Part shown: in pieces, positions 1-64,000 of the stretch
How positions within the stretch are numbered: the first letter of the stretch is position 1
Layout of the letters: the number at the start of each line of letters is the position of its first letter
Program-made: the position numbers and the translations under genes
DNA from: Pelagomonas calceolata
Lineage: Eukaryota > Sar > Pelagophyceae > Pelagomonadales > Pelagomonadaceae
Length of the DNA: 64,000 bases
Assembly (NCBI GenBank): GCA_918797485.1
Contig: CAKKNE010000006.1
Span: forward strand, 3,038,001-3,102,000
Direction of reading: 5' to 3'
The notes under the pieces: generated by a model
Seen by the model: only the letters and a program-made list of their open reading frames with translations
The model's database searches: none
What the model was told of the DNA's origin: nothing

Positions 1-167
1 TGTAAAGCGGCCTTGGCCTTGCCGGCGAGCTCGGCCGCGAACCAGGCGCCTTTCGTCGCGAGGGTCGGCTCGTCCCCGGCGTGTTGTATAATCTTGTGGC
101 GCGGCGCCGGCGTCGGGGCGAACGCGGCGACGGTGGTGACGAGGAAAACAGCTACGAAGCGCATCAT
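1..167 (-). CDS. Plastid-targeted protein, N-terminal part (runs off left edge)
   Basis: Reading from the ATG at 167 toward position 1 the frame stays open for 55 codons and continues past the window edge. A second ATG follows immediately. The product starts with a hydrophobic stretch (MMRFVAVFLVTTVAA) followed by FAPTPAPRH. A signal peptide with Phe right after the cleavage site and a basic, Pro-rich follow-on is the classic bipartite plastid presequence of heterokont algae. The visible mature part (GDEPTLATKGAWFAAELAGK) is too short for me to assign a family. The gene faces away from the aldo/keto reductase-like gene at 569 across a 400-bp shared promoter region. Confidence 0.6.
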   Translation of the reverse strand, partial: MMRFVAVFLVTTVAAFAPTPAPRHKIIQHAGDEPTLATKGAWFAAELAGKAKAAL

Positions 168-568
168 CGTGCAGCACTGAACTCGTGTGAGCTTGAATTT
201 AGATCGCTAACGTCGCGCTGAGGACGCGGCGGCTGGCTTGCGTGGCCAAGGCTCTCCCAAACTCAAAATCACGGCTCTCGAGACCGCTGTTTTTGCGCCA
301 CAGCTCGTGTACGCTGTTCGTTCGGTGCAAAACACGTTCGAATCGCGTATCTAGAGCTCTTCGTTGGACAGCAGAGCTGGAGACGCCGATTACTAGTGCC
401 TTACGGGGCCGCTAGCTTGTCTCCGGGACTTGAGCTTGAACAGCACGGCAGAGGCTGCGCAACGAGCTCATATACGATACACGCGAGCGATTACAAGTGC
501 TCTGCAAGCAGCGGACCGCTGGAGCCGAACGCCAACGCCTCGGGCTCAACAAAGCAGCTAGCGACAGC
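168..568. promoter_or_regulatory. Divergent promoter region
   Basis: This 401-bp gap separates two divergently transcribed genes. It holds one copy of the recurrent palindromic motif at 392-416. I see no RNA gene or other coding signal in it; the short open frames here lack coding-like codon use. Confidence 0.5.
392..416 (+). promoter_or_regulatory. Recurrent promoter palindrome, copy 1
   Basis: Half-sites CTAGTGCCTTAC and CGCTAGC are separated by a few bases. The copy lies about 150 bp upstream of the ATG at 569. It matches the motif found upstream of at least 13 other genes in the window (see findings). Confidence 0.6.
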
Positions 569-1762
569 ATGCGCCTCGCCATAGCCTTGCTCCTAAGCGC
601 CGCGACGGCCTACACGCCGCCGCGGCCACCTAGACGATCCCCGCGCTCCCCAGGAGGCAACAACAAGCCACCTAGTCGAAAGCGCGAGATCATAGTAGAA
701 CCTCTAGAATCGTGGGGCGCCTTCGACGCCGGCAAGCACCGCATGGGCGTGAGTACCGTGTCCTGGGGTAATCCGGACAACGGTTTTGTAAGGAAGAAGA
801 AGTTGCGAGGTGGAGAACGCTTCAGCCAAAAAGACTGCCGACTCGCGTACCAGGAGCTCATGAAAAATGACGTCAAAACGTTCGCCATCCCGGGCGGGCA
901 GGCCGCAAATGATTGCTTCGGCAAGGCCGTGAAGAAGGCCAAAGTTTTTGACCCTCCGAAGGTTGTTACTTATTGCGCTCCTTCGCTGAAAGCGCGCTAC
1001 TTCGGCAAAGAGGAAAATAGAAAAAGATATGGGTACGCTTCGGTCGCTACGTCCGTGAATGATGTTTTGGAGGTCCTTGGGAGTGCTTATGTGGATGCTT
1101 GTCTCGTTGGCGGGGCTCTACCGGGGTCGAGCTGCCCCGCGCCTCCGCGCGCTAGTAATTCGATAGAGTCCGTGGGCGTCCAGAACGTCCAGGGTGGGTC
1201 GGCTTTGCGCAAGGCGCATCGAGCTTTTGAGAGGAAAGGTCTACAACTGAAGGCGTGCTACGTCGACTTTTCACTCGTGGACAATTTGGCCATGCGGGAC
1301 GGCACGCTGGAGGCGGCCAAGGAGCTCGACATTACGGTATTAGCGCGGTCGCCTTTGTGTGCTGGTCTAGGGAGTGGCGAGATCACGGAGCGCAACCCGA
1401 CCGGCGGTTCGACAGTCGGCGCGTCCCCGAAGTGGCGGCCGCGGGCCCTGCGGCAATTAGCACCCTTACACGACGCCATCGAGCAGGTCTGCGGCATGGT
1501 GCAGGCGCGGCGGGCCGACGACGAGCGGTCGATGGCCCAGCGGCAGAATAGGGACGCCGGAAAAGTAGAAAAGATCCTACCCGTGCAAGTAGCTTTGCAG
1601 TGGGTCCGCGCGAAGGGCGCGGTACCTCTGCCCGCGGTCAAAAATCAGAAGCACGCCCAGGCGATCATCGGGTGCCAGGGCTGGGCGCTCGAGGAAAACG
1701 AGGTCGCGGTGCTCGACGCGGCGCTGCCTCGGTCGGTGCCAAAGTTCGCGCGGCTGCGCTAA
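569..1762 (+). CDS. Aldo/keto reductase-fold protein, probably catalytically degenerate
   Basis: The start at 569 is the first ATG giving a signal-like N terminus (MRLAIALLLSAATAYTPP), suggesting secretory or plastid import; the frame is open further upstream but lacks a good ATG context. The 397-residue product follows the aldo/keto reductase order: a GVQN segment matching the usual GVSN, then DITVLARSPLCAGLGSG matching the VIAYSPLA-GLLTG strand, then VALQWVRAKGAVPLPAVKN matching the C-terminal NADP-binding ALxWL...PIPG region. The usual catalytic DxxxxYG segment is replaced by FAIPGGQAANDCFG, with no Tyr, and the strand normally ending in the catalytic His reads VDACLVGG. Seen: fold-like motifs and missing catalytic residues. 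Inferred: a non-catalytic or altered reductase, possibly in the plastid. Confidence 0.7.
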   Translation: MRLAIALLLSAATAYTPPRPPRRSPRSPGGNNKPPSRKREIIVEPLESWGAFDAGKHRMGVSTVSWGNPDNGFVRKKKLRGGERFSQKDCRLAYQELMKNDVKTFAIPGGQAANDCFGKAVKKAKVFDPPKVVTYCAPSLKARYFGKEENRKRYGYASVATSVNDVLEVLGSAYVDACLVGGALPGSSCPAPPRASNSIESVGVQNVQGGSALRKAHRAFERKGLQLKACYVDFSLVDNLAMRDGTLEAAKELDITVLARSPLCAGLGSGEITERNPTGGSTVGASPKWRPRALRQLAPLHDAIEQVCGMVQARRADDERSMAQRQNRDAGKVEKILPVQVALQWVRAKGAVPLPAVKNQKHAQAIIGCQGWALEENEVAVLDAALPRSVPKFARLR

Positions 1763-1802
1763 GTTTATTATATTATTCGGCGATAGCGTGGGGCGGGCCT
1801 AG

Positions 1803-2597
1803 TTAGTCGATCCGCCACGGCGGCAGGATTGTCCCGTAGAGCTCGAGGCCGCGGATGTGCATGCATCGATGTGCATGCATCGATAAGGCCGGTCCCAGCA
1901 GCCGGATCCGGAAGCGGGTCGAGGCGCAGGGGTATAGCTGAAAGGTAACGGCGCCGTTTCCCCCGAGGTAAAACCCGCCAGTCCACGGACTTGGGCGGGA
2001 GTAGAGGAGCCGGCGCCACTCCTCACCATCGAAGGCTTCGAACGCCCAATCTAAAAAGCGTTCTGCACCGCAGCTAGAAAATCCGAAGCTGAAAGCTGTA
2101 ACCTGGAACCGGAACGGGAGCTCGTACTGAACAAAAGAGCCCGTCCCAAGGGTACACTCTCCAACACCACTGATCTTCCTGGCTACATTCTGATCGACGA
2201 TTGCCGACTTTAAAAAAGATGCGTAGGGCTCCGTGTCTGGATCAAAACGTAATTCCATGAGACCTTCCCGATGAATCGTGATTACGAGCCCCGCGGGCGG
2301 CACCGCTGCATTGGCCACCACTTGTGCGCTATTTTGATGGCTGCTGCGTACTATTCTTGTAGGCCACTGCCGCGTCCCGAGCGCAGTTGCGAGTGCGTGG
2401 ACCACGCCGGTGACGCCGCGACCTGACGGCTCTGGCCGTCGCAACGCGTAGCTGTCCGCGCCGCGGGCGCGCGCGAGTGTCGTCGACGTCGCCAGGTCGC
2501 GTAAATGCTTCGAGGCGGCTCCCGCCCCGCGGGCGCAGTCCTTTAAAGGAACAAAGGTCAGGAGCTTGTGGAGGCAGTCGTCGCCGAGGGTATCCAT
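1803..2597 (-). CDS. F-box protein with C-terminal discoidin-like domain
   Basis: The ATG chosen at 2597 begins MDTLGDDCLHKLLTFVPLKD, which fits an F-box helix arrangement (LxDDxLxxLLxFVPLxD...ASKxLRDLA) for binding Skp1 in an SCF ubiquitin ligase. The last roughly 110 residues (FSFGFSSCGAERFLDWAFEAF... to GLELYGTI) match the galactose-binding/discoidin-like fold found in HECTD1 and LZTR-type proteins: an expected LDWxFExxDGxxW core and a final G-L-E-L-Y-G strand. The frame is open upstream but by non-ATG codons. Near the C terminus a 14-bp unit is duplicated at 1854-1882 (codons reading MHAHRCMHI), a small tandem duplication. Substrate unknown. It converges with the gene ending at 1762 across 40 bp. 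Confidence 0.55.
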   Translation of the reverse strand: MDTLGDDCLHKLLTFVPLKDCARGAGAASKHLRDLATSTTLARARGADSYALRRPEPSGRGVTGVVHALATALGTRQWPTRIVRSSHQNSAQVVANAAVPPAGLVITIHREGLMELRFDPDTEPYASFLKSAIVDQNVARKISGVGECTLGTGSFVQYELPFRFQVTAFSFGFSSCGAERFLDWAFEAFDGEEWRRLLYSRPSPWTGGFYLGGNGAVTFQLYPCASTRFRIRLLGPALSMHAHRCMHIRGLELYGTILPPWRID

Positions 2598-2686
2598 TCT
2601 TTTGTGTTGTGAGCGTGTCCTGTCGCCCAGTTGGGGTGCTACGGGATACGCGCGCGCGGAGCTGACCGGATCAAAACAGGTTTTGC

Positions 2687-2908
2687 ATGAACGGCGACAT
2701 CTCGCGCCGCGAGTCGACGACCGGGGAAATTGCCCAGGCGCTCGTCGAGGCAAAAACAACCCTGGCCACCAAGTCGTACGACTTCGACGAAGCACGGCTC
2801 CGTTCGCGCAATGCGGCGATCGCTCTGGAGGCGAGCCACGCGGCCTTCAGAGCGCTTGCGGCCGAGAACGACCGCCTGAGGGCGTCCCGACACAATCACT
2901 CGAAGTAG
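2687..2908 (+). CDS. Small coiled-coil protein (uncertain)
   Basis: A 73-codon ATG-initiated frame encodes a largely helical, heptad-rich product (IAQALVEAKTTLATKSYDF... LEASHAAFRALAAENDRLRA). Third codon positions are mostly G or C, as in the surrounding real genes. It lies only 90 bp from the divergent F-box gene start. The sequence AACAG directly precedes GTTTTGC before the ATG, so this might be a 3'-terminal exon whose upstream exon I cannot place. No family recognised. Confidence 0.35.
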   Translation: MNGDISRRESTTGEIAQALVEAKTTLATKSYDFDEARLRSRNAAIALEASHAAFRALAAENDRLRASRHNHSK

Positions 2909-3160
2909 CCAACTGTAAAACAAACGTACTTATTCACACAATGCGTCGCGCGTCGACGCGCGAAGACCTGCGTCGGGAACGTGAGCGCGGCAGGATACAC
3001 ACCGCTATAAAATGCGACGAACGAGGCGTTGCGTCGGATACAGATTTAGGTATGGATGTAGTTGCGGACATAGCCGTAGTAGCGGCTCCCAATGACGTGC
3101 AAATGTCGGAGGTTTCGTCACCCGCGTACGATATGAACCCAAAAGGACACGGGCACGCAC

Positions 3161-5062
3161 TTAACTCGTCCAGCGGTCGATCGCCGCAAATTCCACCCTA
3201 CGAGCGTAGGGGGCCTCCGGCGGGTCGTCGTCGTCCGAGAACATCAGGTCCAAATGGTGGGCCCCGAGCGGCAAGATCAGGGCGCTCACGTCCTTTGACG
3301 AGGAAAGGTTCCGGAGCCAGGGGCCCGTGTACCTCCCGGGTTCGATCACCGTCAGATCATCATAGACCCCGGCGCTGCTCCACGGATCTAGTAGCCCGTT
3401 CGAAAAGATAATGTTCGAGTAGCCTTCGAGTGACTTCCTGCCAAAATACGCGTCGAGCCACTGGCTCCACGGGTCGGAAGTCGTAGGATAGCCCGCCAGA
3501 CCGGGCGGCGGCGCGCAGCCCGCTCCTTTCGAACCGATAGGCCCCAAGGCGTCCTCGAGCGTCTCATTGGGAGCGTGGTTCGGCGGCCAGTAGAGACCGT
3601 CGGTGTCGCCCTGGTGGAGGTAGTTCACGAGGTTCAAGTCGTCGTTGCAGACCACGGGCTCCCAGGCGCTCGCGGCGCCGCCCGCGTACTGGGTTGAGCA
3701 CGTATCGCTCTTGGTCGTCGTCGCGAAGGGAGGCGTCTGTTGCTTCAAGGTCGCGTCGACGGCGTCGAGGCGACGCCGCGCCGCCTCGACGCCGTCGACG
3801 TGGCCGTCAGAGAGTCTATGCGTCTCGTGAGAGAGCCACGGAGAGTCGCCGTTCGAGCTGTCGCACTGGCTCGGGTCGAAGCACTTGAGTGTATGAGTGA
3901 CGTTGCACCAGACGCTCCAGGCACCTAAAGCTCCATGTAACAACTTAGTTAAATGAGGCATGCTTTCCAAGTCACTGACAGAAGCGGTCGGGAAGAAGTC
4001 CGAGGAGGTCGCGTCCCAGTCCACACTGATAGAAACGCCGTCCACCGTGACACGGTCGTCGGTCACGTCCACCATTAAATCCAACAATTCCGAACAAGCG
4101 ACGCGCGCCGGCCACGCCGGCAGTGCATAGTTTCCAGGTCCGACGGCCGACGTGATATAGGTCGAGGGAAACGGGTAGTCGGCTTCGGCAACGTCAAAAA
4201 AGACGCCCTGGACGGCCTTCGCTAAGCGTAGGCCGGCCTCCTCATCTGTTCCTAATGAACCAGGGCAGAGCCTGAAGCGTTCCGAGAGGAACGTCCTCCC
4301 AGTCGGAGTTTTGCCGATTTCATTCATCAAAGGAAAAGCTCCTCTCAGATTCCGGGCGCAATGTTCCGACCCGCCGGCCTTGCCGAAGGCCCTTGCTACG
4401 GCGATCGCCCCTCCGTTCAACGGCGGTCTACACAAAGGTAAACCCCAGATCGGCGCCGACGCGGCGATGGCGCCTTGTACCGATGCGGGATACTTCAGCC
4501 GGAACCAGGCCGCGAGCATGCCCCCGTAGCTGCCGCCGACGGCGACGACCGGCACTTGGCCATAGATTGCGCGGAGCTTCTGTATTACCACCGCATAATC
4601 GGCCAACGCTTGCTCCACCGTGCAGAAACTCAGGCAATCTCTCATACCTTTGGTGTCGGGCGTGGATCGCGCCTCGTAGCGGTGCTCGGCCCACACTAAT
4701 AATGTGCCAGGTCGCTTAGCCGCATACTCCCACATGAGTCCAGTATTATTAACGTACTCGTCGACCGGGCTCTCGTTGCCGACGTAGAGTAGTACTCGAG
4801 TGATGTTTTTTGTGGCGAAGCCGTCGTACAGACACAAGCGCTGGTCGAAGGTCTTTTCAATACTCCCGAAGTGGTCGAGCTGTTGGGTCAGCGCCTTCCA
4901 GGAGCAGTTCTGCGCGTCCGGGAGAGTTGTGTGGGTGGCGAAGGGGCTGCGCCTCGACGCGAAGCGGCTGGCGCGCCAGCGGCGGCGGTGTCTCAAGCGT
5001 CGCGCGGCCGCGGCGTGTTGCGACAGCAGCACGGCTGCGAGGGCAGTCAGTGCAGCCCTCAT
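3161..5062 (-). CDS. Serine carboxypeptidase, family S28 (Pro-X carboxypeptidase/DPP7-like)
   Basis: The 633-residue single-exon product has an N-terminal signal peptide (MRAALTALAAVLLSQHAAAA), a basic linker, then the S28 domain from QLDHF (residue about 61). The catalytic Ser lies in VGGSYGGMLAAWFRLKYP (Ser about 178), the Asp in FSNGLLDPWSSAGV and the His in LGAHHLDLM. These are the three motifs of lysosomal Pro-X carboxypeptidase and dipeptidyl peptidase II, which remove residues next to proline. Length is somewhat above the usual 450-500 because of insertions. Several N-x-S/T sites fit a secreted or vacuolar protein. Role inferred: lysosomal/vacuolar or extracellular peptide turnover. 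Confidence 0.92.
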   Translation of the reverse strand: MRAALTALAAVLLSQHAAAARRLRHRRRWRASRFASRRSPFATHTTLPDAQNCSWKALTQQLDHFGSIEKTFDQRLCLYDGFATKNITRVLLYVGNESPVDEYVNNTGLMWEYAAKRPGTLLVWAEHRYEARSTPDTKGMRDCLSFCTVEQALADYAVVIQKLRAIYGQVPVVAVGGSYGGMLAAWFRLKYPASVQGAIAASAPIWGLPLCRPPLNGGAIAVARAFGKAGGSEHCARNLRGAFPLMNEIGKTPTGRTFLSERFRLCPGSLGTDEEAGLRLAKAVQGVFFDVAEADYPFPSTYITSAVGPGNYALPAWPARVACSELLDLMVDVTDDRVTVDGVSISVDWDATSSDFFPTASVSDLESMPHLTKLLHGALGAWSVWCNVTHTLKCFDPSQCDSSNGDSPWLSHETHRLSDGHVDGVEAARRRLDAVDATLKQQTPPFATTTKSDTCSTQYAGGAASAWEPVVCNDDLNLVNYLHQGDTDGLYWPPNHAPNETLEDALGPIGSKGAGCAPPPGLAGYPTTSDPWSQWLDAYFGRKSLEGYSNIIFSNGLLDPWSSAGVYDDLTVIEPGRYTGPWLRNLSSSKDVSALILPLGAHHLDLMFSDDDDPPEAPYARRVEFAAIDRWTS

Positions 5063-5483
5063 GATATACTCTGTGGAACCCCCCGGCGAGACAAGAGCGC
5101 TTTGATTTGATGAATGCGGGCTCCGAGGGCCAGCCTACGAGGCGTGCGGCTTCACGCAGCCGATGCGCAGCTTCAGCGCGCTCTGCCGAGCTAGCGGCAT
5201 GTAAGACACTAGCCTGGCAAAGCCCAAATCAACTGGATTGCGAGGCCGAGCGCGCGTACAGCATTCTATCCGCGTTTACCGAGGCTCCACAGCGCGCTTA
5301 TTACCGTCAGGAACGAAATCTGCACCGCTCACGACGGGTGCGTTCAAAAACAGCACGCTCTCAAAAGCAGCTGAGATTTGATCTCCGCGCGCGCGGCACA
5401 GCAAGCGATATACGCACGCGACGCCAGCCAACGCGCATCAATCTACACGAGCACGCCAGCCGACGCGCGCATCAATCAAGACA
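5063..5483. promoter_or_regulatory. Divergent promoter region between S28 peptidase and next gene
   Basis: A 421-bp gap between divergent starts at 5062 and 5484 with one palindrome copy at 5190-5213. Open frames crossing it have no coding-like composition. Short repeats of an ACGCCAGC-CGACGCGC-CATCAATC type occur just before 5484 (5420-5480). Confidence 0.5.
5190..5213 (-). promoter_or_regulatory. Recurrent promoter palindrome, copy 2
   Basis: GCTAGCGGC then TGTAAGACACTAGC: a full-length copy in inverted orientation, 128 bp from the start at 5062 and 271 bp from the start at 5484. Confidence 0.65.
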
Positions 5484-6237
5484 ATGTCAGCCGTCCCCTT
5501 CGCCGGCGTCGGCAAGCCCTTCCAGAAGCACGCCGAGCGCCACGCCGCCGGCACGCCGCGGGAATCGATAGACGAGTTTGACGGGCGGGCCGTGCTCGCG
5601 CTGCCGCGGGAGGGCGCGTCCAAGGACGGCGAGCGGCCCTGGTTCTCGGGCCAGGTCGTCGCGACGGACGGGTCGCGGCGCCAGTTCCAGGTCCTCGCGA
5701 CCCCCCTACCGCCCTGCGAGGACGGCTGCAAGTGTTCGGGGGGCGACGGCCTGCATAGATATAGGTTGGCCCTCAAGGACGCGACGCGGCGGTTGTGTGC
5801 GGTGGTCATCTGCGACGCGTCGGGCGGCGACTTCCTGCGGTTGAGACCTGTGTGGACATCAAATTTTACGGCGCGTTCGCCTGCCCGATGGCGTGGCGAT
5901 GTCGGTTCCTCACCGCTCGACGGACACCCGACGCACTGGTTGATTTCCACACAGGTTGACGCCGGCGGACCCTTCGTTAGCATCGTTCGAGCCGGAGACG
6001 CTCCTCGAAGACGACCGCGCGCGGGCCGCGCTAGATACGTTCTTCCCGCGCCTCGCGGCGGAGGCCGACGCCGGTTTTGATTGTTGCGTCGTCGTCGGTC
6101 GGTTTCAATGCAAGCAGTTGCTCCTCTTCGGGGCGACGCGGAAGCGCGGGGCCGCCGATGCTATGCCGGGCGCCACGCCGCCGCCCAAGAAGCCGGCGGT
6201 CGCACCGGCTCCGACGACGCCGCCGCCGGGGCCCTAG
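5484..6237 (+). CDS. Conserved protein of unknown function, one introner-derived intron
   Basis: Exons 5484-5839 and 5955-6237 give a 212-residue product. The intron 5840-5954 is an introner copy plus one target-duplication copy; removing it joins ...GDFLR to LTPADPSLASFEPETLLEDD in frame, whereas reading through runs into an unrelated frame. The middle part (HRYRLALKDATRRLCAVVIC) has the alternation of strands and a D-x-T turn seen in OB-fold nucleic-acid-binding domains such as POT1, but this is only a resemblance. The C terminus is a Pro/Ala-rich tail. No targeting peptide is evident. Function unknown. Confidence 0.65.
5848..5954 (+). mobile_element. Introner Element, 107 bp
   Basis: Terminal inverted repeats CTGTGTGGACATCAAATTTT and GGTTGATTTCCACACAG. 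The flanking 8-bp duplications are gttgagac (5840-5847) and gttgacgc (5955-5962), 6 of 8 identical. The intron runs from the GT that begins the left duplication to the AG ending the element. Confidence 0.9.
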
Positions 6238-6356
6238 GAGGGGTGCCAGCTCCGAGGCGCCCTGGGAGTGGCGTCGCGTCGTCGCTGTGTCTGTGATCTG
6301 TGTGTGTGCCTAACTACCCCCTTCGACGCCGCCGACGCGCCAACTCATAGACAAAC

Positions 6357-6998
6357 TTAGTGCGTGAAGATCTTCCCCTTGCGCTCGCCGCAGACGGGCC
6401 GCGCCGACATGGGCTCGCGGTACGTCTCGAGGTAGTAGCGCGGCAGGGCCCGATCGTCTTCCTCCTTCTTCGCTTGCAGGGACGATAGCCGCGCTTCCAA
6501 CGCCCTCCTTTCGTCCAGGATGTCATCAAGACGACCCTTCGAGGCATCCACATCGTCCGCTGAAATAGTATAGATGTACTCGTGCCGCCTCATGGTATAC
6601 GGTTTCCGCGGGACGCCCTCATCGGTCAGAAACCGCGGCGACGGCGCGTCGGGCGTCGCCGGCCGCGGCCGCGCTTCCCGTTGTATTATACCTGGTGCCA
6701 TCTTCCCTCTACGAGAGACGGGGTCGTAGGTCACGTCGCCTCGTCTGTAAGCTCTTGCGACTTCGGCCAAAGCCCTACCAGTAGTCGTGTGCTGCGTCCT
6801 TTGGTAAGCGACGGCCTTCGATGCGTCGAAGACGGTCGTGGGGAGGGTGAATTTGGGCGGCGCGCGGTCCTCGTACTTCTGCTCCTTCGTCATCCTATCC
6901 CGCTCGTAGGCCAGTTCCTGCGTCGAGAGGCAGCGCGCCAATGAATTGCCGTCCCTTACTCCGACCTCCTTGTGGGCTACTACTTTCTCGCGCGTCAT
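6357..6998 (-). CDS. Conserved protein of unknown function with C-terminal coiled coil
   Basis: The ATG at 6998 gives 213 residues; upstream in frame only non-ATG starts precede a stop, so this is the natural start unless an upstream exon is spliced on (CGCAG lies just before the ATG). The product is basic, with MTREKVVAHKEVG at the N terminus, many R/K-x-P motifs in the middle and a helical segment (GRLDDILDERRALEARLSSL) followed by a Tyr-rich end. The low-hydrophobicity, motif-poor composition recalls axonemal or cytoskeleton-associated proteins, but I recognise no family. Confidence 0.6.
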   Translation of the reverse strand: MTREKVVAHKEVGVRDGNSLARCLSTQELAYERDRMTKEQKYEDRAPPKFTLPTTVFDASKAVAYQRTQHTTTGRALAEVARAYRRGDVTYDPVSRRGKMAPGIIQREARPRPATPDAPSPRFLTDEGVPRKPYTMRRHEYIYTISADDVDASKGRLDDILDERRALEARLSSLQAKKEEDDRALPRYYLETYREPMSARPVCGERKGKIFTH

Positions 6999-7479
6999 CC
7001 TGCGCAGCGATGGCGTCGAGGCGCTTGCAATCACTTATGGTGAGGCTGGCTGCCTGTGGGCCTCCTGGGACGAGCGACGGCGGCCGCGGCGGGAGGCGGC
7101 CGGTTTGTAGTCGTTCGTGTGCCGCAAGCGTCTCCCGCTGGAAGGGCTGCGTTTGCGGGCGGAGAGGCACCGCTACACTCAGGCGCTGCGGCGTGAGATG
7201 GCCTCTCTAGAAACGCGAGCGCTCTCCGCGGGCTGCGGACCACGTGTTAACGCGTCTGGAGACGTATGGGTGTGTGGGAGTGCTCGAAATCCGACATGCT
7301 AGTGGGGTTACCTAGCACCATCGGACAAAATTATTTGGGCCGACAAGCAGCCATTACTTTCCGGTTTTGCAACGACAAGCCGCAAAACTCTCGGATCAGT
7401 CGATTGGCTGCCACGCGCCGCCATTCGTCGCCTCCTCTCGCTCTCAGCCCTCGCCGCGCCGGCGCGCAGCCTGGCAGCC
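6999..7479. promoter_or_regulatory. Divergent promoter region
   Basis: A 481-bp gap between starts at 6998 and 7480. It holds a degenerate palindrome at 7298-7316. Several open frames on both strands overlap each other between 7030 and 7300, none with family similarity; a non-coding leader or upstream exon for the gene at 6998 cannot be excluded. Confidence 0.4.
7298..7316 (+). promoter_or_regulatory. Degenerate promoter palindrome
   Basis: GCTAGTGGGGTTACCTAGC keeps the outer CTAG pairs and the TTAC core but with a shorter spacer. It lies 163 bp before the phosphomannomutase ATG. Confidence 0.4.
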
Positions 7480-8223
7480 ATGCCGGCCACCAAGCGCACG
7501 CTCGCGTTGTTCGACGTCGACGGTACATTAACACCAGCGCGCCTGAAGATCACGCCGGAGATGAAGGCCTTCCTCCAAGAATTGCGGAAAACCATCAGCA
7601 TCGGCGTCGTCGGTGGGTCCGACTTCGTCAAGCAACAGGAGCAAATCGGTAGCGATTCTCTGTCCAATTTCGACTACTCCTTCGCCGAGAACGGGTTGGT
7701 AGCGTACAAAAACGACGAACTAATAGCGAAGGCGTCGTTCGCCCAAAAGATCGGCGAAGAGGAGTTACAGAAATTAATTAATTGGGTCCTCGCGTACCTG
7801 TCCAAAATTACGTTGCCCATCAAGCGGGGCACGTTCATCGAGTTCCGGACGGGCATGCTCAACATCTCGCCGATCGGGCGGAACTGCGCGCGCGACGAAA
7901 GGAACGCGTTCGAGGAGTATGATTTGAAGAACAATATAAGAAAGGACATGGTCGCTGCGATGCAGAAAGAGTTCGCCCACCTCAACCTGACCTTCTCGAT
8001 CGGCGGGCAGATCTCGTTCGACGTGTTTCCCGCGGGGTGGGACAAGACGTACTGCCTCCAGTTTGTGGATAGATCGTTGTTCGACGAGGTCCATTTTTTT
8101 GGAGACAAGACCTTTGAAGGCGGTAATGATTATGAGATCTTTACGCACCCGGACGTGAAGGGCCACTCCGTGACGTCGCCGGACGACACGAAGGCGCAGT
8201 GCACGGAGCTGTTCCTCTCGTAG
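7480..8223 (+). CDS. PMM: Phosphomannomutase
   Basis: The 247-residue product has the length of eukaryotic PMM. The HAD nucleophile motif FDVDGTLT is at residues 11-18 (Asp12 nucleophile, Asp14 acid/base). Cap-domain motifs GGSDFVKQQEQIG, FAENGLVAYK, FRTGMLNISPIGRNC and the C-terminal FFGDKTFEGGNDYEIF Mg-binding segment are all present and intact. It interconverts mannose-6-phosphate and mannose-1-phosphate for GDP-mannose, feeding N-glycans, GPI anchors and ascorbate or fucose routes in the cytosol. Single exon; no targeting peptide. It converges on the N-acetyltransferase gene with 56 bp between stop codons. Confidence 0.96.
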   Translation: MPATKRTLALFDVDGTLTPARLKITPEMKAFLQELRKTISIGVVGGSDFVKQQEQIGSDSLSNFDYSFAENGLVAYKNDELIAKASFAQKIGEEELQKLINWVLAYLSKITLPIKRGTFIEFRTGMLNISPIGRNCARDERNAFEEYDLKNNIRKDMVAAMQKEFAHLNLTFSIGGQISFDVFPAGWDKTYCLQFVDRSLFDEVHFFGDKTFEGGNDYEIFTHPDVKGHSVTSPDDTKAQCTELFLS

Positions 8224-8279
8224 ATGATGGACTGTGGTATAAAAACTTGAGATTTAATTGCTAGGGGGTAGGTCGTGAA

Positions 8280-9440
8280 TTAGAGCGTGATGCCGAAGTT
8301 GGCCTCGAGGGCGTCGCGCCACTCCTTCTCCGTGGAAAGAGTCGTGCGGCTGACTTCGACGCCGCGCTCGACGGTCTTGATGTAGTCCTTGCCGAGCATG
8401 ACATGACCGTCGTCCTTGGCGAGGACGCAGAGGCCTGCGGGCGGAACACACACGTCGCCGTCACGACCGTACGAGTCGAAGGGAAGAGGACACCGGGGCG
8501 CTACGCTTCGCTTGGAAGATGTTCTTCTCGGGGTCTTCGTCGAGCACGGCCGCAAGGCCCTCGACGAATTCCGGCGAATCGTACGGGAGGTCATCTTCTA
8601 AATTCAGGGCGTAGACCGGAATTGGGGGCATAGGCTCCGGCGGCGGCGGAGGAGCTCCCACAATATCGAAGAAGGCTGTTGCTGAGCCAACGCTTCGCTC
8701 GCGCATCAGGACGTGGGAAAACCGCTCAGCAAGACCAAACTCTTCTAGGCCGAAGCCAGCGGATGGCGCGAGATTGTACTTTTCGCCGAGCGCAGGATCG
8801 GTCGCGCCGCCCTTGACGGAGAAGATTGTGCGGATCGCGTCGCCGAAACCGGGATCGACGAGCAATGGGTCCGCTCCGAGGCCGTCCACAAAGATGACCA
8901 AATGTCCCTTGTTGGGCGGAGTGCCGGGCGGGCCGAAGACGTCGGAGCGGCCCAGGCGGACGCTGTAGCCCAGCTGGCGCAGGAGCCACGCGAAGGAGAA
9001 ATTGAGTTCGAAGCAAAAACCTCCCCTGTTTTTCTCGACGAGCTTGCTCAGGCACGCGTCGACGTCGAGCGTTGGTAATAACGGCTTGGAAACGGCAGGC
9101 GTGCCGATGAAGGGCAGTCCCTCGGACGGATGGTTGTGCTGTCCAAGGTTCTCAAAAGGAATTGACGAAAGATGCGCGGTCAGCAACGCCTGGAGGTCCT
9201 CCGCGTTCGGTGCTCGGTCCACGATGGCGGCGTCGACCTGCGTAGCGCGCATGTGTCGCGGCGCGCGCGTCTCACGGGGACGCCGATGGGACGCACGCCG
9301 AGGCGGTTCAGGTACATGTCTCGCATCCCGGCATCGTCCGCGCTGCTCGCCGCCGCGCGGGGCTGCCTATGGACTCTGGAATGGGATGGTGGCAGCGTGA
9401 ACGCTGCCGCGACGGGCACAAGGAGCAGCCAAGCAACCAT
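8280..9440 (-). CDS. Arylamine N-acetyltransferase, plastid-type presequence, three exons
   Basis: Exons (minus) 9440-9282, 9237-8505 and 8434-8280 give 348 residues. Exon 1 supplies MVAWLLLVPVAAAFTLPP (signal peptide ending A|F, a plastid targeting mark) and the NAT start DMYLNRLGVRPIG; exon 2 has IPFENLGQH, RGGFCFELN (catalytic Cys), KGHLVIFV (His) and LLVDPGFGD (Asp); exon 3 ends ALEANFGITL, like the NAT C terminus. Introns of 44 bp (9238-9281) and 70 bp (8435-8504) are placed because each join restores the family sequence; reading through leaves the NAT frame. It transfers acetyl from acetyl-CoA to arylamines or hydrazines; the algal substrate is unknown. Confidence 0.88.
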
Positions 9441-9467
9441 GATCGACGGAGCTGGCTTGATTGTAGC

Positions 9468-9489
9468 CCTTAGCGGCGTTACACTTGCG
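9468..9489 (-). promoter_or_regulatory. Degenerate promoter palindrome
   Basis: CTTAGCGGCGTTACACTTGC resembles copies with TTAGCGG...GTAAGACACTAGC but has several mismatches. It lies about 30 bp upstream of the N-acetyltransferase start at 9440. Confidence 0.3.
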
Positions 9490-9604
9490 AAGGCAGCGTC
9501 TGTCTTCTTTTGGCAGCGTCAAATGATGGGGGAGTTCTAGATTCCAAAAACTTGAACTCATGGTGCGGGTCCGCGAAGGCAGACGGATATAAGTAACAAC
9601 ATGA

Positions 9605-10579
9605 TTACAGCTCCGAAACCACAGTGCTCAGCTCCGCGTTGCGCGTCGGCCGCACTCGCAGCGCGGGAAAGCGGGCGACGGTCCGCCCCGCCCGCTCGAG
9701 TTTTTGAACGCCTTCGAAGAGCGCCCGCTCCGCGGGCCGGCCCCGCGACTCGTCCTGGCCGCCCAGCAACGCGTCGAGCAAAGACGCGTCGAAGCCAATC
9801 ACCTCACTCCGGAGCACGCCGTCGCCTAGCGACCAGGGCGACGGCGTGGATTGGACGACGATGTCCGCATCAACCGTATCGAGCACCGCATCCAGACCTT
9901 CGACGAAGTAGCGGCCCGTGATTTTCACGATCCGCCGGCACCTTTGTAAAGCTGGCAATGCTCGCCGGATCGCGCGGTGCTCGGCGTGGCCCTTGCCCTT
10001 GCTCGCGTCGACCTCGTCGTCCGTGAACGAGACGAAGTGCGCCGACGGTGCCGCCCGTCGCAGCTCCCCTAGATGTGCTCCGGAGTTCTCGACGACGACG
10101 AGCGGTCGTTTCGACGAGGCCGCGTAGCTCTCTAAAACAGCGACGTAGTCCCGCCGTCGTGCGACGGCGTCCCTTAATACGGTGTGCGTCATGGCCGACG
10201 GCGGACAGACCGTCGCGGTGAGTAATATACACCAATCCGAGGCCGGGGCTTCTTCATTTGATACCGGCGGCTCGCAGTCTCCCGCATCAAAGTCGTGGGA
10301 GGCACAGTTAAACCGCGACGCACAACAGCCGTCGCGTCGCGCCGTCGCAGCGGTGCAGCGGCCGTCGCAGTCCCGCGCCTCGCCGCCGGCGCACGGCTCC
10401 GCCGCGTCGCAGAGACCGCAGGTCCGGTTGCAGGCGCCCGCGAAGGGGCAGTCGCCGCAGAACCACGCGCCGCAGAGCGCCGCGTCGCAGGCCGCGCGCG
10501 CGCCGTCGAGCCAGAGCGGCTCGTCCGTGCAATCACTGGCGGCCGCCGCGGCCGCGACGGCGAGCGCGCGCCAGCCCAT
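9605..10579 (-). CDS. Secreted protein: Cys-rich/LNR-like region plus glycosyltransferase-like domain
   Basis: The 324-residue product starts with a short signal peptide (MGWRALAVAAAAAA). Residues about 16-110 are Cys-rich and include CDGRCTAATARRDGCCASRF followed by NCASHDFDAGDC, the spacing of a Lin-12/Notch repeat with the D-x-G-D-C Ca-binding end. Residues 120-324 form one domain: ILLTATVCPP, a segment with RPLVVVENSGAH, FVSFTDDEVDASKGKGHAEH, RIVKITGRYFVEG and DADIVVQSTPS. The K-x-T-G-R-Y and D-x-D-I-V pattern recalls GT-A glycosyltransferases acting in the Golgi. The LNR plus transferase order recalls GlcNAc-1-phosphotransferase and similar enzymes, but I do not assert homology. Acceptor unknown. 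Confidence 0.6.
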   Translation of the reverse strand: MGWRALAVAAAAAASDCTDEPLWLDGARAACDAALCGAWFCGDCPFAGACNRTCGLCDAAEPCAGGEARDCDGRCTAATARRDGCCASRFNCASHDFDAGDCEPPVSNEEAPASDWCILLTATVCPPSAMTHTVLRDAVARRRDYVAVLESYAASSKRPLVVVENSGAHLGELRRAAPSAHFVSFTDDEVDASKGKGHAEHRAIRRALPALQRCRRIVKITGRYFVEGLDAVLDTVDADIVVQSTPSPWSLGDGVLRSEVIGFDASLLDALLGGQDESRGRPAERALFEGVQKLERAGRTVARFPALRVRPTRNAELSTVVSEL

Positions 10580-10667
10580 ACTATTGGTTTGGCATCGCTG
10601 CGGGGCGCACTGGTTGAATCGCGCCGCGAGGGGCAGCCCTCTCGCGCTCCAATTGTTAGGGAACCGG

Positions 10668-10691
10668 GCTTAGCGGCCGTAAGACACTAGC
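10668..10691 (-). promoter_or_regulatory. Recurrent promoter palindrome, copy 3
   Basis: GCTTAGCGGCC then GTAAGACACTAGC, inside the divergent promoter of the genes starting at 10579 (89 bp away) and 10829 (138 bp away). A TATATA-like stretch (CATATATAGC) follows at about 10780. Confidence 0.6.
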
Positions 10692-10828
10692 AAACAGCCC
10701 GTGCGCCCGAGGAGGTCCGCAACAGCGTGCACCGCTATTGCGCGGTCTCTGGCTGCCCGTTTTCGCTGGCCCATCCATATATAGCGCCTCGCTAGAACTT
10801 GGGCTGCCCTCTTCTCTGGTCCCACCCT

Positions 10829-11557
10829 ATGGCACCCGGGCCCATACACGATGCCGCACGCGAGCACGACGTCGAGACGCTCCGGCGACTGCTTGCGGAA
10901 GGTGTGTCGCCAGATGCACTCGTGGATCAGCAAGTACGTAGAAGACCTCTTCATTGCTTGTGCCTGCGTGATGATGAGAAAAATGAGGGTGATCGCGCGG
11001 CCTGCTTCGAGCTCCTTCGCGACGCGGGGGCAAATTTGGAAGCGGGCGATCAAATAGGGTACACGATACTTCACCTCGCGGCTAGAGATGCATTCGTCGA
11101 GTTGATATCGTTGCTAGTTCAAGCCCGCGTTAATTTGGATGCGACACTACAGACTGGTGACACAGCGCTGCACCTCGCAGCACGCTATGGGGCTGTCGAT
11201 AGCGTCGAAGTGCTCCTGGCCGCAGGCGCTTCTCTGAATCTAAGAGAAATTCATAACGGGAATACTCCTTTCGACGTGGCACTCTATTATGGCACTGGCG
11301 GCGGCCACGCGCCGCCTGAACAACGCGCTAGAAGTCGCCGGACGTGGCCGCTATTCCTCCGCGCCGGTGCCGCGGTACCTGCTATATACACCGGCTCGGA
11401 AGACCAGTACCTCTTCCGAGTCGTCGCCGCGGGCGGATTCCAGAGATACGCCCAAGCCCATGTCGCGCGGATCGCGTCGATCCTCGAAACGCCCCTCCTC
11501 CCGCCGGAACTCGTCCGGAAAGTCCTTCAGTTTTGGCTCCACGCGGGCTACTACTGA
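10829..11557 (+). CDS. Ankyrin-repeat protein
   Basis: The ATG at 10829 gives 242 residues starting MAPGPIHDAAREHDVETLRRL, already an ankyrin helix pair. Three to four repeats follow, with consensus pieces YTILHLAARDAFVELISLLV, DTALHLAARYGAVDSVEVLL and GNTPFDVALYYG. The C terminus ends with a helical ETPLLPPELVRKVLQFW segment that looks like a short SOCS- or F-box-like helix. Ankyrin repeats bind partner proteins; no partner can be inferred. Single exon, no targeting signal. Confidence 0.8.
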   Translation: MAPGPIHDAAREHDVETLRRLLAEGVSPDALVDQQVRRRPLHCLCLRDDEKNEGDRAACFELLRDAGANLEAGDQIGYTILHLAARDAFVELISLLVQARVNLDATLQTGDTALHLAARYGAVDSVEVLLAAGASLNLREIHNGNTPFDVALYYGTGGGHAPPEQRARSRRTWPLFLRAGAAVPAIYTGSEDQYLFRVVAAGGFQRYAQAHVARIASILETPLLPPELVRKVLQFWLHAGYY

Positions 11558-11642
11558 GTAGTGTAAAGCTATATTGTTTGATCATGATGGACTCGGATTG
11601 TAAAGACTTCCTGGTCAACGGAAACTGAAGAGACGCGTGATT

Positions 11643-11666
11643 GCTAGTGGCTGACAGGACACTAGC
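11643..11666. promoter_or_regulatory. Palindrome variant in a 3'-3' gap
   Basis: GCTAGTGGC then TGACAGGACACTAGC, a near-symmetric copy of the motif. Unlike the others it lies between convergent gene ends (11557 and 11726), so it cannot be a simple promoter element for either gene. Confidence 0.4.
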
Positions 11667-11725
11667 AAAGCACCTTTCGCGCTATGTTACGACGGCCCGG
11701 GTGACTAAGATTACGTTTACTGCCC

Positions 11726-13085
11726 TTACCCGGCCGCCTCCCCGGGATCGCTCCGCGTCGGCAGCCACGGCGCCTTGACGGACAGGCGCGAGCAGGGCCG
11801 CCGCGCGCAGAAGGCCTCCATGAGCTTCGTCATCGTGTCCGCCGTCAGATATTCCCCCGCCTCGGCCTTGCTGGCGCCGAAGGCCTCGACGACGTCCGCG
11901 GGATCGTCCCACGGCGCCACCGCGATCTCGCCGTACGGCTCCACTCGCGCCGTGAGGGGAGGCGGTAGCGTCCGCCGGCACGAACGCCGCAAACAGAAGA
12001 ACTCGAGCATCTTGTTCGCGCTCTGCTCGGTGATCTCGAAGCCGGCGGCCGTCGCCTCGCGCGAAAATTTGGCCACCTGTGTGGAACTCGACCAGTGAGT
12101 CGCGTCGACGGCGTGGAGGTCGACGCGATGTTTTCCGCACGGAGGTCACGGCAGCCGCGGGCTCGCCCCACGGCGGCACCTCCAGCGCGCCGACGCCCTC
12201 CACATCCAAACGCATGGGCGCGACGGGCCGGTGGCAGCTTCGACGCGCGCAGAACCACGCCATCGCCGCGTCGAGCTGCTCCGGGAGTACTGATATATAA
12301 GCTTCGGCGGCCGTCGAGGCCAGCCGTTCTACGGCCGTCGCCGGCTCCTCCGTCGGTAGGCAGGTGACGCTGCCCAGCCCGCTCACGTTCAGCGTCAGCG
12401 GCGGCGTCAGCCCCCGCCCGCAGCTCCTTCTCTTACAACACCACTCGTACAAATCCTGCATGCTCGCTTCATTCACTTCGTGCCCCGACATCGTCGCGGC
12501 GGCCGTCCAGCCCTCGATCGCGTCCGCGACGTCGTGCCAGGGCTCGACAACCAGTCTTCCTACTCCCGTCACGTTGAGTTCCAATCTCCGATCGAGCGCG
12601 TCGACGCACGCGCGCTTCTCACACACGGCGTCGAGCACCCGTCTTAATTGATTCTCGCCCAGGGGGTTGCCCGCGCTCTCGGCCGCCCGTCCGAGCTCGG
12701 CCACCGCTCTGGCCGGCTCGACCCAGGGCTCGACCACTAATGTCCCGACGCCCTTGACGTTCGCCGTCAGCCGTTCCCTGTGGAAGCGCCTTCTACAGGG
12801 CGCGAGGACGCAGAGCTTGTCGAGGATCGTCGTGAGGTTCTGTAACGACAGCGTCACGTTCTGCTTGAGGGCCGTGGCGTAAAAGGCCTCCACCACGTCC
12901 GCCGGGTCGACGCCGGGGTCCACCCGCAGCACGCCGAGGTTCTCGACCGTGAGCGACACGGGCTCAGTCGGCGCCTCCGGCGCCTTGGCTCTTCTTGCCG
13001 CTTCTAACAATGCGCGCGCTCGTCCTTCTACCTCGTCGTCGCTGCGGCACAGCGCGGCGAGGAGCAGAAAATTGCAGCCCCGCAT
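11726..13085 (-). CDS. Secreted protein with six roughly 60-residue Cys-containing repeats; introner-split
   Basis: Exons (minus) 13085-12150 and 12076-11726 give 428 residues. After a signal peptide (MRGCNFLLLAALCRS) come about six repeats of one pattern: LxVxGVGxLxVEPWxEP, AxAVxxLxxAAxxxG, a helix, then a Cys-x(4-5)-Cys pair (LCVLAPC, VCEKRAC, WCCKRRSC, FCARRSC, FCLRRSC, FCARRPC). The paired Cys probably form a disulfide in each unit. The join through the introner recreates a perfect repeat (GEPAAAVAKFSREATAAGFE); reading through destroys it. I recognise no named family. The last repeat ends near the C terminus with no membrane anchor, so secreted or lumenal. Divergent partner is ATG5. Confidence 0.7.
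12077..12141 (-). mobile_element. Introner Element, 65 bp, diverged
   Basis: On the plus strand it starts CTGTGTGGAACTCGACCAGT and ends TTTTCCGCACGG. Flanks in gene sense are gtgacctc (12149-12142) and gtggccaa (12076-12069). The intron is 12077-12149 (73 nt), GT from the duplication, AG from the element. Confidence 0.75.
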
Positions 13086-13268
13086 GCTTGCAATGTCGCA
13101 GGTCCCAGGGGCTGGGGCAGTGGGCCACTTCGCTAGTCGAACGCGTTCGTTCGTAGAATGGCTGCGCGGCCTCGGAAGGGGCCACTCGATGTTCTTACCG
13201 GTTGATGGGCGCTCAAGGGCAGCGGTTTGGTGCCCAAGCGCTTTGGAAAGCCGGCAAGCGAATATCGT

Positions 13269-13292
13269 GCTAGTGTCTTACCGCACGCTAGG
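13269..13292 (+). promoter_or_regulatory. Recurrent promoter palindrome, copy 4
   Basis: GCTAGTGTCTTACCGC then ACGCTAGG, between divergent starts 13085 and 13360, only 67 bp from the ATG5 start. Confidence 0.65.
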
Positions 13293-13359
13293 CGCATCGC
13301 ACCTGCGGCGGCTCATATCGCGCTGGATTCGTCCGCATTGATGCTCAAACACGCATAGG

Positions 13360-14250
13360 ATGAGCAACGACCTCGCGAACGACCTCGCCACCAAAGTCTG
13401 GCAGAGTAAAATACCGCTGCGGCTCTCCCTGCACGACCGAGCCGACGCCACACCTCTCTACCTCCTCCATCCGCGCGGCGCGCCGCTGGCCGCGATTGCA
13501 GGAAGACTAAGACGCCACTTCCGGCGCCACTTAGAAAACCAAACGGACGACGAGTCGCCGCGGCCCTACGCCCCGTCGCTGGCGGACAGTCAATATTTCT
13601 CGCCCCTCGGCAGCGAAGCCTGGGCCGAAGCTGATGAGGAGAACGACGACGACGAGCCGGCGCTGTGGTTCCAGCTCCACGACGCGGTCGTGCGGTGGGA
13701 CATACCCTTGGGGGCCGCGCTCGACGCGCTTGGCCGACCAACACCGTTGCCGATCGACGTCACCCTACATATAGGCCGGCCCCCTCCCAATATAGCGGCC
13801 CTGGATGCGAGTGACGACGGCTTCCGGGCCTTCGTCCACTCGCTGAAGCAGGCGGCGCATCTGGAGCGAGGCACCGCGCGCGCGGTGCTGACATTGGCGC
13901 TCGCGCGGCAGCGGGCGTTGTACGCCGCGTGCGGTGCGGGCGATCTCTCTTCATATGAAGACCTGGAGGACGTGGAGCCAAAAAGGGTGCCGTGCCGCGT
14001 CTTCGTCGATGGGTGTTCCACTTGGACGCAACTGCCCTTCGCCGCGTGTAATGAACACGGCGCGCCGGCGACGGTGGGCGAGGCGCTCGGGCCCTGCGTG
14101 CGCCGGGCCCTCTCCATCCATGATGTGCGCGGTGCGACGGCGGTGTGCCACGGCGTCGAGCTCCCGTGGGACTGCGCCCTCGTGGACGCGTGGCGCGCGC
14201 TGCGGTGCGGCGACCACTTTCTTTACGTCGCCGTGCGGCGTTTGGCGTGA
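13360..14250 (+). CDS. ATG5: Autophagy protein 5
   Basis: The 296-residue product aligns by motif with ATG5 along its length: KVWQSKIPLRLSLHD at the N terminus (VWxGxIPxxFTL in animals), PLYLLHPRGAPL, LWFQLHDAVVRWDIPLGAAL (the WFEYEGxPLKWHYPIGLLFD region), LPIDVTLHIGRPP and the C-terminal FLYVAVRRLA strand. VHSLKQAAHLERG contains the Lys at the position that accepts ATG12 in other species. Both ubiquitin-like folds and the helix-rich middle are therefore covered. It acts as the ATG12-ATG5-ATG16 complex, which drives ATG8 lipidation on autophagosomes. Single exon; promoter shared with the six-repeat secreted protein. Confidence 0.88.
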   Translation: MSNDLANDLATKVWQSKIPLRLSLHDRADATPLYLLHPRGAPLAAIAGRLRRHFRRHLENQTDDESPRPYAPSLADSQYFSPLGSEAWAEADEENDDDEPALWFQLHDAVVRWDIPLGAALDALGRPTPLPIDVTLHIGRPPPNIAALDASDDGFRAFVHSLKQAAHLERGTARAVLTLALARQRALYAACGAGDLSSYEDLEDVEPKRVPCRVFVDGCSTWTQLPFAACNEHGAPATVGEALGPCVRRALSIHDVRGATAVCHGVELPWDCALVDAWRALRCGDHFLYVAVRRLA

Positions 14251-14286
14251 GCTGCGCGTGTTTTTTGTTCGTGTAACTTGTTGTTG

Positions 14287-14306
14287 GCTAGCGGTAAGAC
14301 ACTAGC
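14287..14306 (-). promoter_or_regulatory. Recurrent promoter palindrome, copy 5
   Basis: GCTAGCGGTAAGACACTAGC, the tightest copy (no spacer), 143 bp upstream of the ATG at 14450 and 36 bp after the ATG5 stop codon. Position between same-strand genes shows it belongs to the downstream promoter. Confidence 0.65.
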
Positions 14307-14449
14307 AGGCAAAAACTCCGAACTGCTACTGCCAGTAACCTCCACTGCGGGGCCAAACGAAGCTGCGGAAGACCGAAGAATCTCACGTTATATACAGCTT
14401 CACGGCGCACATCAAGAAACTGCATCAATTCCAGCCGCGCGCTTGAAAA

Positions 14450-15940
14450 ATGAGCGTGAGCAGCCTGGTGCTCGTTGCCGCCGCGGCGTCGGCGTACGTC
14501 GTGCCCCTGCGATCGGCGCATCGTTTCACGACGCTGCGGCGGCGTGCGGCACCGGCAGCGGTTCCTGCTGCTGAAAATGCCACCGAGGTCGAGTTCAGCG
14601 CGGGTCTCGTGAGCGGCGGTGCGGCCGTCGCGCCGTCGCCGCTCCAGCAATTATCAGAAGCCTTCGGCCTCAAGGACGCGAGCGACGCCGTCGCCTGGAC
14701 GGAGCCGTTGTCATCAGACCCGTTAAGTCAGATAGCGCCGGACTTCACGTCGTCCCTCAGTTTCTCGACGCCCGAGGTCGCGACACCTACTAGAAGACTA
14801 TCTTTACTACGACAAAGACGGAAGCCGCGCTCCGCGGCAGCGAGTCGAGCCGTGCGCCGTAGAAGAGCGTTAGAGCGCGAACGCGCCCAGGAGCGGGACT
14901 TTGAGTTTTTGCAAAGGGCGCAATTTGTGTCACTCGTATTACCACCGATCCTAGCTTTTGCATTGTGGCCCATGATCGCCGACGCCATGGCCATCTTTTT
15001 TAATGGACAGAACGCGGCGCAGCCCGTGGATGGCAATCTATTTGCGGTGCAACTATTGAGACCGACGGTCAACGGGGTCGTGCTGCCTACGCTTTCCGTC
15101 GCGCTGGGTACGTTGTTGGCCACCACAATTAATGTGCTGCGAAATAGGCAGGTCGACATCCGAGCCGCGCTGAACAAGGAGGCCTGCGAGCTGCGGTTGC
15201 TACGAGCGGCTCTGTTAGGCGCCTACGGCACGGCGCAACATGCTGGACGTAGAGCAGAAGCTCTAGATCTCGTACGAGCTTATAGTGCGAGGATCGTGGC
15301 CGAATCGAGTCCGGGCGCGTTCGAGGCCATTCGGAGGGAAGAACGCGCGGGCGGCGTCGGCGTCAATGAATTGGAGCCCTTGGGACGGATGCTGCACGGC
15401 GTCGACGGCGCCTATGCGGCGAGGCAAGGGTCGGTCCAAGCGTGTTTGCAATTGCTGAACGAGCTGAACTCTCATAGAAGTGAAAGATTAGCGGCGCTGC
15501 TCGGCGGCTTCCCGCCGATCCACTGGTTCGTCCTGTCGCAACTCGCCATATCTATCCTACTCGCCTTCTTGATCGAATCGAACCAGGAGGTGCTTCAGTT
15601 CCTCAACTCTCTACAGTTGCGGGTCTTGTTCGCGTTGATCGTCGCCGTGTGCAGCGGCACCGCAACTTTATGTCTGGACCTGACGGATCCCTTCCGCGGG
15701 CGCTTCTCGGTCGTGACGGCAACGGCCCAAATTGTACGACTGGAAGACCTGCTCGTGGACGACGTGGACGCCGCGGAACGGCTAGTAGACGACGCCCAGA
15801 CGCAGGGCGTCTTGGATGCGGTGTTCTTTCATACCCTGACGTCGGGCTTCGCGGCGCCGGTCCGCGCGGTCGGCGACGTCGTGTCCTACGCGGTCCGGCC
15901 CATCTCGCGCCGGAAGCGGCGGCGCACGGATGACTCCTAA
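14450..15940 (+). CDS. DUF4239 (bestrophin-like) membrane protein, plastid-targeted
   Basis: The 496-residue product starts with a signal/transit-like MSVSSLVLVAAAASAYVVPL and a long Arg/Ser-rich linker. Four hydrophobic segments follow (around VSLVLPPILAFALW, GVVLPTLSVALGTLLATT, WFVLSQLAISILLAFLI and VLFALIVAVCSGTATLCLDL). The signature NSHRSERLAALLGGFPPIHW, then LDLTDPFRG, is that of DUF4239, a cyanobacterial/plastid family of bestrophin-like anion channel candidates. The basic C terminus (RRKRRRTD) is an odd end. Likely an inner-envelope or thylakoid membrane protein; transport substrate unknown. Confidence 0.72.
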   Translation: MSVSSLVLVAAAASAYVVPLRSAHRFTTLRRRAAPAAVPAAENATEVEFSAGLVSGGAAVAPSPLQQLSEAFGLKDASDAVAWTEPLSSDPLSQIAPDFTSSLSFSTPEVATPTRRLSLLRQRRKPRSAAASRAVRRRRALERERAQERDFEFLQRAQFVSLVLPPILAFALWPMIADAMAIFFNGQNAAQPVDGNLFAVQLLRPTVNGVVLPTLSVALGTLLATTINVLRNRQVDIRAALNKEACELRLLRAALLGAYGTAQHAGRRAEALDLVRAYSARIVAESSPGAFEAIRREERAGGVGVNELEPLGRMLHGVDGAYAARQGSVQACLQLLNELNSHRSERLAALLGGFPPIHWFVLSQLAISILLAFLIESNQEVLQFLNSLQLRVLFALIVAVCSGTATLCLDLTDPFRGRFSVVTATAQIVRLEDLLVDDVDAAERLVDDAQTQGVLDAVFFHTLTSGFAAPVRAVGDVVSYAVRPISRRKRRRTDDS

Positions 15941-16302
15941 ATTTGTTTTTAGTCTCTCTTGGTGCCGCGTCGGTGGCGTCGCTGGTCCATAGAGCTGGTC
16001 CAGTGACCACTCCAGTGAGCGGTGTCCATGAGCGGCGGAGTTAGCGGCGGTCGCGGACTCGCTGACTCGAGGCGGTCCCAGTCCCGCAAGGCCCCCGGGC
16101 CTCGGTACCCCCTGAAGCGCCCCAGAGAGGTCCAGAAGAGGCTAGGAGCGATGACAACGACGTTCGGGTTCGGGCCAATATTTTTTCGTTGGGATTGGGC
16201 GCCTCGCGAGAGTGCCAGCAGCGCGGCCGTTGGGCAGCGCGCAGTTGCACCATAGGGCCACCGCGAACCCCGCCGCCGCGTTGCGCCGAGGCGGGCTGCG
16301 CC
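15941..16302. other. Intergenic region
   Basis: A 362-bp gap between same-strand genes. I see no clear palindrome copy; GTTAGCGGCGGTCGCGGACT at about 16039 is only weakly similar. Overlapping open frames on the minus strand lack family similarity and I treat them as chance. Confidence 0.4.
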
Positions 16303-17652
16303 ATGCCGCTGCGCCGCATCGTGTCGTTGAAAGTGCTCGACTGGTGGCCTCGCGAGCGCGCGGCGCCGCCGCCGGACCCCGTCTCCATTGATACGACCTA
16401 CGCTTGCGCTGTTGAATGTGACGACGCCGTCGCGCCGCTGGCGCGCCACCGCGCGCCGCCGACGCCGTGCGCGGCGCCGCGCGCGAAGAAGGGATCACCC
16501 CCGAAGAAGACGCCCCTCGTCAAGCAGGCGAAGAGATACGCTTCTCGCTTCTTCAAGCCGGAGATGTCGCGCCAGCCCTTCGTGCCTGATGACCTCGAGG
16601 TTTTGAGGGAGGTGGGCAGAGGGGCCTTCGGCCGCGTCTACGTGTCCCGAGTGAAGGGTGGCGGCGGCGCGTTGTTCGCCGTGAAGGTACTGAGGAAGGC
16701 CGAGGTGTTGAGAGGTGGCGGCGCGGAGTGCGCCTTCACGGAGCGAGCCTTGGGTGCTGATTTAAGGCATGCGGGAGTGGTCCGACTGCGGTGCGCCTTT
16801 CAAACCAAAAAAGCACTTTACTTAGTATCGGACTACTACCCGGGCGGCTCGTTAGGTGAGTTGAGAAGGCCTCTTTCCGTTGATCACGTACGATTCTACG
16901 GCGCGGAGGTCGCGGCGGCCCTGGCCCACATCCACGCGCGGGGCGTGGTCCATCGCGATTTAAAACCGGCAAACATTTTACTCGATAGAGAGGGCCACTG
17001 CGCCCTGGCGGACTTCGGGGTGGCGACGACGGGTAGTACTTTACGAGGATTTAGAGGCACCGTGGCATACATGGCGCCCGAACTACTCCTCAAGACGGCC
17101 AATTCGAATGCGGAGAGCGACTGGTGGGCCTTTGGCTGTTGTTTATATGAATTAACGACGGGTTCGACGCCGTTCTACGCGGACCAGCCGCGGGAGCTAT
17201 TTAAAAACATCCTGCACGCTCCATTTGTGAAAACAAACACGGATGCCGCTTTGGACACGCTCTTGGAGGCGTTACTGGACAAGCAACCTGCGTCGCGGGC
17301 CGCCGATTCGGATGTGGCGACCTGCGCGTTCTTCTCCGCGATTGATTGGGACGACGCCGCGTCGAAGAGACTGACGCCGCCGATCCAACCGTCTCTACCT
17401 TCGTATGTGGAGGCTTCACAGGATGGTTCTTTACGGTTCGTGGGCGACGCCTACCGGCCGAAGAATTTACCGACTCCGAAACGCGTCACGTTCGACGAAG
17501 AAAACGAAAGTCCCTTCGCGAAGCGGTTGTCGGTCCGCGAGACCTACCAGCGCGAGAAGCGACACAGAAGGACCTTCCGCGGCTTCGCGCTGAACGCCGA
17601 AGTCGATCTGGCGGCGTCGCCGCGGACCTTCGCGCGGACGACGACCCTCTGA
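16303..17652 (+). CDS. AGC-type Ser/Thr protein kinase
   Basis: The ATG at 16303 gives 449 residues; the frame extends upstream only through non-ATG codons. Kinase motifs are complete: GRGAFGRVYVSR (Gly loop), AVKVLRK (Lys), VVHRDLKPANILLD (catalytic loop), LADFGVAT (DFG), GTVAYMAPELL (activation segment end), DWWAFGCCLYE. The C-terminal extension FFSAIDWDDAASKRLTPPIQP is the AGC-kinase tail entry (FF...IDW...L...PP.P). The N-terminal 100 residues are basic and Pro-rich. The activation loop is short. Substrates and pathway are unknown; the region after the kinase (VTFDEENESPFAKRL) carries several Ser-Pro sites. Confidence 0.9.
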   Translation: MPLRRIVSLKVLDWWPRERAAPPPDPVSIDTTYACAVECDDAVAPLARHRAPPTPCAAPRAKKGSPPKKTPLVKQAKRYASRFFKPEMSRQPFVPDDLEVLREVGRGAFGRVYVSRVKGGGGALFAVKVLRKAEVLRGGGAECAFTERALGADLRHAGVVRLRCAFQTKKALYLVSDYYPGGSLGELRRPLSVDHVRFYGAEVAAALAHIHARGVVHRDLKPANILLDREGHCALADFGVATTGSTLRGFRGTVAYMAPELLLKTANSNAESDWWAFGCCLYELTTGSTPFYADQPRELFKNILHAPFVKTNTDAALDTLLEALLDKQPASRAADSDVATCAFFSAIDWDDAASKRLTPPIQPSLPSYVEASQDGSLRFVGDAYRPKNLPTPKRVTFDEENESPFAKRLSVRETYQREKRHRRTFRGFALNAEVDLAASPRTFARTTTL

Positions 17653-17808
17653 GGGCGCTTTATCCTAGCCTCCCGCGTTGCATACGCCGTGCACGGCGGA
17701 CCACGACTGTTAGCTTGGCTCAGGCCGGGCGTTTTATTCTCTCCCCGCACGCGGCCCAACGTCGCGCGCGCATATTACTAACTGCTGTTTATCATAGACA
17801 TACTTACA

Positions 17809-19642
17809 CTAATCCCACCCGTCGTCGCCCGTCGCCACGACCTCCTCCGCGACGGGCTCGACGTAGTCCGTGTACTTCGCGCGGGCGTCCAAGAGCTGCG
17901 GATGGATGTCCTCCGCCAGCTCGCGCCGCGCCGCCGCCGCGGCTTCCACGCGGAGCTCGCGCAGGCGCAACGCCATGCGCGCGGGTATCACGAGCTCGCC
18001 GCCCCGGATGTGGTAGGGCGACTCGTCCCTATAAGCCCAGAGCGCCTCCATGCATGCATCAGCATCGGCGCCGGCGTCGCGCGGCCGCGCCTCGTACTGG
18101 CCCGGCGGCGGCCGCTTCGAGCGCTTTTCGAGCGACGAGCGCGGGTCGCCCTTGGACAGCTTCGGGACCCACTTCTGGGAAAACCTGTGCGTATCTCATT
18201 GAGAAGTGCGAGGACGATCGAAACATTCGACGCCGGACGGGGACTCCTCGAGAAACGATAGCGCCGCATCCTTCGCCGCCGAAGCTATTTCGTCCCCCTC
18301 CCCCTTCACATACTTGGCTTCACGTTCCTCGCGGCGCTTGCGACGCCGCTCGACGACGCGCTCGTCCACGTCATCATCGTCTTGATCGGCCTTGGCCTCT
18401 CTCCTTAAATAACCGCTCTCAAAGGCATTTTGTGGAGTCAACGAACGCACCTCCTCCGTGAGCGCCTCCAATGCTCGCAGCGTCGCGAGGCGGTCGCAGG
18501 CTCGTTGACTGTGTGAACGGTACCGTCGCGTCGATGGCGCGTTGCTCGACGCCATCGACGCGGACCCGAAGTATTGAAGGCACAATTGACACCGAGTCAG
18601 CACTCAAACGCGTAGAGGGGCATCGGCTCGTCCTCGGTGTACCAGCTCGTGCGCGTTTCACCGCCCTCCGCGAGCTCGGCATCTCGCAGCATGGCCGCCT
18701 GTGCACAAATCAACCAGTGAGTCGGGTGCGACAGATGCGCCGCGAGAATTTGATTTATGCACTGATGGTCGCGTCGGGCAGGCCCCCGATCTGGCGCTCG
18801 AGCGCGACGCGCTCCTGGTCCGCCTTCTCGAGCTCAGAGAACTGAAATGCCCAGGTGTCGACCTGTGTGGAAATCAAAATTTTACGGCGCGTTCGCGCTG
18901 AATCTTCGCGTCGAGCTTCACGCCATCGACGCGACGCCTGCTCGATGGCGTGGCGATGCCGGTTCCTCACCGGTCGACAGAGCCAGCGCGGCCAAGTGCA
19001 CCCGACGCAATGGTTGATTTCCACACAGGTGTCGACCATGACGTCGGCCGTCGTCACCAGCCTTTTTAGAACTTGCTTTGGGTCAATCACCTCGTCGTAG
19101 ACTTCCATGGCTTGCTTAGCCAGGAACGGATTGGCGAGTTCTCGCGCCGACCTGTGTGGAAATCAACCAGTGCGTCGGGTGCACCCGACAATTCTTCACT
19201 AAGTCATTTCTCGGCGATGGCGCGGCCGTGCCGGCTCCGTCGGGCGGCGAGGAACCGGCATCCTCACGCTATGGAGCAGGCGCCGCGACGCGCCATAAAA
19301 TTTTGATTTCCACACAGGCGCCGACAGGCGCCGCCGCGGGGCCACCGCGATCTCTACGACCTCTTTCTCGGCCGTGCCCATGTCTACTAAGTATTCCTGG
19401 AACGGTTTGTTGAGCTGGCCGAACGCGGCGCTGTAGGTGCCGGGGAAACGTCTTGGTGAATTGCTATCGAGGTGGGCGTGGTCCTGGAAGGCCTTGAGCC
19501 AATTACCGAGCGGTTCGTTCTTCAAATCAGCCATATAATTCAACTGCTGCTGAACGGCGCGCTGGACGAGGTAGTCGCCGAGGTTGATCTTGGGCGGCGC
19601 CAATGCCCAGGCGGCGGTGGCGAGGCAGAGGTAGCGCCACAT
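17809..19642 (-). CDS. Conserved protein of unknown function, six exons, three introner-derived introns
   Basis: Exons (minus): 19642-19326, 19151-19037, 18862-18773, 18698-18604, 18508-18239, 18184-17809; total 1263 nt, 420 residues. Introns 1-3 are introners with target duplications, intron 4 (18509-18603) ends in a CACACAG introner-like end and intron 5 (18185-18238) is plain. Every join keeps one frame: ...RRRLSARELANPFLAKQAMEV..., ...VMVDTWAFQFSE..., ...GLPDAAMLRDAE..., ...LYAFDQRACDRLAT..., ...EESPFSQKWVPK... The start MWRYLCLATAAWALAPP looks like a signal/plastid presequence. The centre is acidic-basic (VDERVVERRRKRREEREAKY), the C terminus helical. No family recognised. Without the introns it looks like two or three unrelated fragments. 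Confidence 0.72.
18699..18764 (-). mobile_element. Introner Element, 66 bp, GC-AG type
   Basis: Plus-strand ends CTGTGCACAAATCAACCAGT and TTGATTTATGCACTG. Flanks in gene sense are gcgaccat (18772-18765) and gcggccat (18698-18691), 7 of 8 identical. The frame requires an intron from 18772 to 18699, so the donor is GC. It is the shortest copy with clear inverted repeats. Confidence 0.75.
18863..19028 (-). mobile_element. Introner Element, 166 bp, perfect target duplication
   Basis: Ends CTGTGTGGAAATCAAAATTT and GGTTGATTTCCACACAG on the plus strand. The 8-bp duplication gtcgacac (gene sense) is identical at 19036-19029 and 18862-18855. The intron of 174 nt runs from the first duplication's GT to the element's AG. 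Confidence 0.92.
19152..19317 (-). mobile_element. Introner Element, 166 bp, perfect target duplication, opposite orientation
   Basis: Ends CTGTGTGGAAATCAACCAGT and AAATTTTGATTTCCACACAG on the plus strand, i.e. flipped relative to the copy at 18863. The 8-bp duplication gtcggcgc (gene sense) is identical at 19325-19318 and 19151-19144. Same length as its neighbour, so both are probably recent. Confidence 0.92.
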
Positions 19643-19985
19643 CTGGTACGTGTTTGTGCGGCTCTCGTTCGCTCGTTCGGCTGAAAGCGACGGATCCAGG
19701 TAGGATTCAGGTGGTCTCTGACTGGCCGACCTTGCGCAGTGAGTTGCGAGGTGTGCGTTGCTGCGCGCTATCGACGGAGCTACCTTTCCGTTTTAATTTA
19801 GTGCTTGATCACTTTTTGGTACGCGTCGTGCCGGACTTCAAGCTCAGCGCGTGCGTGAGTTATTTTTTCAGCTTAGCGGCCTGTAACACACTAGCAAAGG
19901 CAAAAAAGCAAAAAGAGCTGCGCAGTAGCAGCCTGAGCCAGCCACACAGCACAGGAATGCGGCTTTCAGCAGTTACAATGCTGCC
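19643..19985. promoter_or_regulatory. Divergent promoter region
   Basis: A 343-bp gap between starts at 19642 and 19986 with one palindrome copy (19871-19895) followed by an A-rich stretch (CAAAGGCAAAAAAGC) of the kind also seen after other copies. No coding signal. Confidence 0.5.
19871..19895 (-). promoter_or_regulatory. Recurrent promoter palindrome, copy 6
   Basis: GCTTAGCGGCC then TGTAACACACTAGC, one mismatch in the core, 90 bp before the ATG at 19986. Confidence 0.6.
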
Positions 19986-21794
19986 ATGACCGCACTCGCA
20001 GTGATGGCATCTCTCCTCGCGACCACAAAGAGCCTAGACCTAGCAGGCCACCTGCGCGCACTAGGCGCCCCGCGGGCCGCACAACGCCTGGACGGCGGGC
20101 CACCTCCAGTAGCTCCAACGCCGTTCACAGTCGATGCGAGCAAAGTCCACCTGGTAGCCGACGCGGCAGCCGCAGCAGCCTTCAGTGCCGACGTCGGCAG
20201 CGCGTCGGCAATCGCACTGGACTGCGAGTGGCGCCCCGACGGCCCCGGCGAGGACCACGCGGTAGCACTCGCTCAGGTCGCAACGAAGAGCAATGTTTGG
20301 CTCGTTGATTTCGTAGACATCAGCGGGCCCGCGAGAATAACCGCGCTGGACGCGCTGACGAACGCCCTCCAGTCCCAACATACATCAATCGTCGCGTTCT
20401 CCATCGCCGCCGACGTGTCGAAGCTGTCGAGTGTGCTGCCTAACTTCGCCCAAGCGACGCGCGTCGTCGACCTCGCGACGTCGAGCGACGGCCTCGCGGC
20501 GGCCGTGCGCCGCTGGCTGCCTATGTATCACCTCGACAAGGCGCAGCAGCGTAGCGACTGGGCCCTGCGCCCGCTCTCGCCGGCCCAGGTCGCCTACGCG
20601 GCCGCCGACGCGGCCGTGCTGCTTCCTCTTTTGGATGCGATGCGGGCGGGCGGAGCCGCACCTTCTGAGCGCGACGTGGCGCCGGCGCCGCGGACCTCGA
20701 CTGATAGCGACGCGGCCGAGCCGGATGATGACGGCGCGCTGGCCGTCGCGCGGGCGGTAGTCGCTCGCACGCCGGGCTGTAGCATTGTCGCCGCGGATGC
20801 CATGCCGGCGGACGCCGTTGAGGTCAATGCCCTGGCGGTCGAGGCCGGTGATAGGAAGCTCCTCGTCGTCGCCGAGGCGGGAAAGCGGCTCGATCTGAAA
20901 TGGCTCGCGCTCGCGCTGGACACGCCGCGGCGGCGCGTGCGGCTCTCCTCGCGCTGCGTCGAGGCCTTTGGCGTGGCTCCCCACCGCGTGCCTCCCATCG
21001 CCCTGCGAGACGACGTGTCCGTCGTCGCGACGCCGGCGCTCCTGGCCTCGACGCGCCCGCTCTGGGGCTCGGCGGGCGGCGACGGCTACCGAGTCGTCTT
21101 CGAGGACGGCGCGGCGCTGGCGCGCGTCGCGTCACCTCTTCCTGACCCGGCGCTCTACTACGCGACGCTAGATGAGGCGCTCGACGCGTACGGCGGCGGA
21201 AACGCGCCGACGACGTCATCCGGAGCGGTCCGGCTGGCCGCCGGCGCGACGGGCCGCCGCGTCATGCTTGACGCTTCATTGGTGGCCTGTGCGCGGCGGC
21301 TGCGCATGATCGGCGTGGATTGCGCGGTCGCCGGTGAGGTCCTGCGAAAGGAAGCGACGCCGCGGCGGCCGCTCGACGGTTGCGACCGGGTTCACGTGAT
21401 CGCGTCTAAGGTCGACACTGATTTACGACGCGCGGCGCTCGAGGGTCGGCTCGTCGTCGTGGCGTCGTCGCGGAAGCGCGCGCCCGGAGCTTGCTACGTG
21501 GTTCGCGGCACGACGCCGGATCAGCAGTTCGATGAATTGCTCGACGTCCTCGGCGAGCGCGGCGCGGTGGCGACGTGGGGCTCGCGGTGCGGCATCTGCA
21601 ACGGCTGCGACTGGCACACCCTGGCGCCGGAGGCAGTCGTCGGCGAGGCGCCGCAGGGCGTCCTGGCGGACGCTACGGAGTTCTACCGGTGCGGCGTCTG
21701 CGGGCAGTTGTTCTGGCCGGGCGCCAAGTACGAGGACACGATGGCGACGCTGCGCGGGCTCGCGCTGACGAAGGCGGTGTCTTCTGTTTCCTAG
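19986..21794 (+). CDS. DEDDy 3'-5' exonuclease / YbaK-like / Mut7-C fusion (EXD3/mut-7-like)
   Basis: The 602-residue single-exon product has three domains. Residues about 45-220 are a DEDDy exonuclease: IALDCEW (D, E), VAFSIAADVSKL (D) and YAAADAAVLLPLLDAM (Y...D). Residues about 240-400 match a YbaK/aminoacyl-tRNA-editing-associated domain: RKLLVVAEAGKRLDLKWLAL, RVRLSSRCVEAFGVAP, VPPIALRDDVSVVATPAL. Residues about 430-590 are Mut7-C, a PIN-like RNase domain, beginning MLDASLVACARRLRMIGVDC and closing with a zinc ribbon CGICNGC...CGVCGQLFWPGAKYEDT. Exonuclease plus Mut7-C is the architecture of animal EXD3/mut-7; the inserted YbaK-like domain is the unusual part. Likely role: structured RNA or tRNA trimming and quality control (inference). 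Confidence 0.85.
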   Translation: MTALAVMASLLATTKSLDLAGHLRALGAPRAAQRLDGGPPPVAPTPFTVDASKVHLVADAAAAAAFSADVGSASAIALDCEWRPDGPGEDHAVALAQVATKSNVWLVDFVDISGPARITALDALTNALQSQHTSIVAFSIAADVSKLSSVLPNFAQATRVVDLATSSDGLAAAVRRWLPMYHLDKAQQRSDWALRPLSPAQVAYAAADAAVLLPLLDAMRAGGAAPSERDVAPAPRTSTDSDAAEPDDDGALAVARAVVARTPGCSIVAADAMPADAVEVNALAVEAGDRKLLVVAEAGKRLDLKWLALALDTPRRRVRLSSRCVEAFGVAPHRVPPIALRDDVSVVATPALLASTRPLWGSAGGDGYRVVFEDGAALARVASPLPDPALYYATLDEALDAYGGGNAPTTSSGAVRLAAGATGRRVMLDASLVACARRLRMIGVDCAVAGEVLRKEATPRRPLDGCDRVHVIASKVDTDLRRAALEGRLVVVASSRKRAPGACYVVRGTTPDQQFDELLDVLGERGAVATWGSRCGICNGCDWHTLAPEAVVGEAPQGVLADATEFYRCGVCGQLFWPGAKYEDTMATLRGLALTKAVSSVS

Positions 21795-21912
21795 GTTGTT
21801 GTGGTTGTAAGTAAGCTTTACTGGCATAAGTTACGTGCGTAGACGAGCAAGAGATTCGATGATAGTAGAGGACGATGAGAATGATGACGAACCCGATATT
21901 GAAGAGCTAGGT

Positions 21913-23262
21913 TCAGCGCTCCATGGCCGCCGCCGCCGCGGGCGCGCCGTACTTTTCCTTGGCCGCGCGGAGCGTGTTTCTTAAGTCGTCCGGCGAGCGA
22001 GCAAGCGCGAGAAGCTCGATGCTCCCCGTCGGTATGAAATGACTGTTCTCTTCACTTTCTATAAGGGTCTCGTGTTTGCTGAAGATGGTCGCTCGATACA
22101 GGCCCTCCGCGTCGGGCTGGATGCAGACGTACATGCAGCAACCCCCGGGGATACAACAGCCGCAATGCAGCCCGACGACCAGGGCGTCGAAAGCGGAATC
22201 CCCCGCGGAACCCCCCATATCACAAAAGTCGCCCTTTCGTGTCGGGACGCACCTGCCGCCGCCGTAGGTGTGGATCCGAACGTTCTTGTCGACGTCGAAG
22301 CCGTCCCAGGCGATCGCGTTGACGCCGTTCTGATGTTTCTGTTCATTGACCCTCCAGTACGGCTGGACGCCAGCCTCTCCTTCTAAGTCCCCACATCCTA
22401 TGCAGCAACAGTTGCACCCACCCCCGGGCGAGTCGGGCCCGAAGTTCCGACGGCCGACGATGCCTTTGTCGGTCAGGATCAGCGCAGCATCACCCCACGG
22501 GGGAAATTCCATGTCCCTGTGTTTGCTGCGGAGCATATTATAGAGAAAAGCGCTCAGGAAAATGGGGGAAAACGCCAGCATGTGAATCGTCCAAGGGAAC
22601 ACGCAGCACATGTACTCCGGGCATTGAGCGCAGTTCTCCATCTCGCCTCTGCGCAGGGTGCCGGGTACCCCATGGCAAACATGCGTGCGCGCTTTTGTGG
22701 CGTTCGCGGCGTCGAAGAGCGTGCGATCGACGCCGAACGCGTCGATCACCGGGTCCGCCGCGCCGACCGGTGTAGTGAAGCCGTCGGGGCCCACGTACAC
22801 GGCGCCGAGCCCCGAGAAGAGGAGCGCGTGGCTTCGCGTCATGTCGCTCAGGGGACCCGGCACCGCAGACTGCTCCTTCCTTGCCCGCGCCACCAGGTTG
22901 GCCCCGGCTCCAGAGTCCTCACCTGCCAATATACCGTCCACCGAAACTAAATGGAAGCCTCGCGGGTCCGTCACTTTCCCTGGGCTCAGGGCCACATGAT
23001 CGTGTTCCTTAACTAAGTGGAACCCTCGCGGTATTTGCGCGACGAGCGGCGAGCCCGCGGCCACCTCGAACGTCTTTTCGCGGCCTTGGTTGACCGTGAG
23101 GCCGCAGTCGCCGGGCGGGAGCTCGAGGACCGCCTCGTTGAAGCCCAGCAGGGACCCGACGGTCGGTCCGCTAGCTTCGGAAGAGAACTCCGTAACGATG
23201 GTGCCCTCGACTACCGGCTCCCCAGTGGATTCGGGCAGCATCTCGCCCGTGAGCGGCTCCAT
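21913..23262 (-). CDS. Cys-rich membrane protein of unknown function
   Basis: The first true ATG (23262) gives 449 residues; the frame runs further upstream without ATG. The product has two copies of the short phrase PRGFHLV, a strand-rich N-terminal half, one strong hydrophobic segment (FPWTIHMLAFSPIFLSAFLY) near residue 250, then a C-terminal half with Cys clusters (CNCCCIGCGD, LHCGCCIPGGCCMYVC) resembling palmitoylated or zinc-binding Cys-rich turns as in PLAC8-like proteins. No signal peptide. Topology and function are unknown. It converges with the exonuclease gene and shares its promoter region with the SGNH-like gene at 23560. Confidence 0.6.
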   Translation of the reverse strand: MEPLTGEMLPESTGEPVVEGTIVTEFSSEASGPTVGSLLGFNEAVLELPPGDCGLTVNQGREKTFEVAAGSPLVAQIPRGFHLVKEHDHVALSPGKVTDPRGFHLVSVDGILAGEDSGAGANLVARARKEQSAVPGPLSDMTRSHALLFSGLGAVYVGPDGFTTPVGAADPVIDAFGVDRTLFDAANATKARTHVCHGVPGTLRRGEMENCAQCPEYMCCVFPWTIHMLAFSPIFLSAFLYNMLRSKHRDMEFPPWGDAALILTDKGIVGRRNFGPDSPGGGCNCCCIGCGDLEGEAGVQPYWRVNEQKHQNGVNAIAWDGFDVDKNVRIHTYGGGRCVPTRKGDFCDMGGSAGDSAFDALVVGLHCGCCIPGGCCMYVCIQPDAEGLYRATIFSKHETLIESEENSHFIPTGSIELLALARSPDDLRNTLRAAKEKYGAPAAAAAMER

Positions 23263-23401
23263 CAAATCGTTCAGGCAGCCTGCCTGCGGTGCCTCGGCAA
23301 GGCACAAGGAGCTATGCAAACACCGCGACTCGGTCCAGCCGCGGTGTGGGGCAGCCAAAAAGAGTCGCCTCGCGCTGCCTGCGTGCTTCAGGGCTGGAGT
23401 T

Positions 23402-23425
23402 TCTAGTGCCTTACATGCCGCTGGC
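23402..23425 (+). promoter_or_regulatory. Recurrent promoter palindrome, copy 7
   Basis: TCTAGTGCCTTACATG then CCGCTGGC, one mismatch in the right CTAG. Centred between divergent starts 23262 and 23560, about 135-140 bp from each. Confidence 0.55.
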
Positions 23426-23559
23426 AGACCAGCTTTAATTTTTCAGCTGGCACGAGCCGAGGTGACCCGGCGGAGATTGCGCGCCGGCACGGGCCGGCCG
23501 CACCGCGCACGATCGTCCCGGCACTATAGAGTGGCCGGGCAGCCCGGGACGGCTGCGCG

Positions 23560-24639
23560 ATGGCCGCCAGTCTCACCACAAGACCAAGGCCACCCGTTCG
23601 ATGGCTGGCGGCGCTGCTCGCCCTCGCACATGTTAAAGCCGACTGCGCCTCCTGTTTTGTAGAGCCGGTCCACGCCGGCGCCACCAGCGCAGCATTGATC
23701 GTAGGCGACGCCATCACGGACAGTTTTTATCCCGAGGTCGACGCTCTGTTGGATGACACGCCGCCGGACGCGGCCCAGTGCACGGCCGCCGAGGGCGGCG
23801 CGGGGGTGGTCACGACGCGCCGCGGGTCGCTGACCGCCACTACATTATTACGACCGTGCGCTTCTGATCTACTTAATTGCGTCGACAGCGCGCTGAGCAC
23901 GTTCCCGAACGCGTCGTCCGTAGTCAAGGTGGTGCACTTCAACTGGGGCTGGGAGCAGTTCGAGGACTATTCCATAAATCTGGCGAACTACGAGGCCGAG
24001 ATCGGGGACCTCTACGCGAAGCTGCAAACCGCGTTCCCTTCAGCCATATTCGTCTGGGCCACCACAACACCCATCAAGGGCGACGCTAGTATTGAGGCGA
24101 TGAACGAGAGAGCGTTGGCCGCGCTGCCGAGCGACGTCAAAGTCCACGACCTCCACGCGTCCATCCTAGACTACTGCGAAAAGGAAGGATCGGAAACGTG
24201 TTCGCTCCACGAGCCCGCGGGACCCTTGACGCCGTCGGGACGGCGCTACGCCGCCGTCGCCGTCTCATCATACATCGCCAAACTCATTCCCGGCGTCGCG
24301 ACCGAGGGCCTCCGCCACAGCACGCAGGAGGGCGACGCGACGCGATTTCGACCCTGGGAGACCGCTATGATGATTCAAGGGCTCTGCGTCATGTGTCTTG
24401 GCATCCTGGTCTCGTGTGCCTTCGCTTATTTATGGTACTTCGAGCGCAGCGACGCGGTGACCAATAGCTGGCGGCGCGACGACGACGAGGCCATGCCGCC
24501 GCCCGTCGAGATCGCCTCGGTCCAGATGTCGGCGCTGGGCACGATGGCCTCGACGCCGCCGGCGACGCCGCCGCGCCAACCGCTGCAACGGACGCCCTCG
24601 CCGGCCGCGCCCATGCGCACGCCCGACTCCATGCTCTGA
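23560..24639 (+). CDS. Membrane-anchored SGNH-hydrolase-like protein, catalytic Ser apparently lost
   Basis: The 359-residue product has a signal peptide (LAALLALAHVKADC), an SGNH-like lumenal domain, a transmembrane helix (GLCVMCLGILVSCAFAYLWYF) and a Pro/Thr-rich cytosolic tail. Block I, normally GDSIT, reads VGDAITDSF, so the nucleophile position is Ala. A later HFNWGWEQF, IFVWATTTPIKG and LTPSGRRYAAVAV follow the order of blocks II, III and V (the last usually ...G...A after the catalytic Asp/His). Seen: block order and missing Ser. Inferred: a carbohydrate- or lipid-binding pseudoenzyme with a signalling tail, or a fold I have over-read. Confidence 0.55.
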   Translation: MAASLTTRPRPPVRWLAALLALAHVKADCASCFVEPVHAGATSAALIVGDAITDSFYPEVDALLDDTPPDAAQCTAAEGGAGVVTTRRGSLTATTLLRPCASDLLNCVDSALSTFPNASSVVKVVHFNWGWEQFEDYSINLANYEAEIGDLYAKLQTAFPSAIFVWATTTPIKGDASIEAMNERALAALPSDVKVHDLHASILDYCEKEGSETCSLHEPAGPLTPSGRRYAAVAVSSYIAKLIPGVATEGLRHSTQEGDATRFRPWETAMMIQGLCVMCLGILVSCAFAYLWYFERSDAVTNSWRRDDDEAMPPPVEIASVQMSALGTMASTPPATPPRQPLQRTPSPAAPMRTPDSML

Positions 24640-24682
24640 TCTGGTAACGTTGTGTTTTTCGAAACAGCAATACTTAGCAAAT

Positions 24683-25021
24683 CTACGCCTTGATGTCGAG
24701 CTTGTCCATCTTCGTGAAGCGCTTCTGCGCCGAGTACTCGAGCGCGAGCGTGCGCTTCATCTTCCCAGCCTTCTCGAGCGACGGGCCGAGCTTGGCGATG
24801 GCGCCGCCGCCGACGATGGCCGCGATGCCCGCGAGCGGCAATAAGCCGAGCGCGACGCCCTCGACCTCCTCGACGAAGCTCACGTCGGCGAGCGCGGCGG
24901 CCGGCGCGAGCGCGGCGGCGGCGGCGGCGACGGCGGGCGCGACCTTGATTTGTGGGCGCGTTTTCGGCGCGGAGAGCGCCGCGGCGCCCGCGACGAGCGC
25001 GAGGAGGACCCTTCGCAGCAT
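24683..25021 (-). CDS. Small plastid/thylakoid protein of unknown function
   Basis: The ATG at 25021 gives 112 residues: MLRRVLLALVAGAAALSAP (signal-like), a Lys/Pro segment, then a long Ala-rich stretch ending AAALADVSF, which looks like a lumenal or inner-membrane signal with an Ala-x-Ala cleavage site. The mature part has one hydrophobic segment (VALGLLPLAGIAAIVGGGA) and a basic C terminus (MKRTLALEYSAQKRFTK). The frame continues upstream without ATG. This three-part layout fits a small thylakoid membrane protein, but I recognise no photosystem subunit. Stop codons of this gene and the convergent SGNH-like gene are 43 bp apart. Confidence 0.6.
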   Translation of the reverse strand: MLRRVLLALVAGAAALSAPKTRPQIKVAPAVAAAAAALAPAAALADVSFVEEVEGVALGLLPLAGIAAIVGGGAIAKLGPSLEKAGKMKRTLALEYSAQKRFTKMDKLDIKA

Positions 25022-25379
25022 CTTTTTTTTTACCTGTGTGGCACAAGAGGTGCTATTCGTGCGCGTGTCGACCTCGACGCGGCGTCGAGTTGTCTCGGTG
25101 CGATTCCTGAGGCCGCTGCGCAGTGCCGGGCCGGCGGTAGCGCGTCTCGGCGCTCCCACAAACGATCGCGAGGCACCATAGCGCTTGGCCGCAGCCTTTT
25201 AGCCCGGCTTATGCAGCAGATGCATGAAGCTCGGTTATTAGGGCTCGCCAGCAGCTGAAATTCTCGCTGTGACCTCTCAGCGCATACATGTGACTTAAGA
25301 AGTGCCGTCCGTGTCAAGAAAGTTTGCAAATGCTCCGTTTTATACCGCTTTTAGCCCTGTTGACGCAAGAGGCCGCTTC

Positions 25380-25401
25380 CTAGTGGTCGTACACCGCTAG
25401 C
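25380..25401 (+). promoter_or_regulatory. Degenerate promoter palindrome
   Basis: CTAGTGGTCGTACACCGCTAGC keeps both CTAG ends and the TAC core. It lies about 360 bp upstream of the start at 25021. Confidence 0.4.
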
Positions 25402-25423
25402 TACGATGTTGATTGAGAGCTAG

Positions 25424-25520
25424 TGGCAGCCAGGCTCGCTCCTAGGGGCGGTCTGGAGCGACTTCACAGGGTAGTGTCAGTCACCCTAGGGCCTGGACCT
25501 AGGTATGCTGGACCGGTGGG
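25424..25520 (+). repeat. Dispersed repeat, copy A
   Basis: Begins TGGCAGCCAGGCTCGC, then GGAGCGACTTCACAGGGTAG, and ends AGGTATGCTGGACCGGTG. The same ordered blocks with scattered substitutions and indels occur at 32315-32397. No terminal repeats or coding capacity visible. Confidence 0.7.
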
Positions 25521-25774
25521 CTAGGCCCAGGGCTGCCGGACGGGAAGAGTCTGTCCCCTAAAAGTACGACGCCTGGAAGGGCCCCTCCGACGATCCGACG
25601 AGGTCCCCAAAAAAATATATCGCGCGCCGCGCGCCGCCCACTAATTCTAGGACCGTGACAATATTCATCACGGGTGGGGGACCCCGCGACGTAACTAGCC
25701 TGAGCCTGAGGTCGAGGACAACTCGCCTACGGACCCGCCCTCTTGCACCCAGAGGGAGGGAGTGAGGAGTCTAT

Positions 25775-26053
25775 TTACAAAGCCACTGCCGCGCCCACGC
25801 TTCGCGTCGTCGCCCGCGCCCCGCGCCGGGCCGACGGGTTGTCGCGCAGGTTGTGCGGCTTCAGCGCGCCGCCCGTGCCGGCCGACGCGTCGGCGTTGGG
25901 CGTGTTCAAAGCGCTGAGCGCCGGCCAGTCAAACGGCGTCGTCCGCACCTTCTCGAACACGAAGTCGGGGTAGCCACCGACGCAAGCCCCGCCGTGAGGT
26001 CGGCTCCGGCGTCGCTTCGACGAGCACATGCACCGCTTTTCGTGCGTTGGCAC
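25775..26053 (-). pseudogene. Orphan C-terminal exon-like sequence
   Basis: The minus-strand frame from about 25975 to the stop at 25775 has very strong G/C third positions and protein-like composition (GYPDFVFEKVRTTPFDWPAL, SALNTPNADAS, LKPHNLRDNPSARR). Upstream in the same frame the sequence turns low-complexity and no ATG context is convincing. This looks like the end of a gene whose other exons are lost or lie in the 26.0-26.8 kb region in frames I cannot connect. No family recognised. Confidence 0.35.
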
Positions 26054-26948
26054 GGCGTAGGCGTAGGCGTGGACTCGGCCCCGGCGTCAGCGCGGTCTGG
26101 CATCGGTCAAAGTGTCGGTCCAGGCCTAGGGATTCCGTGTAGGCGTAGGCGCAGGCGAGGGCGACATGGGCAAAGGCGAGGGCGTCGATTTCAGGCGCAG
26201 GTCCCGGCCAGACCAAGGGTTCGTGCAGAAATCACAATGTGTCAGGTGGGGCAGTTTTCAGCCCTTCTCACGCGACGCGCGCAGCTACACGACTCCATGG
26301 GCAACCTACGGGTCCACGGCGTCCTCGGCTACGGCAGCAAGCATGCCTTGTGGCTCTGGTCCGCGCCGTCGCCGACGTTCGAGCAAATGATGCATGGGCC
26401 CTCGTCGGCGCCCGAGGCTGTCCGGCGCGTCCGCCACGGTGGCTGGCGACGTAGGGAGGCAGTCGGAGGACTCGCGCCGGCCTCCTCTGGCTCCTGGCTT
26501 GTGCTGTAGCAAAACGGCGGCATTCGAGAGCATGAAGGATGAACCCAATCGACGCCCGAGGATGCGTAGCTCGTCCGCCGCGGTGGAGCGGACGTCTGCC
26601 GGTTGGCGCGGTGATCGATGGGCTCCGACGCCGGCGCCGGCCGCCGCAGATTGCGGCAAATCGCTGTAATCTCGCTTGACAGCTCTCCCAAAAACCCGGC
26701 AAAGATATGAAAACGCTCCGCTCAGATTCCCGCGCTGCGGCTGCAGTATAAGCGCAGCCAAGGCAGCTGTTTGAAGACAAACCAAGGTGTGAAACCCGCG
26801 TCGAAATCTAGAGTCTTACCGCCGCTAGCTTTACGCCCGGTAGAAAGTTCGGGTCTGATCAAACGCCCTTGCGGCCAACACACGCGCTGCGACTCGTAAA
26901 GTGGCCTCGGATCTGGTGCTGACTGCCTATTAGTAGGGCGCAAGCCTT
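26054..26948. other. Gene-poor region ending in a promoter
   Basis: Contains short GGCGTAGGCGTAGGCG-type simple repeats (about 26053-26165) and overlapping open frames on both strands with no family similarity. A palindrome copy sits at 26807-26829, about 120 bp before the first ATG of the long frame that follows. Confidence 0.45.
26807..26829 (+). promoter_or_regulatory. Recurrent promoter palindrome, copy 8
   Basis: TCTAGAGTCTTACCG then CCGCTAGC. Upstream of the large repeat-protein gene. Confidence 0.55.
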
Positions 26949-27290
26949 ATGGCGTGCCGGCGCGTGGCCTCGCGGCCCCGCGCTGCGCCCAAATGTCCAT
27001 CACCACCATCACTCTGGCCGAGCGTTTTGTGCGCGCTGGCTCTTGCGGCAACCGCTTCGCAGCGATGCCGCAGTCCCGCCACGCACGCTTCGCCGGTGCG
27101 CGCCTCGCAGCTCCTCGGCCGGCCGTCGCCGGAGAATACGAGCGCCGCCGCGAGCGCCGACACTTTTTTTTGTTTCAAGGCATCATCATCAACGACATCG
27201 CGCCGACCTCGTGCTCGCCGACGCCGAGGCTCTTCGTGCTCACGCCGTTCTTCTACTGCTGGAGACGCGCGCGCCGACGCCTGCGGCGCC

Positions 27291-30200
27291 ATGACGCTCA
27301 AGGATATCAAAAAGCAGCTCCTCACTTTGTGCACGGTCCAGGCCGTCAATCTTCACGGAGGTCGCTTCGCGAAGTGCGTGGAGAAGTGTGTCAAGAAATT
27401 GTTTAGCCTCAATAAACGCTTAGACGTCGTCAAGTTCGACAGGAGCATTTGGAGCTACTACTTCCACGGAAGAACGGACTGGGAGCTCCGTGGTGTCGCC
27501 CGAGCATTGCGTTCGCTCGGCGTCTACACCGTGACGCTCATAGACGGCTTTGGTCAAACCATAGTGAAAGTGCGCCACACGGGCAAGTTCGTGAGGTTCC
27601 GCGTGAACCCGCTCTGTATCTGCTGCGCGTGGCTCGGCCGCAACCACGCCGCGGTCCTCGCCCTGGGACTCTACGTGCCGGACGATTTGTACGATTTGGC
27701 GGCGCGCGTCCGCGAGGACGCCGCTTTAGTCGCTTCGCAGTCCAAGCCGCAGGAGGCCGACTACGAGGCGTACAAGAACGCCGGTTTCTGCGTTGTAAGG
27801 GAGGGCGACGTCGGAGCTCTCCTCGACGCCGTGCAGCAGAAACTAGGTTCGGGCACCGTTCTGGCTGGCGTAGGCGACGCCGACGCCGCTGGTAGCCTGA
27901 TGGAGTTGTTACTACCCGACCTGGACGTGGCGGACCTCACGAACGACGGCGACGCCGGGCTCGTCAACTCGTACATCACGCACGAGCGAAATCTGGGGCG
28001 GTTCGCCGTGTACGACACGCGCTTCGAGGACGACCAGCGGAGGAAGATGCTCTGGACGGCGCTCAACTTGTGCGGCGAGGGCGACTGCATGGTCCGCGAC
28101 GTCCTCAGCAGGACGACTCAACGCGACTCGGTTCGCTTCACGGCGATCTCGGGCCGCATCGACTCGGGCCGCATCACGACCCTCGACCAGCTGTTCGCCG
28201 AGGTCGGCGCGAGCCGCGACCAGCGCCTGCACGTCATCTACGCGCTGACGACCTACGTCAACGGCGTGTGGTGCGTCGACGGCACCCCCAAGCCGTTGCG
28301 GATCCTCGCCACGGCCGAGCAGTACGCGCGGTCGTCGCTGACGCGGAACCGCGTGGCGGTGCGGCGCGCCGTCCTCGCTAGCAGCGCCGATTCCAAGCTC
28401 GTCGAGGCGGTGTTCGAAGCCGCCTTCAGCACGGCGCGCGGCTACTACGGCGTCAAGGACGTCGCCGCGGCGCTCATGGAAATCTCGCAAGGTGCGACGA
28501 AGGTGCATGTGCTCGATCGCCGCGAGGCGGTGCTCAAGGACGTCGATGAGGCGTTCGATGATGCGACGGCCGTTTTAGCTACGAGCGCTTTGGCGGAGAA
28601 CTTCGGCGAGGCGGAGCTCCAGGGGTTGCTGGCCGAGGTCTACAAAGACAAGGCCTGGCTGGCGCTGACAAATGATAGTGTGTTCTTCCCGCCGTCCCGC
28701 GAGGAGGTCGACTGCCGGGGGGCGGAGGTAGCCTTCGCCGCCCTGAAGAAAAAAGCTGATGACGTGAAATCGCGCCTGGAGCTCTTCTACCGCCTGATAT
28801 CACGTGCAGAGCAGGCTGTGTCGCACGCCGGCGAGGCTTCGCGGCGGGCCATCGACGCTCTAGACAGATTGGCTGCCGGCTCCTCCGTCCTGGACGCCGC
28901 CATCGCGGCTGCTACGAGCCACATCGACTCCATTGATGCGGCGGTGGTGGGTCGCGCGGCGTCGGCCTTTAATTTAGCTGTGGAAGCGTGGAAGCAGAAC
29001 AACGTCGAGGGCGTCACGGCGCAGATCGATGCCTTGAAAGCGGCGGTGGATCCCGCGCTTGTCATGGGATTGCAGGGGTGCGCCGTCCGGTTGCACTCTG
29101 CGGTGGTAGATGCGACGTGGGCGTCGCAGCAACGTGTGCCGGAGGTTACGCGCTCCACCCTCGAAGCGCTCTCTGCGCATGGTTCATTATCGGCTTCGTT
29201 AAGGGACCACCTCAAGACATTCTTCGACCAGTGCGCCGCCGAGACGGACCTGGACCGCTTCCTGGGCGTGTTGAATGAAGAGCTCGCCGGCGGTCTGCGG
29301 TGGGGTACGCTACACGCCATCGAGCGAGCGGCCGGCGTGGCGTCCACAGCATTAGGTCGCGCGTCCAGTGTACGGCGCATCGTCGACGGCGTGATCGACC
29401 GGGTTAGGTATTTCGAGAAGTCGTGTTTTGGCGGTCCCACTGCTTATGTTGCACTGCAGACCCTCCTAGGCTCTGGCGACGCCGCCACGGAAGGGTCGCT
29501 GGAGCAACTCATCGTCGAGGACCTAGACACGCTCTCACATGCTTTGGTGCCCATTGTACAGCAGGCCTTGCTCGCCGACGAGCCGTCGGTAGACGAAGTG
29601 CTAGAGACTTTTGATAGAACGGTTGCGGATGTTTGGAGAAAGCTAGGCGCCGCTGACACGCCGTCTGCACGCCGGCGTGCTCTAGTGAGCAGAGTGGCAG
29701 ACATCGCGAGGCGGCCCTATGTAGCCGGAGAAACCGTGCGGCGCCACACCGACGCGTTACGCGCGGCTTTGAGTGGCGATGCTACCGCCCAAGCTACCCT
29801 CGCGTCGGTTGATGCACGATGCGGTACTGCTACTGATGCGGCGTCTGTCGAGCTCCGGGGGCGCCTCGTCGCCGCGCTGGGCGCGCTGGCCGGCGGCGCT
29901 GACGCCGTCGAGTCGCGGCTCGCCGCCGCGGAGGCGGCGGCAGACCGGGCGTGTCGGGACGTGTGGGCGCTCGTCGCTCGGCTTGCTCGCGTGGCGGACA
30001 TCGCGGCGCTGCCCGGCGCCGCTCGGGAAGCCGCGCTGCGCTACGCCGACGCGTTACGCGCGACTTTGAGTGGCGATGCGGGCGCTGAAGCCCTCCTCGT
30101 GTCGGTTGTTGGACGATGCGGTGCTGCTACTGATGCGGCGTCCGACGAGCTCCGAGGGGCCCTCGTCGCCGCGCTGGACGCGTTGGCTCGCGGCGCGGAT

Positions 30201-31979
30201 GACGTCGAGTCGCGGCTCGCCGCCGCGGAGGCGGCCGCGGCCGCGGCGTGTCGGGACGTGGGGGCGCTCGGCTCTCAGCTCGAGCGCGTGGCGGGCATTG
30301 CGAGGCGGCCCTACGTAGCCCGAGGAGCAGTGCGGCGCGAGGCCGACGCATTACGCGTGGCTTTGAGGGGCGATGCTGGCGCCTTAGCCGTCCTCGCGTC
30401 AGTTGTTGGGCGATGCGATTCTGCTACTGATGCGGCGTCCGACGCGCTCCAAGGGGCCCTCGTCGCCGCGCTGGGCGCGCTGGCCCGCGGCGCGGAGGAC
30501 GTCGAGTTGCGGCTCGCCGCCGCGGAGGCGGCCGCGGCCGCGGCGTGTCGGGACGTGGGGGCGCTCGGCGCTCAGCTCAAGCGCGCGGCGGACATCGCGA
30601 CGCTGCCCTACGTCGCTCAGAAAGCCGTGCGGCGCGACGCTGACGCGTTGCGCGTGGCTTTGAGGGATGATGCTGGCGCCCTAGCTGTCCTCCGGTCGGT
30701 CGTTGCACAATGCGGTACTGCTACTCATGCGGCGTCCGTCGCGCTCCGGGGGCCCCTTGGCGCCGTGCTGGGCGCGCTGGCCGGCGGCGCGGAGAACGTC
30801 GAGTCGCGGCTCGCCGCCGCGGATGAGGCGTGTCGGGGCGCGCTAGCGCCAGTCGACCTGCTCGCTCGCGTGGCGTCGGCCTTAGACCGGGCCCGCGCGG
30901 CTTCCGGAGCGCGCACCGCTTTACCCGCGGAATTTTCCGACCTTAGAAATGACCTCATCGCGGCTTCTGATGCTGCATCGACCACGGTTCCGACGCACGC
31001 CCTGGCTGCTCTGAGAGCGATCGCCGCCAACGACGCGGCCGTGGCCGAGACGGAACTACTCGCAGCGGAGAGAGCGGTGGACTCGAAGCTACGCGCGGCG
31101 GCGGCGTTTTGGACGGCTGAGGCGAAGCGGCGCGCTGCGGCGGGGCCGGAGGTGTCCGCTCTCCTAGAGCCAGCCGCTTTCCTAGAGCAAGTGACGCGGG
31201 AGTACGGCGGCTGCGACATTAAGGTCTGCCAGGTCGTCCGCTCGGCCGTCGAGGGGCTGGCCCAGAAGGACGCCGCCGTCGTGACGGGTCGGGGTTGGGT
31301 CGAACATTTGGACGACGCCGGCTTCCGAGACCTGCCGAGGTCCGTCCTCTGCGTGTTCCGCGAGCTCGAGTCCGTCTGCCACGAGAAGGCGCGCCAGTGG
31401 GTGCCGGCCCTCGTAAGGAAGGCCACGGCGGCGCTCGCCTACCTCGACGCGCGCGAGGGCGGCGCGGACCCGCGCGCGGCCGAGGCCGCCGCCCAGGCCG
31501 TCGCGGAGGAGCTGCCGCGGTCGAACCGCGAGATAGCACGGAACTCGCGCGTCGAGACGCCCGTCGAGGAGAATCTTCGCTTGCTCAAGCGCGCGCTCGC
31601 CGAGGGCCTACGAAAGAAGGAGCCGAAGGCCGATGGCACCGCCAAGGCGCAAGGATGGGGGGAAAACCTGTCAAGGCCCGAGCGTCGCGAAGCGCTCCGG
31701 GCGTTGGGGAAGTCATCGCCTGAGATCCTCAAGGAGCTCGCGTGCCTGCAAATGTGCAAACGGGCGTTCGGAACTGAGTTGAAACCGGGGTTTGGCCCGA
31801 GGCTCCGCGAGGCGGCCTTCTCGGTGCTCGAGGAATTGGACGCCGCGGCCGCAAACGCGCTCGTGCGCCCGCCGGAGCTGATACAGTCCGAGTCCGCGCC
31901 GGCGGTCGCCTCGAAGTCGGTTCGTAAATCGAAGCGGCAGAGGGTCCTGCGCGACCCCAACGTCGACGCGCAGGGCTGA
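27291..31979 (+). CDS. Giant helical-repeat protein with internal near-identical 99-residue repeats
   Basis: The open frame runs 26949-31979. I place the start at 27291 (MTLKDIKKQLLTLC, 1562 residues) because codons before it lose the G/C third-position bias and a pyrimidine tract plus CAAG acceptor-like site lies at 27165-27178; the earlier ATG at 26949 is the alternative. The N-terminal 500 residues are globular (IWSYYFHGRTDWELRGVA, GKFVRFRVNPLCICCAWLG). The rest is Ala-rich helix, with four tandem 99-residue units (R-V-A-D-I-A...ESRLAAAEAA...) at 29691-30866 and weaker units around. The end is basic (SVRKSKRQRVLRD), possibly nuclear. No introns over about 4.7 kb. No family recognised; a structural or scaffold role is a guess. 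Confidence 0.65.
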   Translation: MTLKDIKKQLLTLCTVQAVNLHGGRFAKCVEKCVKKLFSLNKRLDVVKFDRSIWSYYFHGRTDWELRGVARALRSLGVYTVTLIDGFGQTIVKVRHTGKFVRFRVNPLCICCAWLGRNHAAVLALGLYVPDDLYDLAARVREDAALVASQSKPQEADYEAYKNAGFCVVREGDVGALLDAVQQKLGSGTVLAGVGDADAAGSLMELLLPDLDVADLTNDGDAGLVNSYITHERNLGRFAVYDTRFEDDQRRKMLWTALNLCGEGDCMVRDVLSRTTQRDSVRFTAISGRIDSGRITTLDQLFAEVGASRDQRLHVIYALTTYVNGVWCVDGTPKPLRILATAEQYARSSLTRNRVAVRRAVLASSADSKLVEAVFEAAFSTARGYYGVKDVAAALMEISQGATKVHVLDRREAVLKDVDEAFDDATAVLATSALAENFGEAELQGLLAEVYKDKAWLALTNDSVFFPPSREEVDCRGAEVAFAALKKKADDVKSRLELFYRLISRAEQAVSHAGEASRRAIDALDRLAAGSSVLDAAIAAATSHIDSIDAAVVGRAASAFNLAVEAWKQNNVEGVTAQIDALKAAVDPALVMGLQGCAVRLHSAVVDATWASQQRVPEVTRSTLEALSAHGSLSASLRDHLKTFFDQCAAETDLDRFLGVLNEELAGGLRWGTLHAIERAAGVASTALGRASSVRRIVDGVIDRVRYFEKSCFGGPTAYVALQTLLGSGDAATEGSLEQLIVEDLDTLSHALVPIVQQALLADEPSVDEVLETFDRTVADVWRKLGAADTPSARRRALVSRVADIARRPYVAGETVRRHTDALRAALSGDATAQATLASVDARCGTATDAASVELRGRLVAALGALAGGADAVESRLAAAEAAADRACRDVWALVARLARVADIAALPGAAREAALRYADALRATLSGDAGAEALLVSVVGRCGAATDAASDELRGALVAALDALARGADDVESRLAAAEAAAAAACRDVGALGSQLERVAGIARRPYVARGAVRREADALRVALRGDAGALAVLASVVGRCDSATDAASDALQGALVAALGALARGAEDVELRLAAAEAAAAAACRDVGALGAQLKRAADIATLPYVAQKAVRRDADALRVALRDDAGALAVLRSVVAQCGTATHAASVALRGPLGAVLGALAGGAENVESRLAAADEACRGALAPVDLLARVASALDRARAASGARTALPAEFSDLRNDLIAASDAASTTVPTHALAALRAIAANDAAVAETELLAAERAVDSKLRAAAAFWTAEAKRRAAAGPEVSALLEPAAFLEQVTREYGGCDIKVCQVVRSAVEGLAQKDAAVVTGRGWVEHLDDAGFRDLPRSVLCVFRELESVCHEKARQWVPALVRKATAALAYLDAREGGADPRAAEAAAQAVAEELPRSNREIARNSRVETPVEENLRLLKRALAEGLRKKEPKADGTAKAQGWGENLSRPERREALRALGKSSPEILKELACLQMCKRAFGTELKPGFGPRLREAAFSVLEELDAAAANALVRPPELIQSESAPAVASKSVRKSKRQRVLRDPNVDAQG
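29691..30866 (+). repeat. In-frame tandem repeat, period 297 bp, four units
   Basis: Unit starts at 29691, 29988, 30285 and 30582 are exactly 297 bp apart; the fourth unit is 285 bp. Each codes for R-V/A-A-D/G-I-A, a 35-residue helix, C-G/D-x-A-T-D-A-A-S, then AALxALAxGAxxVESRLAAAEAA. DNA similarity between units is high, indicating recent expansion by unequal exchange. Confidence 0.9.
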
Positions 31980-32502
31980 GTGGCAGCTGCTGCACGCCGG
32001 GGTAAGAGTGTCGTGTGAAGTTGAAAATTCAAGATATTGTTGGTTTATTGTTACGGTGCTAGAACTAGTGGGCGGAGTCCCTTGGGGGGGCACGCTAGCT
32101 AGCGGATAGCAGCAGCAGCAGCACCCGTGCCCTCGCGCGGGCGCGGCCGGTGTCGGCGCCGACACCGCGGCCAACGCCTCCCATGACGCCGCAGCCGACG
32201 CCGTGCACACAGGCCGCGGCGCTGCGCGCGAAGCTGGACCGCGTAGCCCAAGCCAACACCGCGGAGGTGCGCGCGCGCGACGCCGAGATCGCGAGCCCGC
32301 ACGCTTACGAGCTTTGGCAGCCAGGCTCGCGCCAGGAGTGGTCCGGAGCGAGTTCACAGGATAGTAACACGCTAGGGCCAGGTATGAAGGACCGGTGTTG
32401 ATCGACGGCGGACGCGCGGCGCCCGAGCCCACGAGTCCTACCACCGGAACGCCGTCGACGCGAGAAGGAGACTAGTATCACGTAGAGTTAAACACAATAG
32501 AC
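31980..32502. other. Gap with a broken coiled-coil frame and a dispersed repeat
   Basis: A short plus-strand frame (32150-32310) with coding-like codons (AALRAKLDRVAQANTAEVRA) runs directly into repeat copy B at 32315 and loses its character there, suggesting a gene fragment truncated at the repeat. No other gene seen. Confidence 0.4.
32315..32397 (+). repeat. Dispersed repeat, copy B
   Basis: Begins TGGCAGCCAGGCTCGCGCC, then GGAGCGAGTTCACAGGATAG and GGTATGAAGGACCGGTG. Same block order as copy A at 25424-25520, slightly shorter. Confidence 0.7.
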
Positions 32503-33174
32503 CTACTTCGCCGTCTTCGCCTTCTTCGGCGGAGAGACGAAGTCGCTGATGCCGAGGAACTTCTTGCAGACCTCTTTATTGGAGCGGTAGCGCTTGCCGT
32601 CCGACGAGTGGAAGTAGTAGTCGATGCCGCCTTCCGTGTTGCCCTCCATGCGCTGCTTGCAGGTGACGGTAATTTCCCGCTCGACCTTGTCGGCGTCGCC
32701 ACCATTGGCCTTGACGAACTCGATCAGCTTGAGCTTTCGTTCCGCACATTTGTCCGCGTTGTCGCCCGTCGACAAGCGAGGCTTCTTCTTCGTTTCGCGG
32801 TGGAGTCTTTGCTCGAACAACCACCGGATGTATTTCCGGGCCTCGTCTCGGTCGGCATCCGTCACGCCGAGCGGATCCGCGTCGTCGGGCACGTAGGGCT
32901 CCACCGGTGTACTATACAGACTCTCGTAGGGCGGTCGCAATTCCACGGCATTCCTCGTCGCCATCAACGCGTCCTTCACAGACTGATCTTCGATGTGGAT
33001 GAAACCCTTGATGATGTCGTTGGCTAAGTCACCCCTCGAACCGCCGAGATCCAGGACCATCTGCAATGACGTGGCGCACTTGTACCTATCGTACCTAGCC
33101 GCGGACGTGCCCCTCTTGGGGTTTTCTTGTTGTAAAGTGCAGCGCGCGCGCATGTGCTCCGGGCTGAACTTCAT
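32503..33174 (-). CDS. MBD-like nuclear protein (possible methyl-DNA or chromatin reader)
   Basis: The 223-residue product starts at a clean ATG (33174). The C-terminal part reads CKQRMEGNTEGGIDYYFHSS then DGKRYRSNKEVCKKFLG, which matches the strand-turn-helix of methyl-CpG-binding (MBD/TAM) domains: R-x-x-G...G-x-D-x-Y-Y-x-S-x-D-G-K-R-x-R-S-x-x-E-V. It ends in a basic KKAKTAK tail. The N-terminal part (YKCATSLQMVLDLGGSRGDL, DIIKGFIHIED) is unassigned. Expected role, by family: binding of modified or bulk DNA in chromatin. Single exon. Faces the convergent long helical-repeat gene. Confidence 0.6.
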   Translation of the reverse strand: MKFSPEHMRARCTLQQENPKRGTSAARYDRYKCATSLQMVLDLGGSRGDLANDIIKGFIHIEDQSVKDALMATRNAVELRPPYESLYSTPVEPYVPDDADPLGVTDADRDEARKYIRWLFEQRLHRETKKKPRLSTGDNADKCAERKLKLIEFVKANGGDADKVEREITVTCKQRMEGNTEGGIDYYFHSSDGKRYRSNKEVCKKFLGISDFVSPPKKAKTAK

Positions 33175-33651
33175 TTGTGCCTTCTTGCTGTTGTTTTTTG
33201 CGTCGCGGCGGCGGCGTCTAGCTGCGGTTTCGCGCGCGCGCGGCTGGAGTCAAATATCAGTCGCTGCGGCGTACGCGTGGAAAATCGCTGCAGTTACGGC
33301 TCTGTGACAGTGAGGAGAGATGCCCTGTGTCCGCGCGTCGCGTGCGGGCTCGTATTTGCAGAGTTTGGCTCGACCAAAATGCCCACAAAACCCGAATTCA
33401 AATCGTGTCGTGTTTCCGGCCAATCCATGCGTATGAAGCTTGCCGATGAGTCGTCCAGAAGCCATCCAGACAAATGGAGGGATGATACGTGCTCGAGATT
33501 CGGGCCGATCACTCGACGCTGCCGCGCTTGAGCAGCTTGGTTACACGTGTAGGAACGCGCTGGGGACGCGAGCAGCGATTCACAAACACCACAGGACTCG
33601 TGTGCGCCACTGTCGCCATCGGTGCGTCGTGAGGCGCCCTAAAACACCGCT
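33175..33651. promoter_or_regulatory. Divergent promoter region without clear palindrome
   Basis: 477 bp between starts at 33174 and 33652. No good copy of the recurrent palindrome and no coding-like frame seen. Confidence 0.4.
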
Positions 33652-35231
33652 ATGATGTCATATTGCAAATTGCTGCTGCTTTGGGCAGCAGCGGCACGCC
33701 CCGTCGCGGCATGTAGGTTCATCGCCTACTGCGGCAACCGCACGGTCGACGCGCGAAAACTACTCTTGGACGGCGAGAACAATTTACTCGCCCTAGCGAC
33801 GAGCCGACCGCTCCTCCCAGCTCTCTCGCTGTCGAGGCACTACGACGAGGCACAAGTACCACTAAGGAACGTGGAGAAGAACCTGGATGGCTACGGCGTG
33901 TCCTGGTACGAAGAAGGCGAGTCCTTTCCTCGCAGAGTCAGAAGTGCCAATCCGATCATCAAGGATAATGTGTCGGATGCGACCTTCCAGAATTTGTTGG
34001 ATGGGCGGGCCGCTGTGTGGAAATCGACCAGTGAGTTAGGTTATTTGCGGAGACCTTCGTGAACCTCCACGCCATCGAACCGGCGCGGTCGCGTCGACAA
34101 TGTCGCGTCGATGGCTGAAAACCACGCTATCGAGCAGACAGCTACGGAGACAACATCGCGTCGATGGCGTAGGGCGCCCGAAATTTGATTTCCACACAGG
34201 CGCGCCGTGCCCATGCTGTTCCGGGCTTCATTAGATGTTTGTGTGGAAGAGCCGCAGCCACCTTCACAAGTAGCTCTTGAATCTAGAGCCGTCTTCGCGC
34301 ACGTAAGGGCCGCATCCCCCAATTCGACGCAGAAGGAGACCAATTCGCACCCGTTCGCATTTCATACGTTAACATGGCTCCACAATGGTCATGTTTGGGG
34401 TTTTGAAAAGTTTCGGGAGCAGCTCATCGCGAAGCTTCCCAGGAAATTGCTGCCGTTGGTCGCCGGCGACACTGATAGTGAACTGGCCGGTGCTGTGTTT
34501 GCGTCGCATCTCGCGGGGTTTCCTTATCGGAAGACGTATGATTTGGTCGCGTTGCGGGCGGCGATGCTCGCGACGGTGGCGAATCTGCGGGAGCGCTCGT
34601 TGCGGGTCCACGAGAGCGAGGGTTCCGATCTGTGTGGAAATCAACCAGTGCGTCGGGCGCACCGGCATCACCACGTCATCGAGCAGGCGTCGCGTCGATG
34701 GCGTGGAGGTCGACGCGAACGATTCAGCACGAACGATTCCACACAGGTTCCGATGTCTGCCCCGACATGCCGCCCTCATCTCTAAACTTCGCTGTTTCAG
34801 ATGGTACATCCCTGGTCGTTATAAGGTTCCGGTCCTCGATGAGCGAGGACCCGCCCACGCTCTACTACCGGATTGTACCAGAGGGCGTGATCGTCGCCTC
34901 GGAGCCGTCGTCTTCAGACGCCGAAACGCTCAGGGAGTGGACGCTGCTCGGCAAAAATAGGATGCTCTCTTATAGTCCCTCGACGGGCGTCCACGTCGAG
35001 TGCGTCTGCCCGCACAGCTGCGACGACGACGTGTCGGCGGCGGCGCACTTTTCCGGGCGGTCCGAGGCTGACGCCGTTGTTGGCAAGGGCCTGGTTTGGT
35101 ACGCCGCCGCCACGGTCCTGGCGTTCCTGCTGGGCCGGCGGTGGCCTGCTCGGTCTTTATCTGAGGAACTGGCGCTTTCTGTCGTCACCGTGTTGTTAGC
35201 CTGGTGGTGCCTGACCACTCCTCCATGGTGA
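33652..35231 (+). CDS. Secretory class II glutamine amidotransferase (DUG3/EgtC/YafJ-like), C-terminal membrane anchor
   Basis: Exons 33652-34004, 34200-34621 and 34747-35231 give 419 residues. The family normally starts Met-Cys-Arg, with Cys2 as N-terminal nucleophile; here a signal peptide (MMSYCKLLLLWAAAARPVAA) comes first and CRFIAYCG follows at Cys21, exactly where signal peptidase would cut. Further family motifs: NLDGYGVSWY, VFAHVRAASP, TWLHNGHVWGFEKFR, GDTDSELAGAVF, LNFAVSDGTSLVVIRF, IVASEPSSSD. Both introns are introners; the joins DGRAVPMLF and EGSDVCPDMPP restore the family sequence. A C-terminal hydrophobic hairpin (LVWYAAATVLAFLLG and LSVVTVLLAWWCL) anchors it. DUG3 relatives hydrolyse gamma-glutamyl bonds, e.g. 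in glutathione; a lumenal gamma-glutamyl hydrolase is inferred. Confidence 0.85.
34013..34199 (+). mobile_element. Introner Element, 187 bp, GC-AG type
   Basis: Ends CTGTGTGGAAATCGACCAGT and AAATTTGATTTCCACACAG, with internal ATCGCGTCGATGGCG hairpin arms. Flanks gcgggccg (34005-34012) and gcgcgccg (34200-34207), 7 of 8 identical. Intron 34005-34199 would use a GC donor; the alternative GT inside the left repeat adds four codons in frame. Confidence 0.85.
34630..34746 (+). mobile_element. Introner Element, 117 bp, perfect target duplication
   Basis: Starts CTGTGTGGAAATCAACCAGT and ends ACGATTCCACACAG. The 8-bp duplication gttccgat is identical at 34622-34629 and 34747-34754. Intron 34622-34746, GT-AG. 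Confidence 0.9.
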
Positions 35232-35632
35232 GGCCGTTCCCAGTGTAATTATGTGTGAAATTGAACCCCGGATCGCCGTGGGGGCGCGTCGACAGCGTTT
35301 AGCTAGCGGTCTAAGACACTAGCAAGTACCTCAGGCCACGCTGGCGGCCTTGTAGCGGTGCGTAGAGTCCACCAGAGTTGGCTCCAGTGCGCAAGGATCG
35401 TCTACGTGTGGCTGGTCGACGGGTAGGCTAACCTCCGTAGCTCGGGAGACAGCGTACGTGACACTGCACACTGTATGACCAACGCAGCACTCGTGCCGCT
35501 AGATCTCGAGGACGGAGTCGTAGGCTACGACGCAGTCCTAGCAGAGATCAAGTGATACGCGACGTCTGAAGGCACCTACGCGCTCCCATACGTGTCGGGC
35601 ATCTTTTGTATTTTACCAGCAGCGGCGATACT
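35232..35632. promoter_or_regulatory. Promoter region of the selenoprotein gene
   Basis: 401 bp with one palindrome copy (35302-35323). A short frame ending AGATCAAGTGA at about 35553 has protein-like codons (LEDGVVGYDAVLAEIK) but no family match. Confidence 0.45.
35302..35323 (-). promoter_or_regulatory. Recurrent promoter palindrome, copy 9
   Basis: GCTAGCGGTCTAAGACACTAGC, 310 bp before the ATG at 35633, the largest distance among the good copies. Confidence 0.55.
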
Positions 35633-36367
35633 ATGGTGGCGACTCGTATCATCTTAGCGCTGGCGCTGGCGCAAACTTCGGCGCTCGTCCCACCAGCAAG
35701 GCGCGTCGCGACGACGCTCGCCGCCACACAGACTGATTGCGGCTGCGAGGTCATGACCGGGGACGTCCCGACCAAGGCGCAGACGATGCGCCATCGATCG
35801 GTGGTCAGCGACCTGCCCCTCCTCACGACCGACGGCACGCGAACGACGCTCAAGACTTCGATACCGGAGCGCGTCGCCGTCGTCGCGTTCCTGCGGAGTT
35901 TTGGGTGACCCTTCTGCCAGGAGCTCCTCGTCCAGCTGGAGAGGCGGCGCTCGGAGCTCGAGAAGGAGGGCGTGGGCCTCTACGCCGTGGGCATCGGCAC
36001 CTCTGAGAAGGCGCGACTTGTGGCTGACCACGTCGGCTACTCCCCTTCGAAGTTACTGGCGGACCCGGACAATTTGTTGTACGACGCCCTTTCCTTGAAT
36101 GCGGGTTTGCAAAGAACTTTTTTCAATCCATCCACACCCTACGCCATCTTGGATCGACTCACATCAAATAAAATGGGCGATTTGAATGACGTGCTCGGCA
36201 AGTGGGGAGACGCGTTCATCATTCCGCCCAAGCAGAGCCAAGCGTTGAACCAAGGGGGCTTGTTCGTTTTTGACGGCGAGGACAGCGCGTTCGTCCACTA
36301 CGACGCGTCGACGGGCGCGCACGGCGATCTCGACCAGGCCGTCGCCGTCGCGCTCGCTCGAGCCTGA
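35633..36367 (+). CDS. Selenoprotein, AhpC/TSA (SelU/PRXL2-like) family, in-frame TGA as Sec92
   Basis: Read with TGA at 35906-35908 as selenocysteine, the frame gives 244 residues. The TGA stands in VAFLRSFG-U-PFCQELLVQL, exactly at the first redox position of the CxxC (here UxxC) of the PRXL2/SelU thioredoxin-like family. Family sequence continues after it in the same frame: ERRRSELEKEGVGLYAVGIG, LLADPDNLLYDALSLNAGLQ, GGLFVFDGEDSAFVHYDAST. A SECIS-like hairpin follows the final TGA stop (36365) within 10 nt. The N terminus MVATRIILALALAQTSALVPPARRV fits plastid or secretory import. Likely role: thiol/peroxide redox chemistry. Conventional gene callers would split it in two. Confidence 0.88.
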
Positions 36368-36377
36368 ATACTCGGTT

Positions 36378-36441
36378 GCGCGTGTTCGTGACGCGCCAAG
36401 TTCCCTCGTACTGCGGGGCTTGGCGCCGACTTCATACGCGC
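36378..36441 (+). promoter_or_regulatory. SECIS element (selenocysteine insertion signal) in the 3' UTR
   Basis: Helix I pairs 36378-36384 (GCGCGTG) with 36435-36441 (TACGCGC, one G-U). After a small internal loop comes the quartet: GTGA at 36388-36391 facing GA at 36428-36429. Helix II pairs 36393-36400 (GCGCCAAG) with 36419-36426 (CTTGGCGC), eight perfect pairs. The 18-nt apical loop has CCC where most SECIS have AA; CC is a known variant. Distances fit the eukaryotic SECIS model. GTGA rather than ATGA is less common. Confidence 0.75.
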
Positions 36442-36887
36442 GCCGGGGGCGTTTGTTAAATGTTTATCCTCCTACTGCCTGCGCGGCGCGCTCGCGCGAA
36501 ACTGCAGCCAAGCACAGTACCCCTGCTCGACGAAGTCTGGACCAGTAGCCTCGGGCGACGACTGCGACCAGGAATATTTGATGTCTCTTGATCGTCACGA
36601 CACCCGCGCACGCTTACTTTCATTTGAGGGGCGACAGGCAAAAACTGCTCCTGCCGCATTTCCTCAGCCTATACATTGATATAGCTCGGAAAAGCAGACG
36701 CCACCGGAACTCCGTTTCGCTGCGCTCCTCGTCGTGCAAAAAAATCGCTGGTCGCAGCTCCTCCGCAGCTGTAAACACAGCAAGTTTCTGCAGCAGCTAC
36801 AGCAAAGCTGCAGCGTTCCTAGGCTCCGGACACGAGTTCCGCAGCGCCGCCACTACGTCGCAGACAGCCCGGCGAAGCTAAGCCACG
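36442..36887. other. 3' UTR and promoter gap
   Basis: 446 bp between the SECIS and the next gene. No palindrome copy found. Repeated CTGCAG/GCTGC words (about 36770-36830) are the only pattern seen. Confidence 0.4.
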
Positions 36888-38370
36888 ATGATGCGCGCCG
36901 CCCGCCGCACCTTCAGCGAGATGAAGCCGCGCACGCGATTCGCAGCGCATAAATCAAATGTCGCATCCGCACGCCATCGCCGCGGCGCCTGCACGACGGC
37001 GTGGCGGCGCAGCGCCCTGACCTCATAGCGACTCACACAGGCGCTTCGTCATCAAGACCTTCAACAAGATCAGCCCGCAGGGCTTGGAGCGCTTTAGACC
37101 GGAAATGTACCGCATTAAACCGGGCGAGGACCAGCCTCCGGTAGCACATGCCATCATGCTCCGCTCCCACAAGATCCAAGATAGCGACGTCCCGTTGACG
37201 TGCCGAGCCATCGTGCGGTGCGGCGCGGGCACGAACAATTGCAACGTGCCGCGGATGACGGAGCTCGGGATTCCCGTCTTTAATACTCCTGGGGCCAATG
37301 CCAACGCGGTGAAAGAGTTGGTGCTTTGTGGGTTGCTCATGGCTTCTAGAGGTATTTATGAGGGTGCCAGTCACATGACGAAGTTACATGCCGAAGGCAC
37401 GGCCCACGAGCGCATCGAGAAGGACAAGGCCATGTTCGGGGGGCGCGAGTTGACGGGCAAGACGCTCGGGGTCGTCGGTCTCGGCGCCATCGGTGCGGCC
37501 GTGGCGCATTCCGCCATCGCCCTCGGCATGAATGTCGTAGGGTACGACCCCGGGTTGTCCGTCGAAGCGGCTCTCAGACTACCTTCCGGCGACATGGAGA
37601 TGGCGTCTTTGGAAGACCTCGTCGAGCAGAGCGACTACGTGACGCTACACGCTCCTTACATCAAAGATGTCACTCATCATTTGATCAACGCCGAGTTGTT
37701 GGCGAAGATGAAGCCCGATGCTAGTCTCTTAAACTTCGCGCGAGGCGAGTTAGTAGATGAAGCGGCTCTCAACGAGCGCTACGAGGATGGTGGCGGTGGT
37801 AGGTACATCACGGACTTCGCCGTTTCGGACGAGTTGTACCCGAGACCGAACGTCATCTCCATCCCGCACTTGGGAGCGTCCACGGAGGAGGCCGAGGCGA
37901 ACGCGGCCGCGATGGCCGCCGACACGGTCCAGCTCTACCTCGAGACGGGCACGATCAAGGACAGCGTCAACTTCCCGGCCTGCTCCTTACCGGCGCGCGA
38001 CGAGGAACATGTCCACCGCTGCACCGTGATCACGGAGAATCGGCCGGGCATGCTCGGTGACTTGATGAGCGTCTTCGGCGACGCTAATCTCAATGTGGTG
38101 CAACAAATAAACACCTCCAAAGGAGAACTCGCGTACAACGTGATTGATCTGGAACTTCCTAGAACGGCAGATGGGAAGGTCGACGTCGGTGAATTCGGCA
38201 CCGGCGACTTTGATAAGTTGCAGGCCAAGATCATGGAGGTGTCCGGGGTGAAGTCGACGCGGTTCATTTCGGACTGGTGCCCGGGGACGGGCTACGCCGT
38301 CAAGGTCGATGATCAGATCATCGGCATTGGCGTGGATTCGCCCGAGCAGGCGTCGTACGCGGAGCTCTGA
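36888..38370 (+). CDS. D-3-phosphoglycerate dehydrogenase with ACT domain
   Basis: Exons 36888-36934 and 37041-38370 give 458 residues. Exon 1 codes MMRAARRTFSEMKPRT, a basic presequence (mitochondrial or plastid); the introner-bounded join gives MKPRTRFVIKTFNKISPQGL in frame. NAD-binding motif VVGLGAIGAAVAHSAIALGM, substrate motifs VRCGAGTNNCN and LLNFARGELVDEAAL, and IPHLGASTEEAEANAA with the catalytic His are present. The last about 85 residues form an ACT domain (HRCTVITENRPGMLGDLMSV), which in this family can sense serine. It oxidises 3-phosphoglycerate in the first step of serine synthesis. Intron donor is GC by frame. Confidence 0.93.
36943..37040 (+). mobile_element. Introner Element, 98 bp, GC-AG type, diverged
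   Basis: Left end CAGCGCATAAATCAAATG resembles the variant end at 18764; right end ACTCACACAG. Flanks gcgattcg (36935-36942) and gcgcttcg (37041-37048), 7 of 8 identical. The only frame-restoring intron is 36935-37040 with a GC donor. Confidence 0.8.
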
Positions 38371-38437
38371 ACAAACTATCGCCTGGGCAAGTCCAAGTCC
38401 CCTCGAAGGCGATATCGTATCGATTAACTAGTGTCTA

Positions 38438-40174
38438 TTAAACTATCTCGACCTCGTCGTCGTCGTCCGTCCGCTGGCGTTTCTGGGGCTTGCGGAAGAT
38501 GTCGAAGAGGGGCTTGTTCGTATTTCCGGCGGCGGCGTCCTTCGTGAACTTCGCCTTCGGGCGCGGCGCGAGCATGCACTGCCGCGGGTTGTTGAAGGGC
38601 CGGAGGCGCTTCTGCTCGCGTGTTTGCTCGAAGTCGACGATCTTTTCGAGAACCTATGTGGAAATCAACCAGTGAGCCTCGTGAGAGCAGATGCGGTGAC
38701 GGGAATTACGTCGCGTCGATGGCGTAGCGTCGCGTCGATGGCGTAGAACCTCCACGCCATCGAGCAGATGCCGCGATGGAGACACCATCGCGTCGATGGC
38801 GTAGGGCGCCCGAAATTTGATTTCCACACAGATCGTCGCCTCGCCCGGCGCGAAATTATCGGGTAAGGCGGCCTTCGCCGCGGCGCACGCGTCCTTCGCG
38901 TTCTGGATGTCCTCGAGTAGTGCTCTGGCCGATTCATACGCTTGCTGCGCCGCTGCCTTCTCCGCGGCGCGCTGCCGACGGACCTCGTCCTTCCACTCGC
39001 TAAGGGCGCGGTGGAACTTGTTCCTTGCTCTCAACACCTTCAGCCGCGCGCCGACGTCCAACCTTCGTTGGAGGCGCTCGCACGGCGCCACAGTATAAAA
39101 CGTCTGCGGCTGACCTAGAGACTGAAGAGCGATCGCCGCGCAAGGTCCTAGAGTTGGACGAGGGACCCAGAAGTAGCGCGAGGAAGCTTGTAGACAAGCG
39201 AGGGACGCGCCGTCCAAACAGGGCCCAAGATGAGCCAGAAACAGGTCGTCCGGCAGTAGAGGACACGGTCTCTCGGTCGCAGCAAGGCGCCACTTCGCCA
39301 AACAAACGCGGGCCTCGCGCATGGATCTCTCAGGTAAACCCATGGATCCGACTTGTGACGCCTGGGCGGCCTGGGCCCAGGCGTCCTCCGCGTCGTCGTC
39401 CAGAACGTGTCGCCGTCGCGCCTGTTTCCGGCCGTTCCGCGCCGCGATCATACGACGGTCTTCACCGGAGTCGAAGGGGTGGGCACACGGCTGGTTGTCG
39501 CGTTCCCACTCTCGTACCTGATCCTTGGGTCCTGCTAACCGCCACGCCCTTAATTCAAGTGCGCCAGATAAAGCTTGTATGGGCGGCACGTGGCCCTTCC
39601 ACACGTCATCTAAGAGCGCTCTCGTGTAGTCCGCGGCGAGCTCGTCGTTCCAGACGCTCGTCAGGTAGAGGCCGTCGATCAGACCATTCATATTTGATTG
39701 GGCACGCTTCTTCTTCTTCCGCGGCGGCGCGATCTGCGTTGGTCGCGGCGGCCTCGCGGGCGCGAGGCCGAAACCCGCCGTCGCGGCCCGCCTTTGTGCC
39801 GCGCCCGACACGGGCCTTGGCGGCAAAGCATTAGGCGCGCGCGGCGCCGCGAGGCCGAATCCATTGGATGCGGCCCGCCTTTGTGCTGCGCCCGACGCGG
39901 GCCTTGGCGGCGGCGGCGGCGCCCGCGGCCGCGCTTTTGATGGAGGCGGCGCGCCGGGCGACTCGACGCGCGGCGCGGCCGTGGACAGGCGCCGTCTTAA
40001 TGATGCGGCCTCCAGCACCGCGGCGTCTCTAGCACTACTCGTCGCCGCGAGGTCCCTTCTTAGGGTCTCGACGTCGCGGCGCAGGTGGTGCTTGTCACGC
40101 TGCAGCGTCTTGACCTCCGCTAGCAGCGCATCTCGGTGCTGCGTGACGCTTCGCAACTGCTCGGCGGGGTCCAT
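38438..40174 (-). CDS. F-box-like protein with N-terminal coiled coil, introner-split
   Basis: Exon 1 is 40174-38828 (or to 38840), exon 2 is 38653-38438; about 516-520 residues. The ATG at 40174 starts MDPAEQLRSVTQHRDALLAE, a coiled coil; a Pro/Ala-rich part contains two imperfect copies of the phrase SGAAQRRAA-(S/T)-(N/A)-GFGLA. An F-box-like segment (PLLPDDLFLAHLGPCLDGAS then LACLQASSRYF) suggests SCF ubiquitin ligase function. A second helical region (WKDEVRRQRAAEKAAAQQAY) precedes the intron; exon 2 (VLEKIVDFEQTREQKRLRPF...DDDDEVEIV) is charged. Two in-frame donors are possible, GT within the element (38827) or GC at 38839, differing by four codons. Confidence 0.65.
38654..38831 (-). mobile_element. 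Introner Element, 178 bp, no matching target duplication
   Basis: Plus-strand ends CTATGTGGAAATCAACCAGT and AAATTTGATTTCCACACAG; the last 40 bp are nearly identical to the copy at 34013-34199. Flanks in gene sense are gcgacgat and gttctcga, which do not match, unlike every other copy here. Confidence 0.85.
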
Positions 40175-40539
40175 GAGCGGTTTGGTGGCTCTAGCGCTCC
40201 AATCTGTCCCGCGTTTTCGCGCGGAGCGCTGCGGCGACACCACTGTGCACTAATGCCGTGGACTGTGGCCACCTTTAGGCTTCGAAGGCTGTGAAATCCG
40301 CATACGCGGCTAATTGCGCGCGATTGCTAGCGTGCTGTAAGACACTAGCGAGGCGCTGATTTTTGAGAATTGTGCTGTACAGCGCTGCATACTGCCTAAA
40401 ACAACGCCAGAGATACCTCGCAGAGACCAGTGTTCACCAGTACTGGGCCTCAGCCAAAAGAAACGCACTCATCGGACGATTAGACGACGTTTTTTGCTCC
40501 ACGAGTCAAAAGCCTCAACTTTTTTGAACAGCGCGAGCG
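40175..40539. promoter_or_regulatory. Divergent promoter region
   Basis: 365 bp between starts at 40174 and 40540 with one palindrome copy near its centre. Nothing else recognised. Confidence 0.5.
40326..40349 (-). promoter_or_regulatory. Recurrent promoter palindrome, copy 10
   Basis: GCTAGCGTGC then TGTAAGACACTAGC, 152 bp from the start at 40174 and 191 bp from the start at 40540. Confidence 0.65.
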
Positions 40540-41691
40540 ATGGAAGCCCGCCTCGCAGCCCTCAACCTCTCACACTATGCTGCAGCGCTACGGGGCCACG
40601 AGATCGACGACGACATCCTAAAACTGATGACCGTCGCGGACCTGCGCGAGGCGGGCCTCGACCCAACTGCAGCGCAGCGCCTGCACGCGGACGTGTCTGG
40701 CGTCGCCGCGCCGCCGGGCCTCGCGCCGCCGCCGGGCTTCAGCGCACCGTCGCCGCGCGCCCTTGCTGCGCTGGGCTTCGACAGTGCCACGTCGCAGAGC
40801 GCGCCTATGCCGCTCGCGGACGCGCCGCCGCCGGGCTTCCAGCAACGCGCGACCGGCGCTACGACGTCTCCGTGGGGCAGCCGGGAGTCGTCGCCGCGCG
40901 CCGCCGCGGAGGAGCCATGGAGCAGCAGACCGCCTGTTCTCACGCACGCGTCGACGACGTCGGTCGCCCACGACGAGGACGACGACGACGACGACGCCTT
41001 CGCGGGTTTCCTGCCGAGCGACCTGCTGGACGACGACGACGACGACGCGGACGCGGCGGTCGTCGCACGGGTCGCGGGCGCCTCCAAGGCCGTGGCGGAC
41101 CTCGACCCGAAGCTGCGCCTCGCCGTGCAGCTCGTCCTCGCGGTGGCCGTCGTCGAAAGCATCCGTCGCTTGGTGGCGATCGCCGGCGAGGCGTTGGTCG
41201 CGCTTGCGCTCGGCGCGGGCTACGTCCTCTACCGCCGGGGCCGGGCGCGGGCCGCGCCGCTGCCGATCGTCTGCGCCGTCCTCGCCGGCAAGGCGCGCTC
41301 TGCGGTCGACGACAGCACATTCCACGCTGTGATAGCCCAACTCCTCGCGCTCCTCTGCGCGGCGGCGTGCTGGTGGCTCGCGACGCGGCCGCGCAAGAAG
41401 CGGCGGCGCCGCCCGCCGGTCATAAAACAGAAGTCCGCCGACGACTGGAACGTGGCGACGGGCGCCGCGTCGAACGCGCCGAAACGAAAGAAGAAGAAGG
41501 GCAAAACACCGCGCGCGAAGACGCCGCGGGCCGTTGCTCCCGCGCCCGAGCCGGCCCCAAAACCGGAGCCGGAGCCCGAGCCCGAGCAACCGGAGCAACC
41601 GGAACCCGAAGCAGCGCCGCGCCGCCGGAACCAGCGCTCGCGGCAGGCGCCGGACCCGCGGCTTGCCGCCGCGTTGTTTGGGGGGCGCTAG
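40540..41691 (+). CDS. SAM-domain membrane protein
   Basis: The 383-residue product begins with a sterile-alpha-motif domain (LAALNLSHYAAALRGHEIDD then LMTVADLREAGL), which mediates protein-protein assembly. A disordered Pro/Gly region with an FxxPPPGF phrase repeated (PPPGFSAP, PPPGFQQR), acidic runs (DEDDDDDD), then a hydrophobic pair (VQLVLAVAVVESIRRL with LVALALGAGYVLY, and VIAQLLALLCAAACWWL) that likely spans the membrane. The C terminus is strongly basic then an EPEPEP repeat. Single exon. A large minus-strand open frame overlaps it but is its shadow. Function unknown beyond scaffold inference. Confidence 0.7.
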   Translation: MEARLAALNLSHYAAALRGHEIDDDILKLMTVADLREAGLDPTAAQRLHADVSGVAAPPGLAPPPGFSAPSPRALAALGFDSATSQSAPMPLADAPPPGFQQRATGATTSPWGSRESSPRAAAEEPWSSRPPVLTHASTTSVAHDEDDDDDDAFAGFLPSDLLDDDDDDADAAVVARVAGASKAVADLDPKLRLAVQLVLAVAVVESIRRLVAIAGEALVALALGAGYVLYRRGRARAAPLPIVCAVLAGKARSAVDDSTFHAVIAQLLALLCAAACWWLATRPRKKRRRRPPVIKQKSADDWNVATGAASNAPKRKKKKGKTPRAKTPRAVAPAPEPAPKPEPEPEPEQPEQPEPEAAPRRRNQRSRQAPDPRLAAALFGGR

Positions 41692-41725
41692 ACTGTCTAA
41701 TGTGATAAATGTTCGGAAGAATACT

Positions 41726-42592
41726 TTAGACGGGCGGCACCGATGCGGCGAACGGGTCACCGCCCCGGTCGCCCACCGCTGACAAGAGCGCGGATATGCC
41801 GTCGTTCGGCGAGGACGTCTCGGGCGGCGGCGTCGGTACAACAGGCGGCGGCGGCGGCGAAGAGACAGAGCCGTTCTCGGCCCGCGCCGACGGCGCCGGG
41901 TCAATATCCATGGCGACGACGTCGGGCCCCAGCGCTTCTCGCGCTTTCTCGGCGGCCCAGGCCGCGGCGACGACGTCCAAGCGCAGCTCCTTGAAGGCGT
42001 CGCGGCCCGCGCGCGTCGTGGGTCGTTCACCGATATGCGGCCAGTCCGGTGGCGTCTTCCGGGTCAATAAGTGCGCGTAGGAGCCGGGCGTGTGGTGCAC
42101 GCCTAATGTTGGAGGCCCCGCGCTTATCGGCACGGGCGACGCCTCGAAGTCGTCCTCGCGGTACTCATCATCAGAATCGTTCTGGAAGGCAACACATTCT
42201 ACAACGGGCTCGGGCGACGGCGACCGCGGCCGCTTCCGCGGCGGCTCGAGCGCCGCGCGGTCGGCGTCGCGCCGCGCGGCGACGCCCCGACACAGCGCCG
42301 CGAACGTTGGATTTGAGGGCACCTCATCAACAGCTCGGGCCGCATCAGCGACGCACTGCGCAGCCGTGATCGCCGCCCGGTACGCGGCGGGCCGCTCATT
42401 GACAGGCACGCGCCGCATCAATTCAAAGATGCGCCGCGTGACGTGCGTCGTCGGCAGCGGCCCGCGGTCGAGAATCACGACCCGCGCCGGCGGCGCGCGC
42501 GCGGGCCGGCCGCAGCTCTTGCCGTGCTGGATGGCCGCTGGCGGGTGGTCGAAGGTGCGGCCGCAGCCGGCGGGGCAGGGGAAGCGGCCCAT
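41726..42592 (-). CDS. Zinc-finger protein (C2HC-like) of unknown function
   Basis: The first ATG (42592) gives 288 residues beginning MGRFPCPAGCGRTFDHPPAA, then IQHGKSC: Cys-x3-Cys...His-x4-Cys, a C2HC zinc-finger arrangement. A helical part (ELMRRVPVNERPAAYRAAIT) follows, then a basic segment (PPRKRPRSPSPEP) that resembles a nuclear signal, an acidic segment and a Pro-rich C terminus. The frame is open upstream to 42958 by non-ATG codons; an upstream exon cannot be excluded. Convergent stop codons with the SAM-domain gene are 34 bp apart. Confidence 0.6.
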   Translation of the reverse strand: MGRFPCPAGCGRTFDHPPAAIQHGKSCGRPARAPPARVVILDRGPLPTTHVTRRIFELMRRVPVNERPAAYRAAITAAQCVADAARAVDEVPSNPTFAALCRGVAARRDADRAALEPPRKRPRSPSPEPVVECVAFQNDSDDEYREDDFEASPVPISAGPPTLGVHHTPGSYAHLLTRKTPPDWPHIGERPTTRAGRDAFKELRLDVVAAAWAAEKAREALGPDVVAMDIDPAPSARAENGSVSSPPPPPVVPTPPPETSSPNDGISALLSAVGDRGGDPFAASVPPV

Positions 42593-43058
42593 TGCGTGCG
42601 CGTGTCGCAGTGGAGGCTCTGGCGGTGCGTCGTCGCCGGTGCGTCGTCGGCGTGCCGACACGGGGCAGCGCTCCGGGCCTGGCCGAAAGGGCGCTGCCGG
42701 GGGCTTTACAGGGGCTGGCGGCGGCGGAAACGCAGCGGAAACGCAGCACCCCGTGGCGGGTGGACCGATGCGGCCTTGAGGGCAGCCCGGCGTCGGCCGG
42801 GGGCGGCGCGCGGCGTAGCGATTTGCGCTGGGCTGGGCTCTCTTGCTTCCAATTCGGGTTCGGGTCTCGCAGGCGAAGTAACGCGACGAGGGCCCTCCCG
42901 ACCGCTCGCGGACCTCTCCGCGGGACCCGCAGTGACAAAGACGCGTCCGCGATGCCACTATGTATCTTTGGGAAGGAATTCCCCAGGCCTGGGCGGTCGC
43001 ACCAAAGGGCTAAACTTGCTGCAAAGGGCTGCCCAGCACCCGCGTTCACCGAAGGACG
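42593..43058. promoter_or_regulatory. Divergent promoter region without palindrome
   Basis: 466 bp between starts at 42592 and 43059. Open frames on both strands continue from the flanking genes but start with no ATG. No palindrome copy found. Confidence 0.4.
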
Positions 43059-43904
43059 ATGTCGCCCGAGGAACTCGACGACGAGATGGAGGCGCTCCAG
43101 CCGGCGCGCGCGAACCGCGGCCGCGCCGTCGTCGTGGGAGCCGCTTTGCTGTCCTCTGCGCTGTTCGCCGTGAGCGCCAAGCAATCCACACAAACGCGCG
43201 CCCGTATTAATGTGGAGATGGCCCGGAAAGCCGTGCGCGAGCAGCAGGACGTGACCAAGGACCTCTACGTCCCTACAACCGAGGCGGACACGTCCCATTC
43301 GTCGGACCCGCGAGTAGACCCTTGCCTGCCCGATTCGTCGGCGCCCATCACGAAGTTTCCTTCATTGATCCAACTCGCGGCGGGCTACAGCGCGGAGGGC
43401 GTGCCCTACGGCGGCGTGCTCTTTAGCGACCGCGGGCAGTACGCCGAGCTGCACGGCGGTACTGATTATGACCTCCAGGGCATGCGGACGAACGTCATCG
43501 CGAAGTACGACGAGCTCTTGGCCAACTGTCTCACGTCGAAAGGCGCGCGCGCGGCCGACGTCTGCGAGCACGTCTACGACACGCAGTGCGAACTCGACCG
43601 GAGCGACGACGAGAAGAAGGGCCAGGTGTCGTGCGTCGAGGATTGCGTGAATTCGCGGTTCGCGCAGTTCGTCGAGAGCGAGGGCATCGTCGAGGACGCG
43701 TCGACGTGCGCCTACCCCGTGCTCAGCGGGTTCCTGCTGGCGCCGAACGTCATCAAGAGCTGCATCGACCCGGCCTACGACGCGACGGAGGGGGGGAAGC
43801 ACGCGTCGTCCATCGCGGGCTGCTACGACTGCGTGACGACGTGCCTGGCCGGGGACCACTTCTCGTTTATCTGCTCAGCTGAGACTCCTAAATACCTGTA
43901 TTAG
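43059..43904 (+). CDS. Type II Cys-rich membrane protein, cluster member 1
   Basis: 281 residues: an acidic cytosolic N terminus (MSPEELDDEMEALQP), basic residues, one transmembrane helix (AVVVGAALLSSALFAVSA), then a lumenal domain with about 13 Cys. Diagnostic phrases GYSAEGVPYGGVLFSDRGQY, AELHGG, SCVEDCVNSRFAQFVES, YPVLSGF and CYDCVTTCLAGD recur in the product at 48411-49280, so the two are paralogs. No signal peptide besides the anchor. No known family; likely a secretory-pathway or plasma-membrane protein. Confidence 0.7.
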   Translation: MSPEELDDEMEALQPARANRGRAVVVGAALLSSALFAVSAKQSTQTRARINVEMARKAVREQQDVTKDLYVPTTEADTSHSSDPRVDPCLPDSSAPITKFPSLIQLAAGYSAEGVPYGGVLFSDRGQYAELHGGTDYDLQGMRTNVIAKYDELLANCLTSKGARAADVCEHVYDTQCELDRSDDEKKGQVSCVEDCVNSRFAQFVESEGIVEDASTCAYPVLSGFLLAPNVIKSCIDPAYDATEGGKHASSIAGCYDCVTTCLAGDHFSFICSAETPKYLY

Positions 43905-44380
43905 ATTTTTCGTCGACGACGGCGTGCCGGCTCGGAGAGGTACGTCGATTTCTACTATGAAGTGTGTGTGCGTCGCGGCGGGCCGTCGGCGGCGTGCTGG
44001 CTCACATCTAAGAACTGCGACCGGTCTCACACTCACACTTACACCTCCAAACGGGTCTCACACTCACATCTAACACCCTCGCTGCCCCCCTGGCCTGGTT
44101 CGGGTCGCGCGAGTCAAACCGCGGCAGCAGAATTTGTTGTGCGCCTAGGCGCGCGTGGGCCGCTCTGGGCGGAGAGCGCCGTGGCGAGTCGCGATGCCGA
44201 GGGGACGTGTCCGGGCGACCCCACCTCGAGGGAGAGGCGGATGCGGTCGCGCCCCACTGCGGCAGGTTAATGTATGTGTTACACGAGAAAATACGAATCG
44301 AACGACGACCGACCGAGTCGAGAAGAACGAGCGAGTCTTGGCCCGGAGTTCCGCTTCTGAACGACACCGGGTATATCCAA
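43905..44380. other. Convergent gap with CA/CT-rich simple sequence
   Basis: 476 bp between convergent ends. Two imperfect copies of a GGTCTCACACTCACA(C/T)-type phrase occur at about 44021-44074. No tRNA-like or coding signal recognised. Confidence 0.4.
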
Positions 44381-45163
44381 TCATCGCGCGTAGGTCCCCG
44401 CCCCCACGAAGGCCACGCCGAGCCCCTCGCAGAGCTCGGGCAGGTCCCGGCCGACAGCAAGTAAGGCAGAAAGAGCCATCGTCTGCGACGACGACGACGC
44501 GAAGACCGCCGCCGAGCCGCCGGAGGGCGAGCCGTACTTCCCGAGGACCGCGCTGCACCGGCCCGGCGACTGCGAGCAGGCCATGCAGAACGCGTGTTCG
44601 TCGCACGACAATAAGTCGGGCTCCGACAGCTTCGGCCGTTTGCTCTTCACGAACGACGCTGCTGGCGGTGCGGCGTCGAAGGTGCCCGCACACACGTCGG
44701 GCAAGCGCGCCACGGCCTCCCAGAGGCAGGGCATGAAGTAGGCTTCATCTGTGTTTTCACAGGCGGCGCCGCAGACCTTGCGAGCATTCGCCAATATAGG
44801 AAACAAGGACGCCTTATCGGTGGAGAGCATGCTCGCGAATAAGTCGGCCGACGCCCCGAGCTCGCCTTCATGTGAACCGCAGAAGATGTCCGAGTCCATG
44901 CTCACGCAGCCGTCCCGCATCGCCGCGTCATCATCAAAATTCGCGCAGTTCGCGAGGTCCAGGGGCACGGGGAGCCGGTTTTCTACGAGGTTTGTTGTGC
45001 GGCTTCGCGTTGCTAAGGCGGCGGCACTTACGACGAGCGCGCCGGCCGCAACAATGTATGGTCGTCGTCGCCGGCGCCGTTGCGGTCGTTCCAGGAGGGG
45101 CTCCTCCTCGTCTATAAATGGATTCGGCGCCTCGTCGCCGTCGGAGGCGTCGTGGTGCTCCAT
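44381..45163 (-). CDS. Type II Cys-rich membrane protein, cluster member 2
   Basis: The ATG at 45163 gives 260 residues: cytosolic MEHHDASDGDEAPNPF, then an acidic dileucine motif DEEEPLL, an Arg run, a transmembrane helix (YIVAAGALVVSAAALATR), the juxtamembrane phrase RTTNLVENRLP and a lumenal domain with about 12 Cys (CANFDD...CGAACENTDEAYFMPCLWEA...CMACSQSPGRC). The DEEEPLL signal and the membrane region match member 3 on the opposite strand; the [DE]xxxL[LI] motif binds AP adaptors and directs proteins to endosome or vacuole. Start codons of members 2 and 3 are 335 bp apart, back to back. Confidence 0.7.
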   Translation of the reverse strand: MEHHDASDGDEAPNPFIDEEEPLLERPQRRRRRRPYIVAAGALVVSAAALATRSRTTNLVENRLPVPLDLANCANFDDDAAMRDGCVSMDSDIFCGSHEGELGASADLFASMLSTDKASLFPILANARKVCGAACENTDEAYFMPCLWEAVARLPDVCAGTFDAAPPAASFVKSKRPKLSEPDLLSCDEHAFCMACSQSPGRCSAVLGKYGSPSGGSAAVFASSSSQTMALSALLAVGRDLPELCEGLGVAFVGAGTYAR

Positions 45164-45498
45164 GGCTGCCTCTTGCCTTTTTACGACGCTGCGCGACTGC
45201 GAGGGCTGCCCCCGGTCCTTCTGTGGCTGCCCTGTGTTGCCTCGCGCAGCCCGAAGCGGTCTGGGTTGCGAAGAGCGGGATTTACGCGCGTGCGGAGGCC
45301 CTGCTTGGGCACAATGTATCTTGGAATTGCTTAATTCCTCGCCTGCTATTGCCATTTGGCGCCCCGCAATTGCTGCCCGCGGAGTCACCTCGGCTCTCGC
45401 CGGGCCACATCGGACGCACGGAGCCTCCTCCGAGCACTGCGCGCGCAGCAGCCGGTCTCGCGCGCCCGTGGAGTTGCCACAGAGGTAGCACAAGCACG
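45164..45498. promoter_or_regulatory. Divergent promoter of two paralogs
   Basis: 335 bp between the starts of cluster members 2 and 3. No palindrome copy found. Open frames extend through from both genes but the first ATGs coincide with the shared N-terminal pattern. Confidence 0.45.
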
Positions 45499-46191
45499 AT
45501 GGACGACGACGGCGCGTACACGCCCATCCCCGACGAGGAGGAGCCCCTTCTAGTACCACAAAAGAGGACACGAAGAGTAAGATACGCCGTCGGCGCCGCC
45601 GCTGTGCTCTGTGCGGGCGGCGCCGCCGCGCGCGCCACGACGAGACCGACCGCAGAAAAACTCTTCTCGCTCAGCCAGTGCCCCGCCGCTTTAGCGCAGG
45701 ACATCGACCCCACTGTGTGTGCCGAGGCCGACGCCGAGCAGTGCGCCCACTTGTGTACGGACGGCGGCAACGACTGCCAGACCCTCTGCGCCGACGCCTG
45801 CGACGAGGGCGCGGGCGCCGTCTGCGCGTTGGCGGCCTTTGCTAATCTCGACACGGTCTGCCCTGCTTTAGGATACTGCGCCGGCGAACTTGTAGATGAT
45901 GTGCAGGCGTGGTTCGCGCCGACGTGGAAAGGCTACCTGGAGACAGCTTTGACGATCAAGGCGGACTACGAACCCGGTTGGGCGCTTATCCCGGACTGGG
46001 GGTCGGGCGACGACGACACGGCCATGTCTTGTGACCTGTACGCGTGGTGCACCGTTTGTGCGGGGGCGGACTCGTGCGCGGACGTGGAGACCGTCGCGGC
46101 GACGGCGATGCACGACCTCTACAAGCTCGAAAATAGGTGCAAGTCGAGGGACGCCTGCCTGCCGCCGCACACGCACGGCGCGCGGCGATGA
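45499..46191 (+). CDS. Type II Cys-rich membrane protein, cluster member 3
   Basis: 230 residues starting MDDDGAYTPIPDEEEPLLVP: the same acidic dileucine signal as member 2, then KRTRRVRYAVGAAAVLCAGG and an RATTRPT juxtamembrane phrase. The lumenal domain is very Cys-rich (CAEADAEQCAHLCTDGGNDC, QTLCADACDEGAGAVC, CDLYAWCTVCAGADSC). Size and topology match its divergent neighbour, although the lumenal sequences have drifted. Probably disulfide-bonded and sorted through endosomes. No named family. Confidence 0.7.
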   Translation: MDDDGAYTPIPDEEEPLLVPQKRTRRVRYAVGAAAVLCAGGAAARATTRPTAEKLFSLSQCPAALAQDIDPTVCAEADAEQCAHLCTDGGNDCQTLCADACDEGAGAVCALAAFANLDTVCPALGYCAGELVDDVQAWFAPTWKGYLETALTIKADYEPGWALIPDWGSGDDDTAMSCDLYAWCTVCAGADSCADVETVAATAMHDLYKLENRCKSRDACLPPHTHGARR

Positions 46192-46363
46192 GGACCGTAG
46201 TAGTTGTACATAACGTAATTCTTCCGCTTGAACTTGTGACCGGGCCCCGTCGCCATCCCTATAGTACGCCGCGGTGACGCACTCGGCCCGGGCTAGCTCA
46301 ATAAGCGAGAGTCTCTCTCCGAGTCTCTGGTGAAAGGAACATAGCATGATACCACTTAGCCTG

Positions 46364-46681
46364 CTAGGGCGGCACGTCCTCGTCCTCGTCGGGCGAGTCC
46401 TCCTCGGCCTCCTTTATGAGTTCCTGCTCGAGCGCCTCGATGTCGACCTTCAGCGCCGCGATGTCACTATCATTAATTTGCGCCGAGACGTCGCCCCGCT
46501 GCCCCTCGAGGTCCTGCAACCTCTGCTTCATCTCCCTTAACATCGTGAAGTTGCGCGTCGGCGGCGTCGCTTTGCTGAGATCTACGGTCCGCTCGAACGG
46601 TCTTATCGCAGTGTCTTTGAGGGGCGACTGCGACCGCCGCCAGGTCTTCATCTCGTGGGGCGTCGCCATGTCGCACGACAT
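46364..46681 (-). CDS. Small coiled-coil protein
   Basis: The ATG at 46681 gives 105 residues: MSCDMATPHEMKTWRRSQSP, then RPFERTVDLSKATPPTR, a helix (NFTMLREMKQRLQDLEGQRG), a short break, a second helix (DIAALKVDIEALEQELIKEA) and an acidic end (EEDSPDEDEDVPP). The paired helices predict a coiled coil. An MSCDMATP start is an alternative to MATPHEM. No family recognised; it is interleaved in the membrane-protein cluster without similarity to its members. Confidence 0.55.
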   Translation of the reverse strand: MSCDMATPHEMKTWRRSQSPLKDTAIRPFERTVDLSKATPPTRNFTMLREMKQRLQDLEGQRGDVSAQINDSDIAALKVDIEALEQELIKEAEEDSPDEDEDVPP

Positions 46682-47042
46682 TTTTTCGTCGTCGCGGTCA
46701 CAGTCGCGGCGACGTCGCGGTAGTCGTGTCGAATGTCGGCAGCGGTCCGCCCTCCGTTGCGTATGTCTCAAGGTGATGTGCTGCCCACTCGGCTTGGAGT
46801 CGTCTAACGCGATCGAGCAGGCGTTCTGGCGGGCTTGCAGAGCGTGGCTTCGACTGCCGAGAGCTTTCGTGTCTCGTGGGCAGCCCTGGTGTCCACAGCA
46901 GGCTGGTATTTGCGCTGCTGCGGGCGGCGCTACGCGGCGCTCTCACAGTGCCGGGTTTGGAGTCGCACCTCCACACCTCGCCGCGAGGGAGGTCTACCTC
47001 TCCCGCCGCTGCGAGGGGTCGTCCGAGCTTTAGGAGGGGTAC
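46682..47042. other. Intergenic region between same-strand genes
   Basis: 361 bp upstream of the small coiled-coil gene. No palindrome copy or coding-like frame recognised. Confidence 0.4.
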
Positions 47043-47555
47043 TTACCCGAACGCCGCGGCCACGTCCTTCCGCAGCTGCGAGACGATCTTCTCCTCGCTC
47101 ATCTGCTTCACGATACCTGCCCCCTCGTAGGCGCAGCGCGCCGCGACGATGGCGCCGCCGTCGGCCGAGACGTCGACCCCGCCGGTGCCGGCCTTCGGCG
47201 GTGCCGGCGCGTCGTCGCCGTCGTCGTTCCATTTGTCGTCCTTCGCCTTGTCTTTGTCGGCGTAGCCAGAGCCCGATGTCGTGAAGAGGAGGCGCGCGCC
47301 ACTCTCTCGTCGCGCCAGCTTCACGGGTGTCGTTAATTTCACGGACGCGCCGCCGGCGCCTTCACCGATGATGGCGCGTCGCGCCCACTTCTCGCACCAC
47401 TCGTCGAGCTCGGCATCCGGGGTGTTTAAGGAGCCAGAGCGCCACAATTCGGCCTCGTAGTCGACCGCTTTGAGTCCTGGGAGGCTGCTAGGCCTGATGC
47501 TCTGCGGGGCAAAGGCAGTGGTGCAGACAAGCAGTGGTGCCAGCGACCTAGGCAT
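47043..47555 (-). CDS. Plastid-targeted protein of unknown function
   Basis: The ATG at 47555 gives 170 residues. MPRSLAPLLVCTTAFAPQSI has a signal peptide ending A|FAP, the heterokont plastid motif. The mature part begins LKAVDYEAELWRSGSLNTPD, then CEKWARRAIIGEGAGGASVK, a disordered Asp/Pro/Lys segment and a helical C terminus (GIVKQMSEEKIVSQLRKDVA). No family recognised. It shares a 208-bp divergent promoter with the NFU gene, another plastid-type protein, so co-expression is plausible. Confidence 0.6.
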   Translation of the reverse strand: MPRSLAPLLVCTTAFAPQSIRPSSLPGLKAVDYEAELWRSGSLNTPDAELDEWCEKWARRAIIGEGAGGASVKLTTPVKLARRESGARLLFTTSGSGYADKDKAKDDKWNDDGDDAPAPPKAGTGGVDVSADGGAIVAARCAYEGAGIVKQMSEEKIVSQLRKDVAAAFG

Positions 47556-47626
47556 GGTATGTGGGTGCCAAACGTGTGCGCGCACGGCAGAATAGGCAGC
47601 TGTCGCAGTTGTTTGGCCTCTGTCGA

Positions 47627-47650
47627 GCTAGCGTCCTGTAAGTCTCTAGC
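47627..47650 (-). promoter_or_regulatory. Recurrent promoter palindrome, copy 11
   Basis: GCTAGCGTCC then TGTAAGTCTCTAGC, one or two core mismatches. 72 bp from the start at 47555 and 114 bp from the start at 47764. Confidence 0.55.
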
Positions 47651-47763
47651 ACACTCTATGAGTAAGACGAGCTGCCGCACGCTTCCTTAAAGATAGCAGG
47701 CTGTGAATAGCTTGTTTGGATAGCTTGGGCCCGAGCCTGACCTGGCAAAGCGACGCAAAAACC

Positions 47764-48396
47764 ATGCCGAGCCCTGGATCTGTCGTGCTCGTCGCCTCTG
47801 CCTTGACGGCGCACAGCTGGCTCGCCCCGGTCGCAAGGCGAGCTGGACCGCTGCGCGCGGAGCCCGTGGTCAGCCCCTTCGAGGCCGGTGAAAACAAGGC
47901 CGACGCGGCGAGCGAGGCCGCCGCGTCCTTGGGCGAGCTCGAGTTCACGCCCGCGTCGGTGGACGAGGTCCTGAATAGGGTGCGGCCCTACTTGGTTGCC
48001 GACGGCGGCGACGTGGCCGTAGTCGAGGTTAAACCAGAAACGAAGGACGTCGTCTTGCGGCTGGAAGGTGCTTGTGGGTCTTGTCCATCCTCAACAACAA
48101 CGATGAAGATGGGCATCGAGCGCGTATTGCGGGAGCGGTGGCCGGACCTCGGCAGCGTTTCCAGGGACACGGACCCCGAGAACCAGAAGTTCGACGTGGA
48201 GACGGTGGAGACCCTGCTGGCGCCGATTTCTGGTGCGGTGACGAAATTGGGTGCTACTTTGACAGTCAAATCGGCTGGTACTGAACCAGGACTGGTGGAG
48301 ATCCTGTACAAGGGGCCCGAGAACGTCAGGTACGGCGTGGAGCTGTCTCTGTTGGATTCGCCTTTGGTCACGGAGGTGCGGTGGCTGAGCGAGTAA
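47764..48396 (+). CDS. NifU-like (NFU) iron-sulfur scaffold, plastid-type
   Basis: 210 residues; the ATG at 47764 starts MPSPGSVVLVASALTAHSWL, a targeting peptide. The NFU domain VDEVLNRVRPYLVADGGDVA then VVLRLEGACGSCPSSTTTMK, GIERVL contains the CxxC (CGSC) that binds a 4Fe-4S cluster as a dimer. The C-terminal half (VETLLAPISGAVTKLGATLT) is a second, degenerate domain without CxxC, the arrangement of plant plastid NFU1-3. It hands Fe-S clusters to photosystem I and other plastid proteins. Only 14 bp separate its stop codon from the next gene's stop. Confidence 0.88.
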   Translation: MPSPGSVVLVASALTAHSWLAPVARRAGPLRAEPVVSPFEAGENKADAASEAAASLGELEFTPASVDEVLNRVRPYLVADGGDVAVVEVKPETKDVVLRLEGACGSCPSSTTTMKMGIERVLRERWPDLGSVSRDTDPENQKFDVETVETLLAPISGAVTKLGATLTVKSAGTEPGLVEILYKGPENVRYGVELSLLDSPLVTEVRWLSE

Positions 48397-48410
48397 TAAT
48401 ATGAATAAAG

Positions 48411-49280
48411 TTATAGTACACCAATCAAAATCCCGGCCGCCAGCGCGAACGGCTTCAGCGAAACACCCGCGTCGGGCGGGGCTACGGCCCGCCCGCGGTT
48501 GCCCGACGCGAACGTCTCCTCCCCTGGTCGTAGCGGCTCCCCCTCGACGACGTCGACGTACGCCGCGTCGCAGTCGAGCCGCAGCACGCCCTTTGTTGTA
48601 TCCCCGAGGCAGCCCGAGATGCAGTCGTAGCAGTCGCTCGGCACCGGCGCGTCGTAATCAGGGTCGACGCAGGACTTGACGAGCGACGGCGTCGACGTGA
48701 AGGCCGACAGCACGGGAAAATAACATGAATCGTGCGTCTCCAACGTATCGAGGACGCGCTGCGACGCGCCGTCGACCGCCAGAAAGTCCTTGAACCGCGA
48801 CTCGACGCAGGTCTCCACGCAACTTAATTGAGCGTCGGCCTCGTCCGTCACGACCAATGAACAACTCTTTGTGAGGTCGAGCGGGCCCGCGCAGTCGCCG
48901 CCAGTCATGCATTTATCCAGTAACTCATCATAGCCTTCCGTGATCCTACCAGTAGGTACGTCGTAGGCTTCATCACCGTGGAGCTCGGGGAACTGGCCGC
49001 GGTCCGCCAACAAAATACCGCCGTACGGGAGGCCTAATCTTTGATAGCCGGCCACATTCTGCAGGCCCTCGGGGAAGTCCTCGGTCCCCTCGACGTAGCA
49101 GGGGTCGCCCGTCGGCTGGGCCTCCGTCTCTACCACTAGGTTTGTGCGCGTCGTCCGCGCCTGGAGCATCACCCCGGACGAGAGGAGGGCGGCCCCCGCG
49201 ACGGCGGCGCGGCCGTATCGTGTAGTGCCCCTTGCTACGAGGGGGCGCTGCTCCGTGGGCGTGTCGGCCTCGTCCTCCAT
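48411..49280 (-). CDS. Type II Cys-rich membrane protein, cluster member 4 (paralog of member 1)
   Basis: The first ATG (49280) gives 289 residues: acidic MEDEADTPTEQRPLV, then a transmembrane helix (AAVAGAALLSSGVMLQARTT) and a lumenal domain. GYQRLGLPYGGILLADRGQF, PELHGDEAYD, SCVETCVESRFKDFL, CYFPVLSAF, SLVKSCVDPDYDAP and CYDCISGCLGD correspond one-to-one to phrases in the 43059-43904 product. Cys spacing is conserved. A second hydrophobic stretch ends the protein (LKPFALAAGILIGVL), possibly a lipid anchor signal. Function unknown. Confidence 0.7.
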   Translation of the reverse strand: MEDEADTPTEQRPLVARGTTRYGRAAVAGAALLSSGVMLQARTTRTNLVVETEAQPTGDPCYVEGTEDFPEGLQNVAGYQRLGLPYGGILLADRGQFPELHGDEAYDVPTGRITEGYDELLDKCMTGGDCAGPLDLTKSCSLVVTDEADAQLSCVETCVESRFKDFLAVDGASQRVLDTLETHDSCYFPVLSAFTSTPSLVKSCVDPDYDAPVPSDCYDCISGCLGDTTKGVLRLDCDAAYVDVVEGEPLRPGEETFASGNRGRAVAPPDAGVSLKPFALAAGILIGVL

Positions 49281-49673
49281 CTTGGTGGGGCGGGGCAGCT
49301 TGGCTGGCCTCCCTGCGGTCGAGCCAAAGCTTGGAAACAAAGGAAGCTAGTAGCTTTTACGGGATCACGAGCTGACATGCGTCATGGGGCGCGTCGATGG
49401 CGTACTGCGCTTCGGATTCGTGGCTGTAACGGACCCCTCTCAGGCCTGAAAACCCGGCAAATCGAGACCGCTGGACTTGTGACACGCTGCAGTTGCACGT
49501 AGGCCGGCATAGGGCTGTGCTGTTAGCTCGTACGAGGTAGCAGGAGTACGTATTGACAAGTGCAAAGCGATCTCTCGCTTTTGCACACGCGTCCGGGCCG
49601 ATAAAGGCTGCTGCAATTGGGAGAGCATCTCTCTTGCACGCGTGCGTGCCGCACAGCACAAATAGCTGCAACG
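49281..49673. promoter_or_regulatory. Divergent promoter region with half a palindrome
   Basis: 393 bp between starts at 49280 and 49674. GCTAGTAGCTTTTAC at 49345-49359 resembles one half-site. An introner-like phrase GCGTCGATGGCGTA occurs at 49391 without inverted ends. Confidence 0.4.
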
Positions 49674-51266
49674 ATGCGCCGCCGCAGCCGCGTCTGGCTC
49701 GTCGCCGTCGCGCACGCACTCACGCCGCCGGCGGGCCTGCGCAAGCTGACGCGCTCCGTCGCGTCGCCCGAGCTGCTCGACCACAACGACGCCGTCACGT
49801 TCCTCCAGGAGACGGGCGTGCCGACGTTTGCCGCTGATGAAGCTTGGCTCGAGCTCGACGACGCCGCGCCGGCTTCGAAGGCCGTGCCCGTCGACGGCGC
49901 CGACGCGATCTTGATCGAGCACGCCCTCTCACCTGAAGAGTGCGAACGGTTGATAAACGAAGCGGAGCGCGCGGGTTTTAGTGAATTCGACGCGGGCAAG
50001 AACACGCACGCCGCTCTACAAGTTTGCGTCCACGAGGCGCTTGAGGCTGCAGCCTGCGCGAGGATTTCAAGACATGTCCCTCGCGAAGTGGAAACATCGA
50101 GATACGCCCACCTCCTGAACCAGCGCTGGCGGTTTTACAGATACGCGGCCGACGGCAAGCAGGAGTTCCGGCCCCACGTCGACGCGGGTTTTCCTCCCTC
50201 GAGCGTTGATGGAGACGCGTTGGTCATGGACGCGCACGATGGCAGGTACGAATCGCGGTACTCGGCTCTCTTCTACCTCAACGACGACTTCGACGGCGGC
50301 GCGACGCGCTTCTACCTGGCGAATAATACAGAAATCGACGTCAAACCGGCACAGGGCGCTTGCCTACTGATAAAGCAAGCCTTGGAGGGCGAGGAGTGGG
50401 AGGTCGCCGACGTCGCCGGCCACGCCGGTACTCAAGTACTCGAAGGGAGGCCGAAGTATGTTATTAGGACGGACTGCATGTATACGACGCAACCCGATCC
50501 GAACGCGCACGCTCTTGAGAGGACCCTGCGACCGTTTTCATCAATCTATGATCGCGAGTTCCTCGAGGCATGTAGACCGTTATACTCGGTGCACATGGGC
50601 GTCGAGAACGCCGCGTCCCTCTTGTATTCTCTGATACGCTTCGTCAAACCACATTCAGTGGTCGAGGTCGGCGCGGGCTACACGTCGCTGTGGTTGTTGA
50701 GAGCTTTGGCGGACAACGACGACGAATTGCAACGATTATCAAAGCTGCAGGAGGAGGGCGGCGCCGATCTGCTGGCGTGGCCCTGGTGCGAACCTATACA
50801 TATCAAAAAATCATCCTTGATCTGCGTCGACAACTGCCGCCACCAGACGTCGACGGCGCGGAAAGTCGAGACCGTGGCCCATGACCTGGATCTAGGCGAT
50901 CGTCTGCAGTTCATCGAGGGCGATGCGTTCGAGCTCTTCCGCGATAGATTTGACGATGAAAGCATAGACTGCTTCTGGCTGGACTTTGGGGTTGGGGATA
51001 GAGTAGCGGACTTCGTGCGGGGTTTGTGGCCGGCCATAAGTCCGGGCGGGTTTGTATTGTGCCACTCGTCGGTGACGAATCGAGGGACGCGACAGTGGTT
51101 GGACGCGGTCCGGCGGAATGAGCCTGAACACGAAACAGGCGTGCCGCCGGGCGAGGCCCACCACATCTCGTTCCTGGAGCCGCACAAGCACTTCCAGAAC
51201 GCTATTACAGTATTACAGAAGCGGCCGGCGGGGTTCGCGGAGCCGCTCTACTCCGAGCGGGCTTGA
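49674..51266 (+). CDS. 2OG-Fe(II) oxygenase fused to a class I methyltransferase
   Basis: 530 residues from the ATG at 49674 (MRRRSRVWLVAVAHALTPP, a possible signal). Residues 70-270 form a prolyl-4-hydroxylase-like oxygenase: LLNQRWRFYRYAADGKQEFR, PHVDAGF (HxD iron ligands), SALFYLNDDFDGGATRF, GHAGTQVLEGRPKYVIRTDC (distal His and the Arg/Lys for 2-oxoglutarate). Residues 300-530 form a Rossmann methyltransferase: VVEVGAGYTSLWLLRALADN (SAM loop), SLICVDNCRHQTSTARKVE, FIEGDAFELF, DCFWLDFGVGDRVADF. I know no standard enzyme with this order; coupled hydroxylation and O-methylation is an inference. Confidence 0.8.
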   Translation: MRRRSRVWLVAVAHALTPPAGLRKLTRSVASPELLDHNDAVTFLQETGVPTFAADEAWLELDDAAPASKAVPVDGADAILIEHALSPEECERLINEAERAGFSEFDAGKNTHAALQVCVHEALEAAACARISRHVPREVETSRYAHLLNQRWRFYRYAADGKQEFRPHVDAGFPPSSVDGDALVMDAHDGRYESRYSALFYLNDDFDGGATRFYLANNTEIDVKPAQGACLLIKQALEGEEWEVADVAGHAGTQVLEGRPKYVIRTDCMYTTQPDPNAHALERTLRPFSSIYDREFLEACRPLYSVHMGVENAASLLYSLIRFVKPHSVVEVGAGYTSLWLLRALADNDDELQRLSKLQEEGGADLLAWPWCEPIHIKKSSLICVDNCRHQTSTARKVETVAHDLDLGDRLQFIEGDAFELFRDRFDDESIDCFWLDFGVGDRVADFVRGLWPAISPGGFVLCHSSVTNRGTRQWLDAVRRNEPEHETGVPPGEAHHISFLEPHKHFQNAITVLQKRPAGFAEPLYSERA

Positions 51267-51302
51267 GCGCTCCTTGAGAGGTGGGTACCGGCATGTGGTC
51301 TC

Positions 51303-51392
51303 AGAGACGCCATCGACTCTCTGACGGCCGCGTCGACGCCGTCGCGGCGTCGCGGTCTCGCGAAGACGCCATCGACGCGACCACGCCACCCC
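51303..51392. repeat. Introner-like internal hairpin sequence without terminal repeats
   Basis: Contains GACGCCATCGACTCTCTGAC and AAGACGCCATCGACGCGACC arms like those inside several introners, but neither CTGTGTGG nor CCACACAG ends. It sits in the 209-bp gap between convergent stop codons. Possibly a decayed copy. Confidence 0.4.
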
Positions 51393-51475
51393 AAACTTAA
51401 ATATCTGATGTGTAACGATTACAAACAAGTTCCCCGAACACGTGTGTGTTGGGACAATACGATCATGCGAGCGCT

Positions 51476-52264
51476 TCAGCGCCGCTTGTCGACGACGCGG
51501 CCGTCCGCCTGCACAGAAAACTGGCGCCGCCAGTTCCGCCGCTTGTGCGCGAAGACCACCAGCGACCATCGGACGCCTCTCGTGAGGTCCGTCACGGCGT
51601 GGGCCACGTCCGCGCTATGTGCGGCGGCGCTCCCGGCCTGGCGCGGCGCCGTCAGCAGCGCATTGTCCGAGAGCATGACCAGGTCCCCGCCGTCGTACTC
51701 CGACCCATCTACTAAATTGACGGAGATGGACGCGTCGCAGCCGTCGCAGTGGAAGGGTAAGCGCGGCCTGGAGGTCGTCGAGTACTTGCGCACGAACGCG
51801 CTCACCGCCCGCGGCATGACGCCTAGAATCTGGGACGCCGGGGCTAGTAACCGCGCGTAGCCCTCCGAGCCGAGCAGCTCCTTGAGGGCCGCTTTCGGTA
51901 GGTTCGCTTGGTGCGCGGGTGCGCCATCCACCGAATCGACCTCGTTCGACGCCGCGCCGGTCACCGTCGACGGCATGGCCCACTTCGCAAAAGTTATGAG
52001 CCGGTCGCAGTGCTCCTCTGTTACTACGTTATCAAGAGTAACTACGAAGTCGTCCCTCGCCAAGGCTTCTTTGGCCCGTTTTCTGTCAGATGGTTGGAGC
52101 GGTAACATATTGACGAGCTCCTTCGGATTTACGTCAAAGTCGCCTCCCAGGACTCTGTTCACGGGCTTTGGCGTGTTGCTCTGCGAAAGGGCGAAGAGGG
52201 GGTGGGGCTGCGTCGAGGCCTGGAGCGCGGCCGCGGCGGCGAGGGTCGACGCGAGCACGAGCAT
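51476..52264 (-). CDS. 2OG-Fe(II) oxygenase (prolyl hydroxylase-like)
   Basis: 262 residues with signal peptide MLVLASTLAAAAALQASTQP. The double-stranded beta-helix motifs are PFHCDGCDASISVNLVDGSE (HxD), GGDLVML, and SADVAHAVTDLTRGVRWSLV (distal His, Arg for 2-oxoglutarate). The helical N-terminal part (CDRLITFAKWAM) matches P4H-type enzymes. It probably hydroxylates a secretory or plastid protein. It converges with the oxygenase-methyltransferase gene; the two oxygenases may stem from an old duplication but share only the core motifs. Confidence 0.78.
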   Translation of the reverse strand: MLVLASTLAAAAALQASTQPHPLFALSQSNTPKPVNRVLGGDFDVNPKELVNMLPLQPSDRKRAKEALARDDFVVTLDNVVTEEHCDRLITFAKWAMPSTVTGAASNEVDSVDGAPAHQANLPKAALKELLGSEGYARLLAPASQILGVMPRAVSAFVRKYSTTSRPRLPFHCDGCDASISVNLVDGSEYDGGDLVMLSDNALLTAPRQAGSAAAHSADVAHAVTDLTRGVRWSLVVFAHKRRNWRRQFSVQADGRVVDKRR

Positions 52265-52662
52265 GGTTGCTGGCGTGCGGCGCGGCGCACCGATGCGCGT
52301 ATGGCGTCAGGTGCGACGCAGCGTCGCCCCGATGGCGTGTGGCCAGCGGTAATCCTCGCGCTCGCGCTGGCGGCGTCCAGATCTGTCCGGCACCGAGGCT
52401 TGTGGCTTGTGGTGCCAGCAGCTGTGGCAGTGATCAGCGGGAGCTAGACAGCGCGATTCTATGAGTCCAAGGGAGTGTCTGTACGAAGCTGGCAGCTTCT
52501 GTAAGTATGAGGGGCGCCGTTTAAGCCGAAGCTGCCTTGGATGCAAGGCGCTGTTAACTAGTGTAGCGACACACTAGGCCAAAAAAACAATTGCTCAGAG
52601 CTAGGCCGCCTAGCCGATAGGAGCCATACGCCATCGACGCGAGAGAAGCACAAAAACACAGC
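52265..52662. promoter_or_regulatory. Intergenic region with a palindrome variant
   Basis: 398 bp between two minus-strand genes; promoter of the oxygenase at 52264. Contains GCGTATGGCGTC...CGATGGCGTG hairpin-like sequence (about 52295-52340) and the variant palindrome at 52557-52578. Confidence 0.4.
52557..52578. promoter_or_regulatory. Palindrome variant
   Basis: ACTAGTGTAGC then GACACACTAGG: symmetric CTAGTGT/ACACTAG version of the motif, about 290 bp upstream of the start at 52264 and near the 3' end of the next gene. Confidence 0.35.
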
Positions 52663-53964
52663 TTACACGGCAAGAACCCAGAACTCCATCGTGTGCCGGA
52701 ACGCCGCGAGGCCGCCGGCGTTGCACGGCCCGCGGGCCACGACGTCCAAACCCAACAAATCGAAGAGCGCGTCCCACTCTTTCCTATGTCTGAAGGTCCC
52801 GCGCGGGTCGTGGGCGAAGGCGTTTCTCGCGTCGTCGTCGCTGTCGATGACGTCCTCGAGAACTACCACATATGTCCGGGCGACGCGTCTCGCTTCCTTT
52901 AACAGTGAAATGGTGTCGCCGGCGGCGTGGTGCAAGACGTACGTGAGTAACGCGACGTCGTATTGGTCATCCTCAAGTTCGAGGGTCCTCCCGTCAAAAG
53001 TTCGCACTGGATGCGTTTCAGAGAAGGCGTCGAAGGACCTTGAAAAGAGCGCCGCCGCGGTCGACCCGAGGCCGCGGTTCGTCTCGCCGTCGTCGACGTC
53101 TACCAGATGTATGTCTGGGGCGTCAAGCACCGCAGCAACGATGGCCGTCAGCGTCCCCGTTCCGGCCCCGACGTCCACCAAACTCAATTTCGACGCGCCG
53201 AACCGTGTGGCAAGCTCCCTTATAAAAAACTCGTCGCGCCGCAGCCAAAATTCAGCTACATTCACAAACGTTCCGTTCGAGACTCCTATATAAGTATGTG
53301 GCCGGAGCCGCCAGAGCGGGGCTAGCGTCCGAGGCGCCGGGAGGAGGCTCTCCAACGAACCGAGCTGCCACGACACGTGCGTGGCGATCAATGCTTCTTC
53401 TGCTTCTTTCTCGACGGCGTCCGTTTCAACCGCGTCGAGTGCATAGGATCGCGCGAACGTTTGCACGGCGTCCTTAAGTGATGCGCTAGTGGTAGACTCG
53501 TCAAAAACAACAGCGAGCGCCGGCTGCGGCACGTGCACCACGACGTCCACATCAACAACGGTGGAGATCGGCGCCACCAGACCTACTAATTTAGAAGCGA
53601 GGCGCCGTCTCAATGCTTCGCTCAGGCCCACGTAGCAGACCGCGCCTTTGTCAAGTTTGCGGCAGCGGCTCGTCGCGGTGTTTTGCGAAGCGGCGCAGCG
53701 GTCTCTTGCAGATATCGCGGCCGCTCTTAGACGATCGCGCACGCAGGCCAGGTCGTCGCAGCCCGCGCCTTGCGCGAGCGAGCCGCCGGCGCGGTCCGCG
53801 AGGTCGTCCGCTACGGCGGTTGCGTTCGCAGTCGCGTCAAATAAGGAAGTGACATCCGTGCTGTCTATTCTTAACTCGAGGGCGCACGGCGCGCTCGCTG
53901 TCGCGACGGCGCAGGCGAGAGCTCCTAGAAGCCGCATCACGGGGGCAGCCTGTGCAGCACGCAT
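52663..53964 (-). CDS. Secretory SAM-dependent methyltransferase
   Basis: The first ATG (53964) gives 433 residues; a second ATG at 53937 starts MRLLGALACAVATASAPCAL, a clear signal peptide. The C-terminal half is a class I methyltransferase: KLSLVDVGAGTGTLTAIVAA (SAM loop), IHLVDVDDGETN, DDQYDVALLTYVLHHAAGDT, LLKEARRVARTYVVVLEDVI. The N-terminal half, with conserved-looking Cys (CDDLACVRDRL, RCAASQNTATSRCRKLDKGA), is unassigned. The layout resembles methyltransf_11 enzymes with a lumenal accessory domain. Substrate unknown. Confidence 0.75.
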   Translation of the reverse strand: MRAAQAAPVMRLLGALACAVATASAPCALELRIDSTDVTSLFDATANATAVADDLADRAGGSLAQGAGCDDLACVRDRLRAAAISARDRCAASQNTATSRCRKLDKGAVCYVGLSEALRRRLASKLVGLVAPISTVVDVDVVVHVPQPALAVVFDESTTSASLKDAVQTFARSYALDAVETDAVEKEAEEALIATHVSWQLGSLESLLPAPRTLAPLWRLRPHTYIGVSNGTFVNVAEFWLRRDEFFIRELATRFGASKLSLVDVGAGTGTLTAIVAAVLDAPDIHLVDVDDGETNRGLGSTAAALFSRSFDAFSETHPVRTFDGRTLELEDDQYDVALLTYVLHHAAGDTISLLKEARRVARTYVVVLEDVIDSDDDARNAFAHDPRGTFRHRKEWDALFDLLGLDVVARGPCNAGGLAAFRHTMEFWVLAV

Positions 53965-54302
53965 CTCTTCACCACGGCGTCGCAGGCATGTGATGGGACG
54001 CCTTCGGCGCCTTGGGCAGCCTTTCCGGCGCGTGGGCGAGCTGTGCGCTGCCAAAGCTGATTCTCTACGATTGCTAGTGTCTTACAAGACGCTAGGGTGA
54101 AATTGTTGCCGGCAAAAGTCCGCAAAACGGCGCCAGATCGCAGCCAAACACAGCACCGGAAGCTCGGTTTAAGCTCGTGCACACGCTGCGCCCCAGCCCG
54201 CGCATCAATTTGTGCCTGAAACGCCAGCGTCTACTCTGAAACTCCTGCGCATTGTCAGGGCCACCGATCTAGACTCCTGCGTCAGCGCCACCGATCAAAA
54301 GA
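53965..54302. promoter_or_regulatory. Divergent promoter region
   Basis: 338 bp between starts at 53964 and 54303, with a full palindrome copy at 54073-54096 followed by TGCCGGCAAAAGTCCGCAAA, similar to the A-rich stretch after copies 5 and 6. Confidence 0.5.
54073..54096 (+). promoter_or_regulatory. Recurrent promoter palindrome, copy 12
   Basis: GCTAGTGTCTTACAAG then ACGCTAGG, 109 bp from the start at 53964 and 207 bp from the start at 54303. Confidence 0.65.
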
Positions 54303-54962
54303 ATGGCGTACCCCGGCCACTCCGCCGACGACCTGCAGGAGGACGAGGACGAAGCGAAAGCGTGGATCGAGGCCGTCACTCAATTACAAAAGCCGGACGA
54401 CGAGACCTTCGAGGCCTGGCTGCGGAGCGGCGTCGTCCTTTGTACCCTGTTAAACGCCTTGAAGCCCGGCTCCATTAAAAAAATCTCCACATCACAAATG
54501 CCGTTCAAGCAGATGGAGCAGATTAGTTTATTTTTGAGAGGTATAAGGACATTGGGCGTGCAGGAGTTCGAGGTCTTCGACACGAATGATTTGTATCGAG
54601 GCAAGGACATGAGAAAAGTAGTGCAATGTATTCATAGTATAGGCACCGCTGTAAAAAAGTCGGGTTGGTCTGGGCCGCAGCTCGGCGTCAAAATAGCCTC
54701 GCCGAACAAACGGGACTTCTCGGAGCAGCAGCTGCTCGAGGCTCGTTCAGCGACCTCCAAGTTAACTGTCGGGTCCGCTGGGTTTACGGAGCGGTCAGAA
54801 GTCCTCAAGGAAGGTATTACGTTCGGCAACGACCAGTCCGGCTCCGGGGCCGCCCTAAATTCGCGGCAGACGATGGGCTCGGCCGCGTCCACCGAACGGT
54901 TGGAGGTCATCGACCGGGGCATCACGATGGGGTCAAATGCCGCGACGCGGGACCTCGAGTAA
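54303..54962 (+). CDS. Calponin-homology protein (transgelin/calponin-like)
   Basis: 219 residues. One CH domain covers residues about 15-120: AKAWIEAVTQLQKPDDETFE then WLRSGVVLCTLLNALKPGSI, MEQISLFLRGIRTLGVQEFE, FDTNDLYRGKDMRKVVQCIH. Two calponin-like repeats follow (GSAGFTERSEVLKEGITFGN and GSAASTERLEVIDRGITMGS), each ending in a G-I-T-x-G motif. One CH domain plus calponin repeats is the transgelin/calponin layout, which binds and bundles F-actin. Cytosolic; single exon. Its stop is 15 bp from the convergent thioesterase stop. Confidence 0.88.
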   Translation: MAYPGHSADDLQEDEDEAKAWIEAVTQLQKPDDETFEAWLRSGVVLCTLLNALKPGSIKKISTSQMPFKQMEQISLFLRGIRTLGVQEFEVFDTNDLYRGKDMRKVVQCIHSIGTAVKKSGWSGPQLGVKIASPNKRDFSEQQLLEARSATSKLTVGSAGFTERSEVLKEGITFGNDQSGSGAALNSRQTMGSAASTERLEVIDRGITMGSNAATRDLE

Positions 54963-54977
54963 CAAGTGTTAATGTTA

Positions 54978-56305
54978 TTAGTCACAGTTTGTCATGCGCT
55001 CGATGGCGTCGAGCTGCATCGCCGCCTCCGTGCGGACGACGGGGAGCACGTCCTTGAGCGGCCGCGGCGCCTTGCTCGCATCGAAAACAAACGAGAAGTT
55101 GTTCGTCAGCGTGCTCTCGCGGAGGCCCGGCTTCCACACGGCAGCTGTCACGTCGACGCAGACGCGGCCCTGGTCGCAGACGTGGACGACGTGCGACTTG
55201 AGCGCCAGGAGAGCCCCCACTTCAACTGGTCGCACGAAGTCGACTTGCGCGATGGACCGCGTCGTCGGCGCGCACCTGCGTGACACGCCATCGACGCGGA
55301 CCGTCTCGCGAAAATGACGCCGGTGCGGCACCCCGAGAACGCGTACGCCGTCGCGAACGCTAATTCTAGAGCGTAGCGCATCAGCGCGCCGCCGAAGACT
55401 CGTCCGGCGGTGTTCCGCACTTGCGGCTGGGTGGTTATCGCGTTCTTCAGGGACGTCTCGTGCATCAATACAAAGCCCTCGTCGGCCTGGCCCGGAAAAT
55501 CTCTGGCGATGCGCCCGGGCTTCAGGAGCGCCTCGATCTGCGCGTCGCGCGCCGCGGCGCTCTCCGCTTTCTTGGAAGGATCTTTCGCGGCCTGGCGCTG
55601 CTCTTTTCGCGCGGCCTGGATTTTGGCTGCATCTGCGAATAACCGTTTCTCGGTCTCAGTCTCCGGGGTTAGCGGAGGAACTGTGTGACCTCCAGACCCG
55701 TCCCGCTTCCGGGCCACGAACGTGAAGACGGCGGACAGCGCCACGGCGTCGCTATCTTTGTGGCGAAGCTCGGCCACGATCTCGAGCGAGGACCGCCCCG
55801 CCCAAACCAAACTACCAACCAAATTGTAGTCTTCATCCAACGCGAGCGTGTCGTCCCTGACCTCGAGGCGCTCCATCGACGCCGTGACGAGGATGGGCGG
55901 CGCCGTGTCCGGATTGCCGTCGTCCACATGTAAATACGCCACGCTGCCGGCGAGAGCGTCCATGTCCTCCAAGAGCCGCCCGACTCGTAATGTCCCGAAG
56001 GCCGATTCGTACCTGTTTCTCAGCTCCTTGTCTTGCGTGAGATCATACGCGACGACAACCCTCGAGTCCGCGGGCAGGCGGCTGCCGTCCGGTCTCAGCG
56101 GCGGCGCCTGCGACTCGCGCAGCTTCCAGAGGTGCTGCGTGACGCTCGTGCGGTGCGCGGCGGCTGCCGTTCGCGCGTCGTCGGCTGCTGTAGTGCTCAA
56201 ACAGCGGCAAAGAGCACTCGTGCCGCGCGAACAGCGGCTCAGAGCCGTCCTGGCCAGCAGTCTATGCAGCGGTGCGGCGCGCCTCAGACAGTTGGAAGCG
56301 ATCAT
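54978..56305 (-). CDS. Mitochondrial acyl-CoA thioesterase, ACOT9/10-like, one intron
   Basis: Exons (minus) 56305-55332 and 55275-54978, 423 residues. The N terminus MIASNCLRRAAPLHRLLART is a mitochondrial presequence. Two hotdog domains follow: first YDLTQDKELRNRYESAFGTL, VGRLLEDMDALAGSVAYLHV, VGSLVWAGRSSLEIV; second HETSLKNAITTQPQVRNTAG, VFGGALMRYALELAFATAYA, IAQVDFVRPVEVGALLALKS. The 56-nt intron (55276-55331) is placed so that FSGCAPTTRSIAQVDFVRPV keeps the family spacing (20 residues between FxG and PVEVG as in ACOT9). It hydrolyses long- and short-chain acyl-CoAs in the matrix. Confidence 0.88.
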
Positions 56306-56642
56306 GATCGCTGCGGTTTATGAACAACTGGTCGTGATGCTTGCGTAAACGAAACAAAATAGCGGTCGAACAGGGCTGTTTTGCAGAATTTTGCTTTGCT
56401 TCTTGTAGAATGCTAGTGTCTTACACGCCGCTAGCTAATTCCGCGGCTCGCGCGCGCCAGCCGACTTTGCCACGCTACGCCCTAAGTTTAAAAAGTAGGG
56501 ACTGTGCCGGTCTATATCTTTGCGCGCTGCAACGTAATTGGACTGGGGACGGCGCTGGGCGGCACACAAAAACACCTTGTGGAGAGCGCAACATCGCAGC
56601 GCGCCCGGGCCGCCGCGACGGACTGCAGACACCACAGATAAA
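56306..56642. promoter_or_regulatory. Divergent promoter region
   Basis: 337 bp between starts at 56305 and 56643 with one palindrome copy (56412-56435). Nothing else seen. Confidence 0.5.
56412..56435 (+). promoter_or_regulatory. Recurrent promoter palindrome, copy 13
   Basis: GCTAGTGTCTTACACG then CCGCTAGC, the best-matching copy. 107 bp from the start at 56305 and 208 bp from the start at 56643. Confidence 0.7.
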
Positions 56643-58085
56643 ATGGACAGCTCCTCAGACGACGACGACGCCTCGGCCTGCAAACTCCCCGAAAAAGAAA
56701 AAGCGACACTGGCACGCTGGGCGCCCGCGGCCCAGCGGCGCATGCTCGAGCGCCTGGCCGACCGCCCGCCCGTTAGACTTGGCCGCGCAAAACCGCCGCA
56801 GAAGCACGACGTGCCGAATTTGTTTGGCTCGAAGAAGCAAGAGACGGAAATTTTTGAAAGATTAAAGGCCGCGGCGGTGCAAGGCGCGTCGACGTCCCTC
56901 ATACTCTGCGGCCACGCGGGCTGTGGCAAGAGAGCTCATCTCGCCCGAGCGATCGACCGGTTGGATGGAGAAAAGGGAGTACCTCGCTTCGACGTCGCGG
57001 AACTGCACGGTCTCGTGCACGCGGACGCGGCGACGGGTTTGAGAGACCTCGCGCGGCAACTCGACGCCGGTCGTCGGAGGAACGCCACGTCGCGGTACGT
57101 CGACGACCTGGGTATCTTAGTTGAGGAATTGAGAAGACGGCGAGCCGAGCGAAGGGCACCGTTGCTAGTCATTCTCCACGAGCTCGACGCCTTCGCCCTG
57201 CAACCAAGACAAACACTACTCTACGTCCTGTTGGATGCCATGCAGAGTAGACTAGGCTGCGTCATCGTCTGCGGCATCACGCGGGACCACGCCGTGCTCG
57301 AGCTCTTCGAAAAACGGGTCAAGAGTAGATTGCAGAACCATCACGTGGCGTTCAACCGCCCTACAAAAGTTGACATAATACAATTCTTCCAGGATCGGTT
57401 TCGCTTGTGTGGCGAGGATTTGGGTGGCGCTTCCGAGCGACTCATGCAGGAGACGTCTTCCAGGAAACGTCCTCGCGACGAAGAGGACACGCGTGAAATA
57501 TATATCAAAGCACATTCAAAGGCTTTCGAAGCGTGCATCACGGATCCGAGGGTGGCGAAGATGCTCGACGACTCCGTGAGTTGTGGCCGATCGATGCGGT
57601 GGTTTTGTCGCGTCGCGCAGCGGTGCGCGTGCGAGATTAATGAAGACGATCCCCTACTCAGGCCGGCGCATCTGCTCGAAGCGTTTAGAGCTCAGGAGCC
57701 GAATTCGTGTCGGGCCTGGCGCGAGGCGTTGCGGTCGCTGCCGCCGGCGGAGAAGGCTTTGGTGATAGCGTACCTCAAGTTAGAAAGAATAGGCAAACAA
57801 TATTGTCTGGAGAACGCCGCGCACGCCCTCGCGCGCCTGGGCCAGGCGTCCTCCCAAGAGGCCTTCGACGAGGATCGGCTGTTGGAGGCGCAGACGTTAC
57901 TATTAGACAAGTCCATGGTCCTGCTGAGCGCGGAGGCGCGGAACCGGCGCGACGCGCACGTCTTGCGGTTCGCGCCGTGCCGCCTGGCGCCGGCGTTGGA
58001 TGTGGACGACCTGTGGCTGGCGTTAAGAGGCGACGACCTCGGCTGTACCACTACCCTTAGACAGTGGGCGCTGAACCACGTTTGA
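56643..58085 (+). CDS. ORC4: Origin recognition complex subunit 4
   Basis: 480 residues from the ATG at 56643. The AAA+ core shows Walker A as LCGHAGCGKRAHLARAID (usual GxxGxGKT, here GKR), Walker B as LLVILHELDAFALQPRQTLL (ORC4 has ...ILDEFDLF...KNQTLLY, so Asp is His here), YVLLDAMQSRLGCVIVCGIT, and the arginine region ELFEKRVKSRLQNHHVAF, which is the ORC4 signature. The winged-helix end follows. ORC4 with ORC1-3 and 5 marks replication origins. An acidic Ser/Asp N terminus is present. Loss of the Walker B Asp suggests this subunit does not hydrolyse ATP by itself. Confidence 0.88.
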   Translation: MDSSSDDDDASACKLPEKEKATLARWAPAAQRRMLERLADRPPVRLGRAKPPQKHDVPNLFGSKKQETEIFERLKAAAVQGASTSLILCGHAGCGKRAHLARAIDRLDGEKGVPRFDVAELHGLVHADAATGLRDLARQLDAGRRRNATSRYVDDLGILVEELRRRRAERRAPLLVILHELDAFALQPRQTLLYVLLDAMQSRLGCVIVCGITRDHAVLELFEKRVKSRLQNHHVAFNRPTKVDIIQFFQDRFRLCGEDLGGASERLMQETSSRKRPRDEEDTREIYIKAHSKAFEACITDPRVAKMLDDSVSCGRSMRWFCRVAQRCACEINEDDPLLRPAHLLEAFRAQEPNSCRAWREALRSLPPAEKALVIAYLKLERIGKQYCLENAAHALARLGQASSQEAFDEDRLLEAQTLLLDKSMVLLSAEARNRRDAHVLRFAPCRLAPALDVDDLWLALRGDDLGCTTTLRQWALNHV

Positions 58086-58175
58086 GTAGTCTGCCTAACA
58101 ACTTGTGACGTATAAGATCGCGGCGATAGCGTAAGACACAGAATAGTTACTCTCGCGACGACCGACACAGACGCC

Positions 58176-58679
58176 TCATTTGCCACCAAAACCAAGCGGG
58201 TTCGTGAGGTCCTTGGCGAAGCGCTGGAGCGGGTTCGTCGACCGCAGGGCCTCGGCCCGGTCCGCCGGCGTCACGGGGTCGTCCGGGAAAATCGCGCGGT
58301 TGTAGCCATAATCTAAATCGCCCTTGACGCCGGCCTGGCGCGCAACTTGTAATAGCGATTCCTCGTTGCCGAAGATGGACTGGCTGACCGACTCCGTCCT
58401 AGGTACTGTAACACATCCAATAGGAGTCCATTGTTCCGTTCCGGTAGGCGTGACGTAGACGCGGTACTCGGGCACGCCGCTCGCCTTCGCGGCGTCGTAG
58501 GCGCTCGCCGCGCGCTCCTTCTCGACCTTAGCGGCGGTTTTGGGTTTGCTTTTACTGAACTTGTCGTCGCCGAAGCCCTTACGTTTCGCGGCGAGGGCGC
58601 TGATGCGGTGCGTCGCGGCTGGTGCGACCCATGCGTGCGACGCCGCGAGCAGGCATGCGGCGAGGAGGGATCTCGACAT
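58176..58679 (-). CDS. Plastid protein, HHL1/DUF6523-like
   Basis: 167 residues starting MSRSLLAACLLAASHAWVAP, a signal peptide with a plastid-type continuation. The core KGFGDDKFSKSKPKT, PEYRVYVTPTGTEQWTPIGC, VTVPRTESVSQSIFGNEESL is reminiscent of the cyanobacterial/plastid family around HHL1, a thylakoid-associated protein linked to photosystem II repair. There is no transmembrane helix here. The C terminus reads NPLQRFAKDLTNPLGFGGK. The family call is from remembered pattern only. Confidence 0.5.
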   Translation of the reverse strand: MSRSLLAACLLAASHAWVAPAATHRISALAAKRKGFGDDKFSKSKPKTAAKVEKERAASAYDAAKASGVPEYRVYVTPTGTEQWTPIGCVTVPRTESVSQSIFGNEESLLQVARQAGVKGDLDYGYNRAIFPDDPVTPADRAEALRSTNPLQRFAKDLTNPLGFGGK

Positions 58680-58981
58680 GTTGGCAGTTCTTCCGTCACC
58701 GGAGTGCAGAGATGATGGCTGTCACACGCAGAGAGATGTGTGAGAGCTGAGGGCGGTTAGGCGCAACGCACTGCAGCAACGCCTCGAATATCTGGTCGTG
58801 AGCTGTCTGAAAGCTACTGGATGCAACCACGAAGGCTTTGGACTGCCTGTATATGGAATGCCGCGGTGGTCAAGCGCGACTTGCGTGTTTTCTAGAGTGT
58901 TTGATACACTATTATTATGGGGCAACTTGGGGCAGCCTCGCAGCACGCTAACAGTGCAAGCCGCCGCCGCATGGGTGGGGC
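58680..58981. promoter_or_regulatory. Divergent promoter region
   Basis: 302 bp between starts at 58679 and 58982. CTAGAGTGTTTGATACACTA at 58890 is an imperfect palindrome but only loosely related to the recurrent motif. Confidence 0.4.
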
Positions 58982-61213
58982 ATGAGGACCGCACTCCTGC
59001 GATGCGTCGCGCTGCGCGCCGCCGCCGCGGCCACGGCGCCGCTCCTTTATGCACCCATCGACCGCGAGGTCTGCGTGCCCACCGTCACGGACGACGGCAC
59101 AGGCCCGTCCTTCTGCGTCGACTTCGTGAGGGAGGACTTGTTTGACGCAGCGGAACGGTTCTGCGACGATAATAATGTGTGCAGCGGCCACGAGGCGGGC
59201 GCGCTGGCGTACGCGGCGCGACGCGAACTCGAAAGGCAAGGTAATGAAGCCGAGCGGGCCTTGCGTGGACGGTTCCTGGAACTCGTGTCCGAAAAGGAAG
59301 ACCCCTGGACTACTGTGAGTGATCCCATCGCGAAAAGACGGACGAGAATTAGGAGGCACCAGGCGCGCGTTTTGGTGCAAGGGTCCTTCCCGGAGCCAGA
59401 AGAAGGCTGCCCCAACCAACGGGAACGAGCGTTAAGAGCGTGCGCGTTATCCAGGGCCTACACGGTCATCGACGTCCCACCTAACTTGAACGAGACGAGG
59501 GTGTGGCTCCTGAACACCTCTGTGGTCAATGTGGGCCCCAAAGCCTGGGCGTTGATCGGCGAGGTCTTCACGGAGGACGAGCACTACGCCCACGCCATCG
59601 CTTGCTTCTTGAGAAGCTTGGAGCAGGGCCTCGCGATTCGCGATCCCGGACGGGCGGCTTTATTAGATATGAACCTCGGGACGGTATTAGGGTGCTGGGG
59701 CGAACTTGCACTAGCAGCGCGATTGCTGGGCCGGGCCCACGCCCGGGCGTTGAAGCTCGCGGAGGCGAACCAATCCTACGATTATGCGGCACTAGCATTA
59801 GCGGCCAGGGTGAACGCGGCCGTATTGGTGCCGCCCGTCGTGCCCCCTCCACATGAGTTGAATGACCTACGTAATCTGCTACGGAGCGACCTGCGAGCCC
59901 TCGCGTCCCAAGATCTCCGCAAAAGTGCAGCTCGACATATTCAAGGAGACGATTCGAGTTATGATGAAGCCATTGTGAGAAGAGTCGGAAGGACGTTGTT
60001 CAACCTGGCGCACCAGTGCGGTCAGGATGATGCGGAGATCATGTTTTTACTAGCTTCGACGTTAACAAGGGCGGCGCCGTCCCTCGTCGAAGAAGTCCCG
60101 GAGCTGCCAAGGTTACAAAATGAAGTCGTAAAGCTGGGCTTCGCCTCGGCGCATTTGTGCGACCATAGTATTGGCAAGATGCTCGCGGACCCTCTCATTT
60201 TCCTGGCGCGGGATCCGCGGCTCGAGGTCTATGCCTTGCATGTCGCGTTCGGCCCGCCCTCGGACGACGACCACGTCCGCAAGTTCTTGCACGAGTTACT
60301 CGGCGAGCGGTCCTACGCTTTATCGGTGGATGTGAGAGAGGCCCGCAAAGAGGTCATTTCATTCAACCTAGACGTTTTAGTGTTCCCGGATCTGGGGATG
60401 GAGATCCCTTCCTATTTACTCGCCTTTTCGAGGTTGGCCCGAGTCCAGTGCGCGTGGTGGGGCCACCCCGTGTCGACGGGTCTACCGTCGATCGACTATT
60501 GGTTGGGCCTGGACACGGAGCGAGATGATGCTTTCCAGGAGTACTCCGAGCAGCTCGTGAGGTTTAGTCACGTGAACACGGCGCCGTTTCATCCGCAACG
60601 AGGCACGCCGGTCAACCGGACCGATCTGGTATCAAAAGATCCGGGCGGCGCCATCTACCTGGTGCTCGGGAGGCTGTTCAAGGTCCACGCTTTGTTTGAT
60701 GATATGTTGCTGGATTTACTGGAGCGTGATCGAACGGGCGTCGTGCTACTCGTGGGCGAGCCCCAGGAGCCGCTTACCATCAAAACTTATCAAAGAATTC
60801 AGAGGAGAGGTCTAGAGAGAAATCTGAAGACGGACCGCATCCACTTTATTGATTATTGGGCCTACATGGGGGCCCTCGCTACTGCTAGAGTCGTGCTCGA
60901 TACGCACCCCTACGGGGGCTGTCTTACCGCATTAGATGCGCTGTCGAACGGCGTACCTCTGGTCGTGTTACCGGGCCCCGCGGAGCGCGGGAGGCACGCG
61001 GCGTCTATTTATCAACAGATGGGGGTGTCGGACTTCGTGGCCGCCAATCAATCGGACTATGTCAGTATAGCCGCCCGCCTGGGCACGGACGACGCGTATC
61101 ATGAAGCGGCGGTCGCTAGGATCCGGGCGTCGTACCTGGACGCGCACCGCGCCGGGGCCGTCGCGGCCGAATGGGCGGGGGCGTTCCTGCGCATGGCGCG
61201 GGGGGCGGTCTGA
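58982..61213 (+). CDS. OGT-like (GT41) glycosyltransferase in the secretory pathway
   Basis: 743 residues. The start MRTALLRCVALRAAAAATAP is a signal sequence. Residues 180-290 hold TPR-like helix pairs (AHAIACFLRSLEQGLAIRDP, ALAARLLGRAHARALKLAEA). The C-terminal half matches O-GlcNAc transferase/SPINDLY catalytic lobes: FNLDVLVFPDLGMEIPSYLL, VQCAWWGHPVSTGLPSIDYW, IYLVLGRLFKVHALFDDMLL, VVLDTHPYGGCLTALDALSN and GVPLVVLPG. OGT is nucleocytosolic in animals; an N-terminal signal implies a lumenal enzyme, like EOGT in role though not in sequence. Sugar donor unknown. Confidence 0.85.
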   Translation: MRTALLRCVALRAAAAATAPLLYAPIDREVCVPTVTDDGTGPSFCVDFVREDLFDAAERFCDDNNVCSGHEAGALAYAARRELERQGNEAERALRGRFLELVSEKEDPWTTVSDPIAKRRTRIRRHQARVLVQGSFPEPEEGCPNQRERALRACALSRAYTVIDVPPNLNETRVWLLNTSVVNVGPKAWALIGEVFTEDEHYAHAIACFLRSLEQGLAIRDPGRAALLDMNLGTVLGCWGELALAARLLGRAHARALKLAEANQSYDYAALALAARVNAAVLVPPVVPPPHELNDLRNLLRSDLRALASQDLRKSAARHIQGDDSSYDEAIVRRVGRTLFNLAHQCGQDDAEIMFLLASTLTRAAPSLVEEVPELPRLQNEVVKLGFASAHLCDHSIGKMLADPLIFLARDPRLEVYALHVAFGPPSDDDHVRKFLHELLGERSYALSVDVREARKEVISFNLDVLVFPDLGMEIPSYLLAFSRLARVQCAWWGHPVSTGLPSIDYWLGLDTERDDAFQEYSEQLVRFSHVNTAPFHPQRGTPVNRTDLVSKDPGGAIYLVLGRLFKVHALFDDMLLDLLERDRTGVVLLVGEPQEPLTIKTYQRIQRRGLERNLKTDRIHFIDYWAYMGALATARVVLDTHPYGGCLTALDALSNGVPLVVLPGPAERGRHAASIYQQMGVSDFVAANQSDYVSIAARLGTDDAYHEAAVARIRASYLDAHRAGAVAAEWAGAFLRMARGAV

Positions 61214-61309
61214 GGCGGTCTTGTCTCTTAAAATTTAGTGTGTGTCTACTTTTTTGAATCTACTAATTTACATTAGCATCTCGGAAAACTCGTCGCTTCC
61301 GGAGATCGG

Positions 61310-61333
61310 GCTAGCGTCCTGTAAGACACTAGG
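61310..61333 (-). promoter_or_regulatory. Recurrent promoter palindrome, copy 14
   Basis: GCTAGCGTCC then TGTAAGACACTAGG, 102 bp before the small gene at 61435. Confidence 0.65.
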
Positions 61334-61434
61334 CATCCCTAAGGCAAGGACGCCGCCGCGCCCGACTAGCCCAGCCGTGGTTTAGTGACAACTGGGTCGC
61401 GGTCCACGCGACGACGACGACGAGCGTCAACTTG

Positions 61435-61713
61435 ATGGGCCGTAGTACCCACTGGAACCCCCTAACAAAAGCGGAGAGGAAGCGAGTAAAAACTGGACAA
61501 GCGCACGGAGTAGCAGGCATTTTGGGAGGGGGCGCCACACCTGATAGGGACAGGCGGCAGACAAACGAACCGGTCGCCTGGAACGCAACAAAGCGCCGAA
61601 CCGCGCTCGACTCGCGCCGCCCCGCTAAGTCGAACTCCTCCGAGTCGACTCTCCACGCGATCCTCTTCTGCGTGCTCGTGTTGATCGTGGGAGCGTGGGC
61701 CCTCGGGTACTAA
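61435..61713 (+). CDS. Small tail-anchored membrane protein
   Basis: 92 residues: MGRSTHWNPLTKAERKRVKT, a basic hydrophilic body and one C-terminal hydrophobic helix (LHAILFCVLVLIVGAWALGY) ending right at the stop, the plan of a tail-anchored ER protein. It has a promoter palindrome 102 bp upstream. Its stop codon at 61711-61713 is only 2 bp before the ATG of the next gene on the same strand. No family recognised with confidence; RAMP4-like size and topology are suggestive only. Confidence 0.6.
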   Translation: MGRSTHWNPLTKAERKRVKTGQAHGVAGILGGGATPDRDRRQTNEPVAWNATKRRTALDSRRPAKSNSSESTLHAILFCVLVLIVGAWALGY

Positions 61714-61715
61714 AG

Positions 61716-63329
61716 ATGACTAGAAGGGCGAACATGCGTTTGCTACCACTTTTGGTCGCCGCTGCTGCGTCTCCCTGCGAACGCGCGTTCGAGGCCGCCG
61801 GCGCCCGAAACGGCTGGGTCACCGGATCAAGTGTGAGGGCCTACTGCGAGCGCGAGGGACTCATGCGGAGTTTGGGCCGCGAGACGTTGGCCCGCGTGTG
61901 GGCCCAGGTCGACGACGCCAGAGACACGCGCGGTATCCAGGTCGAGACGTTCTGCCGCTTCCTGCGGCTGCTCGAGTCGGCACGCGCTTTACCGGGGCCC
62001 GATGATCCGGCGCGCGCCCTGCCGGAGCCCTCGGCGCCGGCGGACCACGATCTGCAGTCTTTGCCCCTCGCCGTCAACGACGTCTGCTATCGCGCCTGCC
62101 GGGACGGCTCGAAACCCTCGGTTTTGCGGCGCGACGACTGCCCGCCCGGCACCGCCTGCCGCGCCACGCAGCCGCCGGGCGTCTACCTCGACAATTGCCT
62201 CGCGCCCGACACGTGCCAGGCGCGGAGCGACGCCGCGCCGGTCCGGAACGCGTCGGGCGCGCCCGGCTCGGGCAGCGCCGTGGCCTGCACTAGTACCTCC
62301 GATCCCCACCTGCGGAAGTTCGTGGGCCTGCGGTGCTGCCGCGACCGCGCGACGCGCCGACCCTACACGATCCACGTCGGCCACGCGTCCGGCGGCTTCC
62401 GCGGCCTGACCCACGCGGCCATGTACGAGCCCGCGCGCGAGACGCTGCGGCGGGGCTTTTTGGCGCGCGCGGACGAGTGCGGATATACAGTGGCGACCTA
62501 CCTCGGCCCGCTGAAGCCAGAAACGCTCCGCGACGGCGACGTCGTCATTTCGATGGGAACGAACGGCCCCTATTGGTGGGGCTTTGCGAAAGTCGCGAAC
62601 GACCTCCGCCAGCGGCCGATCGCGTTCATCAACTACGAGACGGAGCCCGGAGGGCTACCGGCGAAGAAGGTCGGCATGCTGCTGCCGCGGCATCATGGGC
62701 GGAGTTTAAGACGCGGGCCCGGTGGCATGATGACGGAGATCTGGTCGTACGCCTTCTCGCACGGCGCGAAGGCCAACCGTATTAAAATAGTGCCGCCCGG
62801 CTTTCTGGAGCGCTTTCCGATACCGGAGACGGAGCCGGGGCCAGTCCGCACTTTTAAGTGGCTGGGGATGGCGGGCCGCTGCATGGACCGCCTGCCTCCC
62901 GATGTTAGGCGCCGCGTCTCCGAGACCTACGGCGTGCGCACTTTGTCGGATTGGCAGAGAACGATGGCCGCGAATCACACGGTGTATTTGAACCTGCACA
63001 AGGAGCACTGCAAGGGCGGCCGGCCGTCGCGAGACCTACCCGCGGAGTACTTCCGGTTGTCCGCCATAGTGTCGGCCGGCGGCCTCGTGGTCTCGGAGCC
63101 GTCGTACCCGGTCGACGAGGCGGCGCTCAAAGACATCGTCGTCTTCGAGCCCTCTATTTACGACAAGGCGGGCGGCTGGAGCGCTTCTACCACCACCCTC
63201 CTCGCCGACGGCGCGCGGCTCCGCGCGTGGCGCGACCAAGCCCTCGCGGCGTACCGGAGCCGCTTCGACCCCGTCGCGCTTCTGCGGCAGGCCGACGCGT
63301 GGAACGAGCGGCCGCGCGGGGATTTGTGA
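61716..63329 (+). CDS. EF-hand/EH-like plus GT-B-like glycosyltransferase, secretory
   Basis: The first ATG after the preceding stop (61716) gives 537 residues; a second ATG at 61734 starts MRLLPLLVAAAASPCERAFE, a better signal peptide. Residues 15-85 resemble an EF-hand/EH pair (FEAAGARNGWVTGSSVRAYC, VWAQVDDARDTRGIQVETFC). A Cys-rich linker (CYRACRDGSKPSVLRRDDC) follows. The C-terminal half resembles GT-B transferases of the CgeB type: VVISMGTNGPYWWGFAKVAN, GMMTEIWSYAFSHGAKANRI, LNLHKEHCKGGRPSRDLPAE, YFRLSAIVSAGGLVVSEPSY. Donor and acceptor unknown. Confidence 0.65.
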   Translation: MTRRANMRLLPLLVAAAASPCERAFEAAGARNGWVTGSSVRAYCEREGLMRSLGRETLARVWAQVDDARDTRGIQVETFCRFLRLLESARALPGPDDPARALPEPSAPADHDLQSLPLAVNDVCYRACRDGSKPSVLRRDDCPPGTACRATQPPGVYLDNCLAPDTCQARSDAAPVRNASGAPGSGSAVACTSTSDPHLRKFVGLRCCRDRATRRPYTIHVGHASGGFRGLTHAAMYEPARETLRRGFLARADECGYTVATYLGPLKPETLRDGDVVISMGTNGPYWWGFAKVANDLRQRPIAFINYETEPGGLPAKKVGMLLPRHHGRSLRRGPGGMMTEIWSYAFSHGAKANRIKIVPPGFLERFPIPETEPGPVRTFKWLGMAGRCMDRLPPDVRRRVSETYGVRTLSDWQRTMAANHTVYLNLHKEHCKGGRPSRDLPAEYFRLSAIVSAGGLVVSEPSYPVDEAALKDIVVFEPSIYDKAGGWSASTTTLLADGARLRAWRDQALAAYRSRFDPVALLRQADAWNERPRGDL

Positions 63330-63536
63330 GTAGTGGCGTCGGTGTTCCCAAAGTTAATGACAATATACCTCTCCAAGCGTCCCTCGGCTAGTGGCCTGCC
63401 TGCAAGCTCCCAAGCAAAGTGGTGCAGCGCGCACAAAAGAGGCTGCCCGAAGCCAGCAAAGCGGGCACCTTTGGCTGCCCACCCATCACGAATCCACGGC
63501 CCGCCACGCCATCGCTGCGACCACACGACAAACACC

Positions 63537-64000
63537 ATGGACCTCCGGCCGCCCCGCCTCTACAAATGGTACAAGCCCATCGACGAGCGGGAGAAGGCCC
63601 TGGACCAGCCCGACCTCACTGAGGAGCAGCGCGCGGCCATGGACCTCGCGCGGCCCCCGGCGCCGAGCCTCCCGGGCGCCCCCGAGGGCGAGCCGGGCGC
63701 GGCGCCCGCCGCCGCGCCGGAAGATGAGGGAGAGGGCGAGCCCGTGGTCTTCACGGCGCCGGAGCACGTGCAGATCCAGACGCGCGAGGAGCAGCTCGAG
63801 GAGATCCGGCAGATGGGCCTCGGCGATTTATGCATGGACGATCCAGAACCAAAAATCGCCATGCCCGACTGGGCCGGCGGCGGCAGCGAGTCGTTAGGTG
63901 TAAAATACGACGAGGAACGAGAAAAGTTGGCCCGGGAGTTATGTGAGGACGAGCCGATGGAGTCCGAGGCGCCGGACGCGTGCGCGCCGGCGCCGGCGCC
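63537..64000 (+). CDS. Acidic protein of unknown function, N-terminal part (runs off right edge)
   Basis: From the ATG at 63537 the frame is open to the window end (154 codons). The product starts MDLRPPRLYKWYKPIDEREK, with TEEQRAAMDLARPPAPS, an acidic Pro/Ala-rich segment (AAAPEDEGEGEPVVFTAP) and EHVQIQTREEQLEEIRQMGL. Codon use is strongly G/C-ended like the other genes. 207 bp separate it from the upstream gene; GCTAGTGGCCTGCC at 63387 is only a palindrome half-site. No family recognised. Confidence 0.65.
   Translation, partial: MDLRPPRLYKWYKPIDEREKALDQPDLTEEQRAAMDLARPPAPSLPGAPEGEPGAAPAAAPEDEGEGEPVVFTAPEHVQIQTREEQLEEIRQMGLGDLCMDDPEPKIAMPDWAGGGSESLGVKYDEEREKLARELCEDEPMESEAPDACAPAPA

Follow-up and report, generated by a model that had tools for sequence, protein, structure and literature searches.

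The window analysed here, a 64,000-nt stretch of contig 6 of the Pelagomonas calceolata assembly (32,445,274 bases, eight contigs), contains six genes that are interrupted by nine short repeated segments (Table 1). An earlier note on this DNA had claimed nine copies, and all nine are present where it placed them. Five lie in minus-strand genes (12077, 18699, 18863, 19152 and 38654), so that donor and acceptor are read on the minus strand there. Among the host genes, 33652-35231 encodes a glutamine amidotransferase (Pfam GATase_6) and 36888-38370 a phosphoglycerate dehydrogenase. Most elements carry CTGTGTGG-type inverted ends, which the earlier note had assigned to all nine; however, those at 18699 and 36943 belong to a second subfamily with sense 5' ends CAGTGCAT and CAGCGCAT, respectively, and the 5' end of the element at 12077 is degenerate. 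The end on the CCAGTG/CCATTG side comes first in introns 4, 6 and 7, and the one on the AAATTT side in introns 1, 5 and 9. No further paired copies occur in the window at up to 4 mismatches per 15-base end; four unpaired end matches, each at 4 mismatches, lie outside the nine elements.

Table 1. Predicted introns and their elements in the window, and the hAT transposon found elsewhere in the assembly
Feature	Position	Strand	Upstream target copy (donor)	Element	Duplication	Host gene or remark
Intron 1	5840..5954	+	GTTGAGAC (GT)	5848-5954	6/8	5484-6237
Intron 1 exon copy	5955-5962	+	GTTGACGC			5484-6237
Intron 2	12077..12149	-	GTGACCTC (GT)	12077-12141	5/8	11726-13085
Intron 3	18699..18772	-	GCGACCAT (GC)	one-ended, CAGTGCAT...GTGCACAG	7/8	18597-19642
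Intron 4	18863..19036	-	GTCGACAC (GT)	18863-19028	8/8	18597-19642
Intron 5	19152..19325	-	GTCGGCGC (GT)	19152-19317	8/8	18597-19642
Intron 6	34005..34199	+	GCGGGCCG (GC)	34013-34199	7/8	33652-35231
Intron 7	34622..34746	+	GTTCCGAT (GT)	34630-34746	8/8	33652-35231
Intron 8	36935..37040	+	GCGATTCG (GC)	36943-37040, 5' end CAGCGCAT	7/8	36888-38370
Intron 9	38654..38839	-	GCGACGAT (GC)	38654-38831, acceptor TAG	1/8	38438-40174
hAT transposon	G000 C4:4499549-4503199			3,651 bp, 721-aa frame, ends CAGGGCAGCAGAAG	8 bp	only copy found

Read in gene sense, the 8-bp flanks of three elements are identical, three agree at 7/8, one at 6/8 and one at 5/8, and the flanks at 38654 agree at only 1/8. Random flanks drawn from the same window (200,000 draws) agree at exactly 5/8 in 3.4% of cases, 6/8 in 0.7%, 7/8 in 0.1% and 8/8 in 0.008%. 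Seven of the eight duplications previously proposed, including the three perfect ones, are therefore secure, and the 5/8 match at 12077 is weak when taken alone. The proposal that the upstream copy supplies the donor with its first two bases and that the element ends in AG holds in sense at all eight duplicated sites (GT at five, GC at three). The ninth site, 38654, which has no duplication, starts with GC and ends with TAG.

Removal of the duplication together with the element yields a single long frame in all six genes, and the claim that splicing restores the coding sequence exactly agrees with these frames, with homologs at six of the nine sites and with the spacing of protein repeats at a seventh. 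In gene 5484-6237 the frame is open to 6237 after splicing, and in gene 36888-38370 the predicted splicing of intron 8 connects the start exon with the enzyme-coding part, as judged from the frame; alignments to solved relatives begin at residue 49 or later, short of this junction. Introns 1 and 8 are predicted purely by frame logic. It might be argued that the elements are ordinary MITEs lying in genes by chance, partly retained or exonised and not systematically spliced, since any MITE would have such ends and duplications and the unspliced frame is nearly as long as the spliced one in genes 5484-6237 (226 versus 240 codons) and 38438-40174, and longer in gene 11726-13085. We regard this as very improbable, as the product of gene 11726-13085 contains repeats whose spacing of 61-63 residues is kept by splicing but lost in the unspliced frame, homologs display the exact restoration, and the predicted 207-aa product of the three-element gene 18597-19642 is 100% identical to a P. 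calceolata database protein (P0079), although this entry may be genome annotation rather than a transcript.

The comparison with orthologs that had been called for was possible at protein level for six sites (introns 3, 4, 5, 6, 7 and 9), and uninterrupted homologs were found at all six; at four (introns 4, 5, 7 and 9) an element is present in other relatives. All homologs are empty at the intron 3 site, relatives of both kinds are present at the intron 4 and intron 5 sites, and P0095 diverges at the latter. The intron 6 site is empty in P0004 and P0005, with no filled example; these two proteins read into intron 7, a site that is empty in P0001 and P0006. At the intron 9 site homologs run APGE|V or APGE|I ungapped, and P0105 reads into an element that matches the one in the window and has a GT donor. 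In P0004, P0005, P0084, P0088, P0091, P0092 and P0094 the element-coded tail begins with the residue that directly follows the junction; in P0085, P0089 and P0105 a codon straddles the border and the tail begins at the next residue. With a score of 47, the tails of P0004 and P0005 lie one point above the best negative control (46), and their first eight residues, LCGNQPVR, are the translated start of the window element. The tails of P0103 and P0104 after DFEQSR resemble introners but, with a score of 53 against 29-46 for negative controls and a start four residues in, were not counted; those of P0110 and P0100 (scores 36 and 43) do not exceed the controls. Since relatives lack the element at six sites and others possess one at four, the protein comparison supports the view that the window elements represent recent, exact intron gains.

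The family extends throughout the genome. The whole-genome search for the ends that had been suggested found the exact 15-mer end CTGTGTGGAAATCAA at 790+772 = 1,562 places (reversed-pattern control 0+0), and a 13-mer end with at most one mismatch at 1368+1360 (control 10+2); these 1,562 exact CTGTGTGG-type ends compare with 69 of the CAGTGCAT type. Pairwise identity between copies reaches 97%, and many similar introns thus occupy unrelated positions in one genome, as expected of DNA-transposon-type Introner Elements. Spread by viruses was also considered and rejected, as neither end was found with exact patterns in viral contigs, a set from which genomes closely related to this one may be missing. 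One full-length copy folds as a hairpin with its terminal repeats paired (z = -6.5 against shuffles). We sampled 96 elements in 280,227 bases of overlapping loci; 81 have a duplication of at least 6/8 and 47 a perfect one (reversed-sequence control 0), a share raised by the scan, which required a duplication of 5/8 for elements with poor ends (14/96). For the 82 elements chosen by their ends alone the corresponding figures are 70 and 40, and terminal inverted repeats are accordingly combined with target duplications in 70/82 of these and, at 5/8 or better, in eight of the nine window elements. The 15 elements with duplications below 6/8 were dropped; each keeps at least one CT end. In the sampled loci long frames (at least 450 nt) are nearly as frequent at random positions (89%) as at introner sites (96%), so that these figures say little about genic enrichment.

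A variation in the ends is observed in 26 of the 81 remaining elements, which possess an AG acceptor at one end only. This one-ended subfamily has CAGTGCAT at the 5' end and a CTGTGC-type sequence (reverse complement) at the other. A total of 30 loci were seeded by CAGTGCATAAATCAAA; 21 were counted for orientation, one was a duplicate (L049 = L013) and eight were excluded for a duplication below 6/8 or a missing end (L037, L039, L040, L042, L045, L050, L055 and L063); the remaining five one-ended copies come from other sampled loci and the window. The one-ended copies are locked in orientation: in 26/26 the strand on which the rejoined frame is longer has the AG end downstream, which again argues against ordinary MITEs, and the upstream target copy starts with GT or GC in sense in 25/26 but in antisense in only 9/26. 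Without any duplication filter, 29/30 seed loci have GT or GC at a distance of 8 bases upstream from the CAG end. All 50 two-ended copies have GT or GC in at least one orientation, and 30 have it in both, so that the donor does not fix their strand; these elements could splice in either direction. Where the donor is available in a single orientation (n=20), the longer empty-site frame lies on the predicted sense strand in 18 copies and on the opposite strand in 2. A carried AG combined with GT or GC from the first two bases of the duplicated target is hence found in both window and sample.

Taken together, the nine segments are almost certainly Introner Elements with donors supplied by the target duplication, that is, non-autonomous DNA transposons predicted to be spliced without change to the mRNA. 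A short element of this kind would insert into a gene and duplicate 8 bp of target; its terminal repeat TTGATTTCCACACAG would act as a complete 3' splice site (a branch-like TTGAT, pyrimidines and ACACAG), and the duplicated target starting with GT or GC would give the donor. Splicing, presumably by the ordinary spliceosome and with TTGAT as the putative branch point, would then take out the upstream target copy and the element and leave the downstream copy as exon, so that the mRNA would be unchanged. Reverse splicing, as proposed for fungal introner-like elements in passages of PMC9860276, would instead spread introns at the RNA level, independently of a DNA transposase; this is extremely improbable, even though the elements are mutually similar introns and intron 9 lacks a duplication. 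Such a process is expected to produce neither the duplications seen in most end-chosen elements nor the terminal inverted repeats, nor both orientations relative to the gene, as found among the window introns and in P0092 and P0084, whose elements differ in orientation at the same site.

Searches for the enzyme that mobilised these DNA transposons found no autonomous partner with these ends (genome searches with Pfam Dimer_Tnp_hAT, MULE and DDE_Tnp_IS1595). MULE and DDE_Tnp_IS1595 gave 0 matches while their positive controls were detected; KDZ and P-element-like RNase H families also gave 0, with their controls silent as well. A 3.4-kb autonomous candidate (C1:549074-552524) resolved into a 71-bp element and, separate from it, an unrelated end, and no long autonomous element was present among the first 100 of the 1,562 end places listed. 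The sole Dimer_Tnp_hAT match found was a hAT transposon (Table 1), which resembles the introners in its 8-bp duplication and in terminal repeats starting with CAG but differs in its CAGGGCAGCAGAAG ends, its 3,651-bp length with a 721-aa frame and its single copy found; a genome search with its protein gave no second match. The earlier suggestion that the genome is still gaining introns stands with respect to recent gain (copies up to 97% identical, perfect duplications in 47/96 and presence/absence in relatives) but not with respect to present-day activity, no matching transposase having been found, and transposition may be continuing today.

It is possible, although on balance doubtful, that the genome holds both stages in the conversion of a transposon into a universal introner, namely one-ended copies that would splice in one orientation only and far commoner two-ended copies that could splice in either. 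The one-ended copies look older, with a nearest-neighbour identity of 80% versus 90% and perfect duplications in 11/26 versus 32/50, but most two-ended copies were retrieved by similarity to one element, which biases this comparison. Such an age order would suit a hAT-superfamily transposase, in which case the AG acceptor would have originated when A was replaced by T at position 2 of the canonical hAT end consensus, CAGTG, initially at one end and later at both. The 8-bp duplications are typical of hAT elements, the CAGTGCAT and CTGTGC-type ends of the one-ended subfamily fit such a change, and the genome does contain a hAT transposon. We nevertheless consider this origin unlikely: that transposon ends differently and the genome yielded no relative of it, the reverse change, with T lost at one end, may have taken place instead, and the hAT target preference, nTnnnnAn, is not followed (T at position 2 in 19/26 one-ended targets, A at position 7 in only 7/26). 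If the two-stage proposal is true, one base of the terminal repeat determines whether all genic insertions are spliced or only half of them, and copy number is expected to vary accordingly.

The origin of introns is an old question, and introners are among the few mechanisms that can be seen at work genome-wide. Since introner presence varies between close relatives and one- and two-ended forms coexist, the P. calceolata genome alone could allow the target preference of the transposase to be separated from selection for splicing. Intron gain by this mechanism is already known from related algae. In Aureococcus anophagefferens, Huff, Zilberman and Roy (2016) reportedly found short elements that have terminal inverted repeats and duplicate their target; one splice site is carried by the introner and the other taken from the duplicated target. 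The P. calceolata elements are alike in ends, duplication and the carried and taken splice sites, a likeness of description rather than sequence; similarity of introners across species is described only inside a genus (passages of PMC9860276). The two algae belong to the same class, and P. calceolata is an abundant ocean species for which a chromosome-scale genome is available (PMC9481584, which also cites the Aureococcus study). Passages of PMC7789003 attribute canonical splicing motifs, together with direct repeats and TIRs that are constant in length, to the A. anophagefferens introners. An Aureococcus sp. family 4 introner shares the 8-bp duplication and a pelagophyte host but brings both splice sites with it and lengthens the transcript by 12 bp (PMC9860276, in the passages on this family), whereas the P. 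calceolata elements would add nothing. Amoebophrya introners resemble those described here in having inverted repeats inside the intron, direct repeats at its borders and the capacity to form hairpins, but use non-canonical splice sites and direct repeats of 3-5 nt, in contrast to GT/GC-AG and 8 bp (PMC7789003, in part). Introners of P. calceolata, apparently from the same genome, appear in PMC9481584, where an intron-length peak of about 210 bp is set beside the length of the A. anophagefferens Introners; the passages giving this comparison leave aside the ends, duplications, subfamilies and polymorphism described here. Our sampled elements measure 52-203 bp, apart from one of 324 bp, and the copies of 200-203 bp (12/96), with 8 bp of target added, fit that peak.

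All nine segments that the earlier note had described as introners are present in the window, and minus-strand genes house five of them. Eight carry 8-bp flanking duplications, three of them perfect as claimed (8/8 at three sites, 7/8 at three, 6/8 at one and 5/8 at one), and the ninth site, intron 9, scores 1/8 in gene sense; compared with random flanks, identity is well beyond chance at every site except the 5/8 and 1/8 ones. The upstream duplication supplies a GT (five sites) or GC (three sites) donor at the eight duplicated sites, and intron 9, which lacks a duplication, has a GC donor and a TAG acceptor. The inverted ends regarded as common to all copies are shared by most, but the elements at 18699 and 36943 start with CAGTGCAT or CAGCGCAT in sense and represent a different subfamily. 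By eye, the octamer that in sense precedes the element of intron 9 (38646-38839), GCGACGAT, is a 7/8 reverse complement of exon bases slightly downstream, which may be chance.

Genes of the window that contain introner elements (introns numbered in order along the window, element starts in brackets)
Product	Position	Strand	Elements	Introns	Family
unknown protein	5484-6237		one	1 (5848)	
repeat protein	11726-13085	minus	one	2 (12077)	
207-aa protein	18597-19642	minus	three	3 (18699), 4 (18863), 5 (19152)	
glutamine amidotransferase	33652-35231		two	6 (34013), 7 (34630)	Pfam GATase_6
phosphoglycerate dehydrogenase	36888-38370		one	8 (36943)	
unknown protein	38438-40174	minus	one	9 (38654)	

When the upstream target copy is excised together with the element, each of the six genes reads as a single long frame, in agreement with the proposal that splicing restores the coding sequence. 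Length alone is undecisive for three of them, with 226 codons unspliced versus 240 spliced (gene 5484), 531 versus 492 (gene 11726) and 531 versus 541 (gene 38438). Frame length is the only ground for choosing between the readings of gene 5484, whereas the spliced form of the repeat protein holds a C..R.C spacing at 61-63 residues and its unspliced frame loses the repeats; for gene 38438 the spliced reading is decided by homologs. A P. calceolata database protein, P0079 (UniRef A0A7S4E7W6), shows 100% identity, over 207 residues, to the product predicted for the three-intron gene; its accession series probably derives from transcriptome assemblies.

Protein searches gave 78 homologs for the amidotransferase, 24 for the 207-aa protein and 9 for gene 38438, of which the best 17 of 78, all 24 and all 9 were classified. 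The ortholog comparison suggested previously as a search for empty sites, made here at protein level, revealed uninterrupted homologs at introns 3, 4, 5, 6, 7 and 9. These number 12/24 at intron 3, 7/24 at intron 4 and 13/24 at intron 5 (counts that include P0079, which represents the spliced gene product, not an empty site), 4/9 at intron 9 and, among the best 17 of 78, nine at intron 6 and two at intron 7, plus P0002, which is two residues shorter there. P0003 and P0010 continue without the element at intron 7 in the multiple alignment and were assigned a diverged flank by the classification script. In the remaining homologs the site is occupied by an element, lies outside the part covered or is bordered by diverged sequence. 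Filled sites, at which the protein reads into an element, occur at intron 4 (P0084, P0088, P0091, P0092 and P0094, with the 3' part of the element in P0090 and P0097), intron 5 (P0085 and P0089), intron 7 (P0004 and P0005) and intron 9 (P0105); introns 3 and 6 are filled in no classified homolog (of 24, and of the best 17 of 78, respectively). The extra residues match translated elements with scores of 47-254, against 29-46 for three negative controls, the lowest score (47) belonging to P0004 and P0005, whose 15-residue tails open with the same eight residues as the translation of the window element. Over the aligned part, proteins with filled sites share 84-98% identity with those of the window.

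A spliced transcript could mimic an empty site. However, reading into one element marks a protein as the product of an unspliced template, and its other site is therefore truly empty: this is the case for intron 6 in P0004 and P0005, intron 5 in P0084, P0088, P0091 and P0092, and intron 3 in P0090, P0094 and P0097. A genomic origin is also likely for P0003 (longest contig 21 kb) and for P0108 (39 kb). At the intron 4 site (18863-19028) the element of P0092 is oriented opposite to that of the window and of P0084, and reflects either parallel, independent insertion into one target or an in-place inversion. The intron 9 element in P0105 has the window's own element as its best match; in P0105 it is preceded by GEVT, which implies a GT donor versus GC in the window. 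Two other relatives of this gene, P0106 and P0107, have an introner at a different site, around nine codons upstream of intron 9. An additional apparent intron at KNEP|LGNW, absent from window gene 18597-19642, is seen in P0082, P0083, P0088, P0091, P0092, P0100 and P0101; the tail of P0100, the only one tested, scores 43 against sampled introners, not above controls. At the intron 5 site P0101 appears to read through a far shorter element of ~68 bp.

The assembly comprises 32,445,274 bases in 8 contigs, the window (63.2% GC) being positions 3,038,001-3,102,000 of contig 6. Searching it with the element ends, as had also been proposed, recovered an exact 15-base end 790 times forward and 772 times reverse (control 0), and a 13-base end with at most one mismatch at 2,728 places (control 12). 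The end CAGTGCATAAATCAAA has 69 exact copies (control 0), split 22 forward versus 47 reverse over the assembly, more unevenly than expected. We identified 96 distinct elements in 280,227 bases of sampled sequence (loci overlap, and the unique total is smaller), of which 47 have perfect 8-bp duplications, 19 have 7/8 and 15 have 6/8, although the scan demanded at least 5/8 where ends were poor (14/96); a reversed-sequence control gave none. Among the 82 retained on ends alone, the duplication is perfect in 40 and at least 6/8 in 70. Lengths are 52-203 bp, plus one element of 324 bp, with clusters at 200-203 bp (twelve) and 186-192 bp (nine), and certain pairs are 97% identical over their whole length.

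Each of the 81 elements whose duplication is 6/8 or better shows CT at one end or more: both ends are CT in 50 ("two-ended"), 26 pair a CT end with a CA end ("one-ended") and five bear other letters at one end. When direction is set by the acceptor alone, the gene not being consulted, GT or GC starts the upstream copy in 25/26 one-ended elements and the downstream copy in 26/26, versus 9/26 in the opposite direction; with no filter applied, GT/GC precedes the CAG end by 8 bases in 29/30 seed loci. With the longest open frame as a proxy for annotated genes, the rejoined empty site has its longer frame on the predicted sense strand in 26/26 cases (medians 1,350 versus 470 nt; Wilcoxon p = 8e-6). 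Since transposition should be blind to gene orientation, genes seem to have lost, or never retained, copies that lie in the non-splicing direction. Because two-ended elements have CT at both ends, AG is usable on either strand; all 50 have GT/GC in one orientation or the other and 30/50 have it in both, above base composition (GT 5.7%, GC 11.9% of dinucleotides). We read this excess as a GYNNNNRC insertion target preference, which would render insertion sites donor-ready. Where the donor is present in a single orientation, the longer frame agrees in 18/20. These proportions may not hold genome-wide, since the two-ended sample was mostly fetched by similarity to one element.

Judging from its sequence, the terminal repeat TTGATTTCCACACAG could provide a complete 3' splice site (branch-like TTGAT, pyrimidines and ACACAG). 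The acceptor comes from the element and the donor from the duplicated target. Profile and protein searches of the genome found no transposase of the introners. The idea that a hAT transposase lies behind them draws on two features, the 8-bp duplications and the CAGTG start, but the introner target letters do not fit hAT. MULE and DDE_Tnp_IS1595 gave no match in the genome (controls positive), nor did the KDZ and TNP-like RNase H families, for which controls were likewise silent. One intact-looking hAT transposon of 3,651 bp is located on contig 4 (C4:4499549-4503199; loci L032/L033), with a 721-aa frame, 20-bp identical inverted ends from CAGGGCAGCAGAAG and a perfect duplication, TTGCTCGC; no relatives of it were found in the genome, and it was rejected as introner partner because its ends differ from those of the introners.

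The only match of our literature search for introners in Pelagomonas, PMC9481584, describes, in the passages seen, a P. calceolata genome of 32.4 Mb and 63.6% GC with six nuclear contigs, contigs 7 and 8 being organellar, and a ~210-bp intron-length peak likened to the Introners of A. anophagefferens; a full-length element plus 8 bp fits this peak. Our additions are the one- and two-ended subfamilies, the 26/26 orientation lock and the differences between relatives in site occupancy; those passages of PMC9481584 contain none of them. That the window elements are genuine Introner Elements is well supported, and introners of this species had been hinted at in print before. In Micromonas and Aureococcus, introners reportedly (Huff et al. 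2016) carry the acceptor within the element while the duplicated target supplies the donor, the same scheme as that of the P. calceolata elements.
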